From positions 1 through 39,882 of IMG/VR virus record IMGVR_UViG_3300036884_000107: a DNA stretch of 39,882 bases; one strand, given 5' to 3'. The DNA is from a virus. This document shows, piece by piece, positions 1 through 39,882 of this stretch. The first letter of the stretch is position 1. Each line of letters opens with the position of its first letter. The position numbers were made by a program, and so were the translations under genes. The notes beneath the pieces were generated by a model. The model saw only the letters and a program-made list of their open reading frames with translations. It did not search any database and was not told the DNA's origin.

Positions 1-28
1 CGTCTTCTTATTAAGAGACGTCGCACAA

Positions 29-181
29 TCAGTTAATCGTGGGTAAACTCTTTTTAATTGCTATAGTTACTTTGCGTTTCTCAATTCTATTTAATTTCTT
101 ATATCTTCGATAATAAACATCATAATCTCTATGCCAGTAGTCACAGAATCTTCTCAATAGTTTATGGACTTTACCACTCAT
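29..181 (-). CDS. Small basic protein of unknown function (50 aa)
   Basis: I do not recognise this protein. It is very basic and rich in Tyr and Arg (RR, YYRRYKK, RIEKRK stretches), which suggests nucleic-acid contact, but no domain is visible. Its ATG overlaps the TGA of the upstream gene in an ATGA arrangement, so it is probably translated by coupling. It is the last gene before the left edge of the window, and it is complete: its TGA lies 28 nt from the edge. An imperfect inverted repeat (positions 1-20) follows it without a clear U-run. Confidence 0.55.
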   Translation of the reverse strand: MSGKVHKLLRRFCDYWHRDYDVYYRRYKKLNRIEKRKVTIAIKKSLPTIN

Positions 182-441
182 ACTTTCAAAGGATTTCCAA
201 TATCCTTGATGAAGCTCTCCTTAAACGCCTCATCTTCTTTCTCTTGTTGGGGTTTGCTCCATTGAAGGACTTTCTCAGCGCTTGGGCGACTAATAGCACC
301 CACAGGGGTTGTGTTCTTTTTGATTCCTCGTATGACGTCTTCATATGCGTGTTTTACATCAGTCTTTCTCCCTGATAGATAACCAACTAAAAAACAACCA
401 ATACTAACAATACCTAAAGCTAGTATATCAAAAGGATTCAT
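178..441 (-). CDS. Small membrane-anchored protein of unknown function (87 aa)
   Basis: From the chosen ATG at 441 the N-terminus is one hydrophobic segment (about residues 4-24, ending in GYLSGRK), then a hydrophilic tail rich in Lys, Glu and Gln. This looks like a type I or N-anchored membrane protein with a cytoplasmic tail. The reading frame is open further upstream to a GTG at 495, but that start would overlap the preceding gene by 53 nt. The ATG at 441 sits one base after the preceding TAA. No good Shine-Dalgarno is seen for either start. Function unknown; its neighbours are the small genes at the end of the sugar cassette operon. Confidence 0.5.
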   Translation of the reverse strand: MNPFDILALGIVSIGCFLVGYLSGRKTDVKHAYEDVIRGIKKNTTPVGAISRPSAEKVLQWSKPQQEKEDEAFKESFIKDIGNPLKV

Positions 442-442
442 A

Positions 443-742
443 TTACATAGAAACATGGTGGTATTTCCATGTTCCTTCAAAATCCACCTCATCACTATTT
501 TTCATATCACTATCAGTAGCCCATTTATCGTAATCTCTCTCTAAGATCAATTTCCCCATGACATATCCCATGTTGATTTCATTCTGATCAGCGATAAGGG
601 TAGCGTGAGGGAAAATAGTAATCACGGTCATCATAATACCGGTTTGTTTGTATCGTATTTTACTTGTTTTTGTCCACATTGGCAGTACCCCTTCTGTAAA
701 CTCAGATATATCGGGTGCTACCTTTTCGGTAGCCCGTTTCAT
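443..742 (-). CDS. Hypothetical protein (99 aa)
   Basis: No family is recognised. The protein is of mixed composition with an acidic C-terminal half; a GYVMGKLILERDYDKWATDS stretch is the most distinctive part. It starts one base after the TAA of a 34-aa zinc-ribbon gene (TAAT ATG) and is followed one base after its own stop by the next ATG, so it belongs to a tight operon running from the promoter at 1182-1209. A weak GGAAG lies 14 nt upstream of the start. No membrane segment or signal peptide is visible. Confidence 0.55.
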   Translation of the reverse strand: MKRATEKVAPDISEFTEGVLPMWTKTSKIRYKQTGIMMTVITIFPHATLIADQNEINMGYVMGKLILERDYDKWATDSDMKNSDEVDFEGTWKYHHVSM

Positions 743-743
743 A

Positions 744-848
744 TTATTTTTTACGCTTCCATGCTAAATAACAACTATGCGTACAAAATGTTGTTGAATA
801 CCATGGGAAATTATCGCTTGTATTCCCGCATCCCATACATTGTTTCAT
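744..848 (-). CDS. Zinc-finger miniprotein (34 aa)
   Basis: This tiny ORF is supported by its context. Its ATG overlaps the TGA of the upstream gene (ATGA) and its TAA lies one base before the next ATG. It has CxxC at residues 4-7 and an F-C-T-H-S-C pair at 22-26, a pattern that fits a single zinc site of the FCS/zinc-ribbon kind, followed by a basic C-terminus (WKRKK). Role unknown; candidates are RNA/DNA binding or a protein-inhibiting miniprotein. It is one of many small Cys-pair proteins in this genome. Confidence 0.5.
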   Translation of the reverse strand: MKQCMGCGNTSDNFPWYSTTFCTHSCYLAWKRKK

Positions 849-1174
849 AGGCTTTTCTTCCAATTCATCGGGAGAATGTCTCCCCATACATTTTTCGCTT
901 TTTTAACATCTTTTGGATTGATGCGCTTTGTTCCGTAGGTGTCAATATATTCTTGACTTGCCACGCCACCCCGATAGGGTTGCATAAGGCTTTTTGCATA
1001 TTTAGGACGATCATCTTTAATCCGTTGAGGCATAAATTCTGGGTAAGGAGCAGGAGTAAACCATTTGTCACAAAACCATCCATATCGTTTCCCATCGGGA
1101 GTTTCATATTGTGCATACCTCCAATTAAACGATTTGTGAATACGATGACATAGAGTACAATAGCTACGTTTCAT
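845..1174 (-). CDS. Hypothetical protein with N-terminal CxxC (109 aa)
   Basis: The N-terminus has CTLCHRIH (Cys 6 and 9, His 11) and a further Cys at 35 (WFCDKWF), which could form a zinc site. The remainder is rich in Tyr, Pro and Lys and matches no family I know. It is the first gene of the leftmost operon. A TTGACA-N16-TATACT promoter ends 7 nt before its ATG, so the mRNA should begin at or beside the start codon. GAGG touches the ATG directly and cannot act as a normal Shine-Dalgarno. Confidence 0.6.
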   Translation of the reverse strand: MKRSYCTLCHRIHKSFNWRYAQYETPDGKRYGWFCDKWFTPAPYPEFMPQRIKDDRPKYAKSLMQPYRGGVASQEYIDTYGTKRINPKDVKKAKNVWGDILPMNWKKSL

Positions 1175-1181
1175 CCTCTAT

Positions 1182-1209
1182 AGTATATATCTTATGTCAA
1201 GTATGTCAA
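1182..1209 (-). promoter_or_regulatory. Sigma70-type promoter, leaderless, for the gene at 1174
   Basis: Read on the minus strand, TTGACA (1209-1204) is followed by 16 nt and TATACT (1187-1182). Only 7 nt separate the -10 from the ATG at 1174. The -35 lies inside the last codons of the WbqC-like gene. A second TTGACA lies 9 nt further in but is too close to the -10 to pair with it. Confidence 0.6.
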
Positions 1210-1737
1210 AATCGATGGTTCGGAAATAGTGTCAATAAAGTCTAGTTTTATATTCCCGAACATTTCCTGCGTATAAAGTTTTCTTCCCCCTGGGAGATTC
1301 ACATATGTATCACCCCCCACTGCCTTTACCATGTCAATAACTCCTTGTACAAACTTCCCGTGAGGAAAATATGAGGAGAAATAAAATGGGGTATGAATAT
1401 CTAATTTCTTACATATCTTTTTAAGTGTACGGGCAATATTGTAGGATAAAGTATATTGTTGTTTCAGAGGTTGTAAATACGTATCGGGAAGATGTGTTAC
1501 TCTCACAAACTTCTTTTTATCATCTTCAATATCATAGAAATAAATTTCATTAAATCGAGCATAGTCAGAATGCTTTTTTAATCGAAACGTAAATGGCATA
1601 GGGAAGTTGTTTCTGTTCACCCACCCTCCCTTGATATATTTCAGGTCATCTTCAATGACAAACGCATCGACAGCTTTAATCAAATCGAAGTATCCCCGAT
1701 AAGGAAAAAGATATGGTTGCATACATGCAACTCTCAT
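1192..1737 (-). CDS. WbqC-like family protein (181 aa)
   Basis: The N-terminus (MRVACMQPYLFPYRGYFDLI) followed by D-AFVIEDD-KYIKGGW-NRN matches the WbqC-like family, whose members start with QPY.FPY.GY and carry the downstream D...DD..Y....W.NRN pattern. Family members occur in O-antigen and capsule gene clusters next to DegT aminotransferases, as here. Their biochemical role is not settled; an acyl or aminoacyl transfer to an amino sugar has been suggested. The protein is somewhat shorter than the usual 200-240 aa. Its ATG overlaps the stop of the upstream methyltransferase (ATGA), making it the last gene of the sugar cassette. Its 3' end contains the -35 of the next promoter. Confidence 0.8.
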   Translation of the reverse strand: MRVACMQPYLFPYRGYFDLIKAVDAFVIEDDLKYIKGGWVNRNNFPMPFTFRLKKHSDYARFNEIYFYDIEDDKKKFVRVTHLPDTYLQPLKQQYTLSYNIARTLKKICKKLDIHTPFYFSSYFPHGKFVQGVIDMVKAVGGDTYVNLPGGRKLYTQEMFGNIKLDFIDTISEPSILTYLT

Positions 1738-2273
1738 GGTTGAAGTATTGCTATTCCGTTTTTATACTCTACTCTGGTAATATGTGAATCGGCAACTGCT
1801 TGGATGACATCGGGAAAAGCACTTGTATAGTCATGGCACGCAATATAACTTTTTGGTTTCAAAAAGACTTTCCACTCATTCAATTCCTGTAGTAAATCAT
1901 CGTATGTATGAAGACTATCTAAGAAAAGAAAGTCTATTTTCCAGTTAAACGTCTTGACTACTTCATGGGAGTTTCCCTTGATCTGAAAGATATTCCCGTA
2001 TTTAAGGACTTCCTCATCAATATGCTCTGGAATAATAATATGCCCATTGTCATATTTCGGATTTATTCCTGTTTTATCACAGACATCAATCGTCAGTATT
2101 TTTATTTTAGGATTGGCAAGCCGAAAGAATAAGGTAGATTTACCATGATACGTTCCTATTTCTACTAATAAGGAATTTGGTTTTAACTTTGAAACATATG
2201 GATAGAGCATATCAACGTCCTGTTGAAAGAACCATCCCTCTATTTTATTTATTTCAGGTAGTATTACCGACAT
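1734..2273 (-). CDS. Class I SAM methyltransferase (Methyltransf_24-like, 179 aa)
   Basis: The SAM-binding motif I is LLVEIGTYHGKST (typical E.G...G.S of the Methyltransf_24 / cephalosporin-hydroxylase-like group). It is followed by an acidic strand end (ILTIDVCD) and FLFLDSLHTYDDLLQEL, where the DS.H.Y motif matches the family's D..H.Y metal/substrate region. Proteins of this type act on sugars in glycan clusters. I chose the ATG at 2273, giving a 10-nt overlap with the upstream gene. An earlier ATG at 2309 would add 12 residues of poor match. Neither has a Shine-Dalgarno; TATACT lies 9 nt upstream of the chosen ATG. The neighbours suggest modification of a nucleotide-linked amino sugar or glycan. 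Confidence 0.75.
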   Translation of the reverse strand: MSVILPEINKIEGWFFQQDVDMLYPYVSKLKPNSLLVEIGTYHGKSTLFFRLANPKIKILTIDVCDKTGINPKYDNGHIIIPEHIDEEVLKYGNIFQIKGNSHEVVKTFNWKIDFLFLDSLHTYDDLLQELNEWKVFLKPKSYIACHDYTSAFPDVIQAVADSHITRVEYKNGIAILQP

Positions 2274-2956
2274 ATAGCTAAGAGTATAGCACCACCATCT
2301 TTTCCCCATCTATATTTCATAAGTGCATCAATAAATTTTTGTGTCCATACCTTTCCCTGTTTTTTACAAAGAGAGAGAAGCATAGAATTGGGAAGTGGTT
2401 TATAAAAATATGAGCCAATCGCTAGGCTATCCATTCCCGATTTTTGACAATCTTTTCGTAATAATTCTTTTGTATATACCCGCTTATGTCCATACAATTG
2501 TTGTTCCCGTTTGGAATTATCAAGAATATTGGGGATAATCCCCATAAGCGTTCCAAGTTGCCGAGTGTCAGATTCCGCATTGGGTACTTGAATAATAATT
2601 CTTCCCCTTTTTCGCAAATGTAATTTACAGTTTTTCAATACTCGTACTGGATTGTCCACATGCTCCAAAAGCATATTAAGATTAATCGTATCAAAAAGGG
2701 GAAGTTTGAATGTTTCTCCGTATCCTTGGATATAACGGACTCGTTTATTTTTCTTCCGGGCTATTTCGAGATACTCTTCTGAAGGATCAAGACCAACAAC
2801 GAGCTTGAATTTTTTTAAGAAGAGGGGTGTATACATTCCAATCCCACATCCTACATCCAATAAAGATGTTCCGACTCCTAGTCGTATTGATACTTTTGTC
2901 TGTTCTTTCCCTACCCATTGGTCGAATAAATTGGCTCGTACTTCATTTTCTTTCAT
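2264..2956 (-). CDS. Class I SAM-dependent methyltransferase (Methyltransf_11/23-like, 230 aa)
   Basis: The core is classical: motif I LLDVGCGIGMY, an acidic residue after the next strand (VVGLDPSEEYLEIAR), a motif around INLNMLLEHVDNP, and motif post I/III in GRIIIQVPNAES. The LEHV-NP...L....L..GG/RG..... pattern is that of Methyltransf_11/23 enzymes from glycan and lipid pathways. The start overlaps the TGA of the aminotransferase gene (ATGA). It presumably methylates a sugar or glycan intermediate, made together with the neighbouring aminotransferase. The substrate cannot be read from the sequence. Confidence 0.8.
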   Translation of the reverse strand: MKENEVRANLFDQWVGKEQTKVSIRLGVGTSLLDVGCGIGMYTPLFLKKFKLVVGLDPSEEYLEIARKKNKRVRYIQGYGETFKLPLFDTINLNMLLEHVDNPVRVLKNCKLHLRKRGRIIIQVPNAESDTRQLGTLMGIIPNILDNSKREQQLYGHKRVYTKELLRKDCQKSGMDSLAIGSYFYKPLPNSMLLSLCKKQGKVWTQKFIDALMKYRWGKDGGAILLAICR

Positions 2957-3921
2957 AGTGTCTCCTTTGCTATTTTAATAATTCTATCCTGATCTTTGAA
3001 TGAAAGAGAATAATACAGAGGCAAACAAAGTACCCGACTCATCTTATCTTCTGCAATGGGACACGGTTCTCCACCAAATACTTTATTCAGCGGAGGATAG
3101 AAGTACCGGCGGGGATAGATACCAACTTTCTCGAATACCTTGATTGCACGAAGGACAGCCCTTTCACTTTTATAAAATACTGGATAATAGGTTACGTCTT
3201 TTGCGTTTAGGTGTAATGCCTTGTTGTATCGCTCTATTAGCTTCGCATACTTCTTTACTGTGTCGTCTACTGTTTCCAAACTGCAAAGTCCCATAGCCGC
3301 TTCAAACTCGTTCATCTTGAAATTAACTCCTACGCCTTGGAATGAATACTGAGTCTCAAATCCATAATTCCTCATCCATCGGGCTTTCTCTGCTATCTCA
3401 TCGTTATTTGTTACCAATGCTCCACCCTCTATAGTCTGGAATATCTTAACTGCATTGAATGAAATAATAGAACAATCCCCATAGGTTAAGATAGACTTTC
3501 CGTTTATCTTGGTTGCAAATGCATGGGACGCATCATAAATAACTACATTACCTGTCGGTGTGTAATTAGGTACACCATATATATGAGTAACAAGTGAGGG
3601 AGATGGTATGTCTTTTCCTATATCGACAAAGTGTACTTTTATTCCCATCCATACTGGCGCTGATACGGTAGCGATAAAAGAATAGGGAGATACATAAAGT
3701 TCTTTTATATCTAGCGCTTTGAGGGCAATCATCAATGCAGCTGTACCGGAAGATACACACACTACATTCTTTACTCCAAATCTCTTCTCCAGTTTCTTTT
3801 CTAACTCTTGTATGAGTTCACCATTATTCGTCAGCCAGTTAGACTTCCATATCTTTTTTAGATAATGGTTATATCGTTCTAATGTAGGTAATCGTGTCCG
3901 TGATACAAATATTTTTTTCAT
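2953..3921 (-). CDS. DegT/DnrJ/EryC1/StrS-family PLP aminotransferase (322 aa)
   Basis: A sugar aminotransferase of the DegT/DnrJ/EryC1/StrS family. From the chosen ATG at 3921 it shows the N-terminal LTNNGELIQELEKKL, the SSGTAAL phosphate-binding turn (residues 58-63), the PLP-pyridine Asp in YDASHAF (D130) and the Schiff-base Lys in SFNAVKIF (K159), followed by TIEGGALVTN. These enzymes transfer an amino group to keto-sugar nucleotides. It is shorter than the usual 360-400 aa, with a compressed C-terminal half. The ATG at 3921 overlaps the TGA of a small upstream gene (ATGA); the earlier in-frame ATG at 3945 has no ribosome site. It leads the surface-sugar cassette. Confidence 0.88.
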   Translation of the reverse strand: MKKIFVSRTRLPTLERYNHYLKKIWKSNWLTNNGELIQELEKKLEKRFGVKNVVCVSSGTAALMIALKALDIKELYVSPYSFIATVSAPVWMGIKVHFVDIGKDIPSPSLVTHIYGVPNYTPTGNVVIYDASHAFATKINGKSILTYGDCSIISFNAVKIFQTIEGGALVTNNDEIAEKARWMRNYGFETQYSFQGVGVNFKMNEFEAAMGLCSLETVDDTVKKYAKLIERYNKALHLNAKDVTYYPVFYKSERAVLRAIKVFEKVGIYPRRYFYPPLNKVFGGEPCPIAEDKMSRVLCLPLYYSLSFKDQDRIIKIAKETL

Positions 3922-4058
3922 TGTTTTTGATATACCTTTCCCCATCCATCATGCGGGCCGTATGATCCACGCTTTCTTCTAATTGTTACCGTACAAAAGT
4001 GCCGCTTGAATAAGGGTTTAATCCCTCCACATTTTGTACATCTATCAAACCATCTCAT
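3918..4058 (-). CDS. Zinc-ribbon-like small basic protein (46 aa)
   Basis: This short ORF has a good ribosome site (GGAGAAGAT ATG) and its TGA overlaps the aminotransferase ATG, so it is very likely expressed and couples translation of the sugar operon. It has CxxC at residues 7-10 (CTKCGG) and H20-x-C22, a possible zinc ribbon, and a basic Gly-rich tail. Function unknown. Confidence 0.6.
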   Translation of the reverse strand: MRWFDRCTKCGGIKPLFKRHFCTVTIRRKRGSYGPHDGWGKVYQKQ

Positions 4059-4294
4059 ATCTTCTCCGTTTGATACACTCAGTAGGTTATCGTTTTAGTA
4101 CAAGACCTTTCGGTTTCACGACATGACGATAACCAATTCAATGTACCAATCCTTTCTTGTTGATAGATAGATGGTTTAGACTAAAAAAACAATCCAAAAC
4201 TCCCATTTCCATATACGAAACCTAAACTTAATAGTTATTGTTGTTCCTGCTTTTTGCGCTTTTTCAAACATATACCCTACCATTCATCTATCAA
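4059..4294 (-). other. Intergenic leader of the sugar cassette with a 9-bp stem structure
   Basis: About 236 nt without a secure gene. It holds an inverted repeat GGTTATCGT (4085-4093) / ACGATAACC (4126-4134). Inside its loop is a smaller hairpin, ACC-GAAA-GGT on the minus strand. No U-run follows, so it is not an ordinary terminator. A weak 31-aa ORF (4176-4271) lies in the same gap. The position 27 nt before the ribosome site of the 46-aa gene suggests a regulatory leader. Confidence 0.4.
4176..4271 (-). CDS. Possible hydrophobic micro-ORF (31 aa)
   Basis: ATG to TAA with a strongly aromatic, hydrophobic C-terminus (RIWKWEFWIVFLV) and a poor ribosome site (TAGGG). It could be a tiny membrane peptide or simply chance. 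Listed because the gap otherwise has no gene. Confidence 0.2.
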   Translation of the reverse strand: MFEKAQKAGTTITIKFRFRIWKWEFWIVFLV

Positions 4295-4465
4295 CTACTT
4301 ACTCGCTTTTATCCCAACCGAATAATAACTGTGCCATCCCTTTTTCTCTTTCTCTAAAATAACTTTATCGCCCATATTGAACTTTCCATATTTCTTTTGA
4401 CGCCAATCAAGAGCTTTCAGTGTTTCCGTAATTGCTTCTAAATCCGTTAAATTATGAATACCCAT
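4295..4465 (-). CDS. Hypothetical small protein (56 aa)
   Basis: Preceded by a strong Shine-Dalgarno (GGGAGGTG, 6-7 nt before ATG at 4465) and following directly on the repeat linker at 4489-4507, so it is very likely translated. Composition is ordinary: a Leu-rich helix in the first 20 residues, then FNMGDKVILEKEKKGWHSYYSVG, a short beta-like segment. No family recognised. It is the last gene of the nin-like block before the sugar cassette leader. Confidence 0.6.
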   Translation of the reverse strand: MGIHNLTDLEAITETLKALDWRQKKYGKFNMGDKVILEKEKKGWHSYYSVGIKASK

Positions 4466-4488
4466 ATTCTTTCACCTCCCCTTCATAG

Positions 4489-4507
4489 TACAGATGCCGT
4501 TAGGCTA
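4489..4507 (-). repeat. Intercistronic linker A, copy 1
   Basis: A 19-nt sequence present three times without mismatch (also 4695-4713 and 4941-4959). On the minus strand it reads TAGCCTAACGGCATCTGTA: it carries the end of the upstream gene (GCC TAA), a small GCC-TAAC-GGC hairpin and leads into the ribosome site of the next gene. Confidence 0.85.
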
Positions 4508-4688
4508 AACCTTTATCAATACAATCTAAAAACCACATAATCCAAGCTCTACCCGAGGGTTGTTGCGTTCCATCGGGATTTGAATGATTTAATAGATTAT
4601 ATTTTCTAATAACTTCTTGCGTCAGAGTTGTTTCCGATTTTATTGTATCTGCCCGTTTTCGTAATTCACTTGTTGTATATTTTTTCAT
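4500..4688 (-). CDS. Hypothetical small protein (62 aa)
   Basis: A charged N-terminal helix (SELRKRADTIKSETTLTQEVIRKYNLL) followed by a Trp-rich C-terminus (GRAWIMWFLDCIDKGLA). No family recognised; the arrangement might be a small DNA- or protein-binding helical bundle. Its last codon and stop come from linker A copy 1 and its ribosome site (GAGG close to ATG) from linker A copy 2. This shows that the gene is a unit flanked by the same linker on both sides. Confidence 0.6.
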   Translation of the reverse strand: MKKYTTSELRKRADTIKSETTLTQEVIRKYNLLNHSNPDGTQQPSGRAWIMWFLDCIDKGLA

Positions 4689-4694
4689 ATCCTC

Positions 4695-4713
4695 TACAGA
4701 TGCCGTTAGGCTA
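4695..4713 (-). repeat. Intercistronic linker A, copy 2
   Basis: Identical over 19 nt to copies at 4489 and 4941. It joins the gene at 4706-4927 (whose VA-stop it encodes) to the gene starting at 4688. Confidence 0.85.
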
Positions 4714-4927
4714 CCAGTTTTTTTATATCTACCAATAATTTCTCAAATGATGTTTGCGCTTTTTTCTTAAATTCATCCATAATTTGAATGTTTATCTCTT
4801 TCATAAGTTCTTCTATTGTTGTATCTTTTTTACCACTATATTTTTGTAAAACTTTTATTGCTTCATTTCGTATAAATTGTTCAATTCCCAAATCTATTAG
4901 CATTTCGTTTAGGTTATTATTTTTCAT
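4706..4927 (-). CDS. Hypothetical helical protein (73 aa)
   Basis: Mostly alpha-helical by composition (long Leu/Ile/Lys/Glu heptad-like stretches, for example TTIEELMKEINIQIMDEFKKKAQTSFEKLL broken by few helix breakers). No recognised family. The ATG at 4927 has a strong ribosome site, GGAGGTGAACT. The last codons GTA GCC TAA come from linker A. Confidence 0.6.
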   Translation of the reverse strand: MKNNNLNEMLIDLGIEQFIRNEAIKVLQKYSGKKDTTIEELMKEINIQIMDEFKKKAQTSFEKLLVDIKKLVA

Positions 4928-4940
4928 AGTTCACCTCCTC

Positions 4941-4959
4941 TACAGATGCCGTTAGGCTA
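4941..4959 (-). repeat. Intercistronic linker A, copy 3
   Basis: Third perfect 19-nt copy. Here the upstream gene ends one frame differently (GTG TAG at 4957-4959), so the linker tolerates fusion to different reading frames. Confidence 0.85.
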
Positions 4960-5122
4960 CACCTTTATTTCTACAGTACAAATTGTGTCGTTTTTACTAC
5001 CACCATGCGCTACAAGTAAAATGCGTGTTATCTCAAATCCTCTGTTTTTTCCGCACCCGTTACTATTCCAACCGAAACTAATTACTTTGCCCCAATGAGT
5101 TTTGATAATAATCTGTTTTCAT
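4957..5122 (-). pseudogene. Frameshifted small gene (about 54 aa if repaired)
   Basis: An ATG at 5122 with a good ribosome site (CAGGGAGT from linker B) opens a frame that stops after 14 codons. The +1 frame, however, is open for about 51 codons down to the TAG in linker A copy 3, and its product looks like a real protein (KTHWGKVISFGWNSNGCGKN...). Removing one A from the AAAA run just after the ATG would join the two into a 54-aa protein. Either a sequencing or assembly error, a recent inactivating mutation, or slippage at the A-run could explain it. No family recognised. Confidence 0.5.
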
Positions 5123-5124
5123 AC

Positions 5125-5144
5125 TCCCTGTACCTATAAAAGGA
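5125..5144 (-). repeat. Intercistronic linker B, copy 1 (long form)
   Basis: A 20-nt sequence, TCCTTTTATAGGTACAGGGA on the minus strand, identical at 5367-5386 and 6446-6465. It contains the GGGAG ribosome site of the following gene. The core CCCTGTACCTA (plus strand) is also in the two short forms at 6031 and 6216. Confidence 0.85.
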
Positions 5145-5145
5145 A

Positions 5146-5337
5146 TTATTCTTCTTTTTTTACTTTTGTTCTATAACTTTCCGCAATTTCCTTTATCGCT
5201 TTCCAATGCGCCATAAGCTCGTTGTAGTGTTTATCGCTCACCCGCTTATCTATCGTCAGGGTAAAGTTTGCACCCACTCCCTCAAATCCTTCTTCCCGTT
5301 CGTCTATTAAATCCTTAAAGAAAAACTGTAATTCCAT
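5146..5337 (-). CDS. Hypothetical small acidic protein (63 aa)
   Basis: The composition is acidic with a beta-like middle (GVGANFTLTIDKRVSDKHYNEL) and a helical, charged C-terminus. No family recognised. It has a strong ribosome site (AAGGAGGGTAGT ATG) and its stop abuts linker B copy 1. It sits in the run of tiny nin-like genes downstream of the C5 methyltransferase. Confidence 0.6.
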   Translation of the reverse strand: MELQFFFKDLIDEREEGFEGVGANFTLTIDKRVSDKHYNELMAHWKAIKEIAESYRTKVKKEE

Positions 5338-5366
5338 ACTACCCTCCTTCTAAATGTTTTTATATT

Positions 5367-5386
5367 TCCCTGTACCTATAAAAGGA
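5367..5386 (-). repeat. Intercistronic linker B, copy 2 (long form)
   Basis: Identical over 20 nt to the copy at 5125. It directly follows the TAG of the C5 methyltransferase gene; here the true ribosome site of the next gene lies further downstream. Confidence 0.85.
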
Positions 5387-6031
5387 CTAGACTAAATTGA
5401 TTTGATTTCCGATAATTTGTTTTACTTCTAGGGCTTCATTGAGAATATGCAGACCTGTTTCCGGCTCAACACAATTCCGGAGTATCTGGTTCTTATCAAT
5501 TCCTGTATATCCCGATAAATCAAATCCTTTAATTGCTTTAAGTTTATCTATTCCTTCAAAATGTCCCCGACTTTTCCGTTTAATCTCCCGTATGGGAAAG
5601 TTGGTCCAGAAATAGTGTTCTGCTAATTTTCTCGGTTTTATAAGAGGGTCGTAATAACTTATAACATTTTCTACTACATATTTACCTTTGAACCCGCTAT
5701 TTTCCAGTTTATACATATGCTGTAAAAATATAATTTCCTCGTACAAACGCATATCCGGAAAGACTGGCTTATTCTGTCCCCGTCCTACTCCCGCTTCATT
5801 TCGTATTCTTGAATGTGTGGGACACGGCGGACTACTCCATATAAAGTCAAACTCCATGTAATGCTCTAAAAGGTATTTGTGAGCGTCGGTTATCTCAATC
5901 TTATCCTGGGGAAAGAAGTCATGATAAATAGAGGCTATCTTCGGGTCAAGCTCAACCGCCGTAACCTCATGGGTATCACCCCATAGCTTCCTATTACCGC
6001 CTATGCCTGCATATAAATTAAGTATTCTCAT
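5387..6031 (-). CDS. C5-cytosine DNA methyltransferase, short phage form (214 aa)
   Basis: Motif I is LNLYAGIGGNRK at the N-terminus, followed by VTAVELDP (motif II acidic residue). The catalytic Pro-Cys loop is SSPPCPTHS (C70, motif IV) and motif VI is VVENV (E121-N122-V123). These are the diagnostic residues of C5 cytosine methyltransferases. At 214 aa it is much shorter than the usual 300-400, leaving a minimal target-recognition region; the final QILRNCVEPETGLHILNEAL replaces the normal motifs IX-X. No restriction partner is adjacent, so it is an orphan, probably protecting phage DNA from host restriction. The ribosome site AGGGAGGGAT comes from linker B. Confidence 0.82.
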   Translation of the reverse strand: MRILNLYAGIGGNRKLWGDTHEVTAVELDPKIASIYHDFFPQDKIEITDAHKYLLEHYMEFDFIWSSPPCPTHSRIRNEAGVGRGQNKPVFPDMRLYEEIIFLQHMYKLENSGFKGKYVVENVISYYDPLIKPRKLAEHYFWTNFPIREIKRKSRGHFEGIDKLKAIKGFDLSGYTGIDKNQILRNCVEPETGLHILNEALEVKQIIGNQINLV

Positions 6032-6052
6032 ATCCCTCCCTGTACCTAGACA
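6031..6052 (-). repeat. Intercistronic linker B, short form, copy 3
   Basis: A 22-nt stretch identical to 6216-6237. On the minus strand it runs from the end of one gene (GTC TAG) through GTACAGGGAGGGAT to the next ATG, so stop, spacer and ribosome site are all inside the repeat. Confidence 0.85.
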
Positions 6053-6216
6053 AAATACTTTTGATATTTTTTAACTCTCGCCCATGCAGTAGCAACCCAT
6101 ATTCCATATAAGTCAGCAATATGTTGATATGTCCGTCCTTTTAAGCGCAAGTCATAGAGCGGCTTGTAACTTTTAATCTTAGAACCCCATCTTTGTAATA
6201 CAAATTCTCTTTTCAT
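6046..6216 (-). CDS. Helix-turn-helix protein (56 aa)
   Basis: The C-terminal half (LRLKGRTYQHIADLYGIWVATAWARVKKY) fits a tri-helical HTH of the resolvase/sigma-like type: G-R-TYQHIA-LYG is helix 2 and turn, ATAWARVKKY the recognition helix. The true start is the ATG at 6216, placed just after the AGGGAGGGAT of linker B; the longer open frame upstream lacks a ribosome site and would read through the linker. A single small HTH without other domains suggests a regulator or a DNA-binding accessory protein. Confidence 0.65.
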   Translation of the reverse strand: MKREFVLQRWGSKIKSYKPLYDLRLKGRTYQHIADLYGIWVATAWARVKKYQKYFV

Positions 6217-6237
6217 ATCCCTCCCTGTACCTAGACA
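6216..6237 (-). repeat. Intercistronic linker B, short form, copy 4
   Basis: Identical over 22 nt to 6031-6052. It joins the zinc-ribbon gene at 6231-6440 to the HTH gene at 6216. Confidence 0.85.
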
Positions 6238-6440
6238 TCTAAAAAGCCTGTTGTTTCCCACTTCTTTTCACAATCTGGACAAATACCTTCAAAGCTATCT
6301 CCATCTTCATCTTCTGAAATACTTGAATACTCTGAATTTCCCCATTCACTTCCACTAAACTCTTGCCCACACGCAGGACAAGGAAGCCAAAAATATCCAA
6401 ATACTTGTGCGCCTACTTTATGTATCAATCTATTTTTCAT
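6231..6440 (-). CDS. Zinc-ribbon protein (69 aa)
   Basis: From the ATG at 6440 (ribosome site AGGGAGAAAT from linker B) the protein has CPAC near residue 22 and CPDC near residue 54, separated by an acidic, Ser-rich loop (SEYSSISEDEDGDSFEG). This is the pattern of a two-knuckle zinc ribbon. It might bind nucleic acid or act as an inhibitor or adaptor of a host enzyme. The frame is open for 47 more codons upstream, but that part reads through the linker and has no start signal. Confidence 0.6.
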   Translation of the reverse strand: MKNRLIHKVGAQVFGYFWLPCPACGQEFSGSEWGNSEYSSISEDEDGDSFEGICPDCEKKWETTGFLDV

Positions 6441-6445
6441 ATTTC

Positions 6446-6465
6446 TCCCTGTACCTATAAAAGGA
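6446..6465 (-). repeat. Intercistronic linker B, copy 5 (long form)
   Basis: Third 20-nt long-form copy, between the zinc-ribbon genes at 6231-6440 and 6466-6651. Confidence 0.85.
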
Positions 6466-6651
6466 CTACTGTCCCAATCTACATTTACAAATCCTACAAC
6501 CCGTATAGTATTTCCCTGTACAGACCATAACGCCACCGCTATATCCTTCCATATGTTTATATTCTTTTGTATCGGGAACAACTACCGATATAGGATTTCT
6601 ACAATGACATTTTTTATTTTTAGCGTAAAATTCAATAGTTATACTATTCAT
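6466..6651 (-). CDS. Zinc-ribbon-like protein (61 aa)
   Basis: The chosen ATG at 6651 has a good ribosome site (GGGGAGAGAAGT). Cys pairs occur near the N-terminus (KCHC) and at the C-terminus (GCRICKC), with another Cys at MVCTG; together these could bind one or two zinc ions. No named family. It follows the NinG gene by 13 nt in the same operon. Confidence 0.55.
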   Translation of the reverse strand: MNSITIEFYAKNKKCHCRNPISVVVPDTKEYKHMEGYSGGVMVCTGKYYTGCRICKCRLGQ

Positions 6652-6664
6652 ACTTCTCTCCCCA

Positions 6665-7078
6665 CTATAAGAGTTCAACTAATTTTTTATATTTCTCGTA
6701 AATCTCTTTGAATTGATATTCCTTTAAGGGCAAACTTGTTGTGCTATCGTGAACCATCTTGTCGTATTCTTTTAATCCAAGTTCATCTATTAACTTTCGT
6801 GTAAAAATCCTATATTGTCCTCCACCGAATAAATTACAACCCGCACATTGGGGCTTCACAAGGCGCTCATCAAATAACACGGCATTTGACCGTCCCCCTA
6901 TTCCATGACCGGCTTGCATTTTCTTCCATTCTTTCAACGTCCCGCAGGTGTAGCATTTTGTATATTCTCCATACTCTCGGTTCTTTAATCGAATATACTG
7001 CGAAAAAATCGACCATGCTTTCTTTTTCCACTTCTTCTCAACTTTTACTTTCTTTGGTTTAGCGAATTTTAATTTCAT
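6665..7078 (-). CDS. ninG: NinG/Rap-like recombination protein (137 aa)
   Basis: This matches the phage NinG/Rap family, which helps recombination by acting on branched DNA (Holliday-junction and D-loop nuclease in lambda). Diagnostic features in order are a very basic N-terminus, CYTC (42-45), M-AGHGIGGRSN (His58), the FDERLVKPQCAGCN block (Cys78/81) and a C-terminal helix ending in KKLVELL. The Cys/His pattern is an HNH-like zinc-bound nuclease core. Length is shorter than lambda NinG (about 200 aa). Ribosome site GGAGGTAATCC is strong, and the ATG overlaps the TGA of a small membrane gene. Its presence in a block of tiny genes parallels the lambda nin region. Confidence 0.8.
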   Translation of the reverse strand: MKLKFAKPKKVKVEKKWKKKAWSIFSQYIRLKNREYGEYTKCYTCGTLKEWKKMQAGHGIGGRSNAVLFDERLVKPQCAGCNLFGGGQYRIFTRKLIDELGLKEYDKMVHDSTTSLPLKEYQFKEIYEKYKKLVELL

Positions 7079-7191
7079 GGATTACCTCCAATAGATCCCA
7101 ACCCACACGCAAAGGCCATCATCAAAACAAAGAAGACCCCTATAAAGAACCATTCCCAGTAAAAGTGTTTACGATAATCAGCGTATTTCAT
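7075..7191 (-). CDS. Small single-pass membrane protein (38 aa)
   Basis: One hydrophobic segment (about residues 13-32: EWFFIGVFFVLMMAFACGLG) after a charged N-terminus (KYADYRKH). It has a GGGAG ribosome site and its TGA overlaps the NinG start (ATGA), so its translation is coupled to NinG. The role is unknown. Confidence 0.55.
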   Translation of the reverse strand: MKYADYRKHFYWEWFFIGVFFVLMMAFACGLGSIGGNP

Positions 7192-7205
7192 AGGTTTTCT
7201 CCCTT

Positions 7206-7238
7206 CCGCACGCAATCCCATGTCTTAATTGTGTGCGG
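7206..7238. repeat. 11-bp inverted repeat upstream of the membrane-protein/NinG genes
   Basis: The arms are CCGCACGCAAT (7206-7216) and ATTGTGTGCGG (7228-7238). As plus-strand RNA the arms pair fully with one G-U; as minus-strand RNA there is one A-C mismatch. The loop is 11 nt. No U-run follows, so it may be a protein-binding site or an mRNA structure just before the GGGAG ribosome site. Confidence 0.5.
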
Positions 7239-7252
7239 CTGGCAGGAAGCCT

Positions 7253-7453
7253 CTACTCATCCTCCGAGCTTTGACTTTGGATCGGACTAGGAGGAGTCGG
7301 TTTGAGATGGCTTGTTTCTTTCACCAAGTCCCATTTCTTGTGGACGTAACATAATTGCTTATCCGGTGGTACATGCAAAGACCAATCTCCCAAGCGTCTG
7401 GAACACCCTGGAAACCTGCATAATCCTCTATAGCGCATATCGTTTGGCAGCAT
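7253..7453 (-). CDS. Cys-rich small protein (66 aa)
   Basis: The N-terminal half has four possible zinc ligands (LCRFPGC, QLCYVHKKW) and the C-terminus is a Pro/Ser tail ending in acidic residues. The real start is the ATG at 7453, with GGAGATAACT in front; the upstream TTG in the same frame lies within that ribosome site. No family recognised. It lies 2 nt after the preceding gene. Confidence 0.55.
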   Translation of the reverse strand: MLPNDMRYRGLCRFPGCSRRLGDWSLHVPPDKQLCYVHKKWDLVKETSHLKPTPPSPIQSQSSEDE

Positions 7454-7455
7454 AG

Positions 7456-7917
7456 TTATCTCCAATCAACGTAATCACACCCTGTAGCGGTTTTCGTTAT
7501 CTTATTCCATTTATTTGTTGAACATTTTGTATAAGCTGTTCCATCTTTCTTGTATGCTTCAACGAGTGGCTTATGACACTTCGGACACGCTCCTAGAGTG
7601 ACTTGTGGGGTCGTAGGTTGAGCTACGGGAGCTGGTACGGGTGCTGAGTGGGCATTGTTGGTCTCCACGTTCCATGATGGCTGAAACCCGTTTGTCATAA
7701 ACCCGTTAATTACCGCCATTATCCTACTGACCGGAACGATGGTATTATCTACCAATCTAATCGTTGTACCTACATGAAATCCCTTGAAGTATGAGTCTAT
7801 GTGAATACTCATGGGTGCTTCGGGTAAATCCTTTTCAACCGGGATAGCTCGTGCTAGTACTTCATCTGCCGATTCTTTCATCTGCTGCTCATACGCTTCC
7901 GTTTGTTGGTTACTCAT
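7456..7917 (-). CDS. Hypothetical protein with C-terminal zinc ribbon (153 aa)
   Basis: Three parts are visible. The N-terminal helical and acidic segment is followed by a middle beta-like domain (SYFKGFHVGTTIRLVDNTIVPVSRIMAVINGFMTNGF) and a Pro/Ala linker. The C-terminal ribbon has CPKCHKPLV, then KCS and GCDYVDWR, as in topoisomerase-type zinc ribbons. A DNA-binding role in replication or recombination is plausible from the neighbours but not shown. Its start overlaps the upstream gene by 8 nt (GGAGGCGATGAACT ATG). Confidence 0.6.
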   Translation of the reverse strand: MSNQQTEAYEQQMKESADEVLARAIPVEKDLPEAPMSIHIDSYFKGFHVGTTIRLVDNTIVPVSRIMAVINGFMTNGFQPSWNVETNNAHSAPVPAPVAQPTTPQVTLGACPKCHKPLVEAYKKDGTAYTKCSTNKWNKITKTATGCDYVDWR

Positions 7918-8116
7918 AGTTCATCGCCTCCATTTTCTTATCTAACATGAATTGCGGATTATATAAATCGTCTATGTCATTCATACAATCTTCGTGAACA
8001 CTTTTCATAGCTTTCTTTGCTTCCTCAAATGTACACAATCCTTTTTTCCAACATACTTGGATAAAATCATAACTTGCTTTTGATGCTTTTATAATTCCGA
8101 GTGCTTTTTTGTGCAT
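7910..8116 (-). CDS. Hypothetical helical protein (68 aa)
   Basis: Basic N-terminal helix (MHKKALGIIKASKAS) and an acidic C-terminal half (HEDCMNDIDDLYNPQFMLDKKMEAM). No family recognised. A GAAAGGAAT ribosome site precedes the ATG, which lies one base after the stop of the preceding gene. Confidence 0.6.
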   Translation of the reverse strand: MHKKALGIIKASKASYDFIQVCWKKGLCTFEEAKKAMKSVHEDCMNDIDDLYNPQFMLDKKMEAMNYE

Positions 8117-8117
8117 A

Positions 8118-8282
8118 TTATTCCTTTCTATCTAATGTTTTTATTTTTTCCTCTAATGACGTCGTATCTTCTTGAATCTCATCTTGGCGTTCTTGTTCCG
8201 CTTCTTGATGTTCGATCCAACGATCTTTATTCGACTTATATTTTGCCCAGTTAGCCCAGTCTTGTGGTGTTGGTTTTTTCAT
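8118..8282 (-). CDS. Small charged protein (54 aa)
   Basis: A highly charged, probably fully helical protein: PQDWANWAKYKSNKDRW then a Glu/Gln-rich run. It begins one base after the stop of the transglycosylase gene, with GAGAGGATG about 10 nt upstream, and ends one base before the next ATG, which supports it as real. Function unknown; it could be a coiled-coil partner of a neighbour. Confidence 0.55.
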   Translation of the reverse strand: MKKPTPQDWANWAKYKSNKDRWIEHQEAEQERQDEIQEDTTSLEEKIKTLDRKE

Positions 8283-8283
8283 A

Positions 8284-8754
8284 TTACTTACATCCTCTCC
8301 CGTACCAAGGATTCCATCCCTGACGTAAAAATAATTTATACGCTAAATCAACTTGAACATGCCAATCCCGAATCTCATCTATCGTTTGTCCGTGTACTTG
8401 ATTCCATTGTGCAATTCCGAAATCCCATGTATTGTTCGTATTGAAATTATATGCTTGCGGGTCTAATCGGCTTTCGCTGATAAAACACTCTAAAGCTTTG
8501 ACTTGCGCCCGATTCCCGCTAGGTTCGAATACTTGTAAAATATAATCGACTATTTCCTGTAGTTCGGGTTTGGTTTCTTTCGCCATCACTACTTCTACAA
8601 AACACCCAGAGGCTTGACAAGGTGAAATGACTTTCGGTTCGGTTGAAACACAGATGAATCCGGTAACTAAGAAGAAAAGAATAACTCCCATATACCATGA
8701 GCGTTTTTGGTATCTCCGGATGATCTTTTCATTTACTAAGGCTTTAGATTTCAT
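8284..8754 (-). CDS. Membrane-anchored SLT-like lytic transglycosylase (156 aa)
   Basis: Peptidoglycan-cleaving enzyme by homology pattern. Residues 20-37 form a hydrophobic segment after a basic N-terminus (signal anchor or signal peptide), so the domain acts outside the membrane. The C-terminal domain has ALECFISESRLDPQAYN (likely catalytic Glu94 in the ES motif), then NNTWDFGIAQWNQVHG (the G-..Q motif of SLT/lysozyme folds) and AYKLFLRQGWNPWYG. It is encoded away from the late lysis cassette, among early genes. It could therefore serve phage release or exclusion, or local wall remodelling. The start follows the upstream TAA by one base. Confidence 0.75.
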   Translation of the reverse strand: MKSKALVNEKIIRRYQKRSWYMGVILFFLVTGFICVSTEPKVISPCQASGCFVEVVMAKETKPELQEIVDYILQVFEPSGNRAQVKALECFISESRLDPQAYNFNTNNTWDFGIAQWNQVHGQTIDEIRDWHVQVDLAYKLFLRQGWNPWYGRGCK

Positions 8755-8755
8755 A

Positions 8756-9151
8756 TTAGTTATTTTCTATTTCTACCAATTTATATCTTTTACCCATAAA
8801 TCGTATTGATCTATAACTAGGTACTTCTATTAAAGAAAACGCTTCTCTTACTTTTCTAATAAATGATTCTAAAGATATATTGTTTTTTTCCGTATGCGCT
8901 GTTACTTCTCTACTTGAATTATGAGTTACTTCTTCATTACCAAATTTTAGAACAAAATACATATCTTTTGAGGAAGCAGAAGAATGCCAAGATGATGAAT
9001 CTATGTAATATCCTATATTTTCAAACATCTGATGTCCTGACTCTAAAGCTTGGACTTTCAACATTTCGTCAAATAAATTTTCTAAATCTTCTAACGAATT
9101 TAATAATCTTTTATTTGTAGTATTTACATTTATTATATTTATATCTTTCAT
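8756..9151 (-). CDS. Hypothetical protein (131 aa)
   Basis: Mixed alpha/beta composition with acidic N-terminal helices (LLNSLEDLENLFDEML) and a Ser-rich loop (DSSSWHSSASSKD) before a FVLKFG strand. No family recognised. It has a ribosome site (AGGGAGTTCAAT) and its ATG overlaps the TGA of the HTH regulator gene, so it is co-translated with that regulator. Confidence 0.6.
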   Translation of the reverse strand: MKDINIINVNTTNKRLLNSLEDLENLFDEMLKVQALESGHQMFENIGYYIDSSSWHSSASSKDMYFVLKFGNEEVTHNSSREVTAHTEKNNISLESFIRKVREAFSLIEVPSYRSIRFMGKRYKLVEIENN

Positions 9152-9318
9152 ATTGAACTCCCTACGGTAATGATCTTATCTATTTCTGATTGTGGTATGC
9201 GGACTAACTTCCCAATCTTTATGGCTTTGATCTTTCCGGCTTTTATCATTCTATCTATATTCCGTTCACTTACATTGAGTTGAAGTGAAGCGGTTTTTCG
9301 TGTTAGTAAGTCATTCAT
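9148..9318 (-). CDS. Excisionase-type HTH protein (56 aa)
   Basis: A small winged-helix/HTH_17 (MerR-like, excisionase) fold: LLTRKTASLQLNVSERNIDRMIKAGKIKAIKIGKLVRIPQSEI broken here by domain halves; the helix TRKTASLQLNVSERNI and the strand KIKAIKIGKLVRIP are typical. It may be a regulator or directionality factor. No integrase is present in the window. The ATG at 9318 is chosen because a TTGACA-N17-TACAGT promoter with a TG extension ends 6 nt before it, so the mRNA would be leaderless. The longer frame upstream would run through the promoter. Confidence 0.75.
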   Translation of the reverse strand: MNDLLTRKTASLQLNVSERNIDRMIKAGKIKAIKIGKLVRIPQSEIDKIITVGSSI

Positions 9319-9324
9319 GGTTAT

Positions 9325-9353
9325 ACTGTAACATACTTGTCTAGTGTTGTCAA
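9325..9353 (-). promoter_or_regulatory. Promoter of the HTH gene (leaderless)
   Basis: TTGACA (9353-9348), 17-nt spacer, TACAGT (9330-9325) with TG one base upstream of the -10. Six nt separate the -10 from the ATG. The spacer contains CTAGACAAG, also found at 9614-9622 in another gap, which makes it a candidate operator. Confidence 0.65.
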
Positions 9354-9368
9354 TAGGGGAAAATAGCT

Positions 9369-9497
9369 TCAACCCATCTTTTTCAAAACCATTTTTGCGG
9401 CGTTTCTTAAAAACTCAGACACCGTAATTTCATGTACCTTGCAGTAATCTTTTATTTCTTTCAATAATATAGGTTTAATTCTAACAATTACTCTCAT
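9369..9497 (-). CDS. Ribbon-helix-helix regulator (42 aa)
   Basis: A minimal CopG/Arc-like fold: the N-terminal strand RVIVRIKP, helix A ILLKEIKDYCKVHE and helix B TVSEFLRNAAKMVLKK. This is the standard RHH layout for a dimeric DNA-binding repressor. The ribosome site is a weak AAAGG about 9 nt before the ATG. Upstream, CATAC repeats 11 nt apart could be an autoregulatory site. It probably represses its own operon or the promoter just downstream at 9325-9353. Confidence 0.65.
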   Translation of the reverse strand: MRVIVRIKPILLKEIKDYCKVHEITVSEFLRNAAKMVLKKMG

Positions 9498-9634
9498 AAT
9501 GTATGCCTTTTGTATGTACACTTTCCGCAGTTCAAACCCCCCTCTGATACTAACTCTAATACCTCCCTCCGTTCTCGGGCTCCCTCCGGAGATGATAGTT
9601 AGGCCACCCTAGAGTCTTGTCTAGGTCAAAGTGT
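9498..9634 (-). other. Intergenic regulatory gap (137 nt)
   Basis: No gene seen on either strand. It contains two CATAC half-sites 11 nt apart close to the ribbon-helix-helix start, a CTCC/GGAG short hairpin region (about 9580-9595), CTCTAGGGTGG and a CTAGACAAG copy (9614-9622) preceded by TTGAC. A promoter for the regulator gene is expected here, but I cannot define a convincing -10. Confidence 0.4.
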
Positions 9635-9982
9635 CTAGTTATCTCCCTCAGTCGCTGTCGAACGTACGGCATTGTGAGCTACTCCACTTTCGTGTGTAGA
9701 TGGGTAGTCCGTTCCCCGTCCCTCATCAAATTCTGTTTTCTGATTAATGTCATTCCATTGTTCATCTGTACATTTAGCAACAAACGCTAAAATTCTTAAA
9801 TTGCGGGATTTTCTTTCTTCTCCAAGTGGTCTTGTTAATTTAGTTGTAATCCAATAAGCAACGGATTTTCTATTTGGAAAACGGGAATATCGACTACGAA
9901 TTACTTCAATATCAAAAGGGAGTAAATGATATTTTTTTGCTAATTGTTTATGAAGATTGATAAAAAATTCTTTTCTTTCCAT
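9635..9982 (-). CDS. Hypothetical protein controlled by a structured leader (115 aa)
   Basis: A basic N-terminal two-thirds (EFFINLHKQLAKKYHLLPFDIEVIRSRYSRFPNRKSVAYWITTKL, then KSRNLRILAFVAKCTDEQW) and an acidic, disordered tail. No family recognised. The ATG sits immediately after a terminator-like hairpin and T-run, without a Shine-Dalgarno, so expression should depend on the folding of the leader. It precedes the ribbon-helix-helix and excisionase-like genes and may be part of the same switch. Confidence 0.6.
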   Translation of the reverse strand: MERKEFFINLHKQLAKKYHLLPFDIEVIRSRYSRFPNRKSVAYWITTKLTRPLGEERKSRNLRILAFVAKCTDEQWNDINQKTEFDEGRGTDYPSTHESGVAHNAVRSTATEGDN

Positions 9983-9984
9983 AT

Positions 9985-10033
9985 AAAAACCGTCTTGCCT
10001 CTTGGTTGTGGTTGCCCCAAGACGGGCGCAACC
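9985..10033 (-). promoter_or_regulatory. Candidate transcription attenuator: terminator with competing hairpin
   Basis: On the minus strand the terminator stem CCGTCTTG (10025-10018) / CAAGACGG (9997-9990) is followed by TTTTT (9989-9985). Its 5' arm is buried in an alternative stem, GGTTGCGCCC (10033-10024) with GGGGCAACC (10018-10010), nine pairs with one bulged G. Both cannot form together. A further outer arm, AACCGT, about 10 nt upstream, can also pair with the ACGGTT at the 3' side. This layout fits a riboswitch, attenuator or protein-controlled leader. Confidence 0.55.
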
Positions 10034-10072
10034 AAAAGGAAAAACGGTTCTATCTTGGTATTTCCAGTTACT

Positions 10073-10101
10073 ATTATACTATGTCTGTCAATACTCTGCA
10101 A
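10073..10101 (-). promoter_or_regulatory. Promoter upstream of the structured leader
   Basis: A perfect TATAAT (10078-10073) with TTGCAG (10101-10096) 17 nt upstream. The predicted start near 10066 gives a leader of about 84 nt to the ATG at 9982. A TTGACA only 7 nt upstream of the -10 is wrongly spaced for sigma70. Confidence 0.5.
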
Positions 10102-10110
10102 CTCCCAGTA

Positions 10111-10545
10111 TCAAACTAAATGTTTAGTATGATATTCTATATGGTGCGCTTGACATAACCAAAGAACGTCTTTCCAATGTTCTCCTGTGTATCCAAGTGT
10201 ATGATGTCCTTCAATTTTTCCATGACAATATATCAAACTATCAACAATTTTATCCATTTCACATTTATCGGGTTTTATAATTTCCCCTTTTCGTACCGCT
10301 TCCCGTAATTTTGTTCTTGCTTCCCATTTTTCGGGATATTTTAATCTCATTTTTTTACTTGATTTATTAAGGCTATTTTTTCCATTATCAGTTAAAGAGT
10401 ATTTTTTCATTGTTTTTAATTTATGTTGTTTATTTTTGTTGTATGTTTTTTTGGAATACTCTTTTTTGCATGACTTACATATACCGTGTGTATCACAATA
10501 CTTATTCTCGTTTGTTAATTCTGTTTTACATTTACAACAGTACAT
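10111..10545 (-). CDS. HNH-type endonuclease-like protein with N-terminal zinc ribbon (144 aa)
   Basis: The N-terminus has CCKC and CKSC Cys pairs with a Cys/His between, a zinc ribbon. A long basic linker (KKTYNKNKQHKLKTMKKY..) follows. The C-terminal WEARTKLREAVRKGEIIKPDKCE...EGHHTLGY....VLWLCQAHHIEYH region is the conserved HNH-like unit common in phage proteins of this class: IEGHH...H is the core and the last two His are likely metal ligands. One CxxC normally found before the HNH core is incomplete here (C-EMDK..C). Ribosome site GGGAGGGAAGAT is strong. Confidence 0.65.
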   Translation of the reverse strand: MYCCKCKTELTNENKYCDTHGICKSCKKEYSKKTYNKNKQHKLKTMKKYSLTDNGKNSLNKSSKKMRLKYPEKWEARTKLREAVRKGEIIKPDKCEMDKIVDSLIYCHGKIEGHHTLGYTGEHWKDVLWLCQAHHIEYHTKHLV

Positions 10546-10599
10546 ATCTTCCCTCCCCGTATCAACCCCTCTTCTCTCTAGGGCTAGAGTAAATCTTCC

Positions 10600-10779
10600 C
10601 TACATAAAACTATCAAATTCTTCTTCATTTGCTTTTCGTCCTATATGACGCTCAAAGTCTTCTAATAATAAAAATACGTTTATTCCACAGTTTTCTTTAT
10701 GACAAGTCTTTTTATGCCATATTACAAGTCGCCTAATATTTACAGCTTTGTGTTTTTCTATTGCTTCAGTTATTTTCAT
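10600..10779 (-). CDS. Hypothetical small protein (59 aa)
   Basis: An ORF with KTCHKENC (possible partial metal site) in the middle and a charged C-terminal helix (LLLEDFERHIGRKANEEEF). It lies between the genes at 10111 and 10801, with a GGGAG from linker C about 12 nt upstream of the ATG. No family recognised. A short palindrome, CTCTAG-CC-CTAGAG, lies just downstream of its stop. Confidence 0.5.
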   Translation of the reverse strand: MKITEAIEKHKAVNIRRLVIWHKKTCHKENCGINVFLLLEDFERHIGRKANEEEFDSFM

Positions 10780-10787
10780 ATTTTCTG

Positions 10788-10802
10788 TTCTCCCTAGGAG
10801 TC
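10788..10802 (-). repeat. Intercistronic linker C, copy 1
   Basis: GACTCCTAGGGAGAA on the minus strand, identical at 11066-11080. It contains the end of the upstream gene (TGA CTCC) and the GGGAG ribosome site; CTCC and GGAG can pair and might mask the site. Confidence 0.75.
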
Positions 10803-11061
10803 AAATGCTATCTTTTAATGTATTGAGAAAATCAAACTGAAACGACTTACTGTATTTTCGACCTAAGGCTCGATAGTATTCTTTATGGTTTGCCGCATAT
10901 TTCATTTGTCGAATAACGTGCTTCCGTTTCTGTATTAAGTCTTTTTTATACGAGATAGACCCTTTACGGCATCGTTCACACAATCTACTACGGACAGTAA
11001 CAATAGGTCGTCCGCATTCGCTACATTTCTTTTCTGTTTCTTTTTGATGTCGTCCTTCCAT
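10801..11061 (-). CDS. Zinc-ribbon basic protein (86 aa)
   Basis: CSEC (about residue 13-16) and CERC (28-31) form a compact zinc ribbon of the kind seen in many phage proteins. The rest is very basic (SISYKKDLIQKRKHVIRQMKYAANHK), suggesting nucleic-acid binding. It has a GGGAGAATAGT ribosome site from linker C. It resembles the N-terminal part of the HNH-like protein at 10111 in layout, but without an HNH domain. Confidence 0.6.
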   Translation of the reverse strand: MEGRHQKETEKKCSECGRPIVTVRSRLCERCRKGSISYKKDLIQKRKHVIRQMKYAANHKEYYRALGRKYSKSFQFDFLNTLKDSI

Positions 11062-11065
11062 ACTA

Positions 11066-11080
11066 TTCTCCCTAGGAGTC
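11066..11080 (-). repeat. Intercistronic linker C, copy 2
   Basis: Identical over 15 nt to 10788-10802. It is preceded on the minus strand by a GGGGA...TCCCC stem at the end of the upstream gene. Confidence 0.75.
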
Positions 11081-11090
11081 TGGGGAGTAG

Positions 11091-11414
11091 CTATTTCCCC
11101 AATCTAAAAAACTTTATTTCAGGTATTTTTGATTTCATAAGCAATATCTCACTAATAGTTTTTGTTTGCGTTCCTTCCTCAATATCATTCCAATATAAAT
11201 AAGCTAATCGTAAAACGGGGTATAATAGCGCCACAACAATACGAACACATACTTGAAAAAAATACCACTTTAGAACATTCCAAATAGTCAAGCGTTTTAA
11301 TACAATTTCCAACCTATCCATTGGCCGTTGCCACAAGAACCACATATCCTTTTCAAACAACATGCGCCATTCTTTTATGGTAAATGGTAATCCTATGTTT
11401 TTTTGTAATGCCAT
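11091..11414 (-). CDS. Small membrane protein (107 aa)
   Basis: A basic, Trp-rich N-terminal half, then one or two hydrophobic segments (about residues 45-75: NVLKWYFFQVCVRIVVALLYPVLR broken by two Arg) and a hydrophilic tail. It looks like an integral or peripheral membrane protein facing the cytoplasm. No family recognised; superinfection exclusion would be a typical role for such early phage membrane proteins, but nothing shows it directly. Ribosome site GGGGGGAT ATG. Confidence 0.5.
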   Translation of the reverse strand: MALQKNIGLPFTIKEWRMLFEKDMWFLWQRPMDRLEIVLKRLTIWNVLKWYFFQVCVRIVVALLYPVLRLAYLYWNDIEEGTQTKTISEILLMKSKIPEIKFFRLGK

Positions 11415-11439
11415 ATCCCCCCAGACTTCTATTGAGAAA

Positions 11440-11766
11440 CTAACTAAACGTAACTACTCCCTTTACATTATCAAAATGCATGACGACGGAACTTGATTTT
11501 ACAAAACGATCATGCATCTCTTGAGCTTTTTGTTTTCGTTTTGTTCGTGTCGTTTCATCTGCTAAGAATTGTCCTTTATGTTGAAGATTTTGTCTTTCCC
11601 TGCGGATTGTTTCGCTTGAAGAACACTTGGTAAGAAAATGCTCCCATTGCGTTGGAGTCAGTTTCAGTCCTTGTCTCTGCCAAATCGTCGCCATAAGTAA
11701 ACGGTCATTCCCCCGACTTTTAGGAATAGTTGATAAAATCTCTTTGACTAATGGTTCTATTTCCAT
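11440..11766 (-). CDS. Probable winged-helix DNA-binding protein (108 aa)
   Basis: The pattern SRGNDRLLMATIWQRQGL...SSSETIRRERQNLQHKGQF resembles small phage HTH proteins in which a conserved ETI-R-R..LQ helix is the recognition helix. A basic segment follows (ETTRTKRKQKAQEMHDRF). It likely binds DNA as a regulator or replication accessory protein. No clear Shine-Dalgarno is present before the ATG at 11766; CCTAGCAACTT lies there instead. Confidence 0.5.
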   Translation of the reverse strand: MEIEPLVKEILSTIPKSRGNDRLLMATIWQRQGLKLTPTQWEHFLTKCSSSETIRRERQNLQHKGQFLADETTRTKRKQKAQEMHDRFVKSSSVVMHFDNVKGVVTFS

Positions 11767-11889
11767 AAGTTGCTAGGCATAAACCGTAGTTTTAGATGAC
11801 CAAACTATTTTTCCATTCAAGGGTTACCCCCTTTCAGCCGTTTTCTTTCAGATAGCGAGGCTAACTTTTCTTTTCAAGGGCATCTGCTG
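11767..11889 (-). other. Intergenic gap with possible leader peptide
   Basis: About 123 nt. A TTG-started 15-codon frame with AAAGGGGG six nt upstream ends in GCC TAG just before the ATG at 11766 and could be a leader peptide. No terminator or clear promoter is visible. Confidence 0.25.
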
Positions 11890-12150
11890 TCATTCCATAA
11901 ACGCCCTGAAAGTCTGCAACGCTTCTTTCGGATCGGTACCCACATAGTCGTTATAAAACATTTCCCAATGTCCTTTTGAGTTTTTTGCTTTCCCGTATTC
12001 TATTTTAAAATATATTTTTTTAAACGGTTTTTTGAGGATATATAAAAGTCGTTGTGTCCGGTTTCCTAAACGGTAATTTTTCTTTACTCCATTTAATTGC
12101 CAAACCTGACATTTACTTATAAAGGGGTATTTCGTAGCTAGCTTTTTCAT
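11890..12150 (-). CDS. Hypothetical basic protein (86 aa)
   Basis: A strongly basic protein (KKNYRLGNRTQRLLYILKKPFKKIYFKIEYGKAKNSKG), rich in Lys and Tyr, with an acidic end (GTDPKEALQTFRAFME). The last part resembles a small DNA/RNA-binding or anti-restriction-like fold, but no family is recognised. It is the first gene after the best promoter in the window (TTGACA-N16-TATAAT), so it is likely made early and in quantity. The ATG lies 10 nt after the -10, with no real Shine-Dalgarno. Confidence 0.6.
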   Translation of the reverse strand: MKKLATKYPFISKCQVWQLNGVKKNYRLGNRTQRLLYILKKPFKKIYFKIEYGKAKNSKGHWEMFYNDYVGTDPKEALQTFRAFME

Positions 12151-12160
12151 ACCTAGCTTG

Positions 12161-12188
12161 ATTATAGTCTTTTTAGAGGGTTTGTCAA
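12161..12188 (-). promoter_or_regulatory. Perfect consensus sigma70 promoter, near-leaderless
   Basis: TTGACA (12188-12183), 16 nt, TATAAT (12166-12161). The -10 ends 10 nt before the ATG at 12150, leaving a 5' UTR of only about 3-4 nt. The -35 includes the TGA of the gene at 12185. It separates the late lysis genes from the early block and probably drives the early block leftward. Confidence 0.75.
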
Positions 12189-12436
12189 TGACTAGGTTTC
12201 TGTATTTTCTTTGCTACCCGTAGGTGATTCGGCTGGTGAGCTACCGAACGAGCGAAATGATTTGGTTTATCTGCTCCGATGAGTTCCGCAATAAACGGTG
12301 TAGGGTTCGACCATTTTTCACAATCTGCATTTAACGGATTATATTTCTCTCCACACGGATTAGGGCAGGCTTTACATGGTACTTCTGGTGTTTTCACGGT
12401 GTATTTTTCGTTACTGAATACGATTTTACTAACCAC
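12185..12436 (-). CDS. Cys-rich hypothetical protein (83 aa)
   Basis: The N-terminal half carries CKACPNPCG and a further Cys (NADCEKW), a possible zinc or iron-sulphur site. The C-terminal half is basic with His (HFARSVAHQPNHLRVAKKIQK). The start is uncertain: a GTG at 12436 inside the preceding gene gives a 43-nt overlap, and a GTG at 12397 would leave a 70-aa protein starting just before the stop of that gene. No good ribosome site for either. Function unknown. Confidence 0.45.
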   Translation of the reverse strand: MVSKIVFSNEKYTVKTPEVPCKACPNPCGEKYNPLNADCEKWSNPTPFIAELIGADKPNHFARSVAHQPNHLRVAKKIQKPSH

Positions 12437-12609
12437 GCTAACACTGCATTAATTCCCCCTGTTACGACTAACATAAGCGTTGGGCTTAAATGTAACATGG
12501 CGATATTATTCACGACTTCTGTCAACCCACCAGATACAAACAAGAACGCTACCACTTTGGTTGTATGTTCAAAGCCTTGCCAAAAAGGACTGTTCCAATT
12601 AATTTTCAT
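12394..12609 (-). CDS. Holin-like small membrane protein (71 aa)
   Basis: Two hydrophobic segments (about residues 17-35 and 43-62) separated by a short loop, a short basic N-terminus and a basic C-terminus: a class II holin layout. It follows the endolysin and a second two-TM protein, which supports a lysis role: forming membrane lesions that free the CHAP enzyme. The ATG at 12609 has a near-perfect ribosome site (AAAGGAGGTGAAT); an upstream GTG in frame lies within it. Confidence 0.65.
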   Translation of the reverse strand: MKINWNSPFWQGFEHTTKVVAFLFVSGGLTEVVNNIAMLHLSPTLMLVVTGGINAVLAWLVKSYSVTKNTP

Positions 12610-12620
12610 ATTCACCTCCT

Positions 12621-12794
12621 TTAATGTATCGGAAATATGCTTCCGAAAATAACGTATAAAACAACTGCTACTACAAGAACAATGCCAAGAAGTTTCTTTG
12701 CATCACCATTCTCGATTAATCCAATAACCTTTTCCCCAATAAAAAATACCAACACCCCAATGAGTAACCGTAATAAAAATTCTGGTAAAATCAT
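12621..12794 (-). CDS. Holin or antiholin, two-TM protein (57 aa)
   Basis: A short protein with hydrophobic segments at about residues 2-21 and 35-55 separated by a charged hairpin loop (EKVIGLIENGDAKK). It has GGAGGCGATATTT before the ATG and its stop lies next to the ribosome site of the next holin-like gene. Between endolysin and the second two-TM gene, it could be holin or antiholin. Which of the two does what cannot be read from the sequence. Confidence 0.65.
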   Translation of the reverse strand: MILPEFLLRLLIGVLVFFIGEKVIGLIENGDAKKLLGIVLVVAVVLYVIFGSIFPIH

Positions 12795-12806
12795 AAATAT
12801 CGCCTC

Positions 12807-13610
12807 CTATCGAGATATTAACTTGAAAATAAATAATTTCCATCCGGCAAGGACGGGCTTATTAAGCTGTGTCTGTAAATCTTTAATGTTTTGGTCTAAT
12901 GTTTGAATTTGTGCGTCTTGAGTATCAATAGTCTTAGACTGATCGTCTATTTGTTTTTGTAAGGCATCGTGTTGAACTTGCAGGGTAGCCATTTGTTGTT
13001 GAAGAAAGGTTATTTGACTTTGAGCATCTGAAAGTTGCTTATCCTTCTGTGGTGCGGCATCTTCAATAGCAATCAGTTTATTTATCTCAGCTAACGCTAG
13101 GTCTTTATTCGCCGACACATTTAAGAGCGTACAAAGAGCAATAAACGCATCAGATTGGTCTAAAATGGTTTGAGAAGTATTTGTACCGCTTTGTAATCCA
13201 TTAAGAGGATGAAGCCATCCTAACAGACCATTGAGGTTATTGTCATAGGGACACGTTGTAAGAATAGGATTTGATCCTGTCGGGTTGTTTTGTTCAAACC
13301 GAACCAATTTCATCTGGGAAGCCCATACACATAAAGCCACATGACCAACTCCCCCGCCATAATTCTTCCCATAGACCAAAATATCACCGGCGACAGGGAC
13401 TGCTTCAACAGCATTGAGGACAATTTCAAACTTTGAGGTATCGGCATTGGCTAAAAAGTCTTTTGCGTTTCCCCACTCATGGGTTATTCCAAGCGCATCC
13501 TGATACACAGAAATAAGACCTACACATTGGCCTTTATTTTCCGCAGTATTTCCGACATTCGGTTGGTCGAAGTATTGCTTGATAAAGAAAAAGAATTGTT
13601 CGTAGGTCAT
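12807..13610 (-). CDS. CHAP-domain endolysin (267 aa)
   Basis: A cysteine amidohydrolase/peptidase of the CHAP type that cuts peptidoglycan. Catalytic Cys29 is in NKGQCVGLISVY and the His is in GGGVGHVALCV (H90), with the usual GDILVYG strand between. After the domain (about residue 135) comes a Thr/Ser linker, then a long coiled coil (about 190-245, Gln/Asp/Leu heptads) and an amphipathic end (AGWKLFIFKLISR) that may bind membrane or wall. The ATG at 13610 is chosen because a TGG-TATAAT element ends 6 nt before it; the frame is open upstream for 20 residues without a start signal. The mRNA should be leaderless. Confidence 0.82.
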   Translation of the reverse strand: MTYEQFFFFIKQYFDQPNVGNTAENKGQCVGLISVYQDALGITHEWGNAKDFLANADTSKFEIVLNAVEAVPVAGDILVYGKNYGGGVGHVALCVWASQMKLVRFEQNNPTGSNPILTTCPYDNNLNGLLGWLHPLNGLQSGTNTSQTILDQSDAFIALCTLLNVSANKDLALAEINKLIAIEDAAPQKDKQLSDAQSQITFLQQQMATLQVQHDALQKQIDDQSKTIDTQDAQIQTLDQNIKDLQTQLNKPVLAGWKLFIFKLISR

Positions 13611-13616
13611 AGGTGC

Positions 13617-13625
13617 ATTATACCA
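13617..13625 (-). promoter_or_regulatory. Extended -10 promoter of the endolysin gene
   Basis: TG-G-TATAAT on the minus strand, with GCACCT between the -10 and the ATG at 13610 (6 nt). No good -35. Transcription would start at the A of ATG. Confidence 0.6.
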
Positions 13626-13632
13626 CCCTTTA

Positions 13633-14036
<404 letters not shown>

Positions 14037-14040
<4 letters not shown>

Positions 14041-14093
14041 ATTGCATTTGCTGCGGCTTGAGATATTAAGGTAACGTCTTTAGATTGTTTCAT
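14037..14093 (-). CDS. Leader peptide-sized ORF (18 aa) coupled to the lysis operon
   Basis: MKQSKDVTLISQAAANAI, starting 6 nt after a TG-A-TATACT promoter element and ending in a TGA that overlaps the next ATG (ATGA). Its first residues, MKQ, repeat those of the next protein (MKQPTF...), which hints at a local duplication. It may be a leader peptide that couples translation of the coiled-coil protein. Confidence 0.4.
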
Positions 14094-14099
14094 ATAGTA

Positions 14100-14118
14100 A
14101 GTATATCATGATATATCA
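14100..14118 (-). promoter_or_regulatory. Extended -10 promoter with palindrome, start of the lysis operon
   Basis: TG-A-TATACT ends 6 nt before the ATG at 14093. The perfect palindrome TGATATATCA and an overlapping ATCATGAT lie directly upstream, a possible repressor site. No -35 match. Confidence 0.5.
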
Positions 14119-14916
14119 TCAGGGTTTTATCCATTTTGTACTGGAAACAGTTGATTTGGTGTAGGTTGTAGAAACAACTGGTGGTTTGGTGTAGGTAGTT
14201 GATTTGGTTGTTCCAGGAGCCCAAATGGATGGTTGATATTGAACAATGAGTGATGTCCCAGTAATAGTCTTTTGAGTGTTTGCCCGTATATTGGATTTTC
14301 CTAAAATGGTTTTTTTTGTAGGATTAACAATGGCAGATTTTCCAGTAATGGTTTTTGTTGTCGTTACTTTAATGGATGACTTTCCTAAAATAGTCTGAGG
14401 AGTTGTGGTATCATCTCCGTAAACATAAAAGATAGAATCCCTTGTTGTATCTGGAGTCCACGTCAATCCATCTCCTGTATATGCAAGATTCCCTGCGTGA
14501 GACAATGTGGAACTTTCTGCATACTTAACATAGTTACTTGTATTACCCCCATTATATTCACAAGTAACAACATAGTGTGTTCCACTCCCCAATGTTATTT
14601 TATTTGCTCCAGAAAATGTAAAAGTTATTAGTTGAAATGAGCCTGTTAAAGTTGCTACGTTAAAAGTAGCAGATGCCGCTAAAGCAGATCCTGTTGGAAT
14701 ACTGTCAGTTCCATAGGCTATTGTATGTGTTTCAGCATAAACTTTAACAGTAGCGTTTCCTGTTGGGGAATTATTCTTCGATAAATAAAATTTAGCACTA
14801 TTTAATACTGATCCATCACCAGTAAAAGATTGACCATCTGCCCAATCATCACCAGAGTCTAAGGCATAGTTTCCCGTCTTGTTTGCTTCACTATAACTAT
14901 CAACAATATGTGCCAT
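14119..14916 (-). CDS. Virion appendage protein with beta-sandwich domain and C-terminal repeats (265 aa)
   Basis: Residues 1-170 look like one beta-rich sandwich domain of the choice-of-anchor/galactose-binding type (SFTGDGSVLNSAKFYLSKNNSPTG then ...TFTFSGANKITLGSGTHYVVTCEY). Residues 175-235 hold four short repeats (I-x-GKS-xI...TKT, about 14-15 aa), then a Thr/Ser/Tyr-rich tail (TTYTK.. repeated). It is probably a surface-exposed fibre or decoration protein used for attachment. The ribosome site is GGGGGTAGATT. Last of the virion genes before the lysis cassette. Confidence 0.6.
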   Translation of the reverse strand: MAHIVDSYSEANKTGNYALDSGDDWADGQSFTGDGSVLNSAKFYLSKNNSPTGNATVKVYAETHTIAYGTDSIPTGSALAASATFNVATLTGSFQLITFTFSGANKITLGSGTHYVVTCEYNGGNTSNYVKYAESSTLSHAGNLAYTGDGLTWTPDTTRDSIFYVYGDDTTTPQTILGKSSIKVTTTKTITGKSAIVNPTKKTILGKSNIRANTQKTITGTSLIVQYQPSIWAPGTTKSTTYTKPPVVSTTYTKSTVSSTKWIKP

Positions 14917-14917
14917 A

Positions 14918-15274
14918 TCAATCTACCCCCATAATCCATTGTTTATTTTTCCCATCATTATATTCCCAGCCAAAAAAGTAGGTTATTTTAGGAGGTTGTC
15001 CGATGGTTTGTTGAACCTGTCGGTAGTAAATGAGCTTCAATTTACCGTTAATGGCAACAGGAGGGTAGAGTTTGTTACCATCTGCCTCTACGTGCCCATC
15101 ATCTAAATCAATGCTGAATATGTGTCCTTTTCCAATAAGAGAGAATCGTTTAACTGGCTGTTGGAGAACGTCATAGAATGCAGAATGGAAGGGATCAAGC
15201 GTGCTTTTATCATCAGGAGTTTGGCGTATCAAAACGCCCGTATAGGTTTCAGCGATAAAAAGATAGTCTAGCAT
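14918..15274 (-). CDS. Hypothetical virion-block protein (118 aa)
   Basis: Beta-rich with Tyr/Gln content (RQTPDDKSTLDPFHSAFYDVL, KLKLIYYRQVQQTIGQPPKITYFFGWEY). No family recognised. The ATG at 15274 is preferred over a TTG at 15286 that overlaps the previous stop. It lies between two structural genes in the same operon, so it is probably a minor virion or assembly protein. Confidence 0.5.
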   Translation of the reverse strand: MLDYLFIAETYTGVLIRQTPDDKSTLDPFHSAFYDVLQQPVKRFSLIGKGHIFSIDLDDGHVEADGNKLYPPVAINGKLKLIYYRQVQQTIGQPPKITYFFGWEYNDGKNKQWIMGVD

Positions 15275-15282
15275 TGTATTGC

Positions 15283-15834
15283 TCAAAATTCATTGTATTG
15301 AAGGGTGAGTGTTATCTGAGTATCATCACCCCCAGCTATTCCAGCAGATGTTAATTTCTGAGTAGTAAGGTAATTGGTATAACAGGGGTTGGTAGTCATG
15401 GTTGCGGCTTTTCCTGTTGCCTCTGGTCCTGTTGCTCCAAAATACACAGAGATACCTGATGCAATAGCAGTAACTGCGGTCATATCTGTTGTAAGATTAG
15501 CATCAGTTGTTGCTGAAGGAGTCGTATAAATCCATCGGGTTGCATCTGATACACAAGCTTGAATCCCTTTAATTGTTTCATTGGCAATACAAACGCCTGC
15601 AGTATGGGAGAATAACCCAGCTGATATTTGAGTAAATGAACCCGAGAAGTGACCAAATATAACCTTCTGGAAACTGTTGTTTCCTGCAGTAATGGGATAA
15701 GTTCCATATGCATTAGTTACAACCCCTGAGTTCTTCCAATTTACGTCAGTCGCGGGAGAAGTACGGGTTGTACCCTTAGCTGGAGATCCTGTTGCCGATC
15801 CTGTATCTTCATCAAAGGTAAATGTGGCGGCCAT
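15283..15834 (-). CDS. Probable virion structural protein (183 aa)
   Basis: Thr/Ala/Gly-rich and beta-like throughout (MAATFTFDEDTGSATGSPAKGTTRT...NW), typical of small tail or head surface proteins encoded in this region of phage genomes. It starts one base after the preceding TAA (TAAT ATG). No catalytic motif. Annotated from composition and position only. Confidence 0.5.
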   Translation of the reverse strand: MAATFTFDEDTGSATGSPAKGTTRTSPATDVNWKNSGVVTNAYGTYPITAGNNSFQKVIFGHFSGSFTQISAGLFSHTAGVCIANETIKGIQACVSDATRWIYTTPSATTDANLTTDMTAVTAIASGISVYFGATGPEATGKAATMTTNPCYTNYLTTQKLTSAGIAGGDDTQITLTLQYNEF

Positions 15835-15835
15835 A

Positions 15836-16171
15836 TTATTGACTCCCCATGCCCGGGGGTAACTGTATTCCAGGCATCTTTTTATTCGTATCGAGTCGTT
15901 CTAGTTGTTTAATAAGCGCTTGGACAATAACGTTTTCCTGTGTCATAGGTAAGGCAGGTTTCTGCATCTGTTGTGGCTGAGGCTGTTGATTCATTACCGG
16001 ATGCGGAGGTAAACCCATTGAAGGTGCTGGCGGAGGGGTGGGCATAGGTGAGGATTGAGGTTGAACTGGTGCTTGAGGAGGCATTGAAGGCGCTCCTGCT
16101 GCCATTGGACTCATCTGGCTTAACTCTGGTCTCTGTGCGATCATCTGATTTATCATGGGTGCTTGGTTCAT
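15836..16171 (-). CDS. Pro/Gln/Met-rich disordered protein (111 aa)
   Basis: The N-terminal 75 residues are mostly Pro, Gln, Met and Ala (MPPQAPVQPQ, PMPTPPPAP), followed by one helix (TQENVIVQALIKQLERLDTNKK) and a Pro-rich end. This low-complexity layout resembles the C-terminal tail of the portal and may be a virion linker or assembly factor. A TAG-TATAAT element ends 6 nt before the ATG, predicting a leaderless transcript. Confidence 0.5.
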   Translation of the reverse strand: MNQAPMINQMIAQRPELSQMSPMAAGAPSMPPQAPVQPQSSPMPTPPPAPSMGLPPHPVMNQQPQPQQMQKPALPMTQENVIVQALIKQLERLDTNKKMPGIQLPPGMGSQ

Positions 16172-16177
16172 ATTCTT

Positions 16178-16183
16178 ATTATA
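16178..16183 (-). promoter_or_regulatory. -10 element of the gene at 16171
   Basis: TATAAT overlapping the end of the upstream gene (AGG TAG TATAAT), 6 nt (AAGAAT) before the ATG. No TG extension and no -35, so weaker than the others. Confidence 0.45.
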
Positions 16184-16975
16184 CTACCTATATTCATATT
16201 TCTTTGGAATATAGATTGAATTAGTAATTGGAGGTAAACTTGGTGATAATGGATTCATATTCATTCCTGTTGTTTGTCTATTCTGGGTAGGCATAATTTG
16301 AGGAAGACCTGTTGCTCCAGGAGTAGGAAGATTATAAGAATTCGAATTCTTCGTCGGTTGAGTAGTCGTAGGTTGTGTCGTAGTCGACATTGTAGGTGTT
16401 GGCATGGTTGGTGTAGGAACGACATTGGGATTTGGAGAAGTTTGACTCGATTGATTAACTGGAATATATCCTAATACTTGTGTTCCATTCGTTTTATTCC
16501 AATTATTTAGATCATTTTCTTGTACGCCATTATCTGTAGCGGAGATAAATTGTCCATTTCCTTCATAAAATCCTGTATGACCAGCTCCGTTTGGATAATC
16601 TAATGTAGCATTAGATTGATTCGGTGAAAAATAAATACGATCCCCTTGTTTTGCGCCTTTCAGAGAAGGATCAGCCACTTTGTTAGGATCATTATTCCAT
16701 GTATCTATAGCTGATCCTTTTCCTGTTCGGGGATATGGTTCTCCCAATGCATCACCTACAAATTGTTCACAATAACCATTATAGTCTTTTGAATTCATGT
16801 GAGCCTTTGCCCATGCTAAAGTTGGAGGATCAGCTCCCGCATTTAACGCTTGTTGGGTTGGATTTCCAGTAGAACTTTGATTTGTAGTATCTTGAACAGT
16901 AAATCCAGAAGTATCCCACCCTGCTGACTTCAGGGCTTCGTATGTATTTGTATCAATCGCTTGCTTTATTGCCAT
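16184..16975 (-). CDS. Virion-associated NlpC/P60- or CHAP-like cysteine peptidase (263 aa)
   Basis: The catalytic domain spans about residues 50-172: the Cys motif is NGYCEQFVGDALG (C69), then GDRIYFSPN and GHTGFYEGNGQFISAT (His133), the order of an NlpC/P60 or CHAP peptidoglycan hydrolase. The C-terminal 90 residues are Pro/Thr/Gln-rich and probably disordered. Placed among internal and tail genes, it likely opens the wall during DNA entry. Upstream, a TATACT lies 4 nt before the ATG inside a palindrome (16980-16989); no Shine-Dalgarno is present. Confidence 0.7.
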   Translation of the reverse strand: MAIKQAIDTNTYEALKSAGWDTSGFTVQDTTNQSSTGNPTQQALNAGADPPTLAWAKAHMNSKDYNGYCEQFVGDALGEPYPRTGKGSAIDTWNNDPNKVADPSLKGAKQGDRIYFSPNQSNATLDYPNGAGHTGFYEGNGQFISATDNGVQENDLNNWNKTNGTQVLGYIPVNQSSQTSPNPNVVPTPTMPTPTMSTTTQPTTTQPTKNSNSYNLPTPGATGLPQIMPTQNRQTTGMNMNPLSPSLPPITNSIYIPKKYEYR

Positions 16976-16995
16976 ATTTAGTATATACTATCTAT

Positions 16996-17115
16996 ATGTC
17001 ACTATTCTCTGTAATTCTTATCCTTTTATTCGAATATATCATTGGATTATCTATGATTGGTTTAGCATTGTATTTATTCATATCTTTAATAAAAGACATT
17101 TTTATTTCCCAGTAA
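16996..17115 (+). CDS. Candidate plus-strand hydrophobic protein (39 aa)
   Basis: The only plus-strand ORF I think worth listing. It encodes two hydrophobic stretches (SLFSVILILLFEYIIG and MIGLALYLFISLI). TATACT lies exactly 6 nt before its ATG, with TTGCTT 17 nt further upstream, the same layout as the leaderless minus-strand genes. It overlaps the 3' end of the gene at 17102. Against it, a minus-strand frame (16992-17099, 35 aa) starts 2 nt after the TAA of the upstream gene and is the alternative reading. Either or neither may be real. Confidence 0.3.
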   Translation: MSLFSVILILLFEYIIGLSMIGLALYLFISLIKDIFISQ

Positions 17116-19057
17116 TACTTCCCCAAATACTTCTTCCTCCTTCATAAAGACCAAGTGCACCAGTAGCTTTTGCTATCCACGGAAGTGTTGTTCCACCAAC
17201 CCGTTGTCCTGTATATAACATTTGTAAAATTTTGTCATAATTTTGAATACTCTGAGGAAGCTGTTGACGAATAAGATCAGCTACAGTTGCTTCTCCTTGT
17301 TTAACCGCTGTATTTCCAACTTCAAACGCTCCATTTGATGCGGCATTAGATACACCCCAAGAAGCTGCTTTATCTTCAAGTGCTTGATCTATTGTTAAAG
17401 TTCTTCCCATATATTTGTTCATTATATCCATATAAAATTTACCAGCTTGATCTCGTATTGAGGCGGGTACTCCTGATTCTCCCGTATCAGGATCACCGAT
17501 AGCCCATTTTTTCACTGCATCAACAATAGTATTTCCATCAACTGTTGCTCCTTGTTGTGTCGCTTTCGTTGCGGCTGCATCTCTCATTCCCGAAACTGTT
17601 TCAATAGGATGAAGTAACTTACCTGCTCCAAAAAGAAGTAAATCTATCACTCCATATGTTAATGCTTTTTTAGCCACCTCATCTTGTTGAACTGAAGTAG
17701 GCAAAAATGCATTTAATCCACCAATTCCAAGTTTGGAAGCAGATGCTAATGGAGTTGATCCAAGTATCTGTTTTCCAATAGCCCCTACTCCCCCTTCTCT
17801 CATTGCCTGTTCTTCTTTAGTACCTATTGCTGCTCCAAAAGCTGCAGGAAGACCTGGAATTCCGGGCATAATTCCTTTTGCAAGCGCAGAGTTAATTAGA
17901 GGTAGTGTTTCACTATTACCTAAAAAGTTTTGTATTTTACCTAATACTTCTGTAATGGGACTTATTTTTGCTTCACCGATATTATCTGCCATTTGGGATA
18001 AGAGTTGTGATTGGGCGACTAATTTAGCTTTTTGTTGAGGATCAGTTACGGTAACTGATTGTTTTGCCAAAGAGTTAGCATCAGTCAAAAATCCCTGTTT
18101 TTGTTCTTCAGAACTTCCTGAAACATATTTACCTGGCATTGGTGGTAATCCACTAGATGTAGGAGGATTATTTGGTGGAGGTGAAGAAGTAGGAGTTGTT
18201 GCTACCGGTTTATTTCCCTGTGGTTGAGAAAAAGAAGTATTTTGTAATGAAGTTGCTACATCTTGTGGAGTAATACCAAATTGCGTAAGTAATTTACTAT
18301 TTAGTGCATGAGTTGGTCCAAATGTAGAAACAAGAGCAGCGTTTAAGGAAATAACATCTTGTTTATTTGTTTCCGGTGAATTAGCAACACTAGGAAGATA
18401 TTTCACCATGTTATTAATTTCAGGAATGTTTAACCGAAGTGTCTGTGCTGAAAGAGCAGATTTTAACGCAGGAGCATTGGCATTCTTTTGTGATTCATAA
18501 CTATATCCAGTAGGATCATAAAGTTGATAAGCTGATTGTCCAGCAAGTAAATCTTTTCCAGGGAAATATCCTACTTTACTTGGATCTACTCGTTGGAAAT
18601 CTGCTAAAAATGTTTCAACAGATCTTTGAGAATTATCCCCATCTGCATTTGCTTGATTCCAAGCATCATACGTTGCTTTGCGGACAGGATCACTTGTAAC
18701 GTCATACGGAGCATAAGAATTATCAATAGCGGATGCGTTTACTCCTCCATATTTCGCTAAATCTTGTGAATGGGCTTTTGCTTTAAGAGAATTTATATAA
18801 TCAGGTAAATAGACATCAACAGGTTGATAACTTGGTTGCCCTGGAACTGAAATGTGTTTTATTTGAGATGGATCAGGTGGAATAAACGATTGAGCTGCCG
18901 GATAGGGACTATTGGTAAATGATCCCGGTGTTACATTTCCTGAAGTATCTGTTGTAGGTGCAGGAGTAAACTTCCGAGAACTCGGATCAATTGTTCCTGC
19001 TTGATTGATGCTTGCTACTTCAGCATCAAGTGTTGGATTACCTGTTGAGATTGCCAT
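17102..19057 (-). CDS. Probable internal virion (ejection) protein (651 aa)
   Basis: A long protein with a disordered Pro/Thr/Ser N-terminal third, a Pro/Ser-rich spacer near residues 285-305 (TSSPPPNNPPTSSGLPPMPG), and a C-terminal half with several Gly/Ala-rich hydrophobic helices (LPLINSALAKGIMPGIPGLPAAFGAAIG, LTYGVIDLLLFGAGKLL, GALGLYEGGRSIWGS). Such helices in a virion protein suit membrane insertion during DNA ejection, as for podovirus internal proteins. It sits between another Gln-rich virion protein and the wall peptidase, the usual ejection-protein neighbourhood. It is not long or repetitive enough for a tape measure. It starts one base after the preceding TAA, with no Shine-Dalgarno. 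Confidence 0.5.
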   Translation of the reverse strand: MAISTGNPTLDAEVASINQAGTIDPSSRKFTPAPTTDTSGNVTPGSFTNSPYPAAQSFIPPDPSQIKHISVPGQPSYQPVDVYLPDYINSLKAKAHSQDLAKYGGVNASAIDNSYAPYDVTSDPVRKATYDAWNQANADGDNSQRSVETFLADFQRVDPSKVGYFPGKDLLAGQSAYQLYDPTGYSYESQKNANAPALKSALSAQTLRLNIPEINNMVKYLPSVANSPETNKQDVISLNAALVSTFGPTHALNSKLLTQFGITPQDVATSLQNTSFSQPQGNKPVATTPTSSPPPNNPPTSSGLPPMPGKYVSGSSEEQKQGFLTDANSLAKQSVTVTDPQQKAKLVAQSQLLSQMADNIGEAKISPITEVLGKIQNFLGNSETLPLINSALAKGIMPGIPGLPAAFGAAIGTKEEQAMREGGVGAIGKQILGSTPLASASKLGIGGLNAFLPTSVQQDEVAKKALTYGVIDLLLFGAGKLLHPIETVSGMRDAAATKATQQGATVDGNTIVDAVKKWAIGDPDTGESGVPASIRDQAGKFYMDIMNKYMGRTLTIDQALEDKAASWGVSNAASNGAFEVGNTAVKQGEATVADLIRQQLPQSIQNYDKILQMLYTGQRVGGTTLPWIAKATGALGLYEGGRSIWGSITGK

Positions 19058-19058
19058 A

Positions 19059-19889
19059 TTAACTATTCAAACTGAATGTATTTCCCGTAAATTGTGTTCC
19101 AGCTGGATAGACTCCTGTTGTATATGGCAAGTTGGCAGTATATTTCGCAGTCGAAGCCTGTATTGATGTCTGTGCTAGTGCATTCTGATACCCTTCTTCA
19201 GCAATCTTCAAACTATTCAGATTATTCTGTTCATCATTCGTCAAAGCCACTCCAGCTGTTTGTTTTGCTTCCAGAGCCTGTAATTGAGCTTGTGCATCCG
19301 TTGTAAATGTAGAGGTCTGTCTAGCAAGATAATCCTGTAAGAACGTACCTTCAGTTGTATATGGAGTCAATTCTTTCTGTTGTTGAGCTTGCTCTGCCTG
19401 AATCTGAGGATTCATAATATTTTGAGCAATATTCGTCGCATTAGAAGAAGCACGTTGAGCTAAAGGAGCTAACTTCCACTCCTGTAATCCAATATCTGTA
19501 TTTAATTGGTTATTATTGACATCAAACCCCTTCATAGCTGCAGTCTCAGTTTGAGGAACATAATTCAACTGATTATTCAAGGTCATGGCCTGTTGATTGG
19601 CTGCGTTATATCCTGTTTCATTCGCTAGTCTCTGCCACATAGCAGGAGCGGTCTCTTGATTATTTATTGCATTGGAATAGTTTTGGAGATAATTTCCTAC
19701 CGCTGCATTCTGTTGATTAAACATATTCCCCGCCTGCGTTCCTACTCCACTCATATAGGTAGATGTATCAGGCATTGTATATCCGTTGACAGTACTTGAT
19801 CCCGAATTAGTTGAGGGAATAGAGAGCGGATTAGTCGTACTCGTACTCGTACCTGACGCACCTGTAGTAGCGGTGGTTCCTGTACTCAA
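19059..19889 (-). CDS. Gln/Asn/Ala-rich internal-type virion protein (276 aa)
   Basis: The N-terminal 40 residues are Thr/Ser/Gly-rich, the rest is helical and rich in Gln, Asn and Ala (NAINNQETAPAMWQRLANETGYNAANQQAM, IQAEQAQQQKELT), as in podovirus internal core proteins. The only canonical-like start is TTG at 19889, directly after TATAAT and overlapping the TGA of a 25-codon ORF (TTGA). AAGGGAGG lies upstream with an in-frame ATC at a ribosome-site distance; the frame is closed by a TAG above that. Expression probably depends on coupling to the small ORF. Confidence 0.55.
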   Translation of the reverse strand: MSTGTTATTGASGTSTSTTNPLSIPSTNSGSSTVNGYTMPDTSTYMSGVGTQAGNMFNQQNAAVGNYLQNYSNAINNQETAPAMWQRLANETGYNAANQQAMTLNNQLNYVPQTETAAMKGFDVNNNQLNTDIGLQEWKLAPLAQRASSNATNIAQNIMNPQIQAEQAQQQKELTPYTTEGTFLQDYLARQTSTFTTDAQAQLQALEAKQTAGVALTNDEQNNLNSLKIAEEGYQNALAQTSIQASTAKYTANLPYTTGVYPAGTQFTGNTFSLNS

Positions 19890-19963
19890 ATTATACGGGT
19901 CTGTTGGATTGAACGTAGTCGAGATAGGGCCTCCCTTGCTATCTTTCGATAGCTAAAATACAT
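19886..19963 (-). CDS. Upstream ORF (25 aa) coupled to the gene at 19889
   Basis: A basic 25-codon ORF (MYFSYRKIAREALSRLRSIQ..) whose TGA overlaps the TTG start of the next gene. Its mRNA includes the perfect hairpin GCTATC-GAAA-GATAGC and, just upstream, ATACAT-ATAA-ATGTAT, which covers its own ATG. It may be a leader peptide or the true first part of the downstream protein separated by a frameshift. Confidence 0.35.
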   Translation of the reverse strand: MYFSYRKIAREALSRLRSIQQTRII

Positions 19964-19975
19964 TTATATGTATTT

Positions 19976-20001
19976 ATTATATCACGGAGTAATTATGTCA
20001 A
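19976..20001 (-). promoter_or_regulatory. Promoter upstream of the internal protein genes
   Basis: TG-A-TATAAT (-10 at 19981-19976) with TTGACA (20001-19996) 14 nt upstream, at the 3' end of the previous gene. The spacer is short, but the extended -10 compensates. It is followed by two small hairpins. Confidence 0.5.
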
Positions 20002-20250
20002 GGTTGTATTTTTCCATGCCACACCGTTCCAGATAGATAATACATTCGTATCGGTAGAAAACCAAATTGCTGTTCCCTGTGAAGTCTTATTTGGTGTAGC
20101 AGGTCTAGCAGTAGAAAGCCCTCCGTTTACCCATATATTAGCCTCACCCATGTGTCGCTGTTTCACACTCCCATTTGTATAGTCCACTTGAGTAAGTCTC
20201 CTTTGTTTGAGAAGTTCCACATCAGCTTGTAATTGGTCTAAATCAACCAT
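19993..20250 (-). CDS. Small virion protein (85 aa)
   Basis: A helical N-terminus (DLDQLQADVELLKQRRL) followed by a short beta domain (GTAIWFSTDTNVLSIWNGVAWKNTTL) of the type seen at the ends of phage fibre proteins. The WNG..W pattern is like that in the paralogous head or tail proteins at 30581 and 30831 (TTWVAV/GTWVAV). Possibly a fibre tip or baseplate adaptor. Its ATG follows the TAA of the large tail gene by one base, with AGGATAGGAT as ribosome site. Confidence 0.5.
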   Translation of the reverse strand: MVDLDQLQADVELLKQRRLTQVDYTNGSVKQRHMGEANIWVNGGLSTARPATPNKTSQGTAIWFSTDTNVLSIWNGVAWKNTTLT

Positions 20251-20251
20251 A

Positions 20252-23200
20252 TTATCCTATCCTTTGTTCACGCTCTAATTCTTCCGGTTCAATAGAGACG
20301 GCTAACATAACAGGACTTACTCCTGTTGTTGTGGCTAAATTCACTCCTATTTCATACTCTCTATATCGAGAAGAATTCAGAGCAATTACATGACGGTCTG
20401 TTGTTGAATCTACGGTTGTTATTGCAGGAAAGGTTACCCAACTCCCACGATTTAGTCTATACATAAGCGCAATAGATTGTCCAGATACTAATGGTTCAAA
20501 CTGAGTTGTTACGGTAATGGCTTGTTTCTCATGGTACATAGCATCTTCGTCTTGAATAAGTAATTGAAGCGTTCCAGTCGGATAAACAGGATTTTCTACA
20601 TCCACATAATCCACACCCGAAGATACGTTATCCTGCCACCCAATAAGTAATTGATTAAAGACTGTTGTTACCATTCCAATACGGATATTTGATCCTGTAG
20701 AGTTTCCTGTTGAAGCAATATAGTCAAAAGAGAGAGATTCGGGATATTTGTCATTCTGTGTTCCCCACGTATACACGCCTTGCGGAATATCAGGGGTTCC
20801 TGTTGACCCATCAACACCAAAGCGTAGTAATTGTCTCCACATACTCATCGCACCAGGGTAGACATCAACAACCACATCACTATCAACATTTAGAAGATTC
20901 TTTAATTTCCGGGCGGTAGAGGCTCCTTCATACACCATCAGACGGGCACGGGAACCAGATATAAAGAAGAGTCGTCCTTTACTCCCCATCATGGCGTTAA
21001 TAGCTCCCTCTGGTACATCAATGTAGAAATTATAGGTGAGCGAAATACCATCCCAGAAGAAGATTCTACCTTGATCAAATTGTTCGACTGAATTCCCTCT
21101 CCATACTCCGATGGCCAGATACTCATTCCAGTAGGCAAAACAGCGTACTCTCCATCCCGCTGGGAGAGCGATTTCGTTCGGATCATACGTCGTTCCCCGA
21201 AGTGTTCCGATATATCTCTCATTCCCAAAAGCCACAAAATTGAGCATATTAGCTACTGGGTGGAATTGGGTATCTTCAACTAAGAAAGCGTAATAGCTTT
21301 TATAATTCACAGTTGAAAGATCGGCAGTTGTTCCTGTAGTTACTGTTCCATCAGCCACTGTAGAAGTTAAGTGAAAGTGGTAGTTATTTCCAATAACTAC
21401 TCTCCAAGGAGTTGAAAAAATAAACTCATACAATCCCGTAGACATTTGAGCGTTAAGAACAGTCATACTTGCCACAACATTGTTAAAACTATCGTGAACT
21501 GTAAGTGTCCAGTTCCCTGTTCCTATAGCAGCCACAGTTACTGCAATACTTTTCTGCGGATCGTTTACAGGTGTAAAGATCATTTTATTCGCCGTTGTTT
21601 CAGAAATAGCTACGGGTACGGTATAGGTTTGTCCAGCTGCAGCGTAAGAAGTATCTATATCAACCCTCGTCGTTGCTCCTGCAAACGGCGTATTTGTTGA
21701 ATAAGCGGGTGAATTATAAAGAGTTAAATCATTCGCATAGGAGGTAGAATCGGTTGCTACTGAGTTGAACATATAGTACGCATAAAGACCGGTTGTCGTC
21801 GTCATTACCTCTTGAGCTAAACTGAGTAAGAACCACTCAGCGGTATGGGTGACTCCATAGACCTGGACTTCATCAATAAGCCCGTTGTAGAAGCCTGCTG
21901 GGACAGTAGCGTTTTTATACATTCCTACCTGAAAAGTCGAGGTATTGGCGTTAATCTGAGTTAAAGCACCAGTCTGAGTTCCTTGTGATACTCCGTTTAA
22001 GAAAAACTCTCCCGTTGAAGTAGATGCTGTCCAAACACAGGCTATTTGTTGCCATGTGTTTACTGTTAAATCTACTAGTTTTGAATAGGTCTCAACCGCT
22101 GTTCCATTATTAGAAATCTGAAGTCTTAATGTTTGACCGTTAGAACTTCCAAGATTGGGATCTTGGACATAATCTAATGTTGGAGTAGTAGTACCTGTAT
22201 ACGAAGTGAGATAGTCAATATGAATTCTTCCATATCCTCCATTTCCACCTGCTCCATTCACTGGATCAATCCCAAAACGACCTTCTAAACTTCCTACTCC
22301 TCCCGTAGCAGTAATTAAATTTGAACCAAGAGTAGCAACTTGTGCTTTGATAAATACTGCTCCTCCTGAACCAGCTCCTGCTCCTCCACCATCACCCTCT
22401 GAATTTTGTAATCCATCGGTTCCATTAACCATAATATAACCAGTAAATGAATACGTTATGGCACTAATAAAAACAATCGCCCCACCATTTCCACCATCAG
22501 CACCTCTATCATCACTATTAACACCTGAACCTCCAGCTCCACCTCCTGAACCAAGATTTACTGTAGTTAAATCATTACTACCATTAATATAACCACCTGC
22601 ACCCCCATACATTTGTTGAGCAGAGTTTCCGTTCGTATTCGTACCTGTTATTCCTACAGATCCATATCCTCCGCCTCCGCCTCCACCATGAATAGGAGAA
22701 TTATTTGCGCTTGATTGACCTCCACCACCACCACCACCATTTGCATATCCTGAAGTTCCTCCTACACCAACAGGAGATTCTCCCTGATAACCATAAGAAT
22801 CGTTATTATACCCATTATGCGATCCACCTCTGAAACCTTTTCCTGTACCATATATTTGTCCAGGACCACTGAAAATTCCATTGGCAATAAACGCTAAAAT
22901 ACCACCTGTAGTTCCGTTCCATGCTTTAACGGTCCATGTTATTCCGGTATTAACCGTTACGTTGGTATATTGTTTCAAAACAAGAACCTGCGCTCCTGTT
23001 ACATAATCTGCATTCAAAGGATCAACAGTGGTAATCGTCCCTGCGGTATAACTCTGAATAGAGGTTCTCATCCACGTCCCTGCCCCCGTACCCTGAGTTT
23101 GATGAATTAAGATAATCTGTCCTGCAACAAAAGAGACATTGGTAGCAGTTAAAGTGTTCGTTCCTGAAGATCCCGTACACGCTGAATCTATTGGGGAATC

Positions 23201-23938
23201 AGTCGTATTGGTTGAGATAGTTAACGCTCCATCAGACCCGTTTCCGAAGTAATTTGAGGTAGGTGAAATGTCGAATTTATAGCTTCGTTTATTTCCATTT
23301 TCGTCCCACTTAGAAACTATAGTCATTGAGTTTCCCACCGTTGGGAGAGAATAGGGATAAATCTGAGCTGAAATAGTTAAATCTCCTGCGACTTGTAAAA
23401 TACCAGAAGAAGCCCTTGAAGCGTATTGACTGGATGCACTCAATAATTCAAGAGAATTGGTATTCGTCCGTGTCCCTCCCTGGGAACCAAAGAAATTATC
23501 TGTAAAGGTCGGATTGGCTGTATCTATCGGGCCATACCGACCTATAAGGGAATCTGAGGTATAGTAAAGAAAATTATCCTCTCCCCACCATTGAATACCG
23601 TTTCCATGAGAGGCGGCGATAGTACGAAGAAGTGAATAAGCTCCTGCTTCTGTCCTCTGGTAGATATTTCCTCCCTCATCATAAATATAAGTATTATTCC
23701 CTGAGGTCGGAGGGGTAATTCCCCACTTCGGAAGAGCCTGAACAACGGTTCCTGATTCTTTAATAGTACGGGGTTGAAGTTTCACTGATCGGATGTCTGT
23801 CCTGTGATCTATAGACTGTCCGAAACGATAAGAAGCGGGTTCTGTTGGAAAGCCGTATTGAGAGGTTGCAGTTCCCCCTGTTTTCGGGAAGTCAGAAATT
23901 CCATCAAAAAAGGCTGAAAATTCTCGTGGTTTTTTCAT
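20252..23938 (-). CDS. Large tail/receptor-contact protein with LamG-like domain split by a Gly-rich insertion (1228 aa)
   Basis: Residues 1-160 form a tail-attachment region. A laminin-G/concanavalin-like jelly roll starts near 162 (SLELLSASSQYASRASSG...LTISAQIYPY), is interrupted near 233, and resumes at about 600 (QTLRLQISNNGTAVETYSKLVDLTVNTWQQIACVWTAS split here) to 715. The inserted part (233-590) holds a CPR-style unit (SDGALTISTNTTDSPIDSACTG..., GQIILIHQTQGTGAGTW) and a Gly-rich region (about 355-570, with seven consecutive Gly), which may form polyglycine helices. The C-terminal third (about 860-1228) looks like a beta-propeller hub or nozzle of podovirus tails. Likely the main tail hub and adhesin. 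Ribosome site AAGAG. Confidence 0.65.
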   Translation of the reverse strand: MKKPREFSAFFDGISDFPKTGGTATSQYGFPTEPASYRFGQSIDHRTDIRSVKLQPRTIKESGTVVQALPKWGITPPTSGNNTYIYDEGGNIYQRTEAGAYSLLRTIAASHGNGIQWWGEDNFLYYTSDSLIGRYGPIDTANPTFTDNFFGSQGGTRTNTNSLELLSASSQYASRASSGILQVAGDLTISAQIYPYSLPTVGNSMTIVSKWDENGNKRSYKFDISPTSNYFGNGSDGALTISTNTTDSPIDSACTGSSGTNTLTATNVSFVAGQIILIHQTQGTGAGTWMRTSIQSYTAGTITTVDPLNADYVTGAQVLVLKQYTNVTVNTGITWTVKAWNGTTGGILAFIANGIFSGPGQIYGTGKGFRGGSHNGYNNDSYGYQGESPVGVGGTSGYANGGGGGGGQSSANNSPIHGGGGGGGYGSVGITGTNTNGNSAQQMYGGAGGYINGSNDLTTVNLGSGGGAGGSGVNSDDRGADGGNGGAIVFISAITYSFTGYIMVNGTDGLQNSEGDGGGAGAGSGGAVFIKAQVATLGSNLITATGGVGSLEGRFGIDPVNGAGGNGGYGRIHIDYLTSYTGTTTPTLDYVQDPNLGSSNGQTLRLQISNNGTAVETYSKLVDLTVNTWQQIACVWTASTSTGEFFLNGVSQGTQTGALTQINANTSTFQVGMYKNATVPAGFYNGLIDEVQVYGVTHTAEWFLLSLAQEVMTTTTGLYAYYMFNSVATDSTSYANDLTLYNSPAYSTNTPFAGATTRVDIDTSYAAAGQTYTVPVAISETTANKMIFTPVNDPQKSIAVTVAAIGTGNWTLTVHDSFNNVVASMTVLNAQMSTGLYEFIFSTPWRVVIGNNYHFHLTSTVADGTVTTGTTADLSTVNYKSYYAFLVEDTQFHPVANMLNFVAFGNERYIGTLRGTTYDPNEIALPAGWRVRCFAYWNEYLAIGVWRGNSVEQFDQGRIFFWDGISLTYNFYIDVPEGAINAMMGSKGRLFFISGSRARLMVYEGASTARKLKNLLNVDSDVVVDVYPGAMSMWRQLLRFGVDGSTGTPDIPQGVYTWGTQNDKYPESLSFDYIASTGNSTGSNIRIGMVTTVFNQLLIGWQDNVSSGVDYVDVENPVYPTGTLQLLIQDEDAMYHEKQAITVTTQFEPLVSGQSIALMYRLNRGSWVTFPAITTVDSTTDRHVIALNSSRYREYEIGVNLATTTGVSPVMLAVSIEPEELEREQRIG

Positions 23939-23944
23939 ACGCTC

Positions 23945-24910
23945 TTAATGCAAATTCATACCCCAATTTTGGAAAGTAAAAGGCGCAATCTCTTTTTTAC
24001 GGTCAATCACTCTCTCTTGATTACGGTCGGTGTAGGTGTTATACAAGCCTATTAACCCTCCGCTGATAGTGCTTTCTCCGTAATTTCTTGAGGTATTTAC
24101 TCCGCTTCCCGTAAAAAATTTATTATCATACCATGTCCCTGTTTCTAGATCATGTCGCATCCCTGAAAAGTAATCAGCACTAGCGCCATCTACTAAGATA
24201 CTATGTCCCTCATCTGGGAAGTCAGGAATTTCTCCAATACGATAGGAAAGAGAAGCTCCGCCTAATCCCTCAAACGAGGTTTCAAGAGTTAGGGTTCCAG
24301 ATGTTGGAATATCAACTATTTTATAGAAATAGCCTTGTCCTGAATTGGTGGTGTCCGTAATCTCAAAATACCGTCCGATCATTGCAGCCGTCCATGTCAC
24401 TCCTGAACCTGTGACTGCGGTACTGGCGTTAGTCATGGTAACCGTTCCAGCCAGATAATCAGGAACTGAGAGGTTACGGTCTTTATAGTGATAGTTAAAG
24501 GTTAATGTATAGGCATCTTTTGGCGTTGGATATACTCCAAAGTCTACCTTTCTAGGTAAGATAAACTGCGGAATAGCTGTTGGTTGAACCTGAATCGCAT
24601 TGAGCCAATCCCACTGCCACTGGGAGTTACAGATTGTCGTTGGATAATTGACTTGTCCGATTGTCACGACAATACTTTCTATATTCATCACATCTACTGG
24701 GTAATGGTAGTATTGTTGACTGGCTACTGTAGTTGTGGTTTTTTGAAGTTGCGTAGCGTAATCCCGCATCTTCGCCATGACCATGTGATAGCGAGCCCCT
24801 AAATTAGTATTGAAATCAGCTAAAATAGTCGCATAGGCAGGATCATTGGCGGAAATGTTTTCCTGACCAATATTACGCATGAACTGAGCAAGAATATCTG
24901 AGTATGTCAT
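23945..24910 (-). CDS. Head-tail adaptor / tail tubular-like protein (321 aa)
   Basis: The start (MTYSDILAQFMRNIGQENIS) and helical N-terminus followed by beta-rich middle (YYHYPVDVMNIESIVVTIGQ, FGVYPTPKDAYTLTFNYHYK) are typical of podovirus adaptor or gatekeeper proteins that bridge portal and tail. An Ig-like loop (GTVTMTNASTAVTGSGVTW) is inserted around residue 160. It precedes the large tail protein by 6 nt. The TG-A-TATAAT element ends 6 nt before the ATG, with no Shine-Dalgarno, so the transcript should be leaderless and start the tail operon. Confidence 0.6.
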   Translation of the reverse strand: MTYSDILAQFMRNIGQENISANDPAYATILADFNTNLGARYHMVMAKMRDYATQLQKTTTTVASQQYYHYPVDVMNIESIVVTIGQVNYPTTICNSQWQWDWLNAIQVQPTAIPQFILPRKVDFGVYPTPKDAYTLTFNYHYKDRNLSVPDYLAGTVTMTNASTAVTGSGVTWTAAMIGRYFEITDTTNSGQGYFYKIVDIPTSGTLTLETSFEGLGGASLSYRIGEIPDFPDEGHSILVDGASADYFSGMRHDLETGTWYDNKFFTGSGVNTSRNYGESTISGGLIGLYNTYTDRNQERVIDRKKEIAPFTFQNWGMNLH

Positions 24911-24916
24911 GATTTA

Positions 24917-24925
24917 ATTATATCA
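24917..24925 (-). promoter_or_regulatory. Extended -10 promoter of the adaptor gene
   Basis: AGG-TG-A-TATAAT then TTAAAT-C spacing of 6 nt to ATG at 24910. It is nearly identical in sequence to the portal promoter (AGGTGATATAATT in both). Confidence 0.65.
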
Positions 24926-24948
24926 CCTACTTACTCACCACAGCTCCA

Positions 24949-25014
24949 CTAACTTATAAGGGTTCTGTTACTAGCCACTTGCCTTGCCCCCGCAACCTGT
25001 CTTGTACCCGCCAC
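24949..25014 (-). CDS. Possible micro-ORF (21 aa, GTG start)
   Basis: A GTG-started frame with GGGGAGAGAAGT in front, encoding VAGTRQVAGARQVASNRTLIS, an internal repeat of AG-RQVA. It lies in the 170-nt gap between adaptor and the next gene; otherwise this gap shows no gene or terminator. Low support. Confidence 0.2.
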   Translation of the reverse strand: MAGTRQVAGARQVASNRTLIS

Positions 25015-25083
25015 ACTTCTCTCCCCTTTTTGCTATTTACTTATCACTACTCCATCATCAACATAGATGGGGGTTTTAAGACC

Positions 25084-25269
25084 TTAAACCTTTTTATCTT
25101 CTTGTGGTAGTTTGCCTACAGTTAGATTAACTCTCGTACTCCATGTTCCGTCATCACGGGCTACCCATGAAAGCGAAGGGATAATTGTGAAGCCTGTTTC
25201 TTTGCAAAGCTCTTCAAACTTCTTTGCAAAATCTTCTGGTTTCTGCTCAACTTTAGTTGTTTCAGACAT
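25084..25269 (-). CDS. Hypothetical small protein (61 aa)
   Basis: An acidic N-terminal helix (KPEDFAKKFEELCKETGF) and a beta-like C-terminus (IIPSLSWVARDDGTWSTRVNLTVG). No family recognised. A GAGGGTGAG ribosome site precedes the ATG. It lies between fibre and adaptor genes and may be a small chaperone or virion accessory protein. Confidence 0.55.
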   Translation of the reverse strand: MSETTKVEQKPEDFAKKFEELCKETGFTIIPSLSWVARDDGTWSTRVNLTVGKLPQEDKKV

Positions 25270-25299
25270 AAATACTCACCCTCTTTCTTATTCTATCGG

Positions 25300-25593
25300 T
25301 TATACTGGTACCTCAATTGGTTTTTCTTCAACTTTAGCTTCTATTTTTTGCGTCATCGCTTCCTCTGCCACCGTCTTCGCCGTTACTCCACTCTTTTCTA
25401 GCTCTTCCTGTTCAACATAGGGTACTTCAATCACTTCACCCATTACAGGTTCTTTACCATCTAAAAAGGCTTGTTCGTCTAGGTAGTAGTAGACTGTGGC
25501 TTTACTGGACTTGTTGTTGTAGTCCATTTCCGTTTTTACGACTGTACAAAATTTACTAACTACGCCGTTTGATAATTCTTTTATTGTATCCAT
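25300..25593 (-). CDS. Hypothetical acidic protein (97 aa)
   Basis: A beta-like N-terminal half (GVVSKFCTVVKTEMDYNNKSSKATVYYYL) and an acidic Glu/Val/Lys tail ending EAKVEEKPIEVPV. The same words (SKVEEKPIEVP) occur in the scaffold protein at 33130, which suggests a shared disordered segment. It has a strong ribosome site (AAAGGAGAATAAAT) with a TATATAAT just upstream. Function unknown. Confidence 0.5.
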   Translation of the reverse strand: MDTIKELSNGVVSKFCTVVKTEMDYNNKSSKATVYYYLDEQAFLDGKEPVMGEVIEVPYVEQEELEKSGVTAKTVAEEAMTQKIEAKVEEKPIEVPV

Positions 25594-25623
25594 ATTTATT
25601 CTCCTTTCTAATTATATAACATT

Positions 25624-27207
25624 TTAACTTGGCGGGGTATAACTCGTAAGTATACCCTTAGAAAATACCGCACTGCCAGCAATTGTTGCTGGTAATACTG
25701 GAGCGATTGGAATAGTAGCGTCTATTCCAGCCGTTGCTCCTACGTGATACGTTGCACCTTTAACATCACCCACAGCTACTATGTTTCCAGAAACGTCTAC
25801 ACTAAACTTAACTGCCGCCGCACTTGTTTGAAACTCTGCTAGGTTACTTGTCTGTGTAGCATTACCTTCAACAATGAGTTGTTGGGTATCAGCAGAACCC
25901 ACTATGTGGAGTTTAGCTGTTGGTGCAGTAATCCCGATGCCGACGTTGCCGTTTAACAACGTCTGCGTCACACTTGTATTTCCTATCACCACTTGATTAT
26001 CTGCCGTAGTAAATGCTCCATTACCCAGAGCCATACTATTAACAGCATTAGTTTTTTGAGAGGCGTTATAGCCAGCTCCATATCCAAAGAACGTATTACT
26101 ATTACCAGTAATTAAAGTTCTACCAGCGTTAACTCCATTGGCGGTGTTGTTGAAGCCTGTGGTGTTGGAGTAGAGAGAATAAAATCCATTGGCGGTGTTG
26201 TAGTTGCCTGTGGTGTTGGAGTAGAGAGAATAAACTCCATTGGCGGTGTTGTAGTAGCCAGTGGTGTTGTAGTAGAGAGAAGCATATCCATTGGCGGTGT
26301 TGTTGAAGCCTGTGGTGTTGGAGTAGAGAGAATAAAATCCATTGGCGGTGTTGTAGTTGCCTGTGGTGTTGGAGTAGAGAGAATAAACTCCATTGGCGGT
26401 GTTGGAGTATCCTGTGGTGTTGTAGTAGAGAGAATAAAATCCATTGGCGGTGTTGTTGTAGCCTGTGGTGTTGTATCTTCCTGCTCCTATACCTATGAAT
26501 GTATTTCCAGTAGCAGTATTGGCTCTCATCTCAATCCTAGCTGTACCATCGGAAGATTTAAGATTGACCAGAGGAGTAGATACACCCGTAATAGATTTTA
26601 TAGATATGACTATAGTTCCGTCAAAGTCAGTGGTCGGAGTAATTGTTAATGATGCTGTGGAAGCTGTAGTTGGTCCCCAAGCTCCTGTGGCTGTGATAGC
26701 AGATGATGTCGCCCCTCCAAAAGCAATCACGAAACTTCCTGTGTTTCTACCTGTGACAGTGTAAGCTATTTGATATTTAGTAGCATTGACCGCTACTTTA
26801 TCGTGAGAAAGTACAGAAACAGTCCCAGTTGCATGTATCCACCCAGTCGCCCAGTCTCCTGTCCAGCCCGTAGAAGTCCAAGTAGTAGCCGCTAGGAACT
26901 CTGCTGAGTATGTAGGCAAGTCATTGACCGCTAAACCTTGAATGTCTAGTTTGCCAGTCGGCGCCGTCGTCCCGATGCCGACTTTGTTATTTATCGTATC
27001 TACTGTTAAGACATTGTTTGCGTCTTTATCATTGACTACTAATGCCGTTAAAACATCCGTTCCTGGCTGTACAGTTAGTCCACCAGTCATTGTTCCCCCT
27101 GTAAGATGAACTGATAAGGGGTCGGTTTCTGTTTTAACAAACTCTGTATCGGAGGGATAGAGTTGTAACTTCTGCTTTTGGACGGGGTTATAGACTATCT
27201 TAGGCAT
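25624..27207 (-). CDS. Fibre-like protein with seven 17-aa repeats (527 aa)
   Basis: The N-terminal 230 residues end in beta-rich segments (VGIGTTAPTGKLDIQG, GDWATGWIHATGTV). Residues about 238-360 carry seven repeats of the type NTTGxxNTANGxYSLYx. The C-terminal region has a NVGIGITAPTAKLHIVGSAD stretch followed by QLIVEGNATQTSNLAEFQ, a motif style I know from many Patescibacteria surface proteins and phage tail fibres. A trimeric fibre is likely. It starts two bases after the preceding TAA, with no Shine-Dalgarno. The repeats suggest length variation. Confidence 0.65.
   Translation of the reverse strand: MPKIVYNPVQKQKLQLYPSDTEFVKTETDPLSVHLTGGTMTGGLTVQPGTDVLTALVVNDKDANNVLTVDTINNKVGIGTTAPTGKLDIQGLAVNDLPTYSAEFLAATTWTSTGWTGDWATGWIHATGTVSVLSHDKVAVNATKYQIAYTVTGRNTGSFVIAFGGATSSAITATGAWGPTTASTASLTITPTTDFDGTIVISIKSITGVSTPLVNLKSSDGTARIEMRANTATGNTFIGIGAGRYNTTGYNNTANGFYSLYYNTTGYSNTANGVYSLYSNTTGNYNTANGFYSLYSNTTGFNNTANGYASLYYNTTGYYNTANGVYSLYSNTTGNYNTANGFYSLYSNTTGFNNTANGVNAGRTLITGNSNTFFGYGAGYNASQKTNAVNSMALGNGAFTTADNQVVIGNTSVTQTLLNGNVGIGITAPTAKLHIVGSADTQQLIVEGNATQTSNLAEFQTSAAAVKFSVDVSGNIVAVGDVKGATYHVGATAGIDATIPIAPVLPATIAGSAVFSKGILTSYTPPS
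26130..26490 (-). repeat. 51-nt coding tandem repeat, seven units
   Basis: The plus strand has ATTGGCGGTGTTG seven times at 51-nt spacing. Units 2-4 and 5-7 are almost the same three-unit block (period 153 nt), so there was a block duplication on top of the single-unit amplification. Confidence 0.9.
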
Positions 27208-27209
27208 AT

Positions 27210-27506
27210 TTATAATTTAACTGCCGCACTGATATTGGTCAAAACTCTAGCTGCATAGGTTAAGGTTGTTCTGTATTGGTCAGCCCCTATTGTTTCTGTA
27301 ATATACTGTAAATCACCATTCCCATCATACGAAAGGACTGTGGAAGGGTTGGATTGAGTGGGGTCGGTGGGAACTACCTGTTGTCCTTCTACAAGAACAG
27401 CATGAGTTATCGGATCAACTGCAGCAGTAGTTGGAGTCGTAAAAAGTGTACTATCTACACCTAGGAGAGTTGGAACACGGTTGGGGTCATGAGCTGCTTG
27501 CGCCAT
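27210..27506 (-). CDS. Hypothetical virion-block protein (98 aa)
   Basis: The N-terminus (MAQAAHDPNRVPTLLGVDSTLFTTPTTAAVDP) reads like a small phage structural protein, followed by SYDGNGDLQYITETIGADQYRTTLTY. Very similar openings (RDANRVPLTRYGV) appear in the protein at 29058, suggesting relatedness. A TAG-TATAAT element lies 8 nt before the ATG, overlapping the end of the upstream gene; there is no Shine-Dalgarno. Confidence 0.5.
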   Translation of the reverse strand: MAQAAHDPNRVPTLLGVDSTLFTTPTTAAVDPITHAVLVEGQQVVPTDPTQSNPSTVLSYDGNGDLQYITETIGADQYRTTLTYAARVLTNISAAVKL

Positions 27507-27514
27507 ATGTATCA

Positions 27515-27520
27515 ATTATA
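27515..27520 (-). promoter_or_regulatory. -10 element of the gene at 27506
   Basis: GCG TAG TATAAT at the end of the preceding gene, 8 nt before the ATG. No TG extension or -35. Confidence 0.4.
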
Positions 27521-28033
27521 CTACGCAGTAAATCGTTGAAGTCGTGTCTCTGTTGCTTTTATTCTCTCTTCCCGTGCATCCAGGAGTAATTTGCGTTCCC
27601 GATCTATTGCTTCTGACCGATCCAACAATGATTCCCGCTTCTTCAAATCCTCTACTTTATCCTTAATAGAGGTATTGTAGTCCGCTTTCATCTGTTCGAG
27701 CTTTTTCATCGCTTCTGTAGCCTCGGATAATTTCTTTTCTGCCCCTTCTATAAGAGTCTCTGACTCCTTCTTCTTTTTCTCAAAATCAACCAATTGCAGT
27801 TCTTTTTCCTTCTGTTTTAAACGGGCATTAATTAAAAATGACCGTTCCTCTTCCAACCGCTTGGATTCTGCTGCTATTTCTTTTTCCCGTTTGTCTAACC
27901 GTTGATTCGCTTCTTTCCGGTGAAGATCTGCAGATTTAGCCTCATCTATGGTTTGTTTTGCCTCCGTTTGTATATTTTCAAAGGCAATAAATAAGTCACT
28001 TACCTGTTTTTTAACGAGATCAAAGGAGATCAT
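27521..28033 (-). CDS. Coiled-coil protein (170 aa)
   Basis: Nearly the entire length is a continuous charged coiled coil (for example HRKEANQRLDKREKEIAAES, KKKESETLIEGAEKKLSEATEAMKKLEQMK in successive heptads). It has no catalytic motif. It may be a scaffold-like or virion rod component. The ATG follows GGAGGTTA and overlaps the previous gene by 14 nt. Confidence 0.6.
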   Translation of the reverse strand: MISFDLVKKQVSDLFIAFENIQTEAKQTIDEAKSADLHRKEANQRLDKREKEIAAESKRLEEERSFLINARLKQKEKELQLVDFEKKKKESETLIEGAEKKLSEATEAMKKLEQMKADYNTSIKDKVEDLKKRESLLDRSEAIDRERKLLLDAREERIKATETRLQRFTA

Positions 28034-28259
28034 TAACCTCCACTTCCTTTTTTATCTTTTCTACCTGATGCTCATACCCCATTTTTGTATCTTCCCGTTG
28101 ATTAATAATTTCATCAATGAGATGCTTTTCCATGAATTTCCCCTGTGCCTCAGGAAGTTCCGTAATAACCAACGAAGGAAGAACTAATACGTGACCCTTA
28201 TTATTATCATCAAACCACGTATACGAAAAATCATTTGTCAGGGGATTGTACAGCCTCAT
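28020..28259 (-). CDS. Hypothetical small protein (79 aa)
   Basis: An N-terminal beta-like part (RLYNPLTNDFSYTWFDDNNKGHVLVLPSL) and a long C-terminal charged helix that probably pairs with the neighbouring coiled-coil protein. Ribosome site GGAGGAAC. It overlaps its upstream gene by 29 nt. Function unknown. Confidence 0.55.
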   Translation of the reverse strand: MRLYNPLTNDFSYTWFDDNNKGHVLVLPSLVITELPEAQGKFMEKHLIDEIINQREDTKMGYEHQVEKIKKEVEVNDLL

Positions 28260-28443
28260 GTTCCTCCAGTTTTTCTATCCGTTTACACAGTTCAAGAATA
28301 ATATCCTGAAACTTTCTCGGTGATGCGGTAATAGACCATAATCCACTCTTTTCAAGATCGTGGGAAAACATATCCCATTTCGTCTCTCCCGTTGTCATAC
28401 GGTAGTGAAATAGATTAGAAACAAAGTCTCTTAATGTTGTCAT
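28231..28443 (-). CDS. Hypothetical small protein (70 aa)
   Basis: Helical with a Trp/Phe-rich middle (RMTTGETKWDMFSHDLEKSGLWSITA) and an acidic end. No family recognised. The ATG overlaps the TGA of the preceding gene (ATGA), so it is translationally coupled. Confidence 0.55.
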   Translation of the reverse strand: MTTLRDFVSNLFHYRMTTGETKWDMFSHDLEKSGLWSITASPRKFQDIILELCKRIEKLEEHEAVQSPDK

Positions 28444-29009
28444 ACTTTCTTTGGAATAATCACGTCGGGCTCTACAGGCGCTGTAGTGACCGTTGACGGT
28501 TCTGGTTTAACATATCGCTTATTATCCAGTCTTTCAAATGTATCTTCCATTCCTGTCTTTATTGGTGCCTGTTGAATGACTGTACGATCCATCCCAAACT
28601 CTTCTTCAATACCCAGCCAGAGTTGGTCTTCTAATTCCTCACGGATTTTCTTATCATCCGTCCGTACTCCTTCAGTTGAAAGCAATTCTTGATTTGCATT
28701 AAAAGGAATGTTTGTAGCTCCTTGTTTCTGAAGTTTCTTTTTCAAGTCAGTCAATTTCATATCCTGACGCATATTGATAACTTTTGTCACCATTTCATTA
28801 ACATACTTACGGGCTAAATACCGTTGCATCACTCTCATTCCTTTTCCCCATCCCATATCTTTACTTCTATTGGGAACAATAAACTTTGCCTGTGCTCCCC
28901 CTTCATCCCATACGAGAACATAATCTTCATCTAAGAAATTATAGACTCTGATTAAATCCTGGGATTTCCTGCGCTGTTCGTTGTGCCACGCTTCACCTTG
29001 TAGTTCCAT
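28440..29009 (-). CDS. Hypothetical protein (189 aa)
   Basis: A protein with a WDEGGAQAKFIVPNRSKDMGWGKGMRVMQRYLARKY core and a charged helical second half. No family recognised; similar compositions are seen in phage virion or assembly proteins. A TG-A-TATAAT element at 29038-29030 followed by AAAGGAG gives it its own promoter and a good ribosome site. First gene of a tight four-gene run. Confidence 0.5.
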   Translation of the reverse strand: MELQGEAWHNEQRRKSQDLIRVYNFLDEDYVLVWDEGGAQAKFIVPNRSKDMGWGKGMRVMQRYLARKYVNEMVTKVINMRQDMKLTDLKKKLQKQGATNIPFNANQELLSTEGVRTDDKKIREELEDQLWLGIEEEFGMDRTVIQQAPIKTGMEDTFERLDNKRYVKPEPSTVTTAPVEPDVIIPKKV

Positions 29010-29029
29010 AGTTTGTACTCCTTTATTAG

Positions 29030-29038
29030 ATTATATCA
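29030..29038 (-). promoter_or_regulatory. Extended -10 promoter with short leader, gene at 29009
   Basis: TG-A-TATAAT, followed by CTAAT and AAAGGAG, so here a leader with a Shine-Dalgarno is predicted. This differs from the leaderless set. Confidence 0.55.
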
Positions 29039-29057
29039 AAATGAAAAATTCTAAAGA

Positions 29058-29588
29058 TTAGACAGCCGAAATATTGCCGTCGGAAGAAATTGGATAGAAA
29101 TTACAATAGAACGTAATCGCTCCGAGTGAGGTATTATTGGTTGCATAACAGAATTCAATATTCGTAGTTGTTCCTGTTTTTTGAACAACAACAAAGGGCA
29201 TAAAAACGTCAGGAGCAGTAGCTGCTACCGGGTCCATGACTCTTTCTTGAGAATTATCATTTAATGTCAACGCTACTCCTGCAACACTTAATCGTACAAG
29301 AGATGATCCGATACCTGCGCTCGAAAGTGTTGTACCTGTATTAAGAGAGATATTTGATTGATTGGTTGCATCATTTAATCTCCAATAAGCTGCGGTGACA
29401 TTAGACCCCAAAGCAGTGGTTACAACACCCCAAAGAGCTCTGACATTCACCGTTCCCGTTACCGTAAATATCGCTGAAGTAACGGTTCCATTAGCCGTGA
29501 GGGAAAACGCTTTAGTTACCTGAACTCCATAACGGGTTAAGGGAACTCGGTTAGCATCTCTCGGAACTGAAGCGGTTAAAGTAGACAT
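29058..29588 (-). CDS. Virion surface protein, beta-rich (176 aa)
   Basis: Thr/Val/Ala-rich strands throughout (AFSLTANGTVTSAIFTVTGTVNVRALWG, LVRLSVAGVALTLND), a common build for head decoration or tail proteins. It opens with PRDANRVPLTRYGVQ, close to the start of the protein at 27210. TATAAT lies exactly 6 nt before the ATG and no Shine-Dalgarno exists, so the transcript should be leaderless. Confidence 0.5.
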   Translation of the reverse strand: MSTLTASVPRDANRVPLTRYGVQVTKAFSLTANGTVTSAIFTVTGTVNVRALWGVVTTALGSNVTAAYWRLNDATNQSNISLNTGTTLSSAGIGSSLVRLSVAGVALTLNDNSQERVMDPVAATAPDVFMPFVVVQKTGTTTNIEFCYATNNTSLGAITFYCNFYPISSDGNISAV

Positions 29589-29594
29589 ACTCTT

Positions 29595-29600
29595 ATTATA
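29595..29600 (-). promoter_or_regulatory. -10 element of the gene at 29588
   Basis: TAG-TATAAT-AAGAGT-ATG: six nt from the -10 to the start codon. The sequence around it is nearly the same as at 16171 (TAG-TATAAT-AAGAAT-ATG). Confidence 0.5.
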
Positions 29601-29608
29601 CTACACAT

Positions 29609-30556
29609 TTAGAAATGCTCGTGGGGAATTACTGCTGTTATTTTTTTCCATATATCCACATACGGAGAATTTGTTTCTTTCATCATATTTTCCAATACTT
29701 CAAAAGCCTTCCTGGAAGGATAGAGTTGGACGGACTTAAAAATAAGATCAAACGATTCCTCATAGTGTTTTAAACTCCATTGACATCCAGACATGAGTGT
29801 ATAGGCTTTCGCTATTTCAGGGATATTGGTTGATATAGTCAAGTAAATCTTGAAAAATTGAAGCGCTTTGTCAAACATTATATGATGGAAATACTCCCGG
29901 GCGAGATAGAAACACATACGGGAGGACGCATCATGTAAAAACGCATATTCTAAATCCCGTACATACAGTTCCCGGTATGCTTTGGGTAATTGGTGATGAT
30001 CAATATACATTTCTTTGGCAGCAACCTCTTTAAGATTGTACCCCTGTGCAATAGTATGAATCATACAGACATACCATGCCTTACTGCGCTTAAATAGCCG
30101 TTTATCCACAAAACTATTATTTCTATCTTCATATTTCGGATAAAACTGGCACTGAATGAGGTCTGCATCGGATTTTATGAGTTCCTGTATCTCTTTGACA
30201 TCCCAAATAACCTTTTCATCACCCGCTAAATACAATACCCAATCATTTTTACAATATTTTAGACATTTATTGAGTTCTTTCGCTCCATTGAGGATCTTAT
30301 CGCCCGATTTGAAGATGGGTTTGAACCCAAAACGGTGTTCAAAATCTTGTACGTCCGTTTCTGTGACAATTTCAGAAGAAAACTCTTGGGAATAGACCTT
30401 TGCACCAAGTTTTTTAGCGAGTTCTGCAGTTTTATCCGTGGAGAAGTGGTCAACGACAATGACTTCATCAACATCTTTAAGAAGTGGTAACCCTTCGATT
30501 AATTGGATTTCATTGGCACAGTTGAGCGTACTAATAAGTACCGATATAGGAAGCAT
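29609..30556 (-). CDS. Family 2 glycosyltransferase with C-terminal TPR-like region (315 aa)
   Basis: A GT-A fold enzyme: the N-terminus LPISVLISTLNCANEI, then VDEVIVVDHFSTDKTAELAKKLGAKVY (nucleotide-binding strand and D-S-D), and WVLYLAGDEKV as the DxD-like metal-binding site. The C-terminal ~110 residues are helical repeats of TPR kind (ALQFFKIYLTI, IAKAYTLMSGCQWSLKHYEESFDL). GT2-TPR proteins glycosylate proteins or peptides in some families (SunS-like). Placed in the virion block, it may glycosylate the capsid or tail. Promoter with TG-G-TATAAT, 6 nt from ATG, flanked by a 9-bp inverted repeat. Confidence 0.75.
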   Translation of the reverse strand: MLPISVLISTLNCANEIQLIEGLPLLKDVDEVIVVDHFSTDKTAELAKKLGAKVYSQEFSSEIVTETDVQDFEHRFGFKPIFKSGDKILNGAKELNKCLKYCKNDWVLYLAGDEKVIWDVKEIQELIKSDADLIQCQFYPKYEDRNNSFVDKRLFKRSKAWYVCMIHTIAQGYNLKEVAAKEMYIDHHQLPKAYRELYVRDLEYAFLHDASSRMCFYLAREYFHHIMFDKALQFFKIYLTISTNIPEIAKAYTLMSGCQWSLKHYEESFDLIFKSVQLYPSRKAFEVLENMMKETNSPYVDIWKKITAVIPHEHF

Positions 30557-30581
30557 AAACTCATTATACCAAAATGAGTTT
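30557..30581 (-). promoter_or_regulatory. Extended -10 promoter inside a 9-bp inverted repeat
   Basis: TG-G-TATAAT (30571-30563) ends 6 nt before the ATG at 30556. AAACTCATT (30557-30565) and AATGAGTTT (30573-30581) form perfect 9-bp arms around a 7-nt centre, overlapping the -10. It could be an operator or chance. Confidence 0.5.
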
Positions 30582-30820
30582 TATGAAGATGAAACAGCTA
30601 CCCACGTCGTTCCTGCATCGGAATTAACATACAGTCGGGTATTAGCTCCTCCATCAGTTCTCAAATAAAGTGAACCCAATGGGGCGGTAAGGGTACATAC
30701 TCCTGAACCAAAACACACCTTAGGTGCTGTCGAACCAGCTCCAAGAGTAAATGCTACTTTTCCACCTGCGGTAATTTCCTGATCGAAACCTGGTAACCAA
30801 TCTGCTAAATCTTGTGGCAT
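30581..30820 (-). CDS. Small virion protein, paralogue of the next gene (79 aa)
   Basis: TLGAGSTAPKVCFGSGV, then LTAPLGSLYLRTDGG and the end TTWVAVSSS align with the gene at 30831 (TLGAGAAPALCFGTGA, FAAPKGSIYL, GTWVAVT). A small beta protein, probably a head decoration or fibre tip piece. Ribosome site AAAAGGAG. Confidence 0.55.
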   Translation of the reverse strand: MPQDLADWLPGFDQEITAGGKVAFTLGAGSTAPKVCFGSGVCTLTAPLGSLYLRTDGGANTRLYVNSDAGTTWVAVSSS

Positions 30821-30830
30821 AATGCTCCTT

Positions 30831-31073
30831 TTAGCTTGCCGTGGTCACAGCTACCCATGTACCTGTAGCAACACTGCAAGAATATATTCTATCATTTGTC
30901 GTTGTTCCTGCTACGTTCAAGTAAATAGACCCTTTTGGCGCTGCAAAAGACGGCGCACCTGTACCAAAACAAAGGGCTGGCGCTGCTCCTGCACCTAATG
31001 TAATCGCTATTGAACCTGCTGTTCCAGCAACTACATCATTTGAAAGTGCTGGTTCGTATTGTTTTACATCCAT
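30831..31073 (-). CDS. Small virion protein, paralogue of the previous gene (80 aa)
   Basis: Related to the gene at 30581 along almost the whole length; the two are a tandem duplication. The shared W-V-A-V end resembles the tail-end domain at 19993. The CFG-TG-AP pattern is distinctive. Ribosome site AAGGAGGATATT. Likely a minor capsid or decoration protein. Confidence 0.55.
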   Translation of the reverse strand: MDVKQYEPALSNDVVAGTAGSIAITLGAGAAPALCFGTGAPSFAAPKGSIYLNVAGTTTNDRIYSCSVATGTWVAVTTAS

Positions 31074-31109
31074 AATATCCTCCTTAAATTTTTAATATTG
31101 AGAATCCGT

Positions 31110-31138
31110 CTTAGCACTCCCCCCTCGGAAGTGCTAAG
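31110..31138 (-). other. 12-bp hairpin between decoration gene and small virion genes
   Basis: On the minus strand CTTAGCACTTCC (31138-31127) pairs with GGGAGTGCTAAG (31121-31110) around a GAGGG loop, with one G-U pair. There is no U-run, so it is unlikely to be a simple terminator; an RNA stability or processing element after the decoration gene is more likely. Confidence 0.55.
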
Positions 31139-31145
31139 CGAATCA

Positions 31146-31895
31146 TCAATCAATCTGCAATAATGCAGTGATACAATGTGCACTGGCTGCTGCCTGACGT
31201 ACCACACCAACTCTTTGATGTGTCGTTCCTGCGGCATAAACCGTTACACAACCTGCTGTACCAGACGGTGTTCCGACATCTGAACCAACCGCAAAGGTCG
31301 ATCCATCAGAAAGAACTGAACAAACTCCATGCGTCTGAATCCATCCATATTGCGAAAGCGCAATCGGATAAATCGCAACTCCAACAGCCATACCTGTTTG
31401 GGTCGTTGCGGGAGCCTGAATGACTCCTGACCATGGACTCTCGTTCATATTAACCTTGGCATTGGTCGTGTATGCATAGCGAAGTGGGCGATCAAGCCAC
31501 ACTTTGAGTGCTCCACCAGTCGTCAATGTTCCCGTCACGGCGGTAATTGTATATTCATCTCCAACTGCTACAGTTCCTGCGGTATAGGCATTAATTGTTC
31601 CACCTTTGAATTGATCGCTGGTGATTGTCGCTGTACCGTTGGTTACTTGAAGATATGCATCTCCAACTACCCCTGCTGTACCAATTGCCATGTTCTCATA
31701 CGTTGTATCCTCAACGGCTTCCTGGAGTAAATTTCCAGTCACCAATGCGGCTCCACCATTAAGAACATACCGGAATGCTTTTCCAGTTTTGCCATCCCAG
31801 ACCAGTTGGCCTATTGTTAAGCCAGCTGCCGGTGAGGCGGTAGACGTATAGAGTCCAAGAGACCCTAACGTTGCCAATCCTGAAATTCCTGCCAT
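31146..31895 (-). CDS. Head decoration or head fibre-like protein (249 aa)
   Basis: Gly/Ala/Thr-rich, beta-stranded protein placed directly downstream of the major capsid gene, with repeated (A/V)-x-G-D-x-Y segments (AVGDEYTITAV, VVGDAYLQVT, GSDVG). Its N-terminus MAGISGLATLGSLGLYTST is typical of capsid surface proteins. It most likely binds the outside of the HK97-like capsid. AAGGAGGTTTAT ribosome site. Confidence 0.55.
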   Translation of the reverse strand: MAGISGLATLGSLGLYTSTASPAAGLTIGQLVWDGKTGKAFRYVLNGGAALVTGNLLQEAVEDTTYENMAIGTAGVVGDAYLQVTNGTATITSDQFKGGTINAYTAGTVAVGDEYTITAVTGTLTTGGALKVWLDRPLRYAYTTNAKVNMNESPWSGVIQAPATTQTGMAVGVAIYPIALSQYGWIQTHGVCSVLSDGSTFAVGSDVGTPSGTAGCVTVYAAGTTHQRVGVVRQAAASAHCITALLQID

Positions 31896-31928
31896 ATAAA
31901 CCTCCTTAAAATGTTTTTATATTCTATC

Positions 31929-33026
31929 TTAAATACCTGTTATCGCTGTCAATGCACCCAATCTCCGAGGTTGGTCTGTCATTAAATTACCAATGACATA
32001 CACCCGAGCGATTGTTCCAGCTTGATTTGGCATGACCAATTCTTTCTGGAAGAACCACCCATTATATTCACTCGGAAGGTCAAGAGCTTGTGCTCCTGAT
32101 CCCTCATAGGCTTTCATCGTTCCAAGATTCACTTTCTCAATGAACCCTTTCCAATCTTCTGGAACTACATGACGACCTGCCCAGAACAGATAATTTTCAT
32201 TCAGCATGTACAGATAACCTGTCGTGCAGAAATCATCTTTCACAATCGGAAGATTGCGGAAGGTCAGTGCATTGAATCCAATGCCACCGGCAATATTATC
32301 TTTGGACTTCTCTATTCTCGTTCCCCGTACAGACATGGCATTATACCCGAATGAGGTATATTCCTGTCGTACTGTCGGGTTCAAGAGAGACTCATAGAGA
32401 GACCAGACTGCTTTGGTCGTTAAACCAATCGTCGGTTCACTCATTTGTAGTCCACTTGCTGAAATGGTATCCATAAGGGTTGCCATCTTCGCAAGAGTAA
32501 GAGTTCCGCTGGAACTGGTAACAGTCGAATTCAACTGTGTGTACGTTGCTCTGGACTGTCCGCCAATCGTTCCTGAATCAAGAACGCAATTTCCCAGACC
32601 ATTCATCTGGTTTCCTGCTCCTGTTCCATAGAACGCACTTCCCAACGCTTGAAGCGCTTGGGCTTTTGCTTTCTCATACTTGAACACATCAAGCGGAATC
32701 GCTTGCTGTTCACCTGAGTTTGCAAAACTTTCCACCATCACACTCACCTTCGGTTGCTCAAAATTTGTCTGAGCATACGAAAGGGGAATCGTGGTTACTA
32801 CAGATGATGCGTCTAAGGTCTCAAGACCATTAAACCACTGTCCCTGCGTGTCACTTACCACGTCAACTGTAAAATCCATCGTCTTCCCAACAAACGGTCT
32901 GCCATTTCCCATGAAACGAGAAATCCCGGTTGGAGACTGTAAAATGTTATCGACAACTTTGGCGTAGATTTTTTGATATGTAAAATTATCTACGTTATTG
33001 CCGAATTGGGCTCCATCATATGCCAT
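31929..33026 (-). CDS. Major capsid protein (365 aa)
   Basis: Position between scaffold and decoration gene, high Ala/Thr/Gly content and length (365 aa) fit an HK97-fold coat protein. Recognisable features are an N-terminal arm (YDGAQFGNNVDNFTYQKIYAKVVDNIL), LSYAQTNFEQPKVSVMV (E-loop-like), FYGTGAGNQMNGLGN, a central domain (LTTKAVWSLYESLLNPTVRQEY) and the C-terminal strands (GRHVVPEDWKGF). I do not see a maturation protease, so scaffold removal is probably by exit. A strong ribosome site (GAAGGAGAATAAT) fits high expression. Upstream is a terminator preceded by an extended -10 promoter. Confidence 0.75.
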   Translation of the reverse strand: MAYDGAQFGNNVDNFTYQKIYAKVVDNILQSPTGISRFMGNGRPFVGKTMDFTVDVVSDTQGQWFNGLETLDASSVVTTIPLSYAQTNFEQPKVSVMVESFANSGEQQAIPLDVFKYEKAKAQALQALGSAFYGTGAGNQMNGLGNCVLDSGTIGGQSRATYTQLNSTVTSSSGTLTLAKMATLMDTISASGLQMSEPTIGLTTKAVWSLYESLLNPTVRQEYTSFGYNAMSVRGTRIEKSKDNIAGGIGFNALTFRNLPIVKDDFCTTGYLYMLNENYLFWAGRHVVPEDWKGFIEKVNLGTMKAYEGSGAQALDLPSEYNGWFFQKELVMPNQAGTIARVYVIGNLMTDQPRRLGALTAITGI

Positions 33027-33063
33027 ATTATTCTCCTTCGGTTAAATTTGTATTCTAAGACAC

Positions 33064-33090
33064 AAAAAAATCCACTGGCTAAAGTGGATT
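33064..33090 (-). terminator. Rho-independent terminator in the major capsid leader
   Basis: On the minus strand AATCCACT (33090-33083) / AGTGGATT (33076-33069), 6-nt loop, followed by a run of seven T overlapping the stem. It lies between the promoter at 33118-33110 and the ATG at 33026. Confidence 0.7.
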
Positions 33091-33109
33091 AAGTATCCTA
33101 TTACTTTCT

Positions 33110-33118
33110 ATTATAACA
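33110..33118 (-). promoter_or_regulatory. Extended -10 promoter ahead of the capsid terminator
   Basis: TG-T-TATAAT on the minus strand. Transcripts from here meet the terminator about 20 nt into the leader, so the capsid gene would depend on antitermination or on read-through. Confidence 0.55.
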
Positions 33119-33129
33119 CGAATTGGAAT

Positions 33130-33993
33130 TTATGACTTTCTCTTTAGGGTATCGGTCAACCAGTTAGTGAAGTTTCTTCCTGGCTGAATATCTTTCACAT
33201 AGTCCATTTCCTTTGGTTCTTCACCCACGGGTGTGTGACTTGGACTAACAGGTGCATCAGCTCCTGCTACATCCTGACTTTCGGGAGTTGGAGCCTTATA
33301 ATGTTCGTAATAAATCTCTTTAATTGAATAGACATACGGTTTTCCCGCTTTCTGACGCTCTAAATTCACATCCAACATACCCTGAAAGAGTGCCTTACGA
33401 GCAACAACCCCCGGATCATTGGGATCTTTTGGATCGACTGTTCGTGGAAGTTTCCCAGCAGTCATTAAATCTTCCAGATCATTATCAACAAATTTATTAA
33501 AACTCTCTGTCTGTTGTTTGTTCTGGTCTTCGACTACTTTTTTCTGAGTATCTTCTTCTTTTTTATGTTCTTCTTCTGCCCGTTTATCTAAAACAGACTT
33601 CTTTTGAAGCGCCCAATCCGCTATCTCTTCATAATCCTTTGGAGTTCTATTCTCTTTTGCCCATGGAGAGATAAGTTCTTCATCTTTCTCTACTTTTTTG
33701 TCGGGAGTTCCTGTGACTTTCTCGACTAATTTGGAAGCCTCACTTAATACTTCATCCCGAAGTTGCTTTTTATACGCTTCGGGATCAAACGGAACCTCCT
33801 CATAGGTTACTTCCTCTTTTATTTTTGGAGTTTCTTTTGGAACTTCGATGGGTTTTTCTTCCACTTTTGATTCTTTTTCTTCTTCAGTGGGTTCACCGAT
33901 AATCGCTTCTAGAGGGGTTTCGTGGACCTCGTTATAATTCATCTCTGGTACTTCGGGTGCTTCTTCTACGGGTTTAACTGCTTTTTTAGCCAT
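33130..33993 (-). CDS. Scaffolding protein (287 aa)
   Basis: Very acidic and Lys/Glu-rich, mostly helical and disordered (KESKVEEKPIEVPKETPK, RAEEEHKKEEDTQKKVVEDQNKQQ), with a C-terminal segment GRNFTNWLTDTLKRKS that would be the coat-binding helix-turn-helix of scaffolds such as P22 gp8. It sits directly before the major capsid gene. Ribosome site AAGGAGATAAACC. Its promoter (TG-A-TATAAT) is inside the end of the upstream homing endonuclease gene. The segment KVEEKPIEVP is shared with the protein at 25300. Confidence 0.7.
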   Translation of the reverse strand: MAKKAVKPVEEAPEVPEMNYNEVHETPLEAIIGEPTEEEKESKVEEKPIEVPKETPKIKEEVTYEEVPFDPEAYKKQLRDEVLSEASKLVEKVTGTPDKKVEKDEELISPWAKENRTPKDYEEIADWALQKKSVLDKRAEEEHKKEEDTQKKVVEDQNKQQTESFNKFVDNDLEDLMTAGKLPRTVDPKDPNDPGVVARKALFQGMLDVNLERQKAGKPYVYSIKEIYYEHYKAPTPESQDVAGADAPVSPSHTPVGEEPKEMDYVKDIQPGRNFTNWLTDTLKRKS

Positions 33994-34005
33994 AGGTTTA
34001 TCTCC

Positions 34006-34515
34006 TTATGGATACATTATATCATTTTTAATAATATTCAAATGGGCGTACTCCCCAAAATATTTTACTGCGGCCTCATTATATACTTTTGCTGCCTCTT
34101 CTTTCGTAAAATAACAACCCAAATAAATGTATTTTCTATTTACCATAATTGATGCAGACCATGGCCTATTTCCTTTTTTGGCAATCCATAATTTTTTTCT
34201 TTGTTTATTAAAATTTTTAACCCCTCTATATCCGCTTTCTGGAAGAGATTTTCTAATAATATTATGATGATTTTCTGCACCTGTACATATTCGTAAATTT
34301 TCTTTTCGGTTATCAAGGGTATTATGATTAATATGGTCTACCTGTTTTCCCTTTGGACAGTGCATTATTTCTCTATGTAAATATTTACGACCTAAATCAC
34401 GTATTGCATATCCATTTTTATTTTGAAGATATTGCCATTTCCATTGAGATAACCATCTAAAATCCTCATCATCAACAATGGAAACTTTCCCTTTAGTAAG
34501 AGGTATATATTTCAT
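34006..34515 (-). CDS. Free-standing HNH homing endonuclease with AP2 domain (169 aa)
   Basis: The HNH core is LHREIMHCPKGKQVDHINHNTLDNRKENLRICT (split: H48-R-E, VDHINHN, DNR-ENL), and residues 95-165 are an AP2-type DNA-binding domain (SGYRGVKNF...WSASIMVNRKYIYLGCYFTKEEAAKVYNEAAVKYFG split by loops). This is the classical HNH-AP2 homing endonuclease, a selfish mobile gene. It is inserted between two virion genes without breaking them. Its last codons contain the -10 element of the scaffold gene. Transcribed from its own TG-T-TATAAT, 8 nt before the ATG. Confidence 0.9.
   Translation of the reverse strand: MKYIPLTKGKVSIVDDEDFRWLSQWKWQYLQNKNGYAIRDLGRKYLHREIMHCPKGKQVDHINHNTLDNRKENLRICTGAENHHNIIRKSLPESGYRGVKNFNKQRKKLWIAKKGNRPWSASIMVNRKYIYLGCYFTKEEAAKVYNEAAVKYFGEYAHLNIIKNDIMYP
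34016..34024 (-). promoter_or_regulatory. Scaffold promoter inside the end of the homing endonuclease gene
   Basis: TG-A-TATAAT made of the codons AAT GAT ATA ATG near the end of the endonuclease gene. The leader to the scaffold ATG carries AAGGAG. Confidence 0.55.
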
Positions 34516-34523
34516 ATACCTAT

Positions 34524-34532
34524 ATTATAACA
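34524..34532 (-). promoter_or_regulatory. Extended -10 promoter of the homing endonuclease gene
   Basis: TG-T-TATAAT, 8 nt before the ATG at 34515. The context GTGTTATAATA is shared with the capsid leader promoter. Confidence 0.55.
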
Positions 34533-34548
34533 CAATTGAGGAATTTCC

Positions 34549-35133
34549 TTATTTCTTTTCCCACTTTTTAGCAGAATAGGCGGCGAAACTTAGCTTCTTT
34601 GATTTCTTTCCCCCACCCTTACCAAAGTCTTTATCTACTATTTCATGTATCTGTTTTTTCGCTGGATCTTTATGCTCATGGTGTTCCCAATCTTTTTTTC
34701 TATTTTCACTCTCTTCATGATGATAGTATTTATCTCGTGCTTTATAGGGTTCATTTCCCCAATGTTCACGTTCATCTTCGGGTGGACTTCCTGGATCTCC
34801 ACTTCCTCCACCTTTTCCACACCCTTTTCCAATTTTCTTGTAAGTCATGTTATCCCCATCTCCCCCGCCTTTACCTTTTTTTATGTGGTCGTGAGCAATT
34901 TGATCAGTCGTCTTTTTAGAGAACTCAGGATGCTCTTTATGCTCTTTCTCTTCTGCTTTTTCTTCTTTAGCTCCATGATGAACTTCACCTTTTTCTTCTT
35001 TCTCATGTTTTTCTCCTTTTTCCTCTTTATTTTCTACTTTTTCATCTTTCTTTTCGTCTTTTTCCTCAACCTTTTTAACTGTCTTTTTGAACAGTCTCAT
35101 TTTACCGTCGATTTTTCTCATTACTAATGACAT
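34549..35133 (-). CDS. Lys/Glu/His-rich protein of the head block (194 aa)
   Basis: Highly charged throughout: KKVEEKDEKKDEKVENKEEK, a Gly-rich middle (GKGGGDGDN, KGCGKGGGSGD), and a His/Glu-rich region (YYHHEESENRKKDWEHHEHK). No family recognised; it is certainly disordered in large part. Between portal and scaffold, a packaging, scaffold-like or minor head role is likely. The ATG at 35133 has AAAGGAGAAATCT; the open frame begins ten codons earlier but lacks a signal. Confidence 0.55.
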   Translation of the reverse strand: MSLVMRKIDGKMRLFKKTVKKVEEKDEKKDEKVENKEEKGEKHEKEEKGEVHHGAKEEKAEEKEHKEHPEFSKKTTDQIAHDHIKKGKGGGDGDNMTYKKIGKGCGKGGGSGDPGSPPEDEREHWGNEPYKARDKYYHHEESENRKKDWEHHEHKDPAKKQIHEIVDKDFGKGGGKKSKKLSFAAYSAKKWEKK

Positions 35134-35151
35134 AGATTTCTCCTTTATCTT

Positions 35152-35159
35152 ATTATACA
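35152..35159 (-). promoter_or_regulatory. -10 element of the Lys/Glu-rich gene
   Basis: TG-TATAAT at the very end of the portal gene (GTA TAA T), followed by AAGATAAAGGAG. The TG touches the -10 with no spacer base. Confidence 0.4.
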
Positions 35160-37228
35160 CCACCTAACATTCCATTACTTGGACTCGCTTGTACTCCCAT
35201 AGGCGGTGCGGATTGCATAGTCGATGTATTGACTGGTGCGGGTCCTACAGCTCCACCAACTGATGGCGGTACTTGGGGAGTTCCCGGTGGCGGTCCTAAC
35301 GGACCTGTTTGTTGCGCCCCAGGAGGCGGAGCTTGTGGACCCATTCCTGCTACAGGTTGGGCAGGCGCATTCAAAATGTTCAATGCTCCCTGTAGAGGAG
35401 TGGTTTTCATCACATATTTCATCAAATATCCATTCGGATCTTGTTGCATCATCATCAACTTCTCCGTCCGACCTTCAGGATCGTTCATATCCATGTCTTC
35501 ATAGAAAGATATTAAATCAACCATCTTCAACTTTGCCATATTCATAGCGTTATTCTGTCTGTTCTGTTTATCCGTACCAGAGGCTTTAATCTTGACATCC
35601 ATCCCCTCTTCAATCATATTAGAATTCATCTTAATAAATGTATACGTTCCTTTCATACCCAGTAATTTGGTCATATGATCCTTGGTATATCTTAGTTTAA
35701 TCATCTGCATGATCCAATCAGCCATCCATTCAGCGGCATTATTGATTGTTTCCTCAGTTATATCGTCAATTCGAGTGTAATTGGCCTCTCTAGCAATCTG
35801 ATTCGAGGTAGCGACATTGGTTTGAAGATTACCAGTTAAATTGGTAGCACCTGCTAAACTGAACATTCTCTCTCTAGCGAGTTTTAATTCCCCAAATTCC
35901 TGTTGGGTGGGTTGCTCTGGTGGTATAAAATCGTGAACCCTATGTGTATCTCCATCAACCAGTAAATCTTGATCAGGATTATTCATATCCGTTCTCTCAA
36001 TATCTTTTCCTGTCATTCCGGACTCTTTACTAAAAACATGCTTCCCCCGTTCCTTCAGTTTTTCAATAATCCGTTTCCCGATTTGATCCATGTTCTCCTG
36101 GTTGTAGATGTTCTGTTCAATGCGAGAAGTTTCATCATAGGCTACTTTTCCCCATTGGTCATATCCCATGAAAAAATAAGGTTTATGGGGCATATCGAAG
36201 TAATTTCGATAGACTGTATCTTTCTGAATCGGAATGGGCTGCCCCATGGCTGCCATAAGCAGGTCCTGTGGAGAAGCTTCTTGCCGACTCGCCTTATCAC
36301 CGGGCGTCTGATATTTGAAATACTTTTCCGTCCCCTCATAGTCATAGTTGGGATTCTTCATCTTCTTTAGAATACAATCCCCATACTTCCAGAGAACGCC
36401 CTCAATTCTTTCCCATTTATTATCGTCTTTTTTGTTATACCACGTAAACCATACTTCCCAGATTTTGATTGTTGTAGCCATCTGTTTCCACTTCTCATCT
36501 TCTTTTAATTTAATCCCGTTTTTAATAAGTTCTTTGGTAAACTCTTCCTCAGAATCGGGAAATCGCATGATGACTTCCTGAACAGTTAATTTCATGGCCT
36601 GAGCGATAAACTTCATATCATCAGCGTTATTGGTTGGACATTGCTCATCAATAATGACATTTTCAGGATGGACGTTCTCAAATTCATAATCCCCTGTTTC
36701 CCCTTTTTCCGGATTCCATCTCACTTTAATAATTCCCGTGTAATAGACAGGAAGATGTTTGAATGCAATAGAAAGGATTTTTCTCGTCTCCCGTTGTTTT
36801 AATTCCGCATCAATCATTAAAGAAACATTCTTAGCTATATCAATACTTTCAGGATTATCATTACCCGGTAAAACGATCATATCTGGTAAACGACTCATAG
36901 CAACGGGCTTAATTGAGGCTTCTATTTCATAAATCGCATTATCCAAATACTTCGCTTCGTAGGGTCTGATTTTATTCTCTGATATTTGTGAGGCGATCTG
37001 ACGGCCAAATAACATCAATTCATTCTTTACCCTGCGGGTATCCAGTCGGTATTTGGGACCATTAAAAAATGTTTTGGAATCTTCAATGCGCTTATCGAGG
37101 ACTTTAACTAATTCTTTATCTTCTATCTCTAAGGCTAACGGATCAGCTTCACTGACTACCCCATCACGGGCTTCGACAGGATTCTCAATACTGGTTTCCC
37201 TGAGTAAATTAAACGGAGATTGCAACAT
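35153..37228 (-). CDS. Portal protein, P22-like length (691 aa)
   Basis: The dodecameric DNA gate. The length, the N-terminal ring region (VARDGVVSEADPLALEIEDKELVKVLDKRIEDSK...) and conserved stretches such as RWNPEKGETGDYEFENVHPENVIIDE, AYDETSRIEQNIYNQENMDQIGKRI split by loops, SLAGATNLTGNLQTNVATSNQIAREANYTRIDDITEETINNAAEWMADW fit a P22-type portal. The C-terminal 90 residues are Pro/Gln/Gly-rich (APPPGAQQTGPLGPPPG). It starts 6 nt after TG-A-TATAAT with no Shine-Dalgarno. It comes right after the zinc-ribbon gene and terminase. Confidence 0.8.
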   Translation of the reverse strand: MLQSPFNLLRETSIENPVEARDGVVSEADPLALEIEDKELVKVLDKRIEDSKTFFNGPKYRLDTRRVKNELMLFGRQIASQISENKIRPYEAKYLDNAIYEIEASIKPVAMSRLPDMIVLPGNDNPESIDIAKNVSLMIDAELKQRETRKILSIAFKHLPVYYTGIIKVRWNPEKGETGDYEFENVHPENVIIDEQCPTNNADDMKFIAQAMKLTVQEVIMRFPDSEEEFTKELIKNGIKLKEDEKWKQMATTIKIWEVWFTWYNKKDDNKWERIEGVLWKYGDCILKKMKNPNYDYEGTEKYFKYQTPGDKASRQEASPQDLLMAAMGQPIPIQKDTVYRNYFDMPHKPYFFMGYDQWGKVAYDETSRIEQNIYNQENMDQIGKRIIEKLKERGKHVFSKESGMTGKDIERTDMNNPDQDLLVDGDTHRVHDFIPPEQPTQQEFGELKLARERMFSLAGATNLTGNLQTNVATSNQIAREANYTRIDDITEETINNAAEWMADWIMQMIKLRYTKDHMTKLLGMKGTYTFIKMNSNMIEEGMDVKIKASGTDKQNRQNNAMNMAKLKMVDLISFYEDMDMNDPEGRTEKLMMMQQDPNGYLMKYVMKTTPLQGALNILNAPAQPVAGMGPQAPPPGAQQTGPLGPPPGTPQVPPSVGGAVGPAPVNTSTMQSAPPMGVQASPSNGMLGGV

Positions 37229-37234
37229 AGTTCA

Positions 37235-37243
37235 ATTATATCA
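37235..37243 (-). promoter_or_regulatory. Extended -10 promoter of the portal gene
   Basis: AGG-TG-A-TATAAT-TGAACT-ATG: six nt from -10 to ATG at 37228. Leaderless transcript predicted. Confidence 0.65.
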
Positions 37244-37258
37244 CCTCGTAAGAGAACC

Positions 37259-37549
37259 TTAGTCTATATCGACTATATGTATATATTGTTTGCATTTGAA
37301 ACACTGCAAGATAAGGGGAGGTGTATAGGGGGTGGAACCTCTGGTAATAGAAATGACTTTCCCCGCATACTGAAAGAGCGGGTTCTGACAATTCCAACAA
37401 AAGAAAATATGAAGATCGGGATTTACTTTTCCTTCAAAATAATAATGCCCTTTATGAATATACTGAGGGGTCTGAATCACCACGGAGGTTATGTCAATAC
37501 TTTTGACCTTCGTTCCGAATGTTACTTTGTCGTAAACGGTTACATCCAT
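37259..37549 (-). CDS. Zinc-ribbon protein of the packaging block (96 aa)
   Basis: The N-terminal half is beta-like (MDVTVYDKVTFGTKVKSIDITSVVIQ), followed by FFCWNCQNPLF and a second pair LQCFKCKQYIHI, together one zinc ribbon. It lies between large terminase and portal. The ATG at 37549 follows the terminase stop by one base with AAGGAATAAT as ribosome site; the open frame upstream runs through the terminase gene. A packaging accessory role is possible. Confidence 0.6.
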   Translation of the reverse strand: MDVTVYDKVTFGTKVKSIDITSVVIQTPQYIHKGHYYFEGKVNPDLHIFFCWNCQNPLFQYAGKVISITRGSTPYTPPLILQCFKCKQYIHIVDID

Positions 37550-37550
37550 A

Positions 37551-38999
37551 TTATTCCTTAAAATATACCCCTCGTTTTTTTGTATAGGGATCGGCAAACC
37601 TTGAGGGGTCTAACGAAACGTATTCCCCTTTTAGATTTACAATCGTAAACTTCGGGTGAAGGAGGTTATTATCCTTAAAACCAAACTGCCCACTTTTTAC
37701 ATTCGTCCATTTCAACATAGAAACAAGATAAGAAAGAGCGTCAACCCAGTGATCCTCTGCCCAGTCATTGTCTATTTGTTCTTCTAAATTTTCATCATAC
37801 ATCGCCTCTGGAATAGTTTTAATTAAATGTCGGCAATTATCCGTAATTTTCAAATATGGCTCCCCATCAGGGGCGAGAGAGAGCCAATTATGAATAGACT
37901 CAACATTCTGAAGTCTATTGTGTGATCCTTTTTGGACATACACTCCATCTTTCCGAAACTGATCTGCAATACTAAATGTAGCATCCTGTAATTTATTAAA
38001 CATCGCAGGGTCGCCATAGAATTTAATACGGGAAAATTCTGGCATGTCCCGTTTGAAAATAATAGCCCACTTTTCGGGGGTTGTTTCTATCCCGTCAATT
38101 TCTCTATAAAGAACAAGACGAGAAAACTTTATTCCCTGGTAATCTTGTGGGAAAATAGCTCCAACTAATAAAACTGTAGGAGCTGCATATCCCCAATCAA
38201 TTCCTGCCACTCGTGCATATTCCGGTTTTGGAATAAGAGGATTAATGACATGAATATCCCGACTAAACTCCATGAATACCTGACCTTCGAAGATATCCCA
38301 ACTTCCTTCTAAATACGCTTTTCTCTTCTTTAAGGGGAGGGCTTCCAGTTGTTTAATGTAATCTGGGTTAATATATTTATTGTCATACGCATTAGCATGG
38401 ACGTAACTAAATCTCTTCTGTTCGGGATCATCGGCTAACTTATCAACAAAGAACTTCCGAACCCACCCATGTCCTACACCACCGGGGTTAGAGGCGCCCA
38501 TAAACTTCACATCCAAAACACCGGGAAAACGTAACCTGTTTCTTAAATCCTGGAATGTGGTTTCAGGGGTTCTTGTTAACTCTTCGACAAACTCACCGGC
38601 GAATTCAGAGGACATATATTTAGACGGATCATCTAAATTACGTAGTAATATACGGGCTCCCCCATACTCTTCCCTGATAAAAAAGGCATACCCCTCGTTT
38701 TTGTCTTCCTTTAATTCTCCCAAATACGGAGGGAATTCCCGTTGGATTCTGGAGATTTGCCGGTCTTTGAGGGTTGGATAATCTTCTGAGAAAAGACCAA
38801 CGGGTAACCCTTTAATATTATATTTATGGGAACACCAGAGGGCGTAATACAGAGCAGCCCACCTTAAAAGATAACTCTTCCCTCCTGCCATAGCCCCTCC
38901 ATATAACAAATACTTGGTCTGGGGATTAAACAACAAATCAAGCGCTTCTTGTTGTTTGGGTTGAAGATTCATTAACTGACGGAGACCTACTCGTTCCAT
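37551..38999 (-). CDS. terL: Terminase large subunit (482 aa)
   Basis: ATP-driven DNA packaging motor and nuclease. Walker A is GGAMAGGKS (residues 34-42), Walker B/coupling lies around ARILLRNLDDPSKYMSSEFAGEFVEELTRT, and the nuclease domain starts with the metal-binding Asp in VAGIDWGYAAPTVLL, then FYGDPAMFNKL and the DNDWAEDHWVDALSYL end with D and DA. These are the marks of the Terminase_6/RNase H-like group. It is preceded by a 300-nt gap and a TG-A-TATAAT element 6 nt before the ATG, so a leaderless mRNA is predicted. Confidence 0.9.
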   Translation of the reverse strand: MERVGLRQLMNLQPKQQEALDLLFNPQTKYLLYGGAMAGGKSYLLRWAALYYALWCSHKYNIKGLPVGLFSEDYPTLKDRQISRIQREFPPYLGELKEDKNEGYAFFIREEYGGARILLRNLDDPSKYMSSEFAGEFVEELTRTPETTFQDLRNRLRFPGVLDVKFMGASNPGGVGHGWVRKFFVDKLADDPEQKRFSYVHANAYDNKYINPDYIKQLEALPLKKRKAYLEGSWDIFEGQVFMEFSRDIHVINPLIPKPEYARVAGIDWGYAAPTVLLVGAIFPQDYQGIKFSRLVLYREIDGIETTPEKWAIIFKRDMPEFSRIKFYGDPAMFNKLQDATFSIADQFRKDGVYVQKGSHNRLQNVESIHNWLSLAPDGEPYLKITDNCRHLIKTIPEAMYDENLEEQIDNDWAEDHWVDALSYLVSMLKWTNVKSGQFGFKDNNLLHPKFTIVNLKGEYVSLDPSRFADPYTKKRGVYFKE

Positions 39000-39299
39000 A
39001 CAATGATTATATCAAATACGCTAATAACCCATAGTATGTTAGTAAACATTTGAGAGTAGGAAATTGGTGGGGGGAGGTACCATATACTGTTACAACAGCC
39101 TAGTTAACGACTCACTTATTGATGAACGAAGCTATGGCTTGGGGCTATGGAGTGCGCTACATGGACTAGTCGTACAATAATCATTATGCGACGTATACTA
39201 GCCTCATACCTGTACATACTGTACCTATAGGTCTATGTATACCTGTATGTACTACAGGACTGTATATACTAGTGTGCCTCTAGGCAGGGCATAGCGCTA
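39000..39299 (-). other. Repeat-rich noncoding gap between terminase genes (possible pac/regulatory site)
   Basis: No convincing gene on either strand; the best frame is about 33 codons. The 39205-39275 part is dense in TACAG/CTGTA words: TACAG-T, TACAG-G, GTACAG-T and their inverses. They form a perfect hairpin CCTGTA-GTACA-TACAGG (39242-39258) and CCTATAGG. CTGTACCTATA (39219-39229) equals the core of linker B. The right place for a packaging-initiation or TerS-binding site. The terL promoter closes it at 39006-39014. Confidence 0.5.
39006..39014 (-). promoter_or_regulatory. Extended -10 promoter of terL
   Basis: TG-A-TATAAT-CATTGT-ATG: six nt from -10 to start. No -35 of note. Confidence 0.65.
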
Positions 39300-39842
39300 T
39301 CATACTGCATCATCTACAGGTGCTATAGGTTGTGCTGTATCACTGTCTCCTACCTCTTCCCCTTGTATAGGCTCTTGTGTGTTTGAGGCGGTAGTACCGT
39401 CTAAGACTAGCATCTTGTCTATTGTTACATTAGTCGTTGCTACTTCCAACCGTTTCTTGAGAGTTAGGGCTGTAGTTAAATACTTGTGCCTAGCGTTCCA
39501 ATCTGGTACATCAATGAAATCACTAGTACTTGCTGTTGCATCTTTCCCCATAGCTCCTACTGTCTTATTAGCATCTAGCCCACTATCAAGCCTCGATAGT
39601 AACTTGTGATCTGTTATTCCCATATACTCCATGAGTAGAGGATAGTCTATTTTCTTTAGGTTATCTGATGCTATGGTTCTTGCACTGTTTTCATCACATT
39701 CATATGCTTTCATAGCACTTTTAACTGCTTTTCCTGTCTTTATGTATCTTCTGAACCAGTCTACTTGTTTTATAGATAGAGTCTTTTCTTTATTTTTCAT
39801 TATCTTTGTTACTGGTATGGGTGTATGTTGTAGGTGAGGCAT
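39300..39842 (-). CDS. terS: Terminase small subunit (180 aa)
   Basis: The N-terminal DNA-binding part is helical (SIKQVDWFRRYIKTGKAVKSAMKAYECDENSARTIASDNLKK split by a loop; G-A..A..AY is typical of TerS), followed by MEYMGITDHKLLSRLDSGLDANKTVG, then DVPDWNARHKYLTTALTLKKRL, the usual D.R.Kyl..alklk end. The last 45 residues are Thr/Ala/acidic. It recognises the packaging site and feeds the large subunit. Codon and word use (many CTA/TAG words) differs from the neighbours. TG-T-TATAAT lies 7 nt before the ATG. Confidence 0.75.
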   Translation of the reverse strand: MPHLQHTPIPVTKIMKNKEKTLSIKQVDWFRRYIKTGKAVKSAMKAYECDENSARTIASDNLKKIDYPLLMEYMGITDHKLLSRLDSGLDANKTVGAMGKDATASTSDFIDVPDWNARHKYLTTALTLKKRLEVATTNVTIDKMLVLDGTTASNTQEPIQGEEVGDSDTAQPIAPVDDAV

Positions 39843-39849
39843 ATACTGT

Positions 39850-39858
39850 ATTATAACA
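39850..39858 (-). promoter_or_regulatory. Extended -10 promoter of terS
   Basis: TG-T-TATAAT with 7 nt to the ATG at 39842; the first promoter of the late block in transcription order. Confidence 0.6.
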
Positions 39859-39882
39859 ATAATGGACGTAGTCTATTAGTTA

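What the first reader, a model, noticed from the sequence alone, without database searches (positions are those of the whole stretch)
1174..39858. A widespread class of leaderless promoters: TG-n-TATAAT ending exactly 6 nt before the start codon
Directly seen: the -10 hexamer ends 6 nt before ATG at 38999 (terL), 37228 (portal), 30556 (GT2), 29588, 24910 (adaptor), 16171, 14093, 13610 (endolysin) and 9318; 7 nt at 39842 (terS) and 1174; 8 nt at 34515 and 27506; 10 nt at 12150. Most have a TG one base upstream (extended -10). None of these starts, except weakly 34515, has a Shine-Dalgarno, whereas other genes have strong GGAGG sites. With a normal -10 to +1 distance, transcription would begin at the A of ATG. 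Established knowledge: leaderless genes with a TANNNT box about 7 nt upstream are known in Deinococcus-Thermus and Actinobacteria. So dense a set in one AT-rich phage, covering packaging, portal, tail and lysis, is unusual and suggests a host that initiates well on leaderless mRNA, or a phage-specific switch to it.
Basis: partly seen in the sequence, partly recalled or inferred. Interest (0 to 1): 0.85.

Follow-up and report, generated by a model that had tools for sequence, protein, structure and literature searches.

The report
Leaderless-gene promoters in a Patescibacteria-type phage
About ten genes of this phage have their promoter placed so close to the start codon that the messenger RNA should begin at the start codon itself; the same layout recurs in relatives of this phage and, separately, in many genomes of the tiny-bacteria phylum Patescibacteria, its probable host group, so it looks like a host habit the phage shares and not a phage invention.

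Summary
Exact TATAAT ends 6 nt before the ATG of seven open frames in the window, against 0.25 expected from shuffles (max 3 of 300). Three more genes have it at 7-8 nt. In 72 non-redundant relatives (0.90 Mb) the d=6/7/8 counts are 74/20/15 against about 4 expected. These boxes are extended -10s (TGn in 64%), without a visible -35, with a pyrimidine at -1 and almost no Shine-Dalgarno (4%). The spacing puts +1 on the A of AUG, and the start is AUG-specific (56 ATG, 2 GTG, 0 TTG). Three AT-rich Firmicutes phages lack the pattern. The nearest named relative is a TM7 phage, itself mostly SD-led. A Patescibacteria genome binned with a relative shows the same peak, as does the phylum: 483 sites in 96 genomes against 71 at a control distance. 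This is the signature of known bacterial leaderless genes (Zheng 2011); I found no report of it for Patescibacteria or their phages in the held library. No 5' ends were mapped. A conserved structured leader before the capsid and portal genes is a separate, possibly newer, finding.

The parts
39006..39011 (-). -10 box TGATATAAT, 6 nt before ATG 38999 of terL
   Evidence: terL by PHROG 2 / PF04466; same box at 6 nt in relative L014
37235..37240 (-). -10 box TGATATAAT, 6 nt before ATG 37228 of portal
   Evidence: portal by PHROG 156; box at 5-8 nt in about 15 relatives
30563..30568 (-). -10 box TGGTATAAT, 6 nt before ATG 30556 of a GT2 glycosyltransferase; lies in a perfect 9-bp inverted repeat (30557-30565 / 30573-30581)
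   Evidence: same spacing in L003 and L034, and TATACT in L001
29595..29600 (-). -10 box TATAAT (TAG before it), 6 nt before ATG 29588
   Evidence: box at 6 nt in orthologues L091, L009, L008
24917..24922 (-). -10 box TGATATAAT, 6 nt before ATG 24910 (321-aa gene)
16178..16183 (-). -10 box TATAAT (TAG before it), 6 nt before ATG 16171 (111-aa gene)
13617..13622 (-). -10 box TGGTATAAT, 6 nt before ATG 13610 of a CHAP-domain endolysin-like gene
39850..39855 (-). -10 box TGTTATAAT, 7 nt before ATG 39842 of terS
34524..34529 (-). -10 box TGTTATAAT, 8 nt before ATG 34515
27515..27520 (-). -10 box TATAAT (TAG before it), 8 nt before ATG 27506
1182..1187 (-). -10-like TATACT, 7 nt before ATG 1174 (weaker member)
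12161..12166 (-). TATAAT 10 nt before ATG 12150 (doubtful member, no TG)
35152..35157 (-). -10 of the contrasting SD-led class: TATAAT 18 nt before ATG 35133 with AGGAG in between
34016..34021 (-). -10 of the SD-led class: TATAAT 22 nt before ATG 33993
29030..29035 (-). -10 of the SD-led class: TGATATAAT 20 nt before ATG 29009
25611..25616 (-). -10 of the SD-led class: TATAAT 17 nt before ATG 25593
33110..33115 (-). -10 (TGTTATAAT) of the major capsid gene, followed by the structured leader
33056..33103 (-). candidate structured leader of the MCP gene: predicted 5' end 33103, SL1 33086-33098, terminator-like SL2 33069-33090, U-run to 33064, closing strand P1' 33056-33063; SD and ATG 33026 follow

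Best explanation
About ten genes (terS, terL, portal, a glycosyltransferase, a CHAP endolysin and others) are driven by strong extended -10 promoters (TGnTATAAT, no -35 needed) whose +1 is the A of the AUG or a base or two before it. Their mRNAs would be leaderless and would be started by ribosomes recognising a 5'-terminal AUG without Shine-Dalgarno pairing. Shown by sequence: box, spacing, AUG specificity, lack of SD, statistical excess, recurrence in relatives and in Patescibacteria. Inferred: use of the host's housekeeping sigma-70-type polymerase, the actual 5' ends, and translation by host ribosomes. Most likely this is the start-site grammar of the host phylum, which the phage uses alongside SD-led starts.
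For: Window excess 7 against 0.25, and family 74/20/15 against about 4 at d=6/7/8. TGn 64%, -1 pyrimidine 84%, SD 4%, no -35 signal. Of 171 TGnTATAAT boxes with an ORF start within 100 nt in the family, 62 lie at d=6-8 and none of these has an SD. AUG-specific: 56 ATG, 2 GTG, 0 TTG at d=6. Conserved N-termini rule out wrong starts for terL and portal, and the box recurs at 6 nt before orthologues. Candidate host genome: 23/18/11 against about 2, before housekeeping-type genes such as a class I tRNA synthetase, a Mur ligase and a T2SSE ATPase. Phylum: 483 at d=6 against 71 at d=15, 52 for the reversed pattern and 55 for GTG; Planctomycetota 77 in 272 Mb. None in three AT-rich Firmicutes phages beyond single chance sites.
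Against: No 5' end was mapped anywhere. Some sites are at 7-8 nt, so a 1-2 nt leader is possible. The host is not proven: one relative was binned with Patescibacteria but another with a Brocadia MAG, 144 Patescibacteria spacers gave no convincing match, no MCP relative was found in 379 other Patescibacteria genomes, and tetranucleotide usage did not single out the Patescibacteria bin. The nearest named relative, a TM7 phage, is mostly SD-led.
Confidence: 0.83

Rival explanations
1. The boxes are true promoters, but the AUG right after them is not used as a leaderless start: translation starts at a downstream codon with a normal leader.
For: terL has a GGAGG 4 nt before an in-frame ATG at 38891.
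Against: N-termini of terL and portal align from this AUG in several relatives with offset 0. The excess is specific for ATG at d=6 and not for GTG/TTG, which promoter placement alone does not predict.
Confidence: 0.06
2. A phage-specific switch: a phage-encoded factor makes polymerase or ribosomes use these starts, independent of the host.
For: The pattern covers structural and lysis genes of the phage.
Against: The same box, spacing and AUG bias are chromosomal in the candidate host and across Patescibacteria. The -10 is a plain sigma-70 extended -10.
Confidence: 0.07
3. Base-composition artefact: AT-rich spacers before ATG give TATAAT by chance.
For: The genome is 39% GC and intergenic gaps are AT-rich.
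Against: Dinucleotide shuffles of the same upstream regions, the opposite strand, other distances and three phages of 35% GC do not reproduce it.
Confidence: 0.01

Closest known systems
TA-led (leaderless) bacterial genes, Zheng et al. 2011 (PMC3160421)
   Same: A TATAAT-like -10 centred about 12 bp upstream of the start, no SD, TG before the box in low-GC genomes, coexistence with SD-led genes.
   Different: That survey covers 953 cultured-type bacterial genomes; candidate divisions are not mentioned. Here it is a phage family and Patescibacteria genomes, with AUG only.
Actinobacterial/mycobacterial and Deinococcus leaderless transcripts (e.g. PMC4633059, PMC3898074)
   Same: A large set of genes with +1 at the start codon in cells that also use SD.
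   Different: From general knowledge those use GUG as well as AUG and a weak TANNNT box; here GTG is not enriched and the box is near consensus with TGn.
Lambda cI-type single leaderless phage genes (mentioned in PMC3160421)
   Same: A phage gene whose mRNA begins at AUG.
   Different: Here about ten genes per genome, including packaging, portal and lysis.
TM7 phage DolZOral124_53_65 (MG269973)
   Same: Portal and MCP are homologous (23% and 33% identity).
   Different: Most of its starts are SD-led with leaders; only 2 exact d=6 sites.
Start-Associated Sequences of Cluster K mycobacteriophages (PMC3203893), for the structured leader only
   Same: A repeated element at the translation starts of many genes of one phage, with inverted repeats.
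   Different: SAS is a conserved 13-bp sequence of non-structural genes; here sequence varies, structure is conserved, and it sits before MCP and portal.

Membership tests
TA-led leaderless genes (Zheng 2011) | TATAAT/TANNNT signal peaking about 12 bp (second base) upstream of the start, above shuffles | tested here: met
TA-led leaderless genes (Zheng 2011) | no SD at these starts | tested here: met
TA-led leaderless genes (Zheng 2011) | transcript 5' end at the start codon | not testable with these tools
   needs 5'-end mapping; only the spacing and the -1 pyrimidine/+1 A were seen
Actinobacteria/Deinococcus-type leaderless starts | GUG as well as AUG used as leaderless start | tested here: not met
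   family d=6: 56 ATG, 2 GTG; phylum: 483 ATG against 55 GTG, the level of the controls
Phages of Patescibacteria | homology of portal and MCP to a phage assigned to TM7 | tested here: met
Phages of Patescibacteria | direct host link (CRISPR spacer or prophage) | tested here: inconclusive
   144 spacers without convincing hit; a relative is a whole contig in a Patescibacteria bin, another in a Brocadia bin; no MCP relative in 379 other genomes
Rfam RNA families (structured MCP leader) | match at gathering score | tested here: not met

The most novel reading that the evidence does not exclude
One extended -10 promoter class is used in this phage family with three designs of 5' end: none (leaderless, d=6-8), a minimal SD leader, and a roughly 40-nt structured leader in which a 5' strand X can pair with X' (SL1), X' also forms a terminator-like hairpin (SL2) with a U-run, and in MCP leaders the 5' strand can instead close onto sequence after the U-run (P1). 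In many relatives the AUG follows the U-run directly, without an SD. The leader would be an undescribed attenuator or SD-independent translation element for capsid and portal genes.
Probability: 0.4. Interest if true: 0.8.

Novelty: new member of a known kind. Interest (0 to 1): 0.58.

Why it matters
Gene finders that expect an SD will misplace or lose starts in Patescibacteria and their phages, a very large and mostly uncultured group. The pattern gives a cheap sequence signature for phages of this group, and a ready set of reporters to ask how small, reduced ribosomes start on 5'-terminal AUGs. Within this one phage family, members range from SD-rich to nearly SD-free, so the exchange of start mechanisms can be followed on orthologous genes.

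Tried and rejected
Host by CRISPR: 144 spacers from loci around cas1 in 18 Patescibacteria genomes gave no convincing match to the family; one spacer matches MW202566 at 88% over 34 nt in a tandem repeat. Host by prophage: MCP profile found only in the already known bin among 380 genomes. Host by tetranucleotides: not discriminating. Loss of anti-SD as the cause: the 16S of G002 reads GGATCAATTAAAC instead of GGATCACCTCC, but 28 of 31 Patescibacteria genomes with a readable 16S end keep CCTCC and G002 itself shows SD enrichment, so this was rejected; an insertion or assembly effect is likely. Rfam: no hit in the window or six relatives. The MCP alignment was too diverse for a collection scan, so the portal alignment was used. 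An accession for SPP1 was not held. The GeneMarkS-2 paper was not held.

Full report
What the window is. A 39,882-base virus record, 39% GC, essentially all genes on the minus strand. terS, terL, portal, major capsid, a GT2 glycosyltransferase and a CHAP endolysin-like gene were identified by family search. No tRNA genes and no Rfam match.

The observation. Reading upstream of the listed starts confirms seven exact TATAAT boxes ending 6 nt before ATG, one at 7 and two at 8 nt; 12150 (10 nt) and 1174 (TATACT, 7 nt) are weaker, and 14093 and 9318 are probably not members (an 18-aa frame, and TACAGT before a 56-aa frame). No member has an SD, while about 35 other starts do. Shuffles of the same upstream regions give 0.25 at d=6 with a maximum of 3 in 300. 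TATAAT is 38 to 11 in favour of the coding strand.

Relatives. terL and portal scans of viral contigs gave about 90 loci. In 72 non-redundant loci (0.90 Mb) exact TATAAT lies at d=6, 7, 8 before 74, 20, 15 open frames, against 3.9, 4.3, 4.1 in shuffles (maxima 7, 10, 12 of 60). The d=6 sites are TGn in 64%, have a pyrimidine at -1 in 84%, an SD core in 4%, and no -35 above control motifs. Upstream regions of orthologues are otherwise dissimilar, yet the box stays at 6 nt before GT2, the 29588 gene and many portals. At d=6 the codon is ATG 56 times, GTG twice, TTG never. In bacterial promoters the -10 hexamer ends six bases before +1 (established knowledge), so +1 is the A of AUG.

Controls. 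Lactococcus TP901-1, Bacillus SPBc2 (first 50 kb) and Staphylococcus phage 96, all near 35% GC, have 0, 1 and 1 sites at d=6-8.

Host. Portal and MCP find as best named relatives a TM7 phage and an unassigned spring phage. Only two genome contigs encode a relative of the portal, each a whole phage-sized contig: one in a Patescibacteria MAG, one in a Brocadia MAG. The Patescibacteria genome (668 kb sampled, outside the phage contig) shows the same peak, 23/18/11 against about 2, before genes such as a class I tRNA synthetase, a Mur ligase and a T2SSE ATPase. In 96 genomes of its phylum TGnTATAAT-N6-ATG occurs 483 times, against 71 at 15 nt, 52 for the reversed pattern and 55 with GTG. In 59 Planctomycetota genomes, the phylum of Brocadia, it occurs 77 times in 272 Mb, and two of the five Brocadia-bin sites lie on the phage contig. 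The trait is uneven: 12 of the 96 genomes have none. Spacers, prophage search and tetranucleotides did not settle the host. The host remains inferred.

Mechanism. Shown: the promoter-like box, its spacing, the lack of SD, AUG preference. Inferred: initiation by the host housekeeping polymerase on an extended -10, a transcript starting at or within 1-2 nt of AUG, and recognition of a 5'-terminal AUG by the ribosome. Anti-SD is retained in 28 of 31 Patescibacteria genomes with a readable 16S end, so leaderless starts appear to be an additional mode and not a replacement.

Known or new. The signature equals the TA-led leaderless genes of Zheng et al. 2011 (PMC3160421). Searches of the held library for leaderless with Patescibacteria, Saccharibacteria or candidate phyla radiation returned only unrelated mentions. 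This is not proof that none exists, because subscription papers are missing. I file it as a new member of a known kind, in a new lineage, with AUG-only use.

A separate feature. Upstream of the capsid gene in 44 loci including the window, and of portal in about 20, a terminator-like hairpin with U-run follows a -10 by about 15-22 nt. In the family 58% of terminator-like hairpins have such a -10, in the candidate host 4%. A strand just before the hairpin is complementary to the foot of its left arm in 50 of 59 cases (at least 3 bp) against a mean of 18.3 and a maximum of 30 in 1000 permutations. For capsid leaders a further pairing with sequence after the U-run scores 5.27 against a permutation maximum of 5.21 in 500. 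The hairpins were selected as hairpins, so their own pairing is no test; the permutations test only the extra strands. In a number of relatives ATG follows the U-run directly without an SD; some start choices there are uncertain, because the aligned N-terminus is offset. Function is open: attenuator, 5' stabiliser or SD-independent translation element.

Noticed in passing
window 33056-33115 (minus strand), and portal/MCP leaders of about 50 relatives: Conserved promoter plus structured leader: -10, short SL1 sharing a strand with a terminator-like SL2 and U-run, optional closing strand P1; specific to the phage family, no Rfam match.
   Followed up: partly
window 30557-30581: The -10 of the GT2 gene lies inside a perfect 9-bp inverted repeat (AAACTCATT / AATGAGTTT), possibly an operator or the end of the previous gene.
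   Followed up: no
window 35133, 33993, 29009, 25593: SD-led genes with their own TATAAT 17-22 nt before ATG, i.e. predicted leaders of only about 11-16 nt that just hold the SD.
   Followed up: partly
window 1192-3945: Cassette of WbqC-like, two methyltransferases and a DegT/DnrJ aminotransferase, suggesting sugar or surface modification.
   Followed up: no
L156 (G002:C10 around 223632-223679): 16S 3' end of the candidate host reads GGATCAATTAAAC instead of GGATCACCTCC, although its genes show SD enrichment; insertion or assembly effect possible.
   Followed up: partly
L028, L032, L043, L080, L083 against L003, L090, L014 and the window: Members of one phage family range from nearly SD-free to SD-rich.
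   Followed up: partly
L090 (PHFX01000165.1): A 39,780-base contig in a Candidatus Brocadia MAG is a member of this phage family and probably mis-binned.
   Followed up: partly
L135 spacer against L012 (MW202566) about 3119-3242: One Patescibacteria CRISPR spacer matches the spring phage at 88% over 34 nt inside a tandem repeat; weak.
   Followed up: no

Follow-up and report, generated by a model that had tools for sequence, protein, structure and literature searches.

A leader RNA of 84 nucleotides, encoded directly ahead of a small orphan gene in the DNA of an uncultured virus, is almost certainly a real, conserved and structured RNA that had previously gone uncatalogued; its plan is that of a promoter, a 5' tail, a pseudoknot-capable terminator, a U-run and a start codon. 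The best explanation of this arrangement, to which an even chance of being correct is assigned, is a cis-acting transcription attenuator in which the tail of the transcript forms a pseudoknot with the loop of its own terminator. Attenuation within the leader is most likely coupled to co-occlusion of the ribosome site, and the leader probably decides the switching-on of the gene that follows it. The DNA analysed is the complete viral record of 39,882 bp (hereafter ‘the window’), and the leader is numbered on its minus strand.

The leader extends from position 10066 to position 9983 and was predicted to fold at -37 kcal/mol (z -6.0; shuffled sequences reached -18, and 0 of 200 were as good). It was among three outlier regions in a fold scan of 3,980 segments covering both strands. 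The minimum free energy structure is a single stem, composed of an 11-bp base (P1, AGAACCGTTTT/AAGACGGTTTT), a U·C mismatch, a further 11 bp (P2, CCTTTTGGTTG/CAACCAAGAGG) and a 4-bp tip (P3) that carries the loop GTCTTG and a 5-nt bulge, AACCA, on its 3' side. The features of the region, all on the minus strand, are as follows.

10096-10101, minus strand: weak -35-like hexamer TTGCAG, 17 nt upstream of TATAAT
10073-10078, minus strand: -10 hexamer TATAAT, placed 6 nt upstream of the conserved 5' end of the RNA
10058-10066, minus strand: TGGAAATAC, where the transcript is predicted to begin, its nine bases being invariant in the window and in the related phages G001 and G012
10052-10057, minus strand: tail CAAGAT, 5' strand of the pseudoknot, pairing with the loop at 10018-10023
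10041-10051, minus strand: 5' strand of P1, base of the terminator stem (fold, pair counts)
10029-10039, minus strand: 5' strand of P2, preceded by an unpaired U at 10040 (double changes)
10024-10033 with 10010-10018, minus strand: 5' and 3' arms of an alternative hairpin, GGTTGCGCCC and GGGGCAACC, a co-transcriptional intermediate on the predicted folding path
10014-10027, minus strand: P3 tip hairpin, GCCC-GTCTTG-GGGC (fold, pair counts)
10018-10023, minus strand: apical loop GTCTTG, 3' strand of the pseudoknot (tail complementarity)
10009-10013, minus strand: 3' bulge AACCA, which repeats the top of P2 and permits a slipped hairpin
9998-10008, minus strand: 3' strand of P2 (fold)
9998-10003, minus strand: AAGAGG, the sole Shine-Dalgarno-like (SD-like) stretch, within the 3' strand of P2 and 15 nt before the ATG
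9986-9996, minus strand: 3' strand of P1, preceded by a C at 9997 (fold)
9985-9989, minus strand: terminator U-run TTTTT (sequence)
9635-9982, minus strand: orphan open reading frame of 115 amino acids, net charge +4, beginning right after the U-run

Related phages were located through their terminase, portal and capsid proteins and were then read region by region, and covariance-model matches were obtained by applying cmsearch to the whole of the fetched regions. The same layout was spotted by eye at 18319-18241 in G001, whose terminase is 68% identical, and a covariance model for which the window was the only input matched both G012 (50 bits, E 6e-10) and G001 (33 bits, E 2.6e-5) within the 390 kb searched. 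Independently of that model, a generic scan for T-runs preceded by long hairpins turned up a more diverged leader in G022, which is a phage contig from the bin of a Brocadia genome. The long-type leaders thus number four, and three of them, all from a single phage clade, show covariation in full; the fold z-scores of the leaders in G001, G012 and G022 are -4.3, -7.3 and -5.8, respectively. All four present the GC-containing stem and subsequent U-run of an intrinsic terminator (in the window, a 22-bp stem followed by UUUUU). A search of all viral contigs for the pattern TGGAAATAC...AGAGG...TTTTT returned 69 stretches, of which the only real ones were those of G001 and G012. An exact 19-mer from the 3' arm of the leader found zero matches in viral contigs, and the upstream HNH gene, when used as an anchor, led to one distant relative in which the neighbourhood differed and the leader was absent.

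Pairs were counted on an alignment derived from the folds; MAFFT had misaligned P2. The tails of the window, G001 and G012 (CAAGAT, TGTCTA and TTGAAC) are complementary to their respective apical loops (GTCTTG, TAGACA and GTTCAA), so that all 18 of the 18 possible tail-loop pairs across the three genomes are standard ones, with double changes at every one of the six positions. When the tail was slid along the leader as a control, a single register among 485 gave 18 of 18 pairs, its neighbour gave 17, and the best unrelated register gave 15. Shuffling of individual members yielded P values for the tail-loop match of 0.003-0.04, which are modest and whose product would be post hoc; the register shared among members is stronger evidence than these values. 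Within the stem, double changes were found at 4 of 4 pairs in P3 and at 7 of 11 in P2, with none broken. The 3' bulge has counterparts in G012 (AACCA) and G001 (CCCA), and counterparts of the slipped hairpin can be read from the sequences of G001 (CTGG/CCAG) and G012 (CTGGT/ACCAG). One further candidate, an 11-bp tail-loop match in G005 (L037, position 10694), was left uncounted; it lies opposite to the genes and has no ATG.

These counts bear upon the simplest alternative, in which the leader is an ordinary strong intrinsic terminator or 5'-untranslated-region hairpin serving to insulate the gene behind it, and in which the match between tail and loop is incidental. Its stem and U-run are canonical, the stem dominates energetically, and conservation of P1 and P2 alone would be expected of a plain terminator. 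The alternative is nonetheless judged improbable: it leaves without explanation the complete tail-loop pairing in a common register with double changes at all positions in three close members, the 9-bp match between tail and loop in G022 (GTGAAGAGA with TCTCTTCAC) and the shuffle values of the single members, and the presence of a promoter upstream means that the leader's own transcript must pass the terminator.

The strand upon which selection acts can also be specified. The leader folds contain 3 to 7 G-U pairs each and zero A-C pairs, and the opposite strand of the leaders folds 8 to 21 kcal/mol worse; selection therefore acts on the RNA transcribed as the minus-strand leader. Roles at the level of DNA (a recombination site, a replication origin or an operator) were rejected on the grounds that G-U pairs replace A-C pairs on the leader strand.

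The sequence-only reading of this DNA had described an attenuator-type layout, and in that respect it holds, with a promoter-proximal conserved structure, competing pairings and a terminator at the start codon. Every sequence piece that it named lies on the minus strand (including TATAAT at 10073-10078 and AACCGT at 10044-10049), as do both of its proposed hairpins, GGTTGCGCCC at 10024-10033 with GGGGCAACC at 10010-10018, and CCGTCTTG at 10018-10025 with CAAGACGG at 9990-9997. The interpretation placed on these two hairpins is supported in part. The first appears in the minimum free energy fold of prefixes of 58-66 nt, and gives way when the 3' arm of the stem has been synthesised; neither is the dominant fold, and by themselves the two amount to -15.3 and -11.4 kcal/mol, far below the full stem. 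The second had been taken to be the terminator, a role that falls instead to P1, which forms the conserved terminator base. The compensatory changes in related phages that had been proposed as a check were found, in the tail-loop pairing and in P2 and P3. The suggestion of a small-molecule riboswitch gained no support: none of the Rfam 15 covariance models matched the window at its gathering score, relaxed thresholds gave only chance-level matches, and no conserved aptamer-like core was seen beyond TGGAAATAC and AACCA/CCCA.

The leader promoter is a predicted one, based upon the hexamers listed above; a TTGACA at 10086-10091 is too near TATAAT to act as its -35 element. A -10-like hexamer also lies 5-6 nt ahead of TGGAAATAC in both G001 and G012, and equivalent promoter hexamers are found in G012 (TTGACC-17-TATTGT) and G022 (TTGACT-17-TATATT). 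At the other end of the leader, the ATG (9980-9982) stands close behind the T-run, as had been claimed, but is separated from TTTTT by the two bases AT rather than following it immediately. An open frame with its ATG 0-2 nt past the U-run is likewise present in G001, G012 and G022. In all four long-leader phages codon scores favour this frame over the other five (in the window, 0.267 in frame and negative in the others). The leader of the window thus has a predicted promoter upstream and a gene immediately behind its terminator, and equivalents of both exist in G001, G012 and G022. Because the promoter stands ahead of a terminator that sits on the start codon, the gene would be expressed only by read-through.

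The 115-residue product matched no Pfam family, and searches of viral contigs, genomes, phages and plasmids returned no usable relative; a single 41-residue match, in L002, was set aside, as it sits within an unrelated large protein. The downstream proteins of the window and G001 show no detectable similarity to each other, although their leader RNAs are related. In all four long-leader phages the small ORF is followed by a purine-rich and apparently non-coding stretch of 100-230 nt (9520-9640 in the window; L132, L133 and L134 in the others), for which no Rfam match was found and which, in the window, shows no unusual folding.

Hairpins are established as occluding the ribosome binding sites of I-TevI, segB and mobE, homing-endonuclease genes of the T4 type (PMC2988022). 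The hairpins described here might accordingly be thought to act in the same manner, upon translation rather than transcription. A Shine-Dalgarno sequence (GGGAG, AGGGG or AAGGGG) does indeed lie 6-8 nt upstream of the ATG, within the 3' arm of the hairpin, in the leader of G016, the leader of G022 and a second element in G022, and the gene behind the G016 leader encodes an HNH endonuclease. Occlusion of the ribosome binding site as the sole mechanism is nevertheless considered highly improbable, since a GC-rich stem placed directly before 5-7 U residues should also terminate transcription. The Shine-Dalgarno element is moreover displaced or weak in the window, G001 and G012, where the SD-like AGAGG sits 15-18 nt from the ATG, beyond normal spacing; a site within the stem at about 8 nt from the AUG, as in the T4-type genes, is found in G016 and G022 and not in the window. 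The T4-type hairpins are still the nearest counterpart in which a hairpin covers the start codon of a phage gene. The leaders described here differ from them by the addition of a U-run terminator, an adjacent promoter, a conserved 5' end and a tail-loop pseudoknot, and most of them precede genes other than endonucleases. We know of no tail-loop covariation in the T4 endonuclease hairpins.

In the attenuation mechanism that is favoured, RNA polymerase would start near TGGAAATAC and produce the leader of ~84 nt. As the apical loop emerged, the 6-nt tail could pair with it, while P2/P3 formed a hairpin in either its regular or its slipped form; in this pseudoknotted state, which would precede the synthesis of the P1 3' strand, the P1 5' strand (11-12 nt) would act as linker within an H-type pseudoknot. 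Were that linker to zip onto the P1 3' strand instead, the result would be the 22-bp stem that, with the U-run, acts as an intrinsic terminator, and the completed stem would also bury the sole SD-like stretch, AAGAGG. How much transcription reads through into the small gene that starts at 9982 would depend on the balance between tail-loop pairing and terminator. The alternative pairing of tail and loop is retained in homologues with double changes, and its incompatibility with the terminator is a steric argument: tail-loop pairing and complete P1 should be mutually exclusive on geometric grounds, because the tail abuts P1 without a linker while the loop lies ~26 bp away. At equilibrium the terminator fold (-37) far exceeds the tail-loop state, so any switch must be kinetic or driven by a factor; phage or host factors, antisense RNA and polymerase speed are candidate biasing inputs. 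The RNA fold is directly supported, as are its strand-specific covariation, the covariation of tail with loop and, in four genomes, the arrangement of U-run and ATG; that the leader terminates transcription, that polymerase reads through, in which direction the switch works and what triggers it are inferred from the sequence. The small ORFs downstream show no detectable homology, which would be odd for a dedicated cis-acting switch.

The closest logic among known systems is that of the antisense attenuators of the pT181 repC type, in which the 5'-untranslated region forms either a terminator before the gene or a fold that permits transcription (PMC3753616). The two have in common a 5'-untranslated-region terminator just before a gene; the phage leader differs in that its tail pairs with its own terminator loop, its sequence is unrelated and no antisense RNA is known for it.

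The main rival to attenuation is that the leader is a stand-alone, trans-acting small RNA, stable at ~84 nt, with occasional read-through serving the gene behind it; it might resemble P4 CI or c4, use its loop to bind another copy's 5' tail, or form a dimer. The P1 c4 immunity RNA is a short phage RNA with complementary segments, a terminator and a small ORF. P4 CI and the Gifsy-1 IsrK RNA are likewise short phage RNAs, with complementary segments placed upstream and downstream within a single leader, a terminator and a small ORF behind it; IsrK provides a precedent for a small RNA and an mRNA leader in one, and P4 CI causes termination by pairing with seqA/seqC (PMC4825925). Exactly one RNA is delimited by the promoter, the conserved 5' end and the strong terminator, that RNA is related among phages while the proteins behind it are not detectably so, and the complementarity of tail and loop persists through complete sequence change, as in self-recognising antisense systems. 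The small-RNA explanation is still held to be rather unlikely, as an ATG stands behind the U-run in every member, which would be needless for a pure small RNA, and no second complementary site was identified. P4 CI and IsrK are the nearest phage precedents for leaders with internally complementary segments, from which, together with c4, the present leader differs in that the window phage has no integrase and that no processing site or second target was seen; a sequence relation would not be expected.

Searches for integrase and resolvase domains (PF00589/PF00239) found none in the window, G001 or G012, the records of which may be incomplete, and a role in lysogenic immunity is unsupported in these phages. 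The same holds for the earlier proposal that the leader decides between lysis and lysogeny, the gene that it precedes being without known relatives. A type III toxin-antitoxin system (ToxIN-like), in which a tandemly repeated pseudoknot RNA precedes a protein of the ToxN/CptN/TenpN family, was also rejected: the leader is a single unit with no tandem copies, and the protein matched no Pfam family. Tyrosine integrases are encoded by two relatives (G005:27559-27978 and G018:30221-30700) and not by the window; temperate and lytic phages may both occur in the clade.

Several additional features of the window were recorded. Its major capsid protein (31929-33026) is 32% identical to that of the TM7 phage DolZOral124_53_65 and 31% identical to that of a spring-water phage, each of which has a chaperonin gene in its record; the resemblance hints at a candidate-phylum host for the clade. 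The minus strand at 31100-31160 contains TTAGCACTTCCGAGGGGGGAGTGCTAA, which is one base off the consensus of the CIRCE heat-shock operator, TTAGCACTC-N9-GAGTGCTAA; this site forms part of a larger hairpin (z -5.8), and the Shine-Dalgarno sequence and start codon of a gene that begins at 31073 follow directly. A very stable hairpin, CCGCACGCAAT-N11-ATTGTGTGCGG with its flanks, occupies 7181-7264 (z -7.4 in 84-nt windows) and folds better on the plus strand, the neighbouring genes being on the minus strand.

Examination of the sister phages revealed short leaders of the same plan, numbering 7 in G005, 7 in G009, 6 in G016, 6 in G018, 5 in G010, 3 in G022 and 1 in G012, counts that include a few duplicates or chance entries. 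Block-shuffled genomes contained 0-1 each, 582 kb of unrelated viral DNA gave 11 matches (mostly long, weak hairpins), and the window and G001 contained no convincing short leaders. The short leaders stand before portal, capsid, small-terminase and tail genes, and a recurrent form (an extended -10, a short tail complementary to the hairpin base, a terminator-like hairpin, a U-run and an ATG) was noted ahead of many structural genes in the relatives' regions L036, L037, L039-L041, L043, L045-L048 and L129. Among the G005 leaders, 6 of 6, differing in sequence, have a 4-nt tail that can pair with the base of the terminator 5' arm (with pairs such as GGTC/GACC, GAGT/ACTC, GAGC/GCTC and AGGT/ACCT). 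In most leaders of G009 and G010 the spacer from tail to hairpin is ACACA; its counterpart is of a TTTC type in G005 and of a TTTA type in G018 and G022. The G016 leader ahead of the HNH endonuclease gene combines an 8-bp tail-loop match with a Shine-Dalgarno sequence in the stem, and there again the U-run is followed by the ATG, a gene start that agrees with those of homologues. The long pseudoknotted leaders and the short ones share a plan, a likeness of layout rather than demonstrated common descent.

Pairing between the 5' end of a transcript and the 5' arm of its terminator is also possible in the PyrG leader (RF02371). The second leader of G022 (L137) matches that family weakly and below threshold (28.9 bits against a gathering score of 65, E 0.24), and the window leader does not match it at all. 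At the second terminator-before-ATG of G022 (L128, 3640-3710), with its weak PyrG_leader match, GGAAAGTAAGG, which lies where the upstream gene ends, complements the terminator 5' arm over 11 bp.

In the late leader of phage lambda (pR'/6S/tR'), a promoter, a short leader and a terminator precede phage genes and are controlled by Q. The plan described here is similar and is repeated before several operons; it differs in that its terminator, located at +45 to +85, falls on the start codon, and no Q-like protein was identified. It is possible, if still doubtful, that the leaders constitute a clade-wide attenuation regulon that governs most operons, including those for capsid and portal, through pairing of the tail with the hairpin or loop as the antiterminator, read by one phage-encoded factor per genome, with the window leader as its early-region member.

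What sets the leader apart is that the 5' end of a transcript can pair with the tip of its own terminator, through a pairing maintained by compensatory evolution in an RNA that belongs to no Rfam family. If the regulon does exist, it would predict a trans-acting antitermination factor, and would show how an uncultured group of phages times the expression of its genes.
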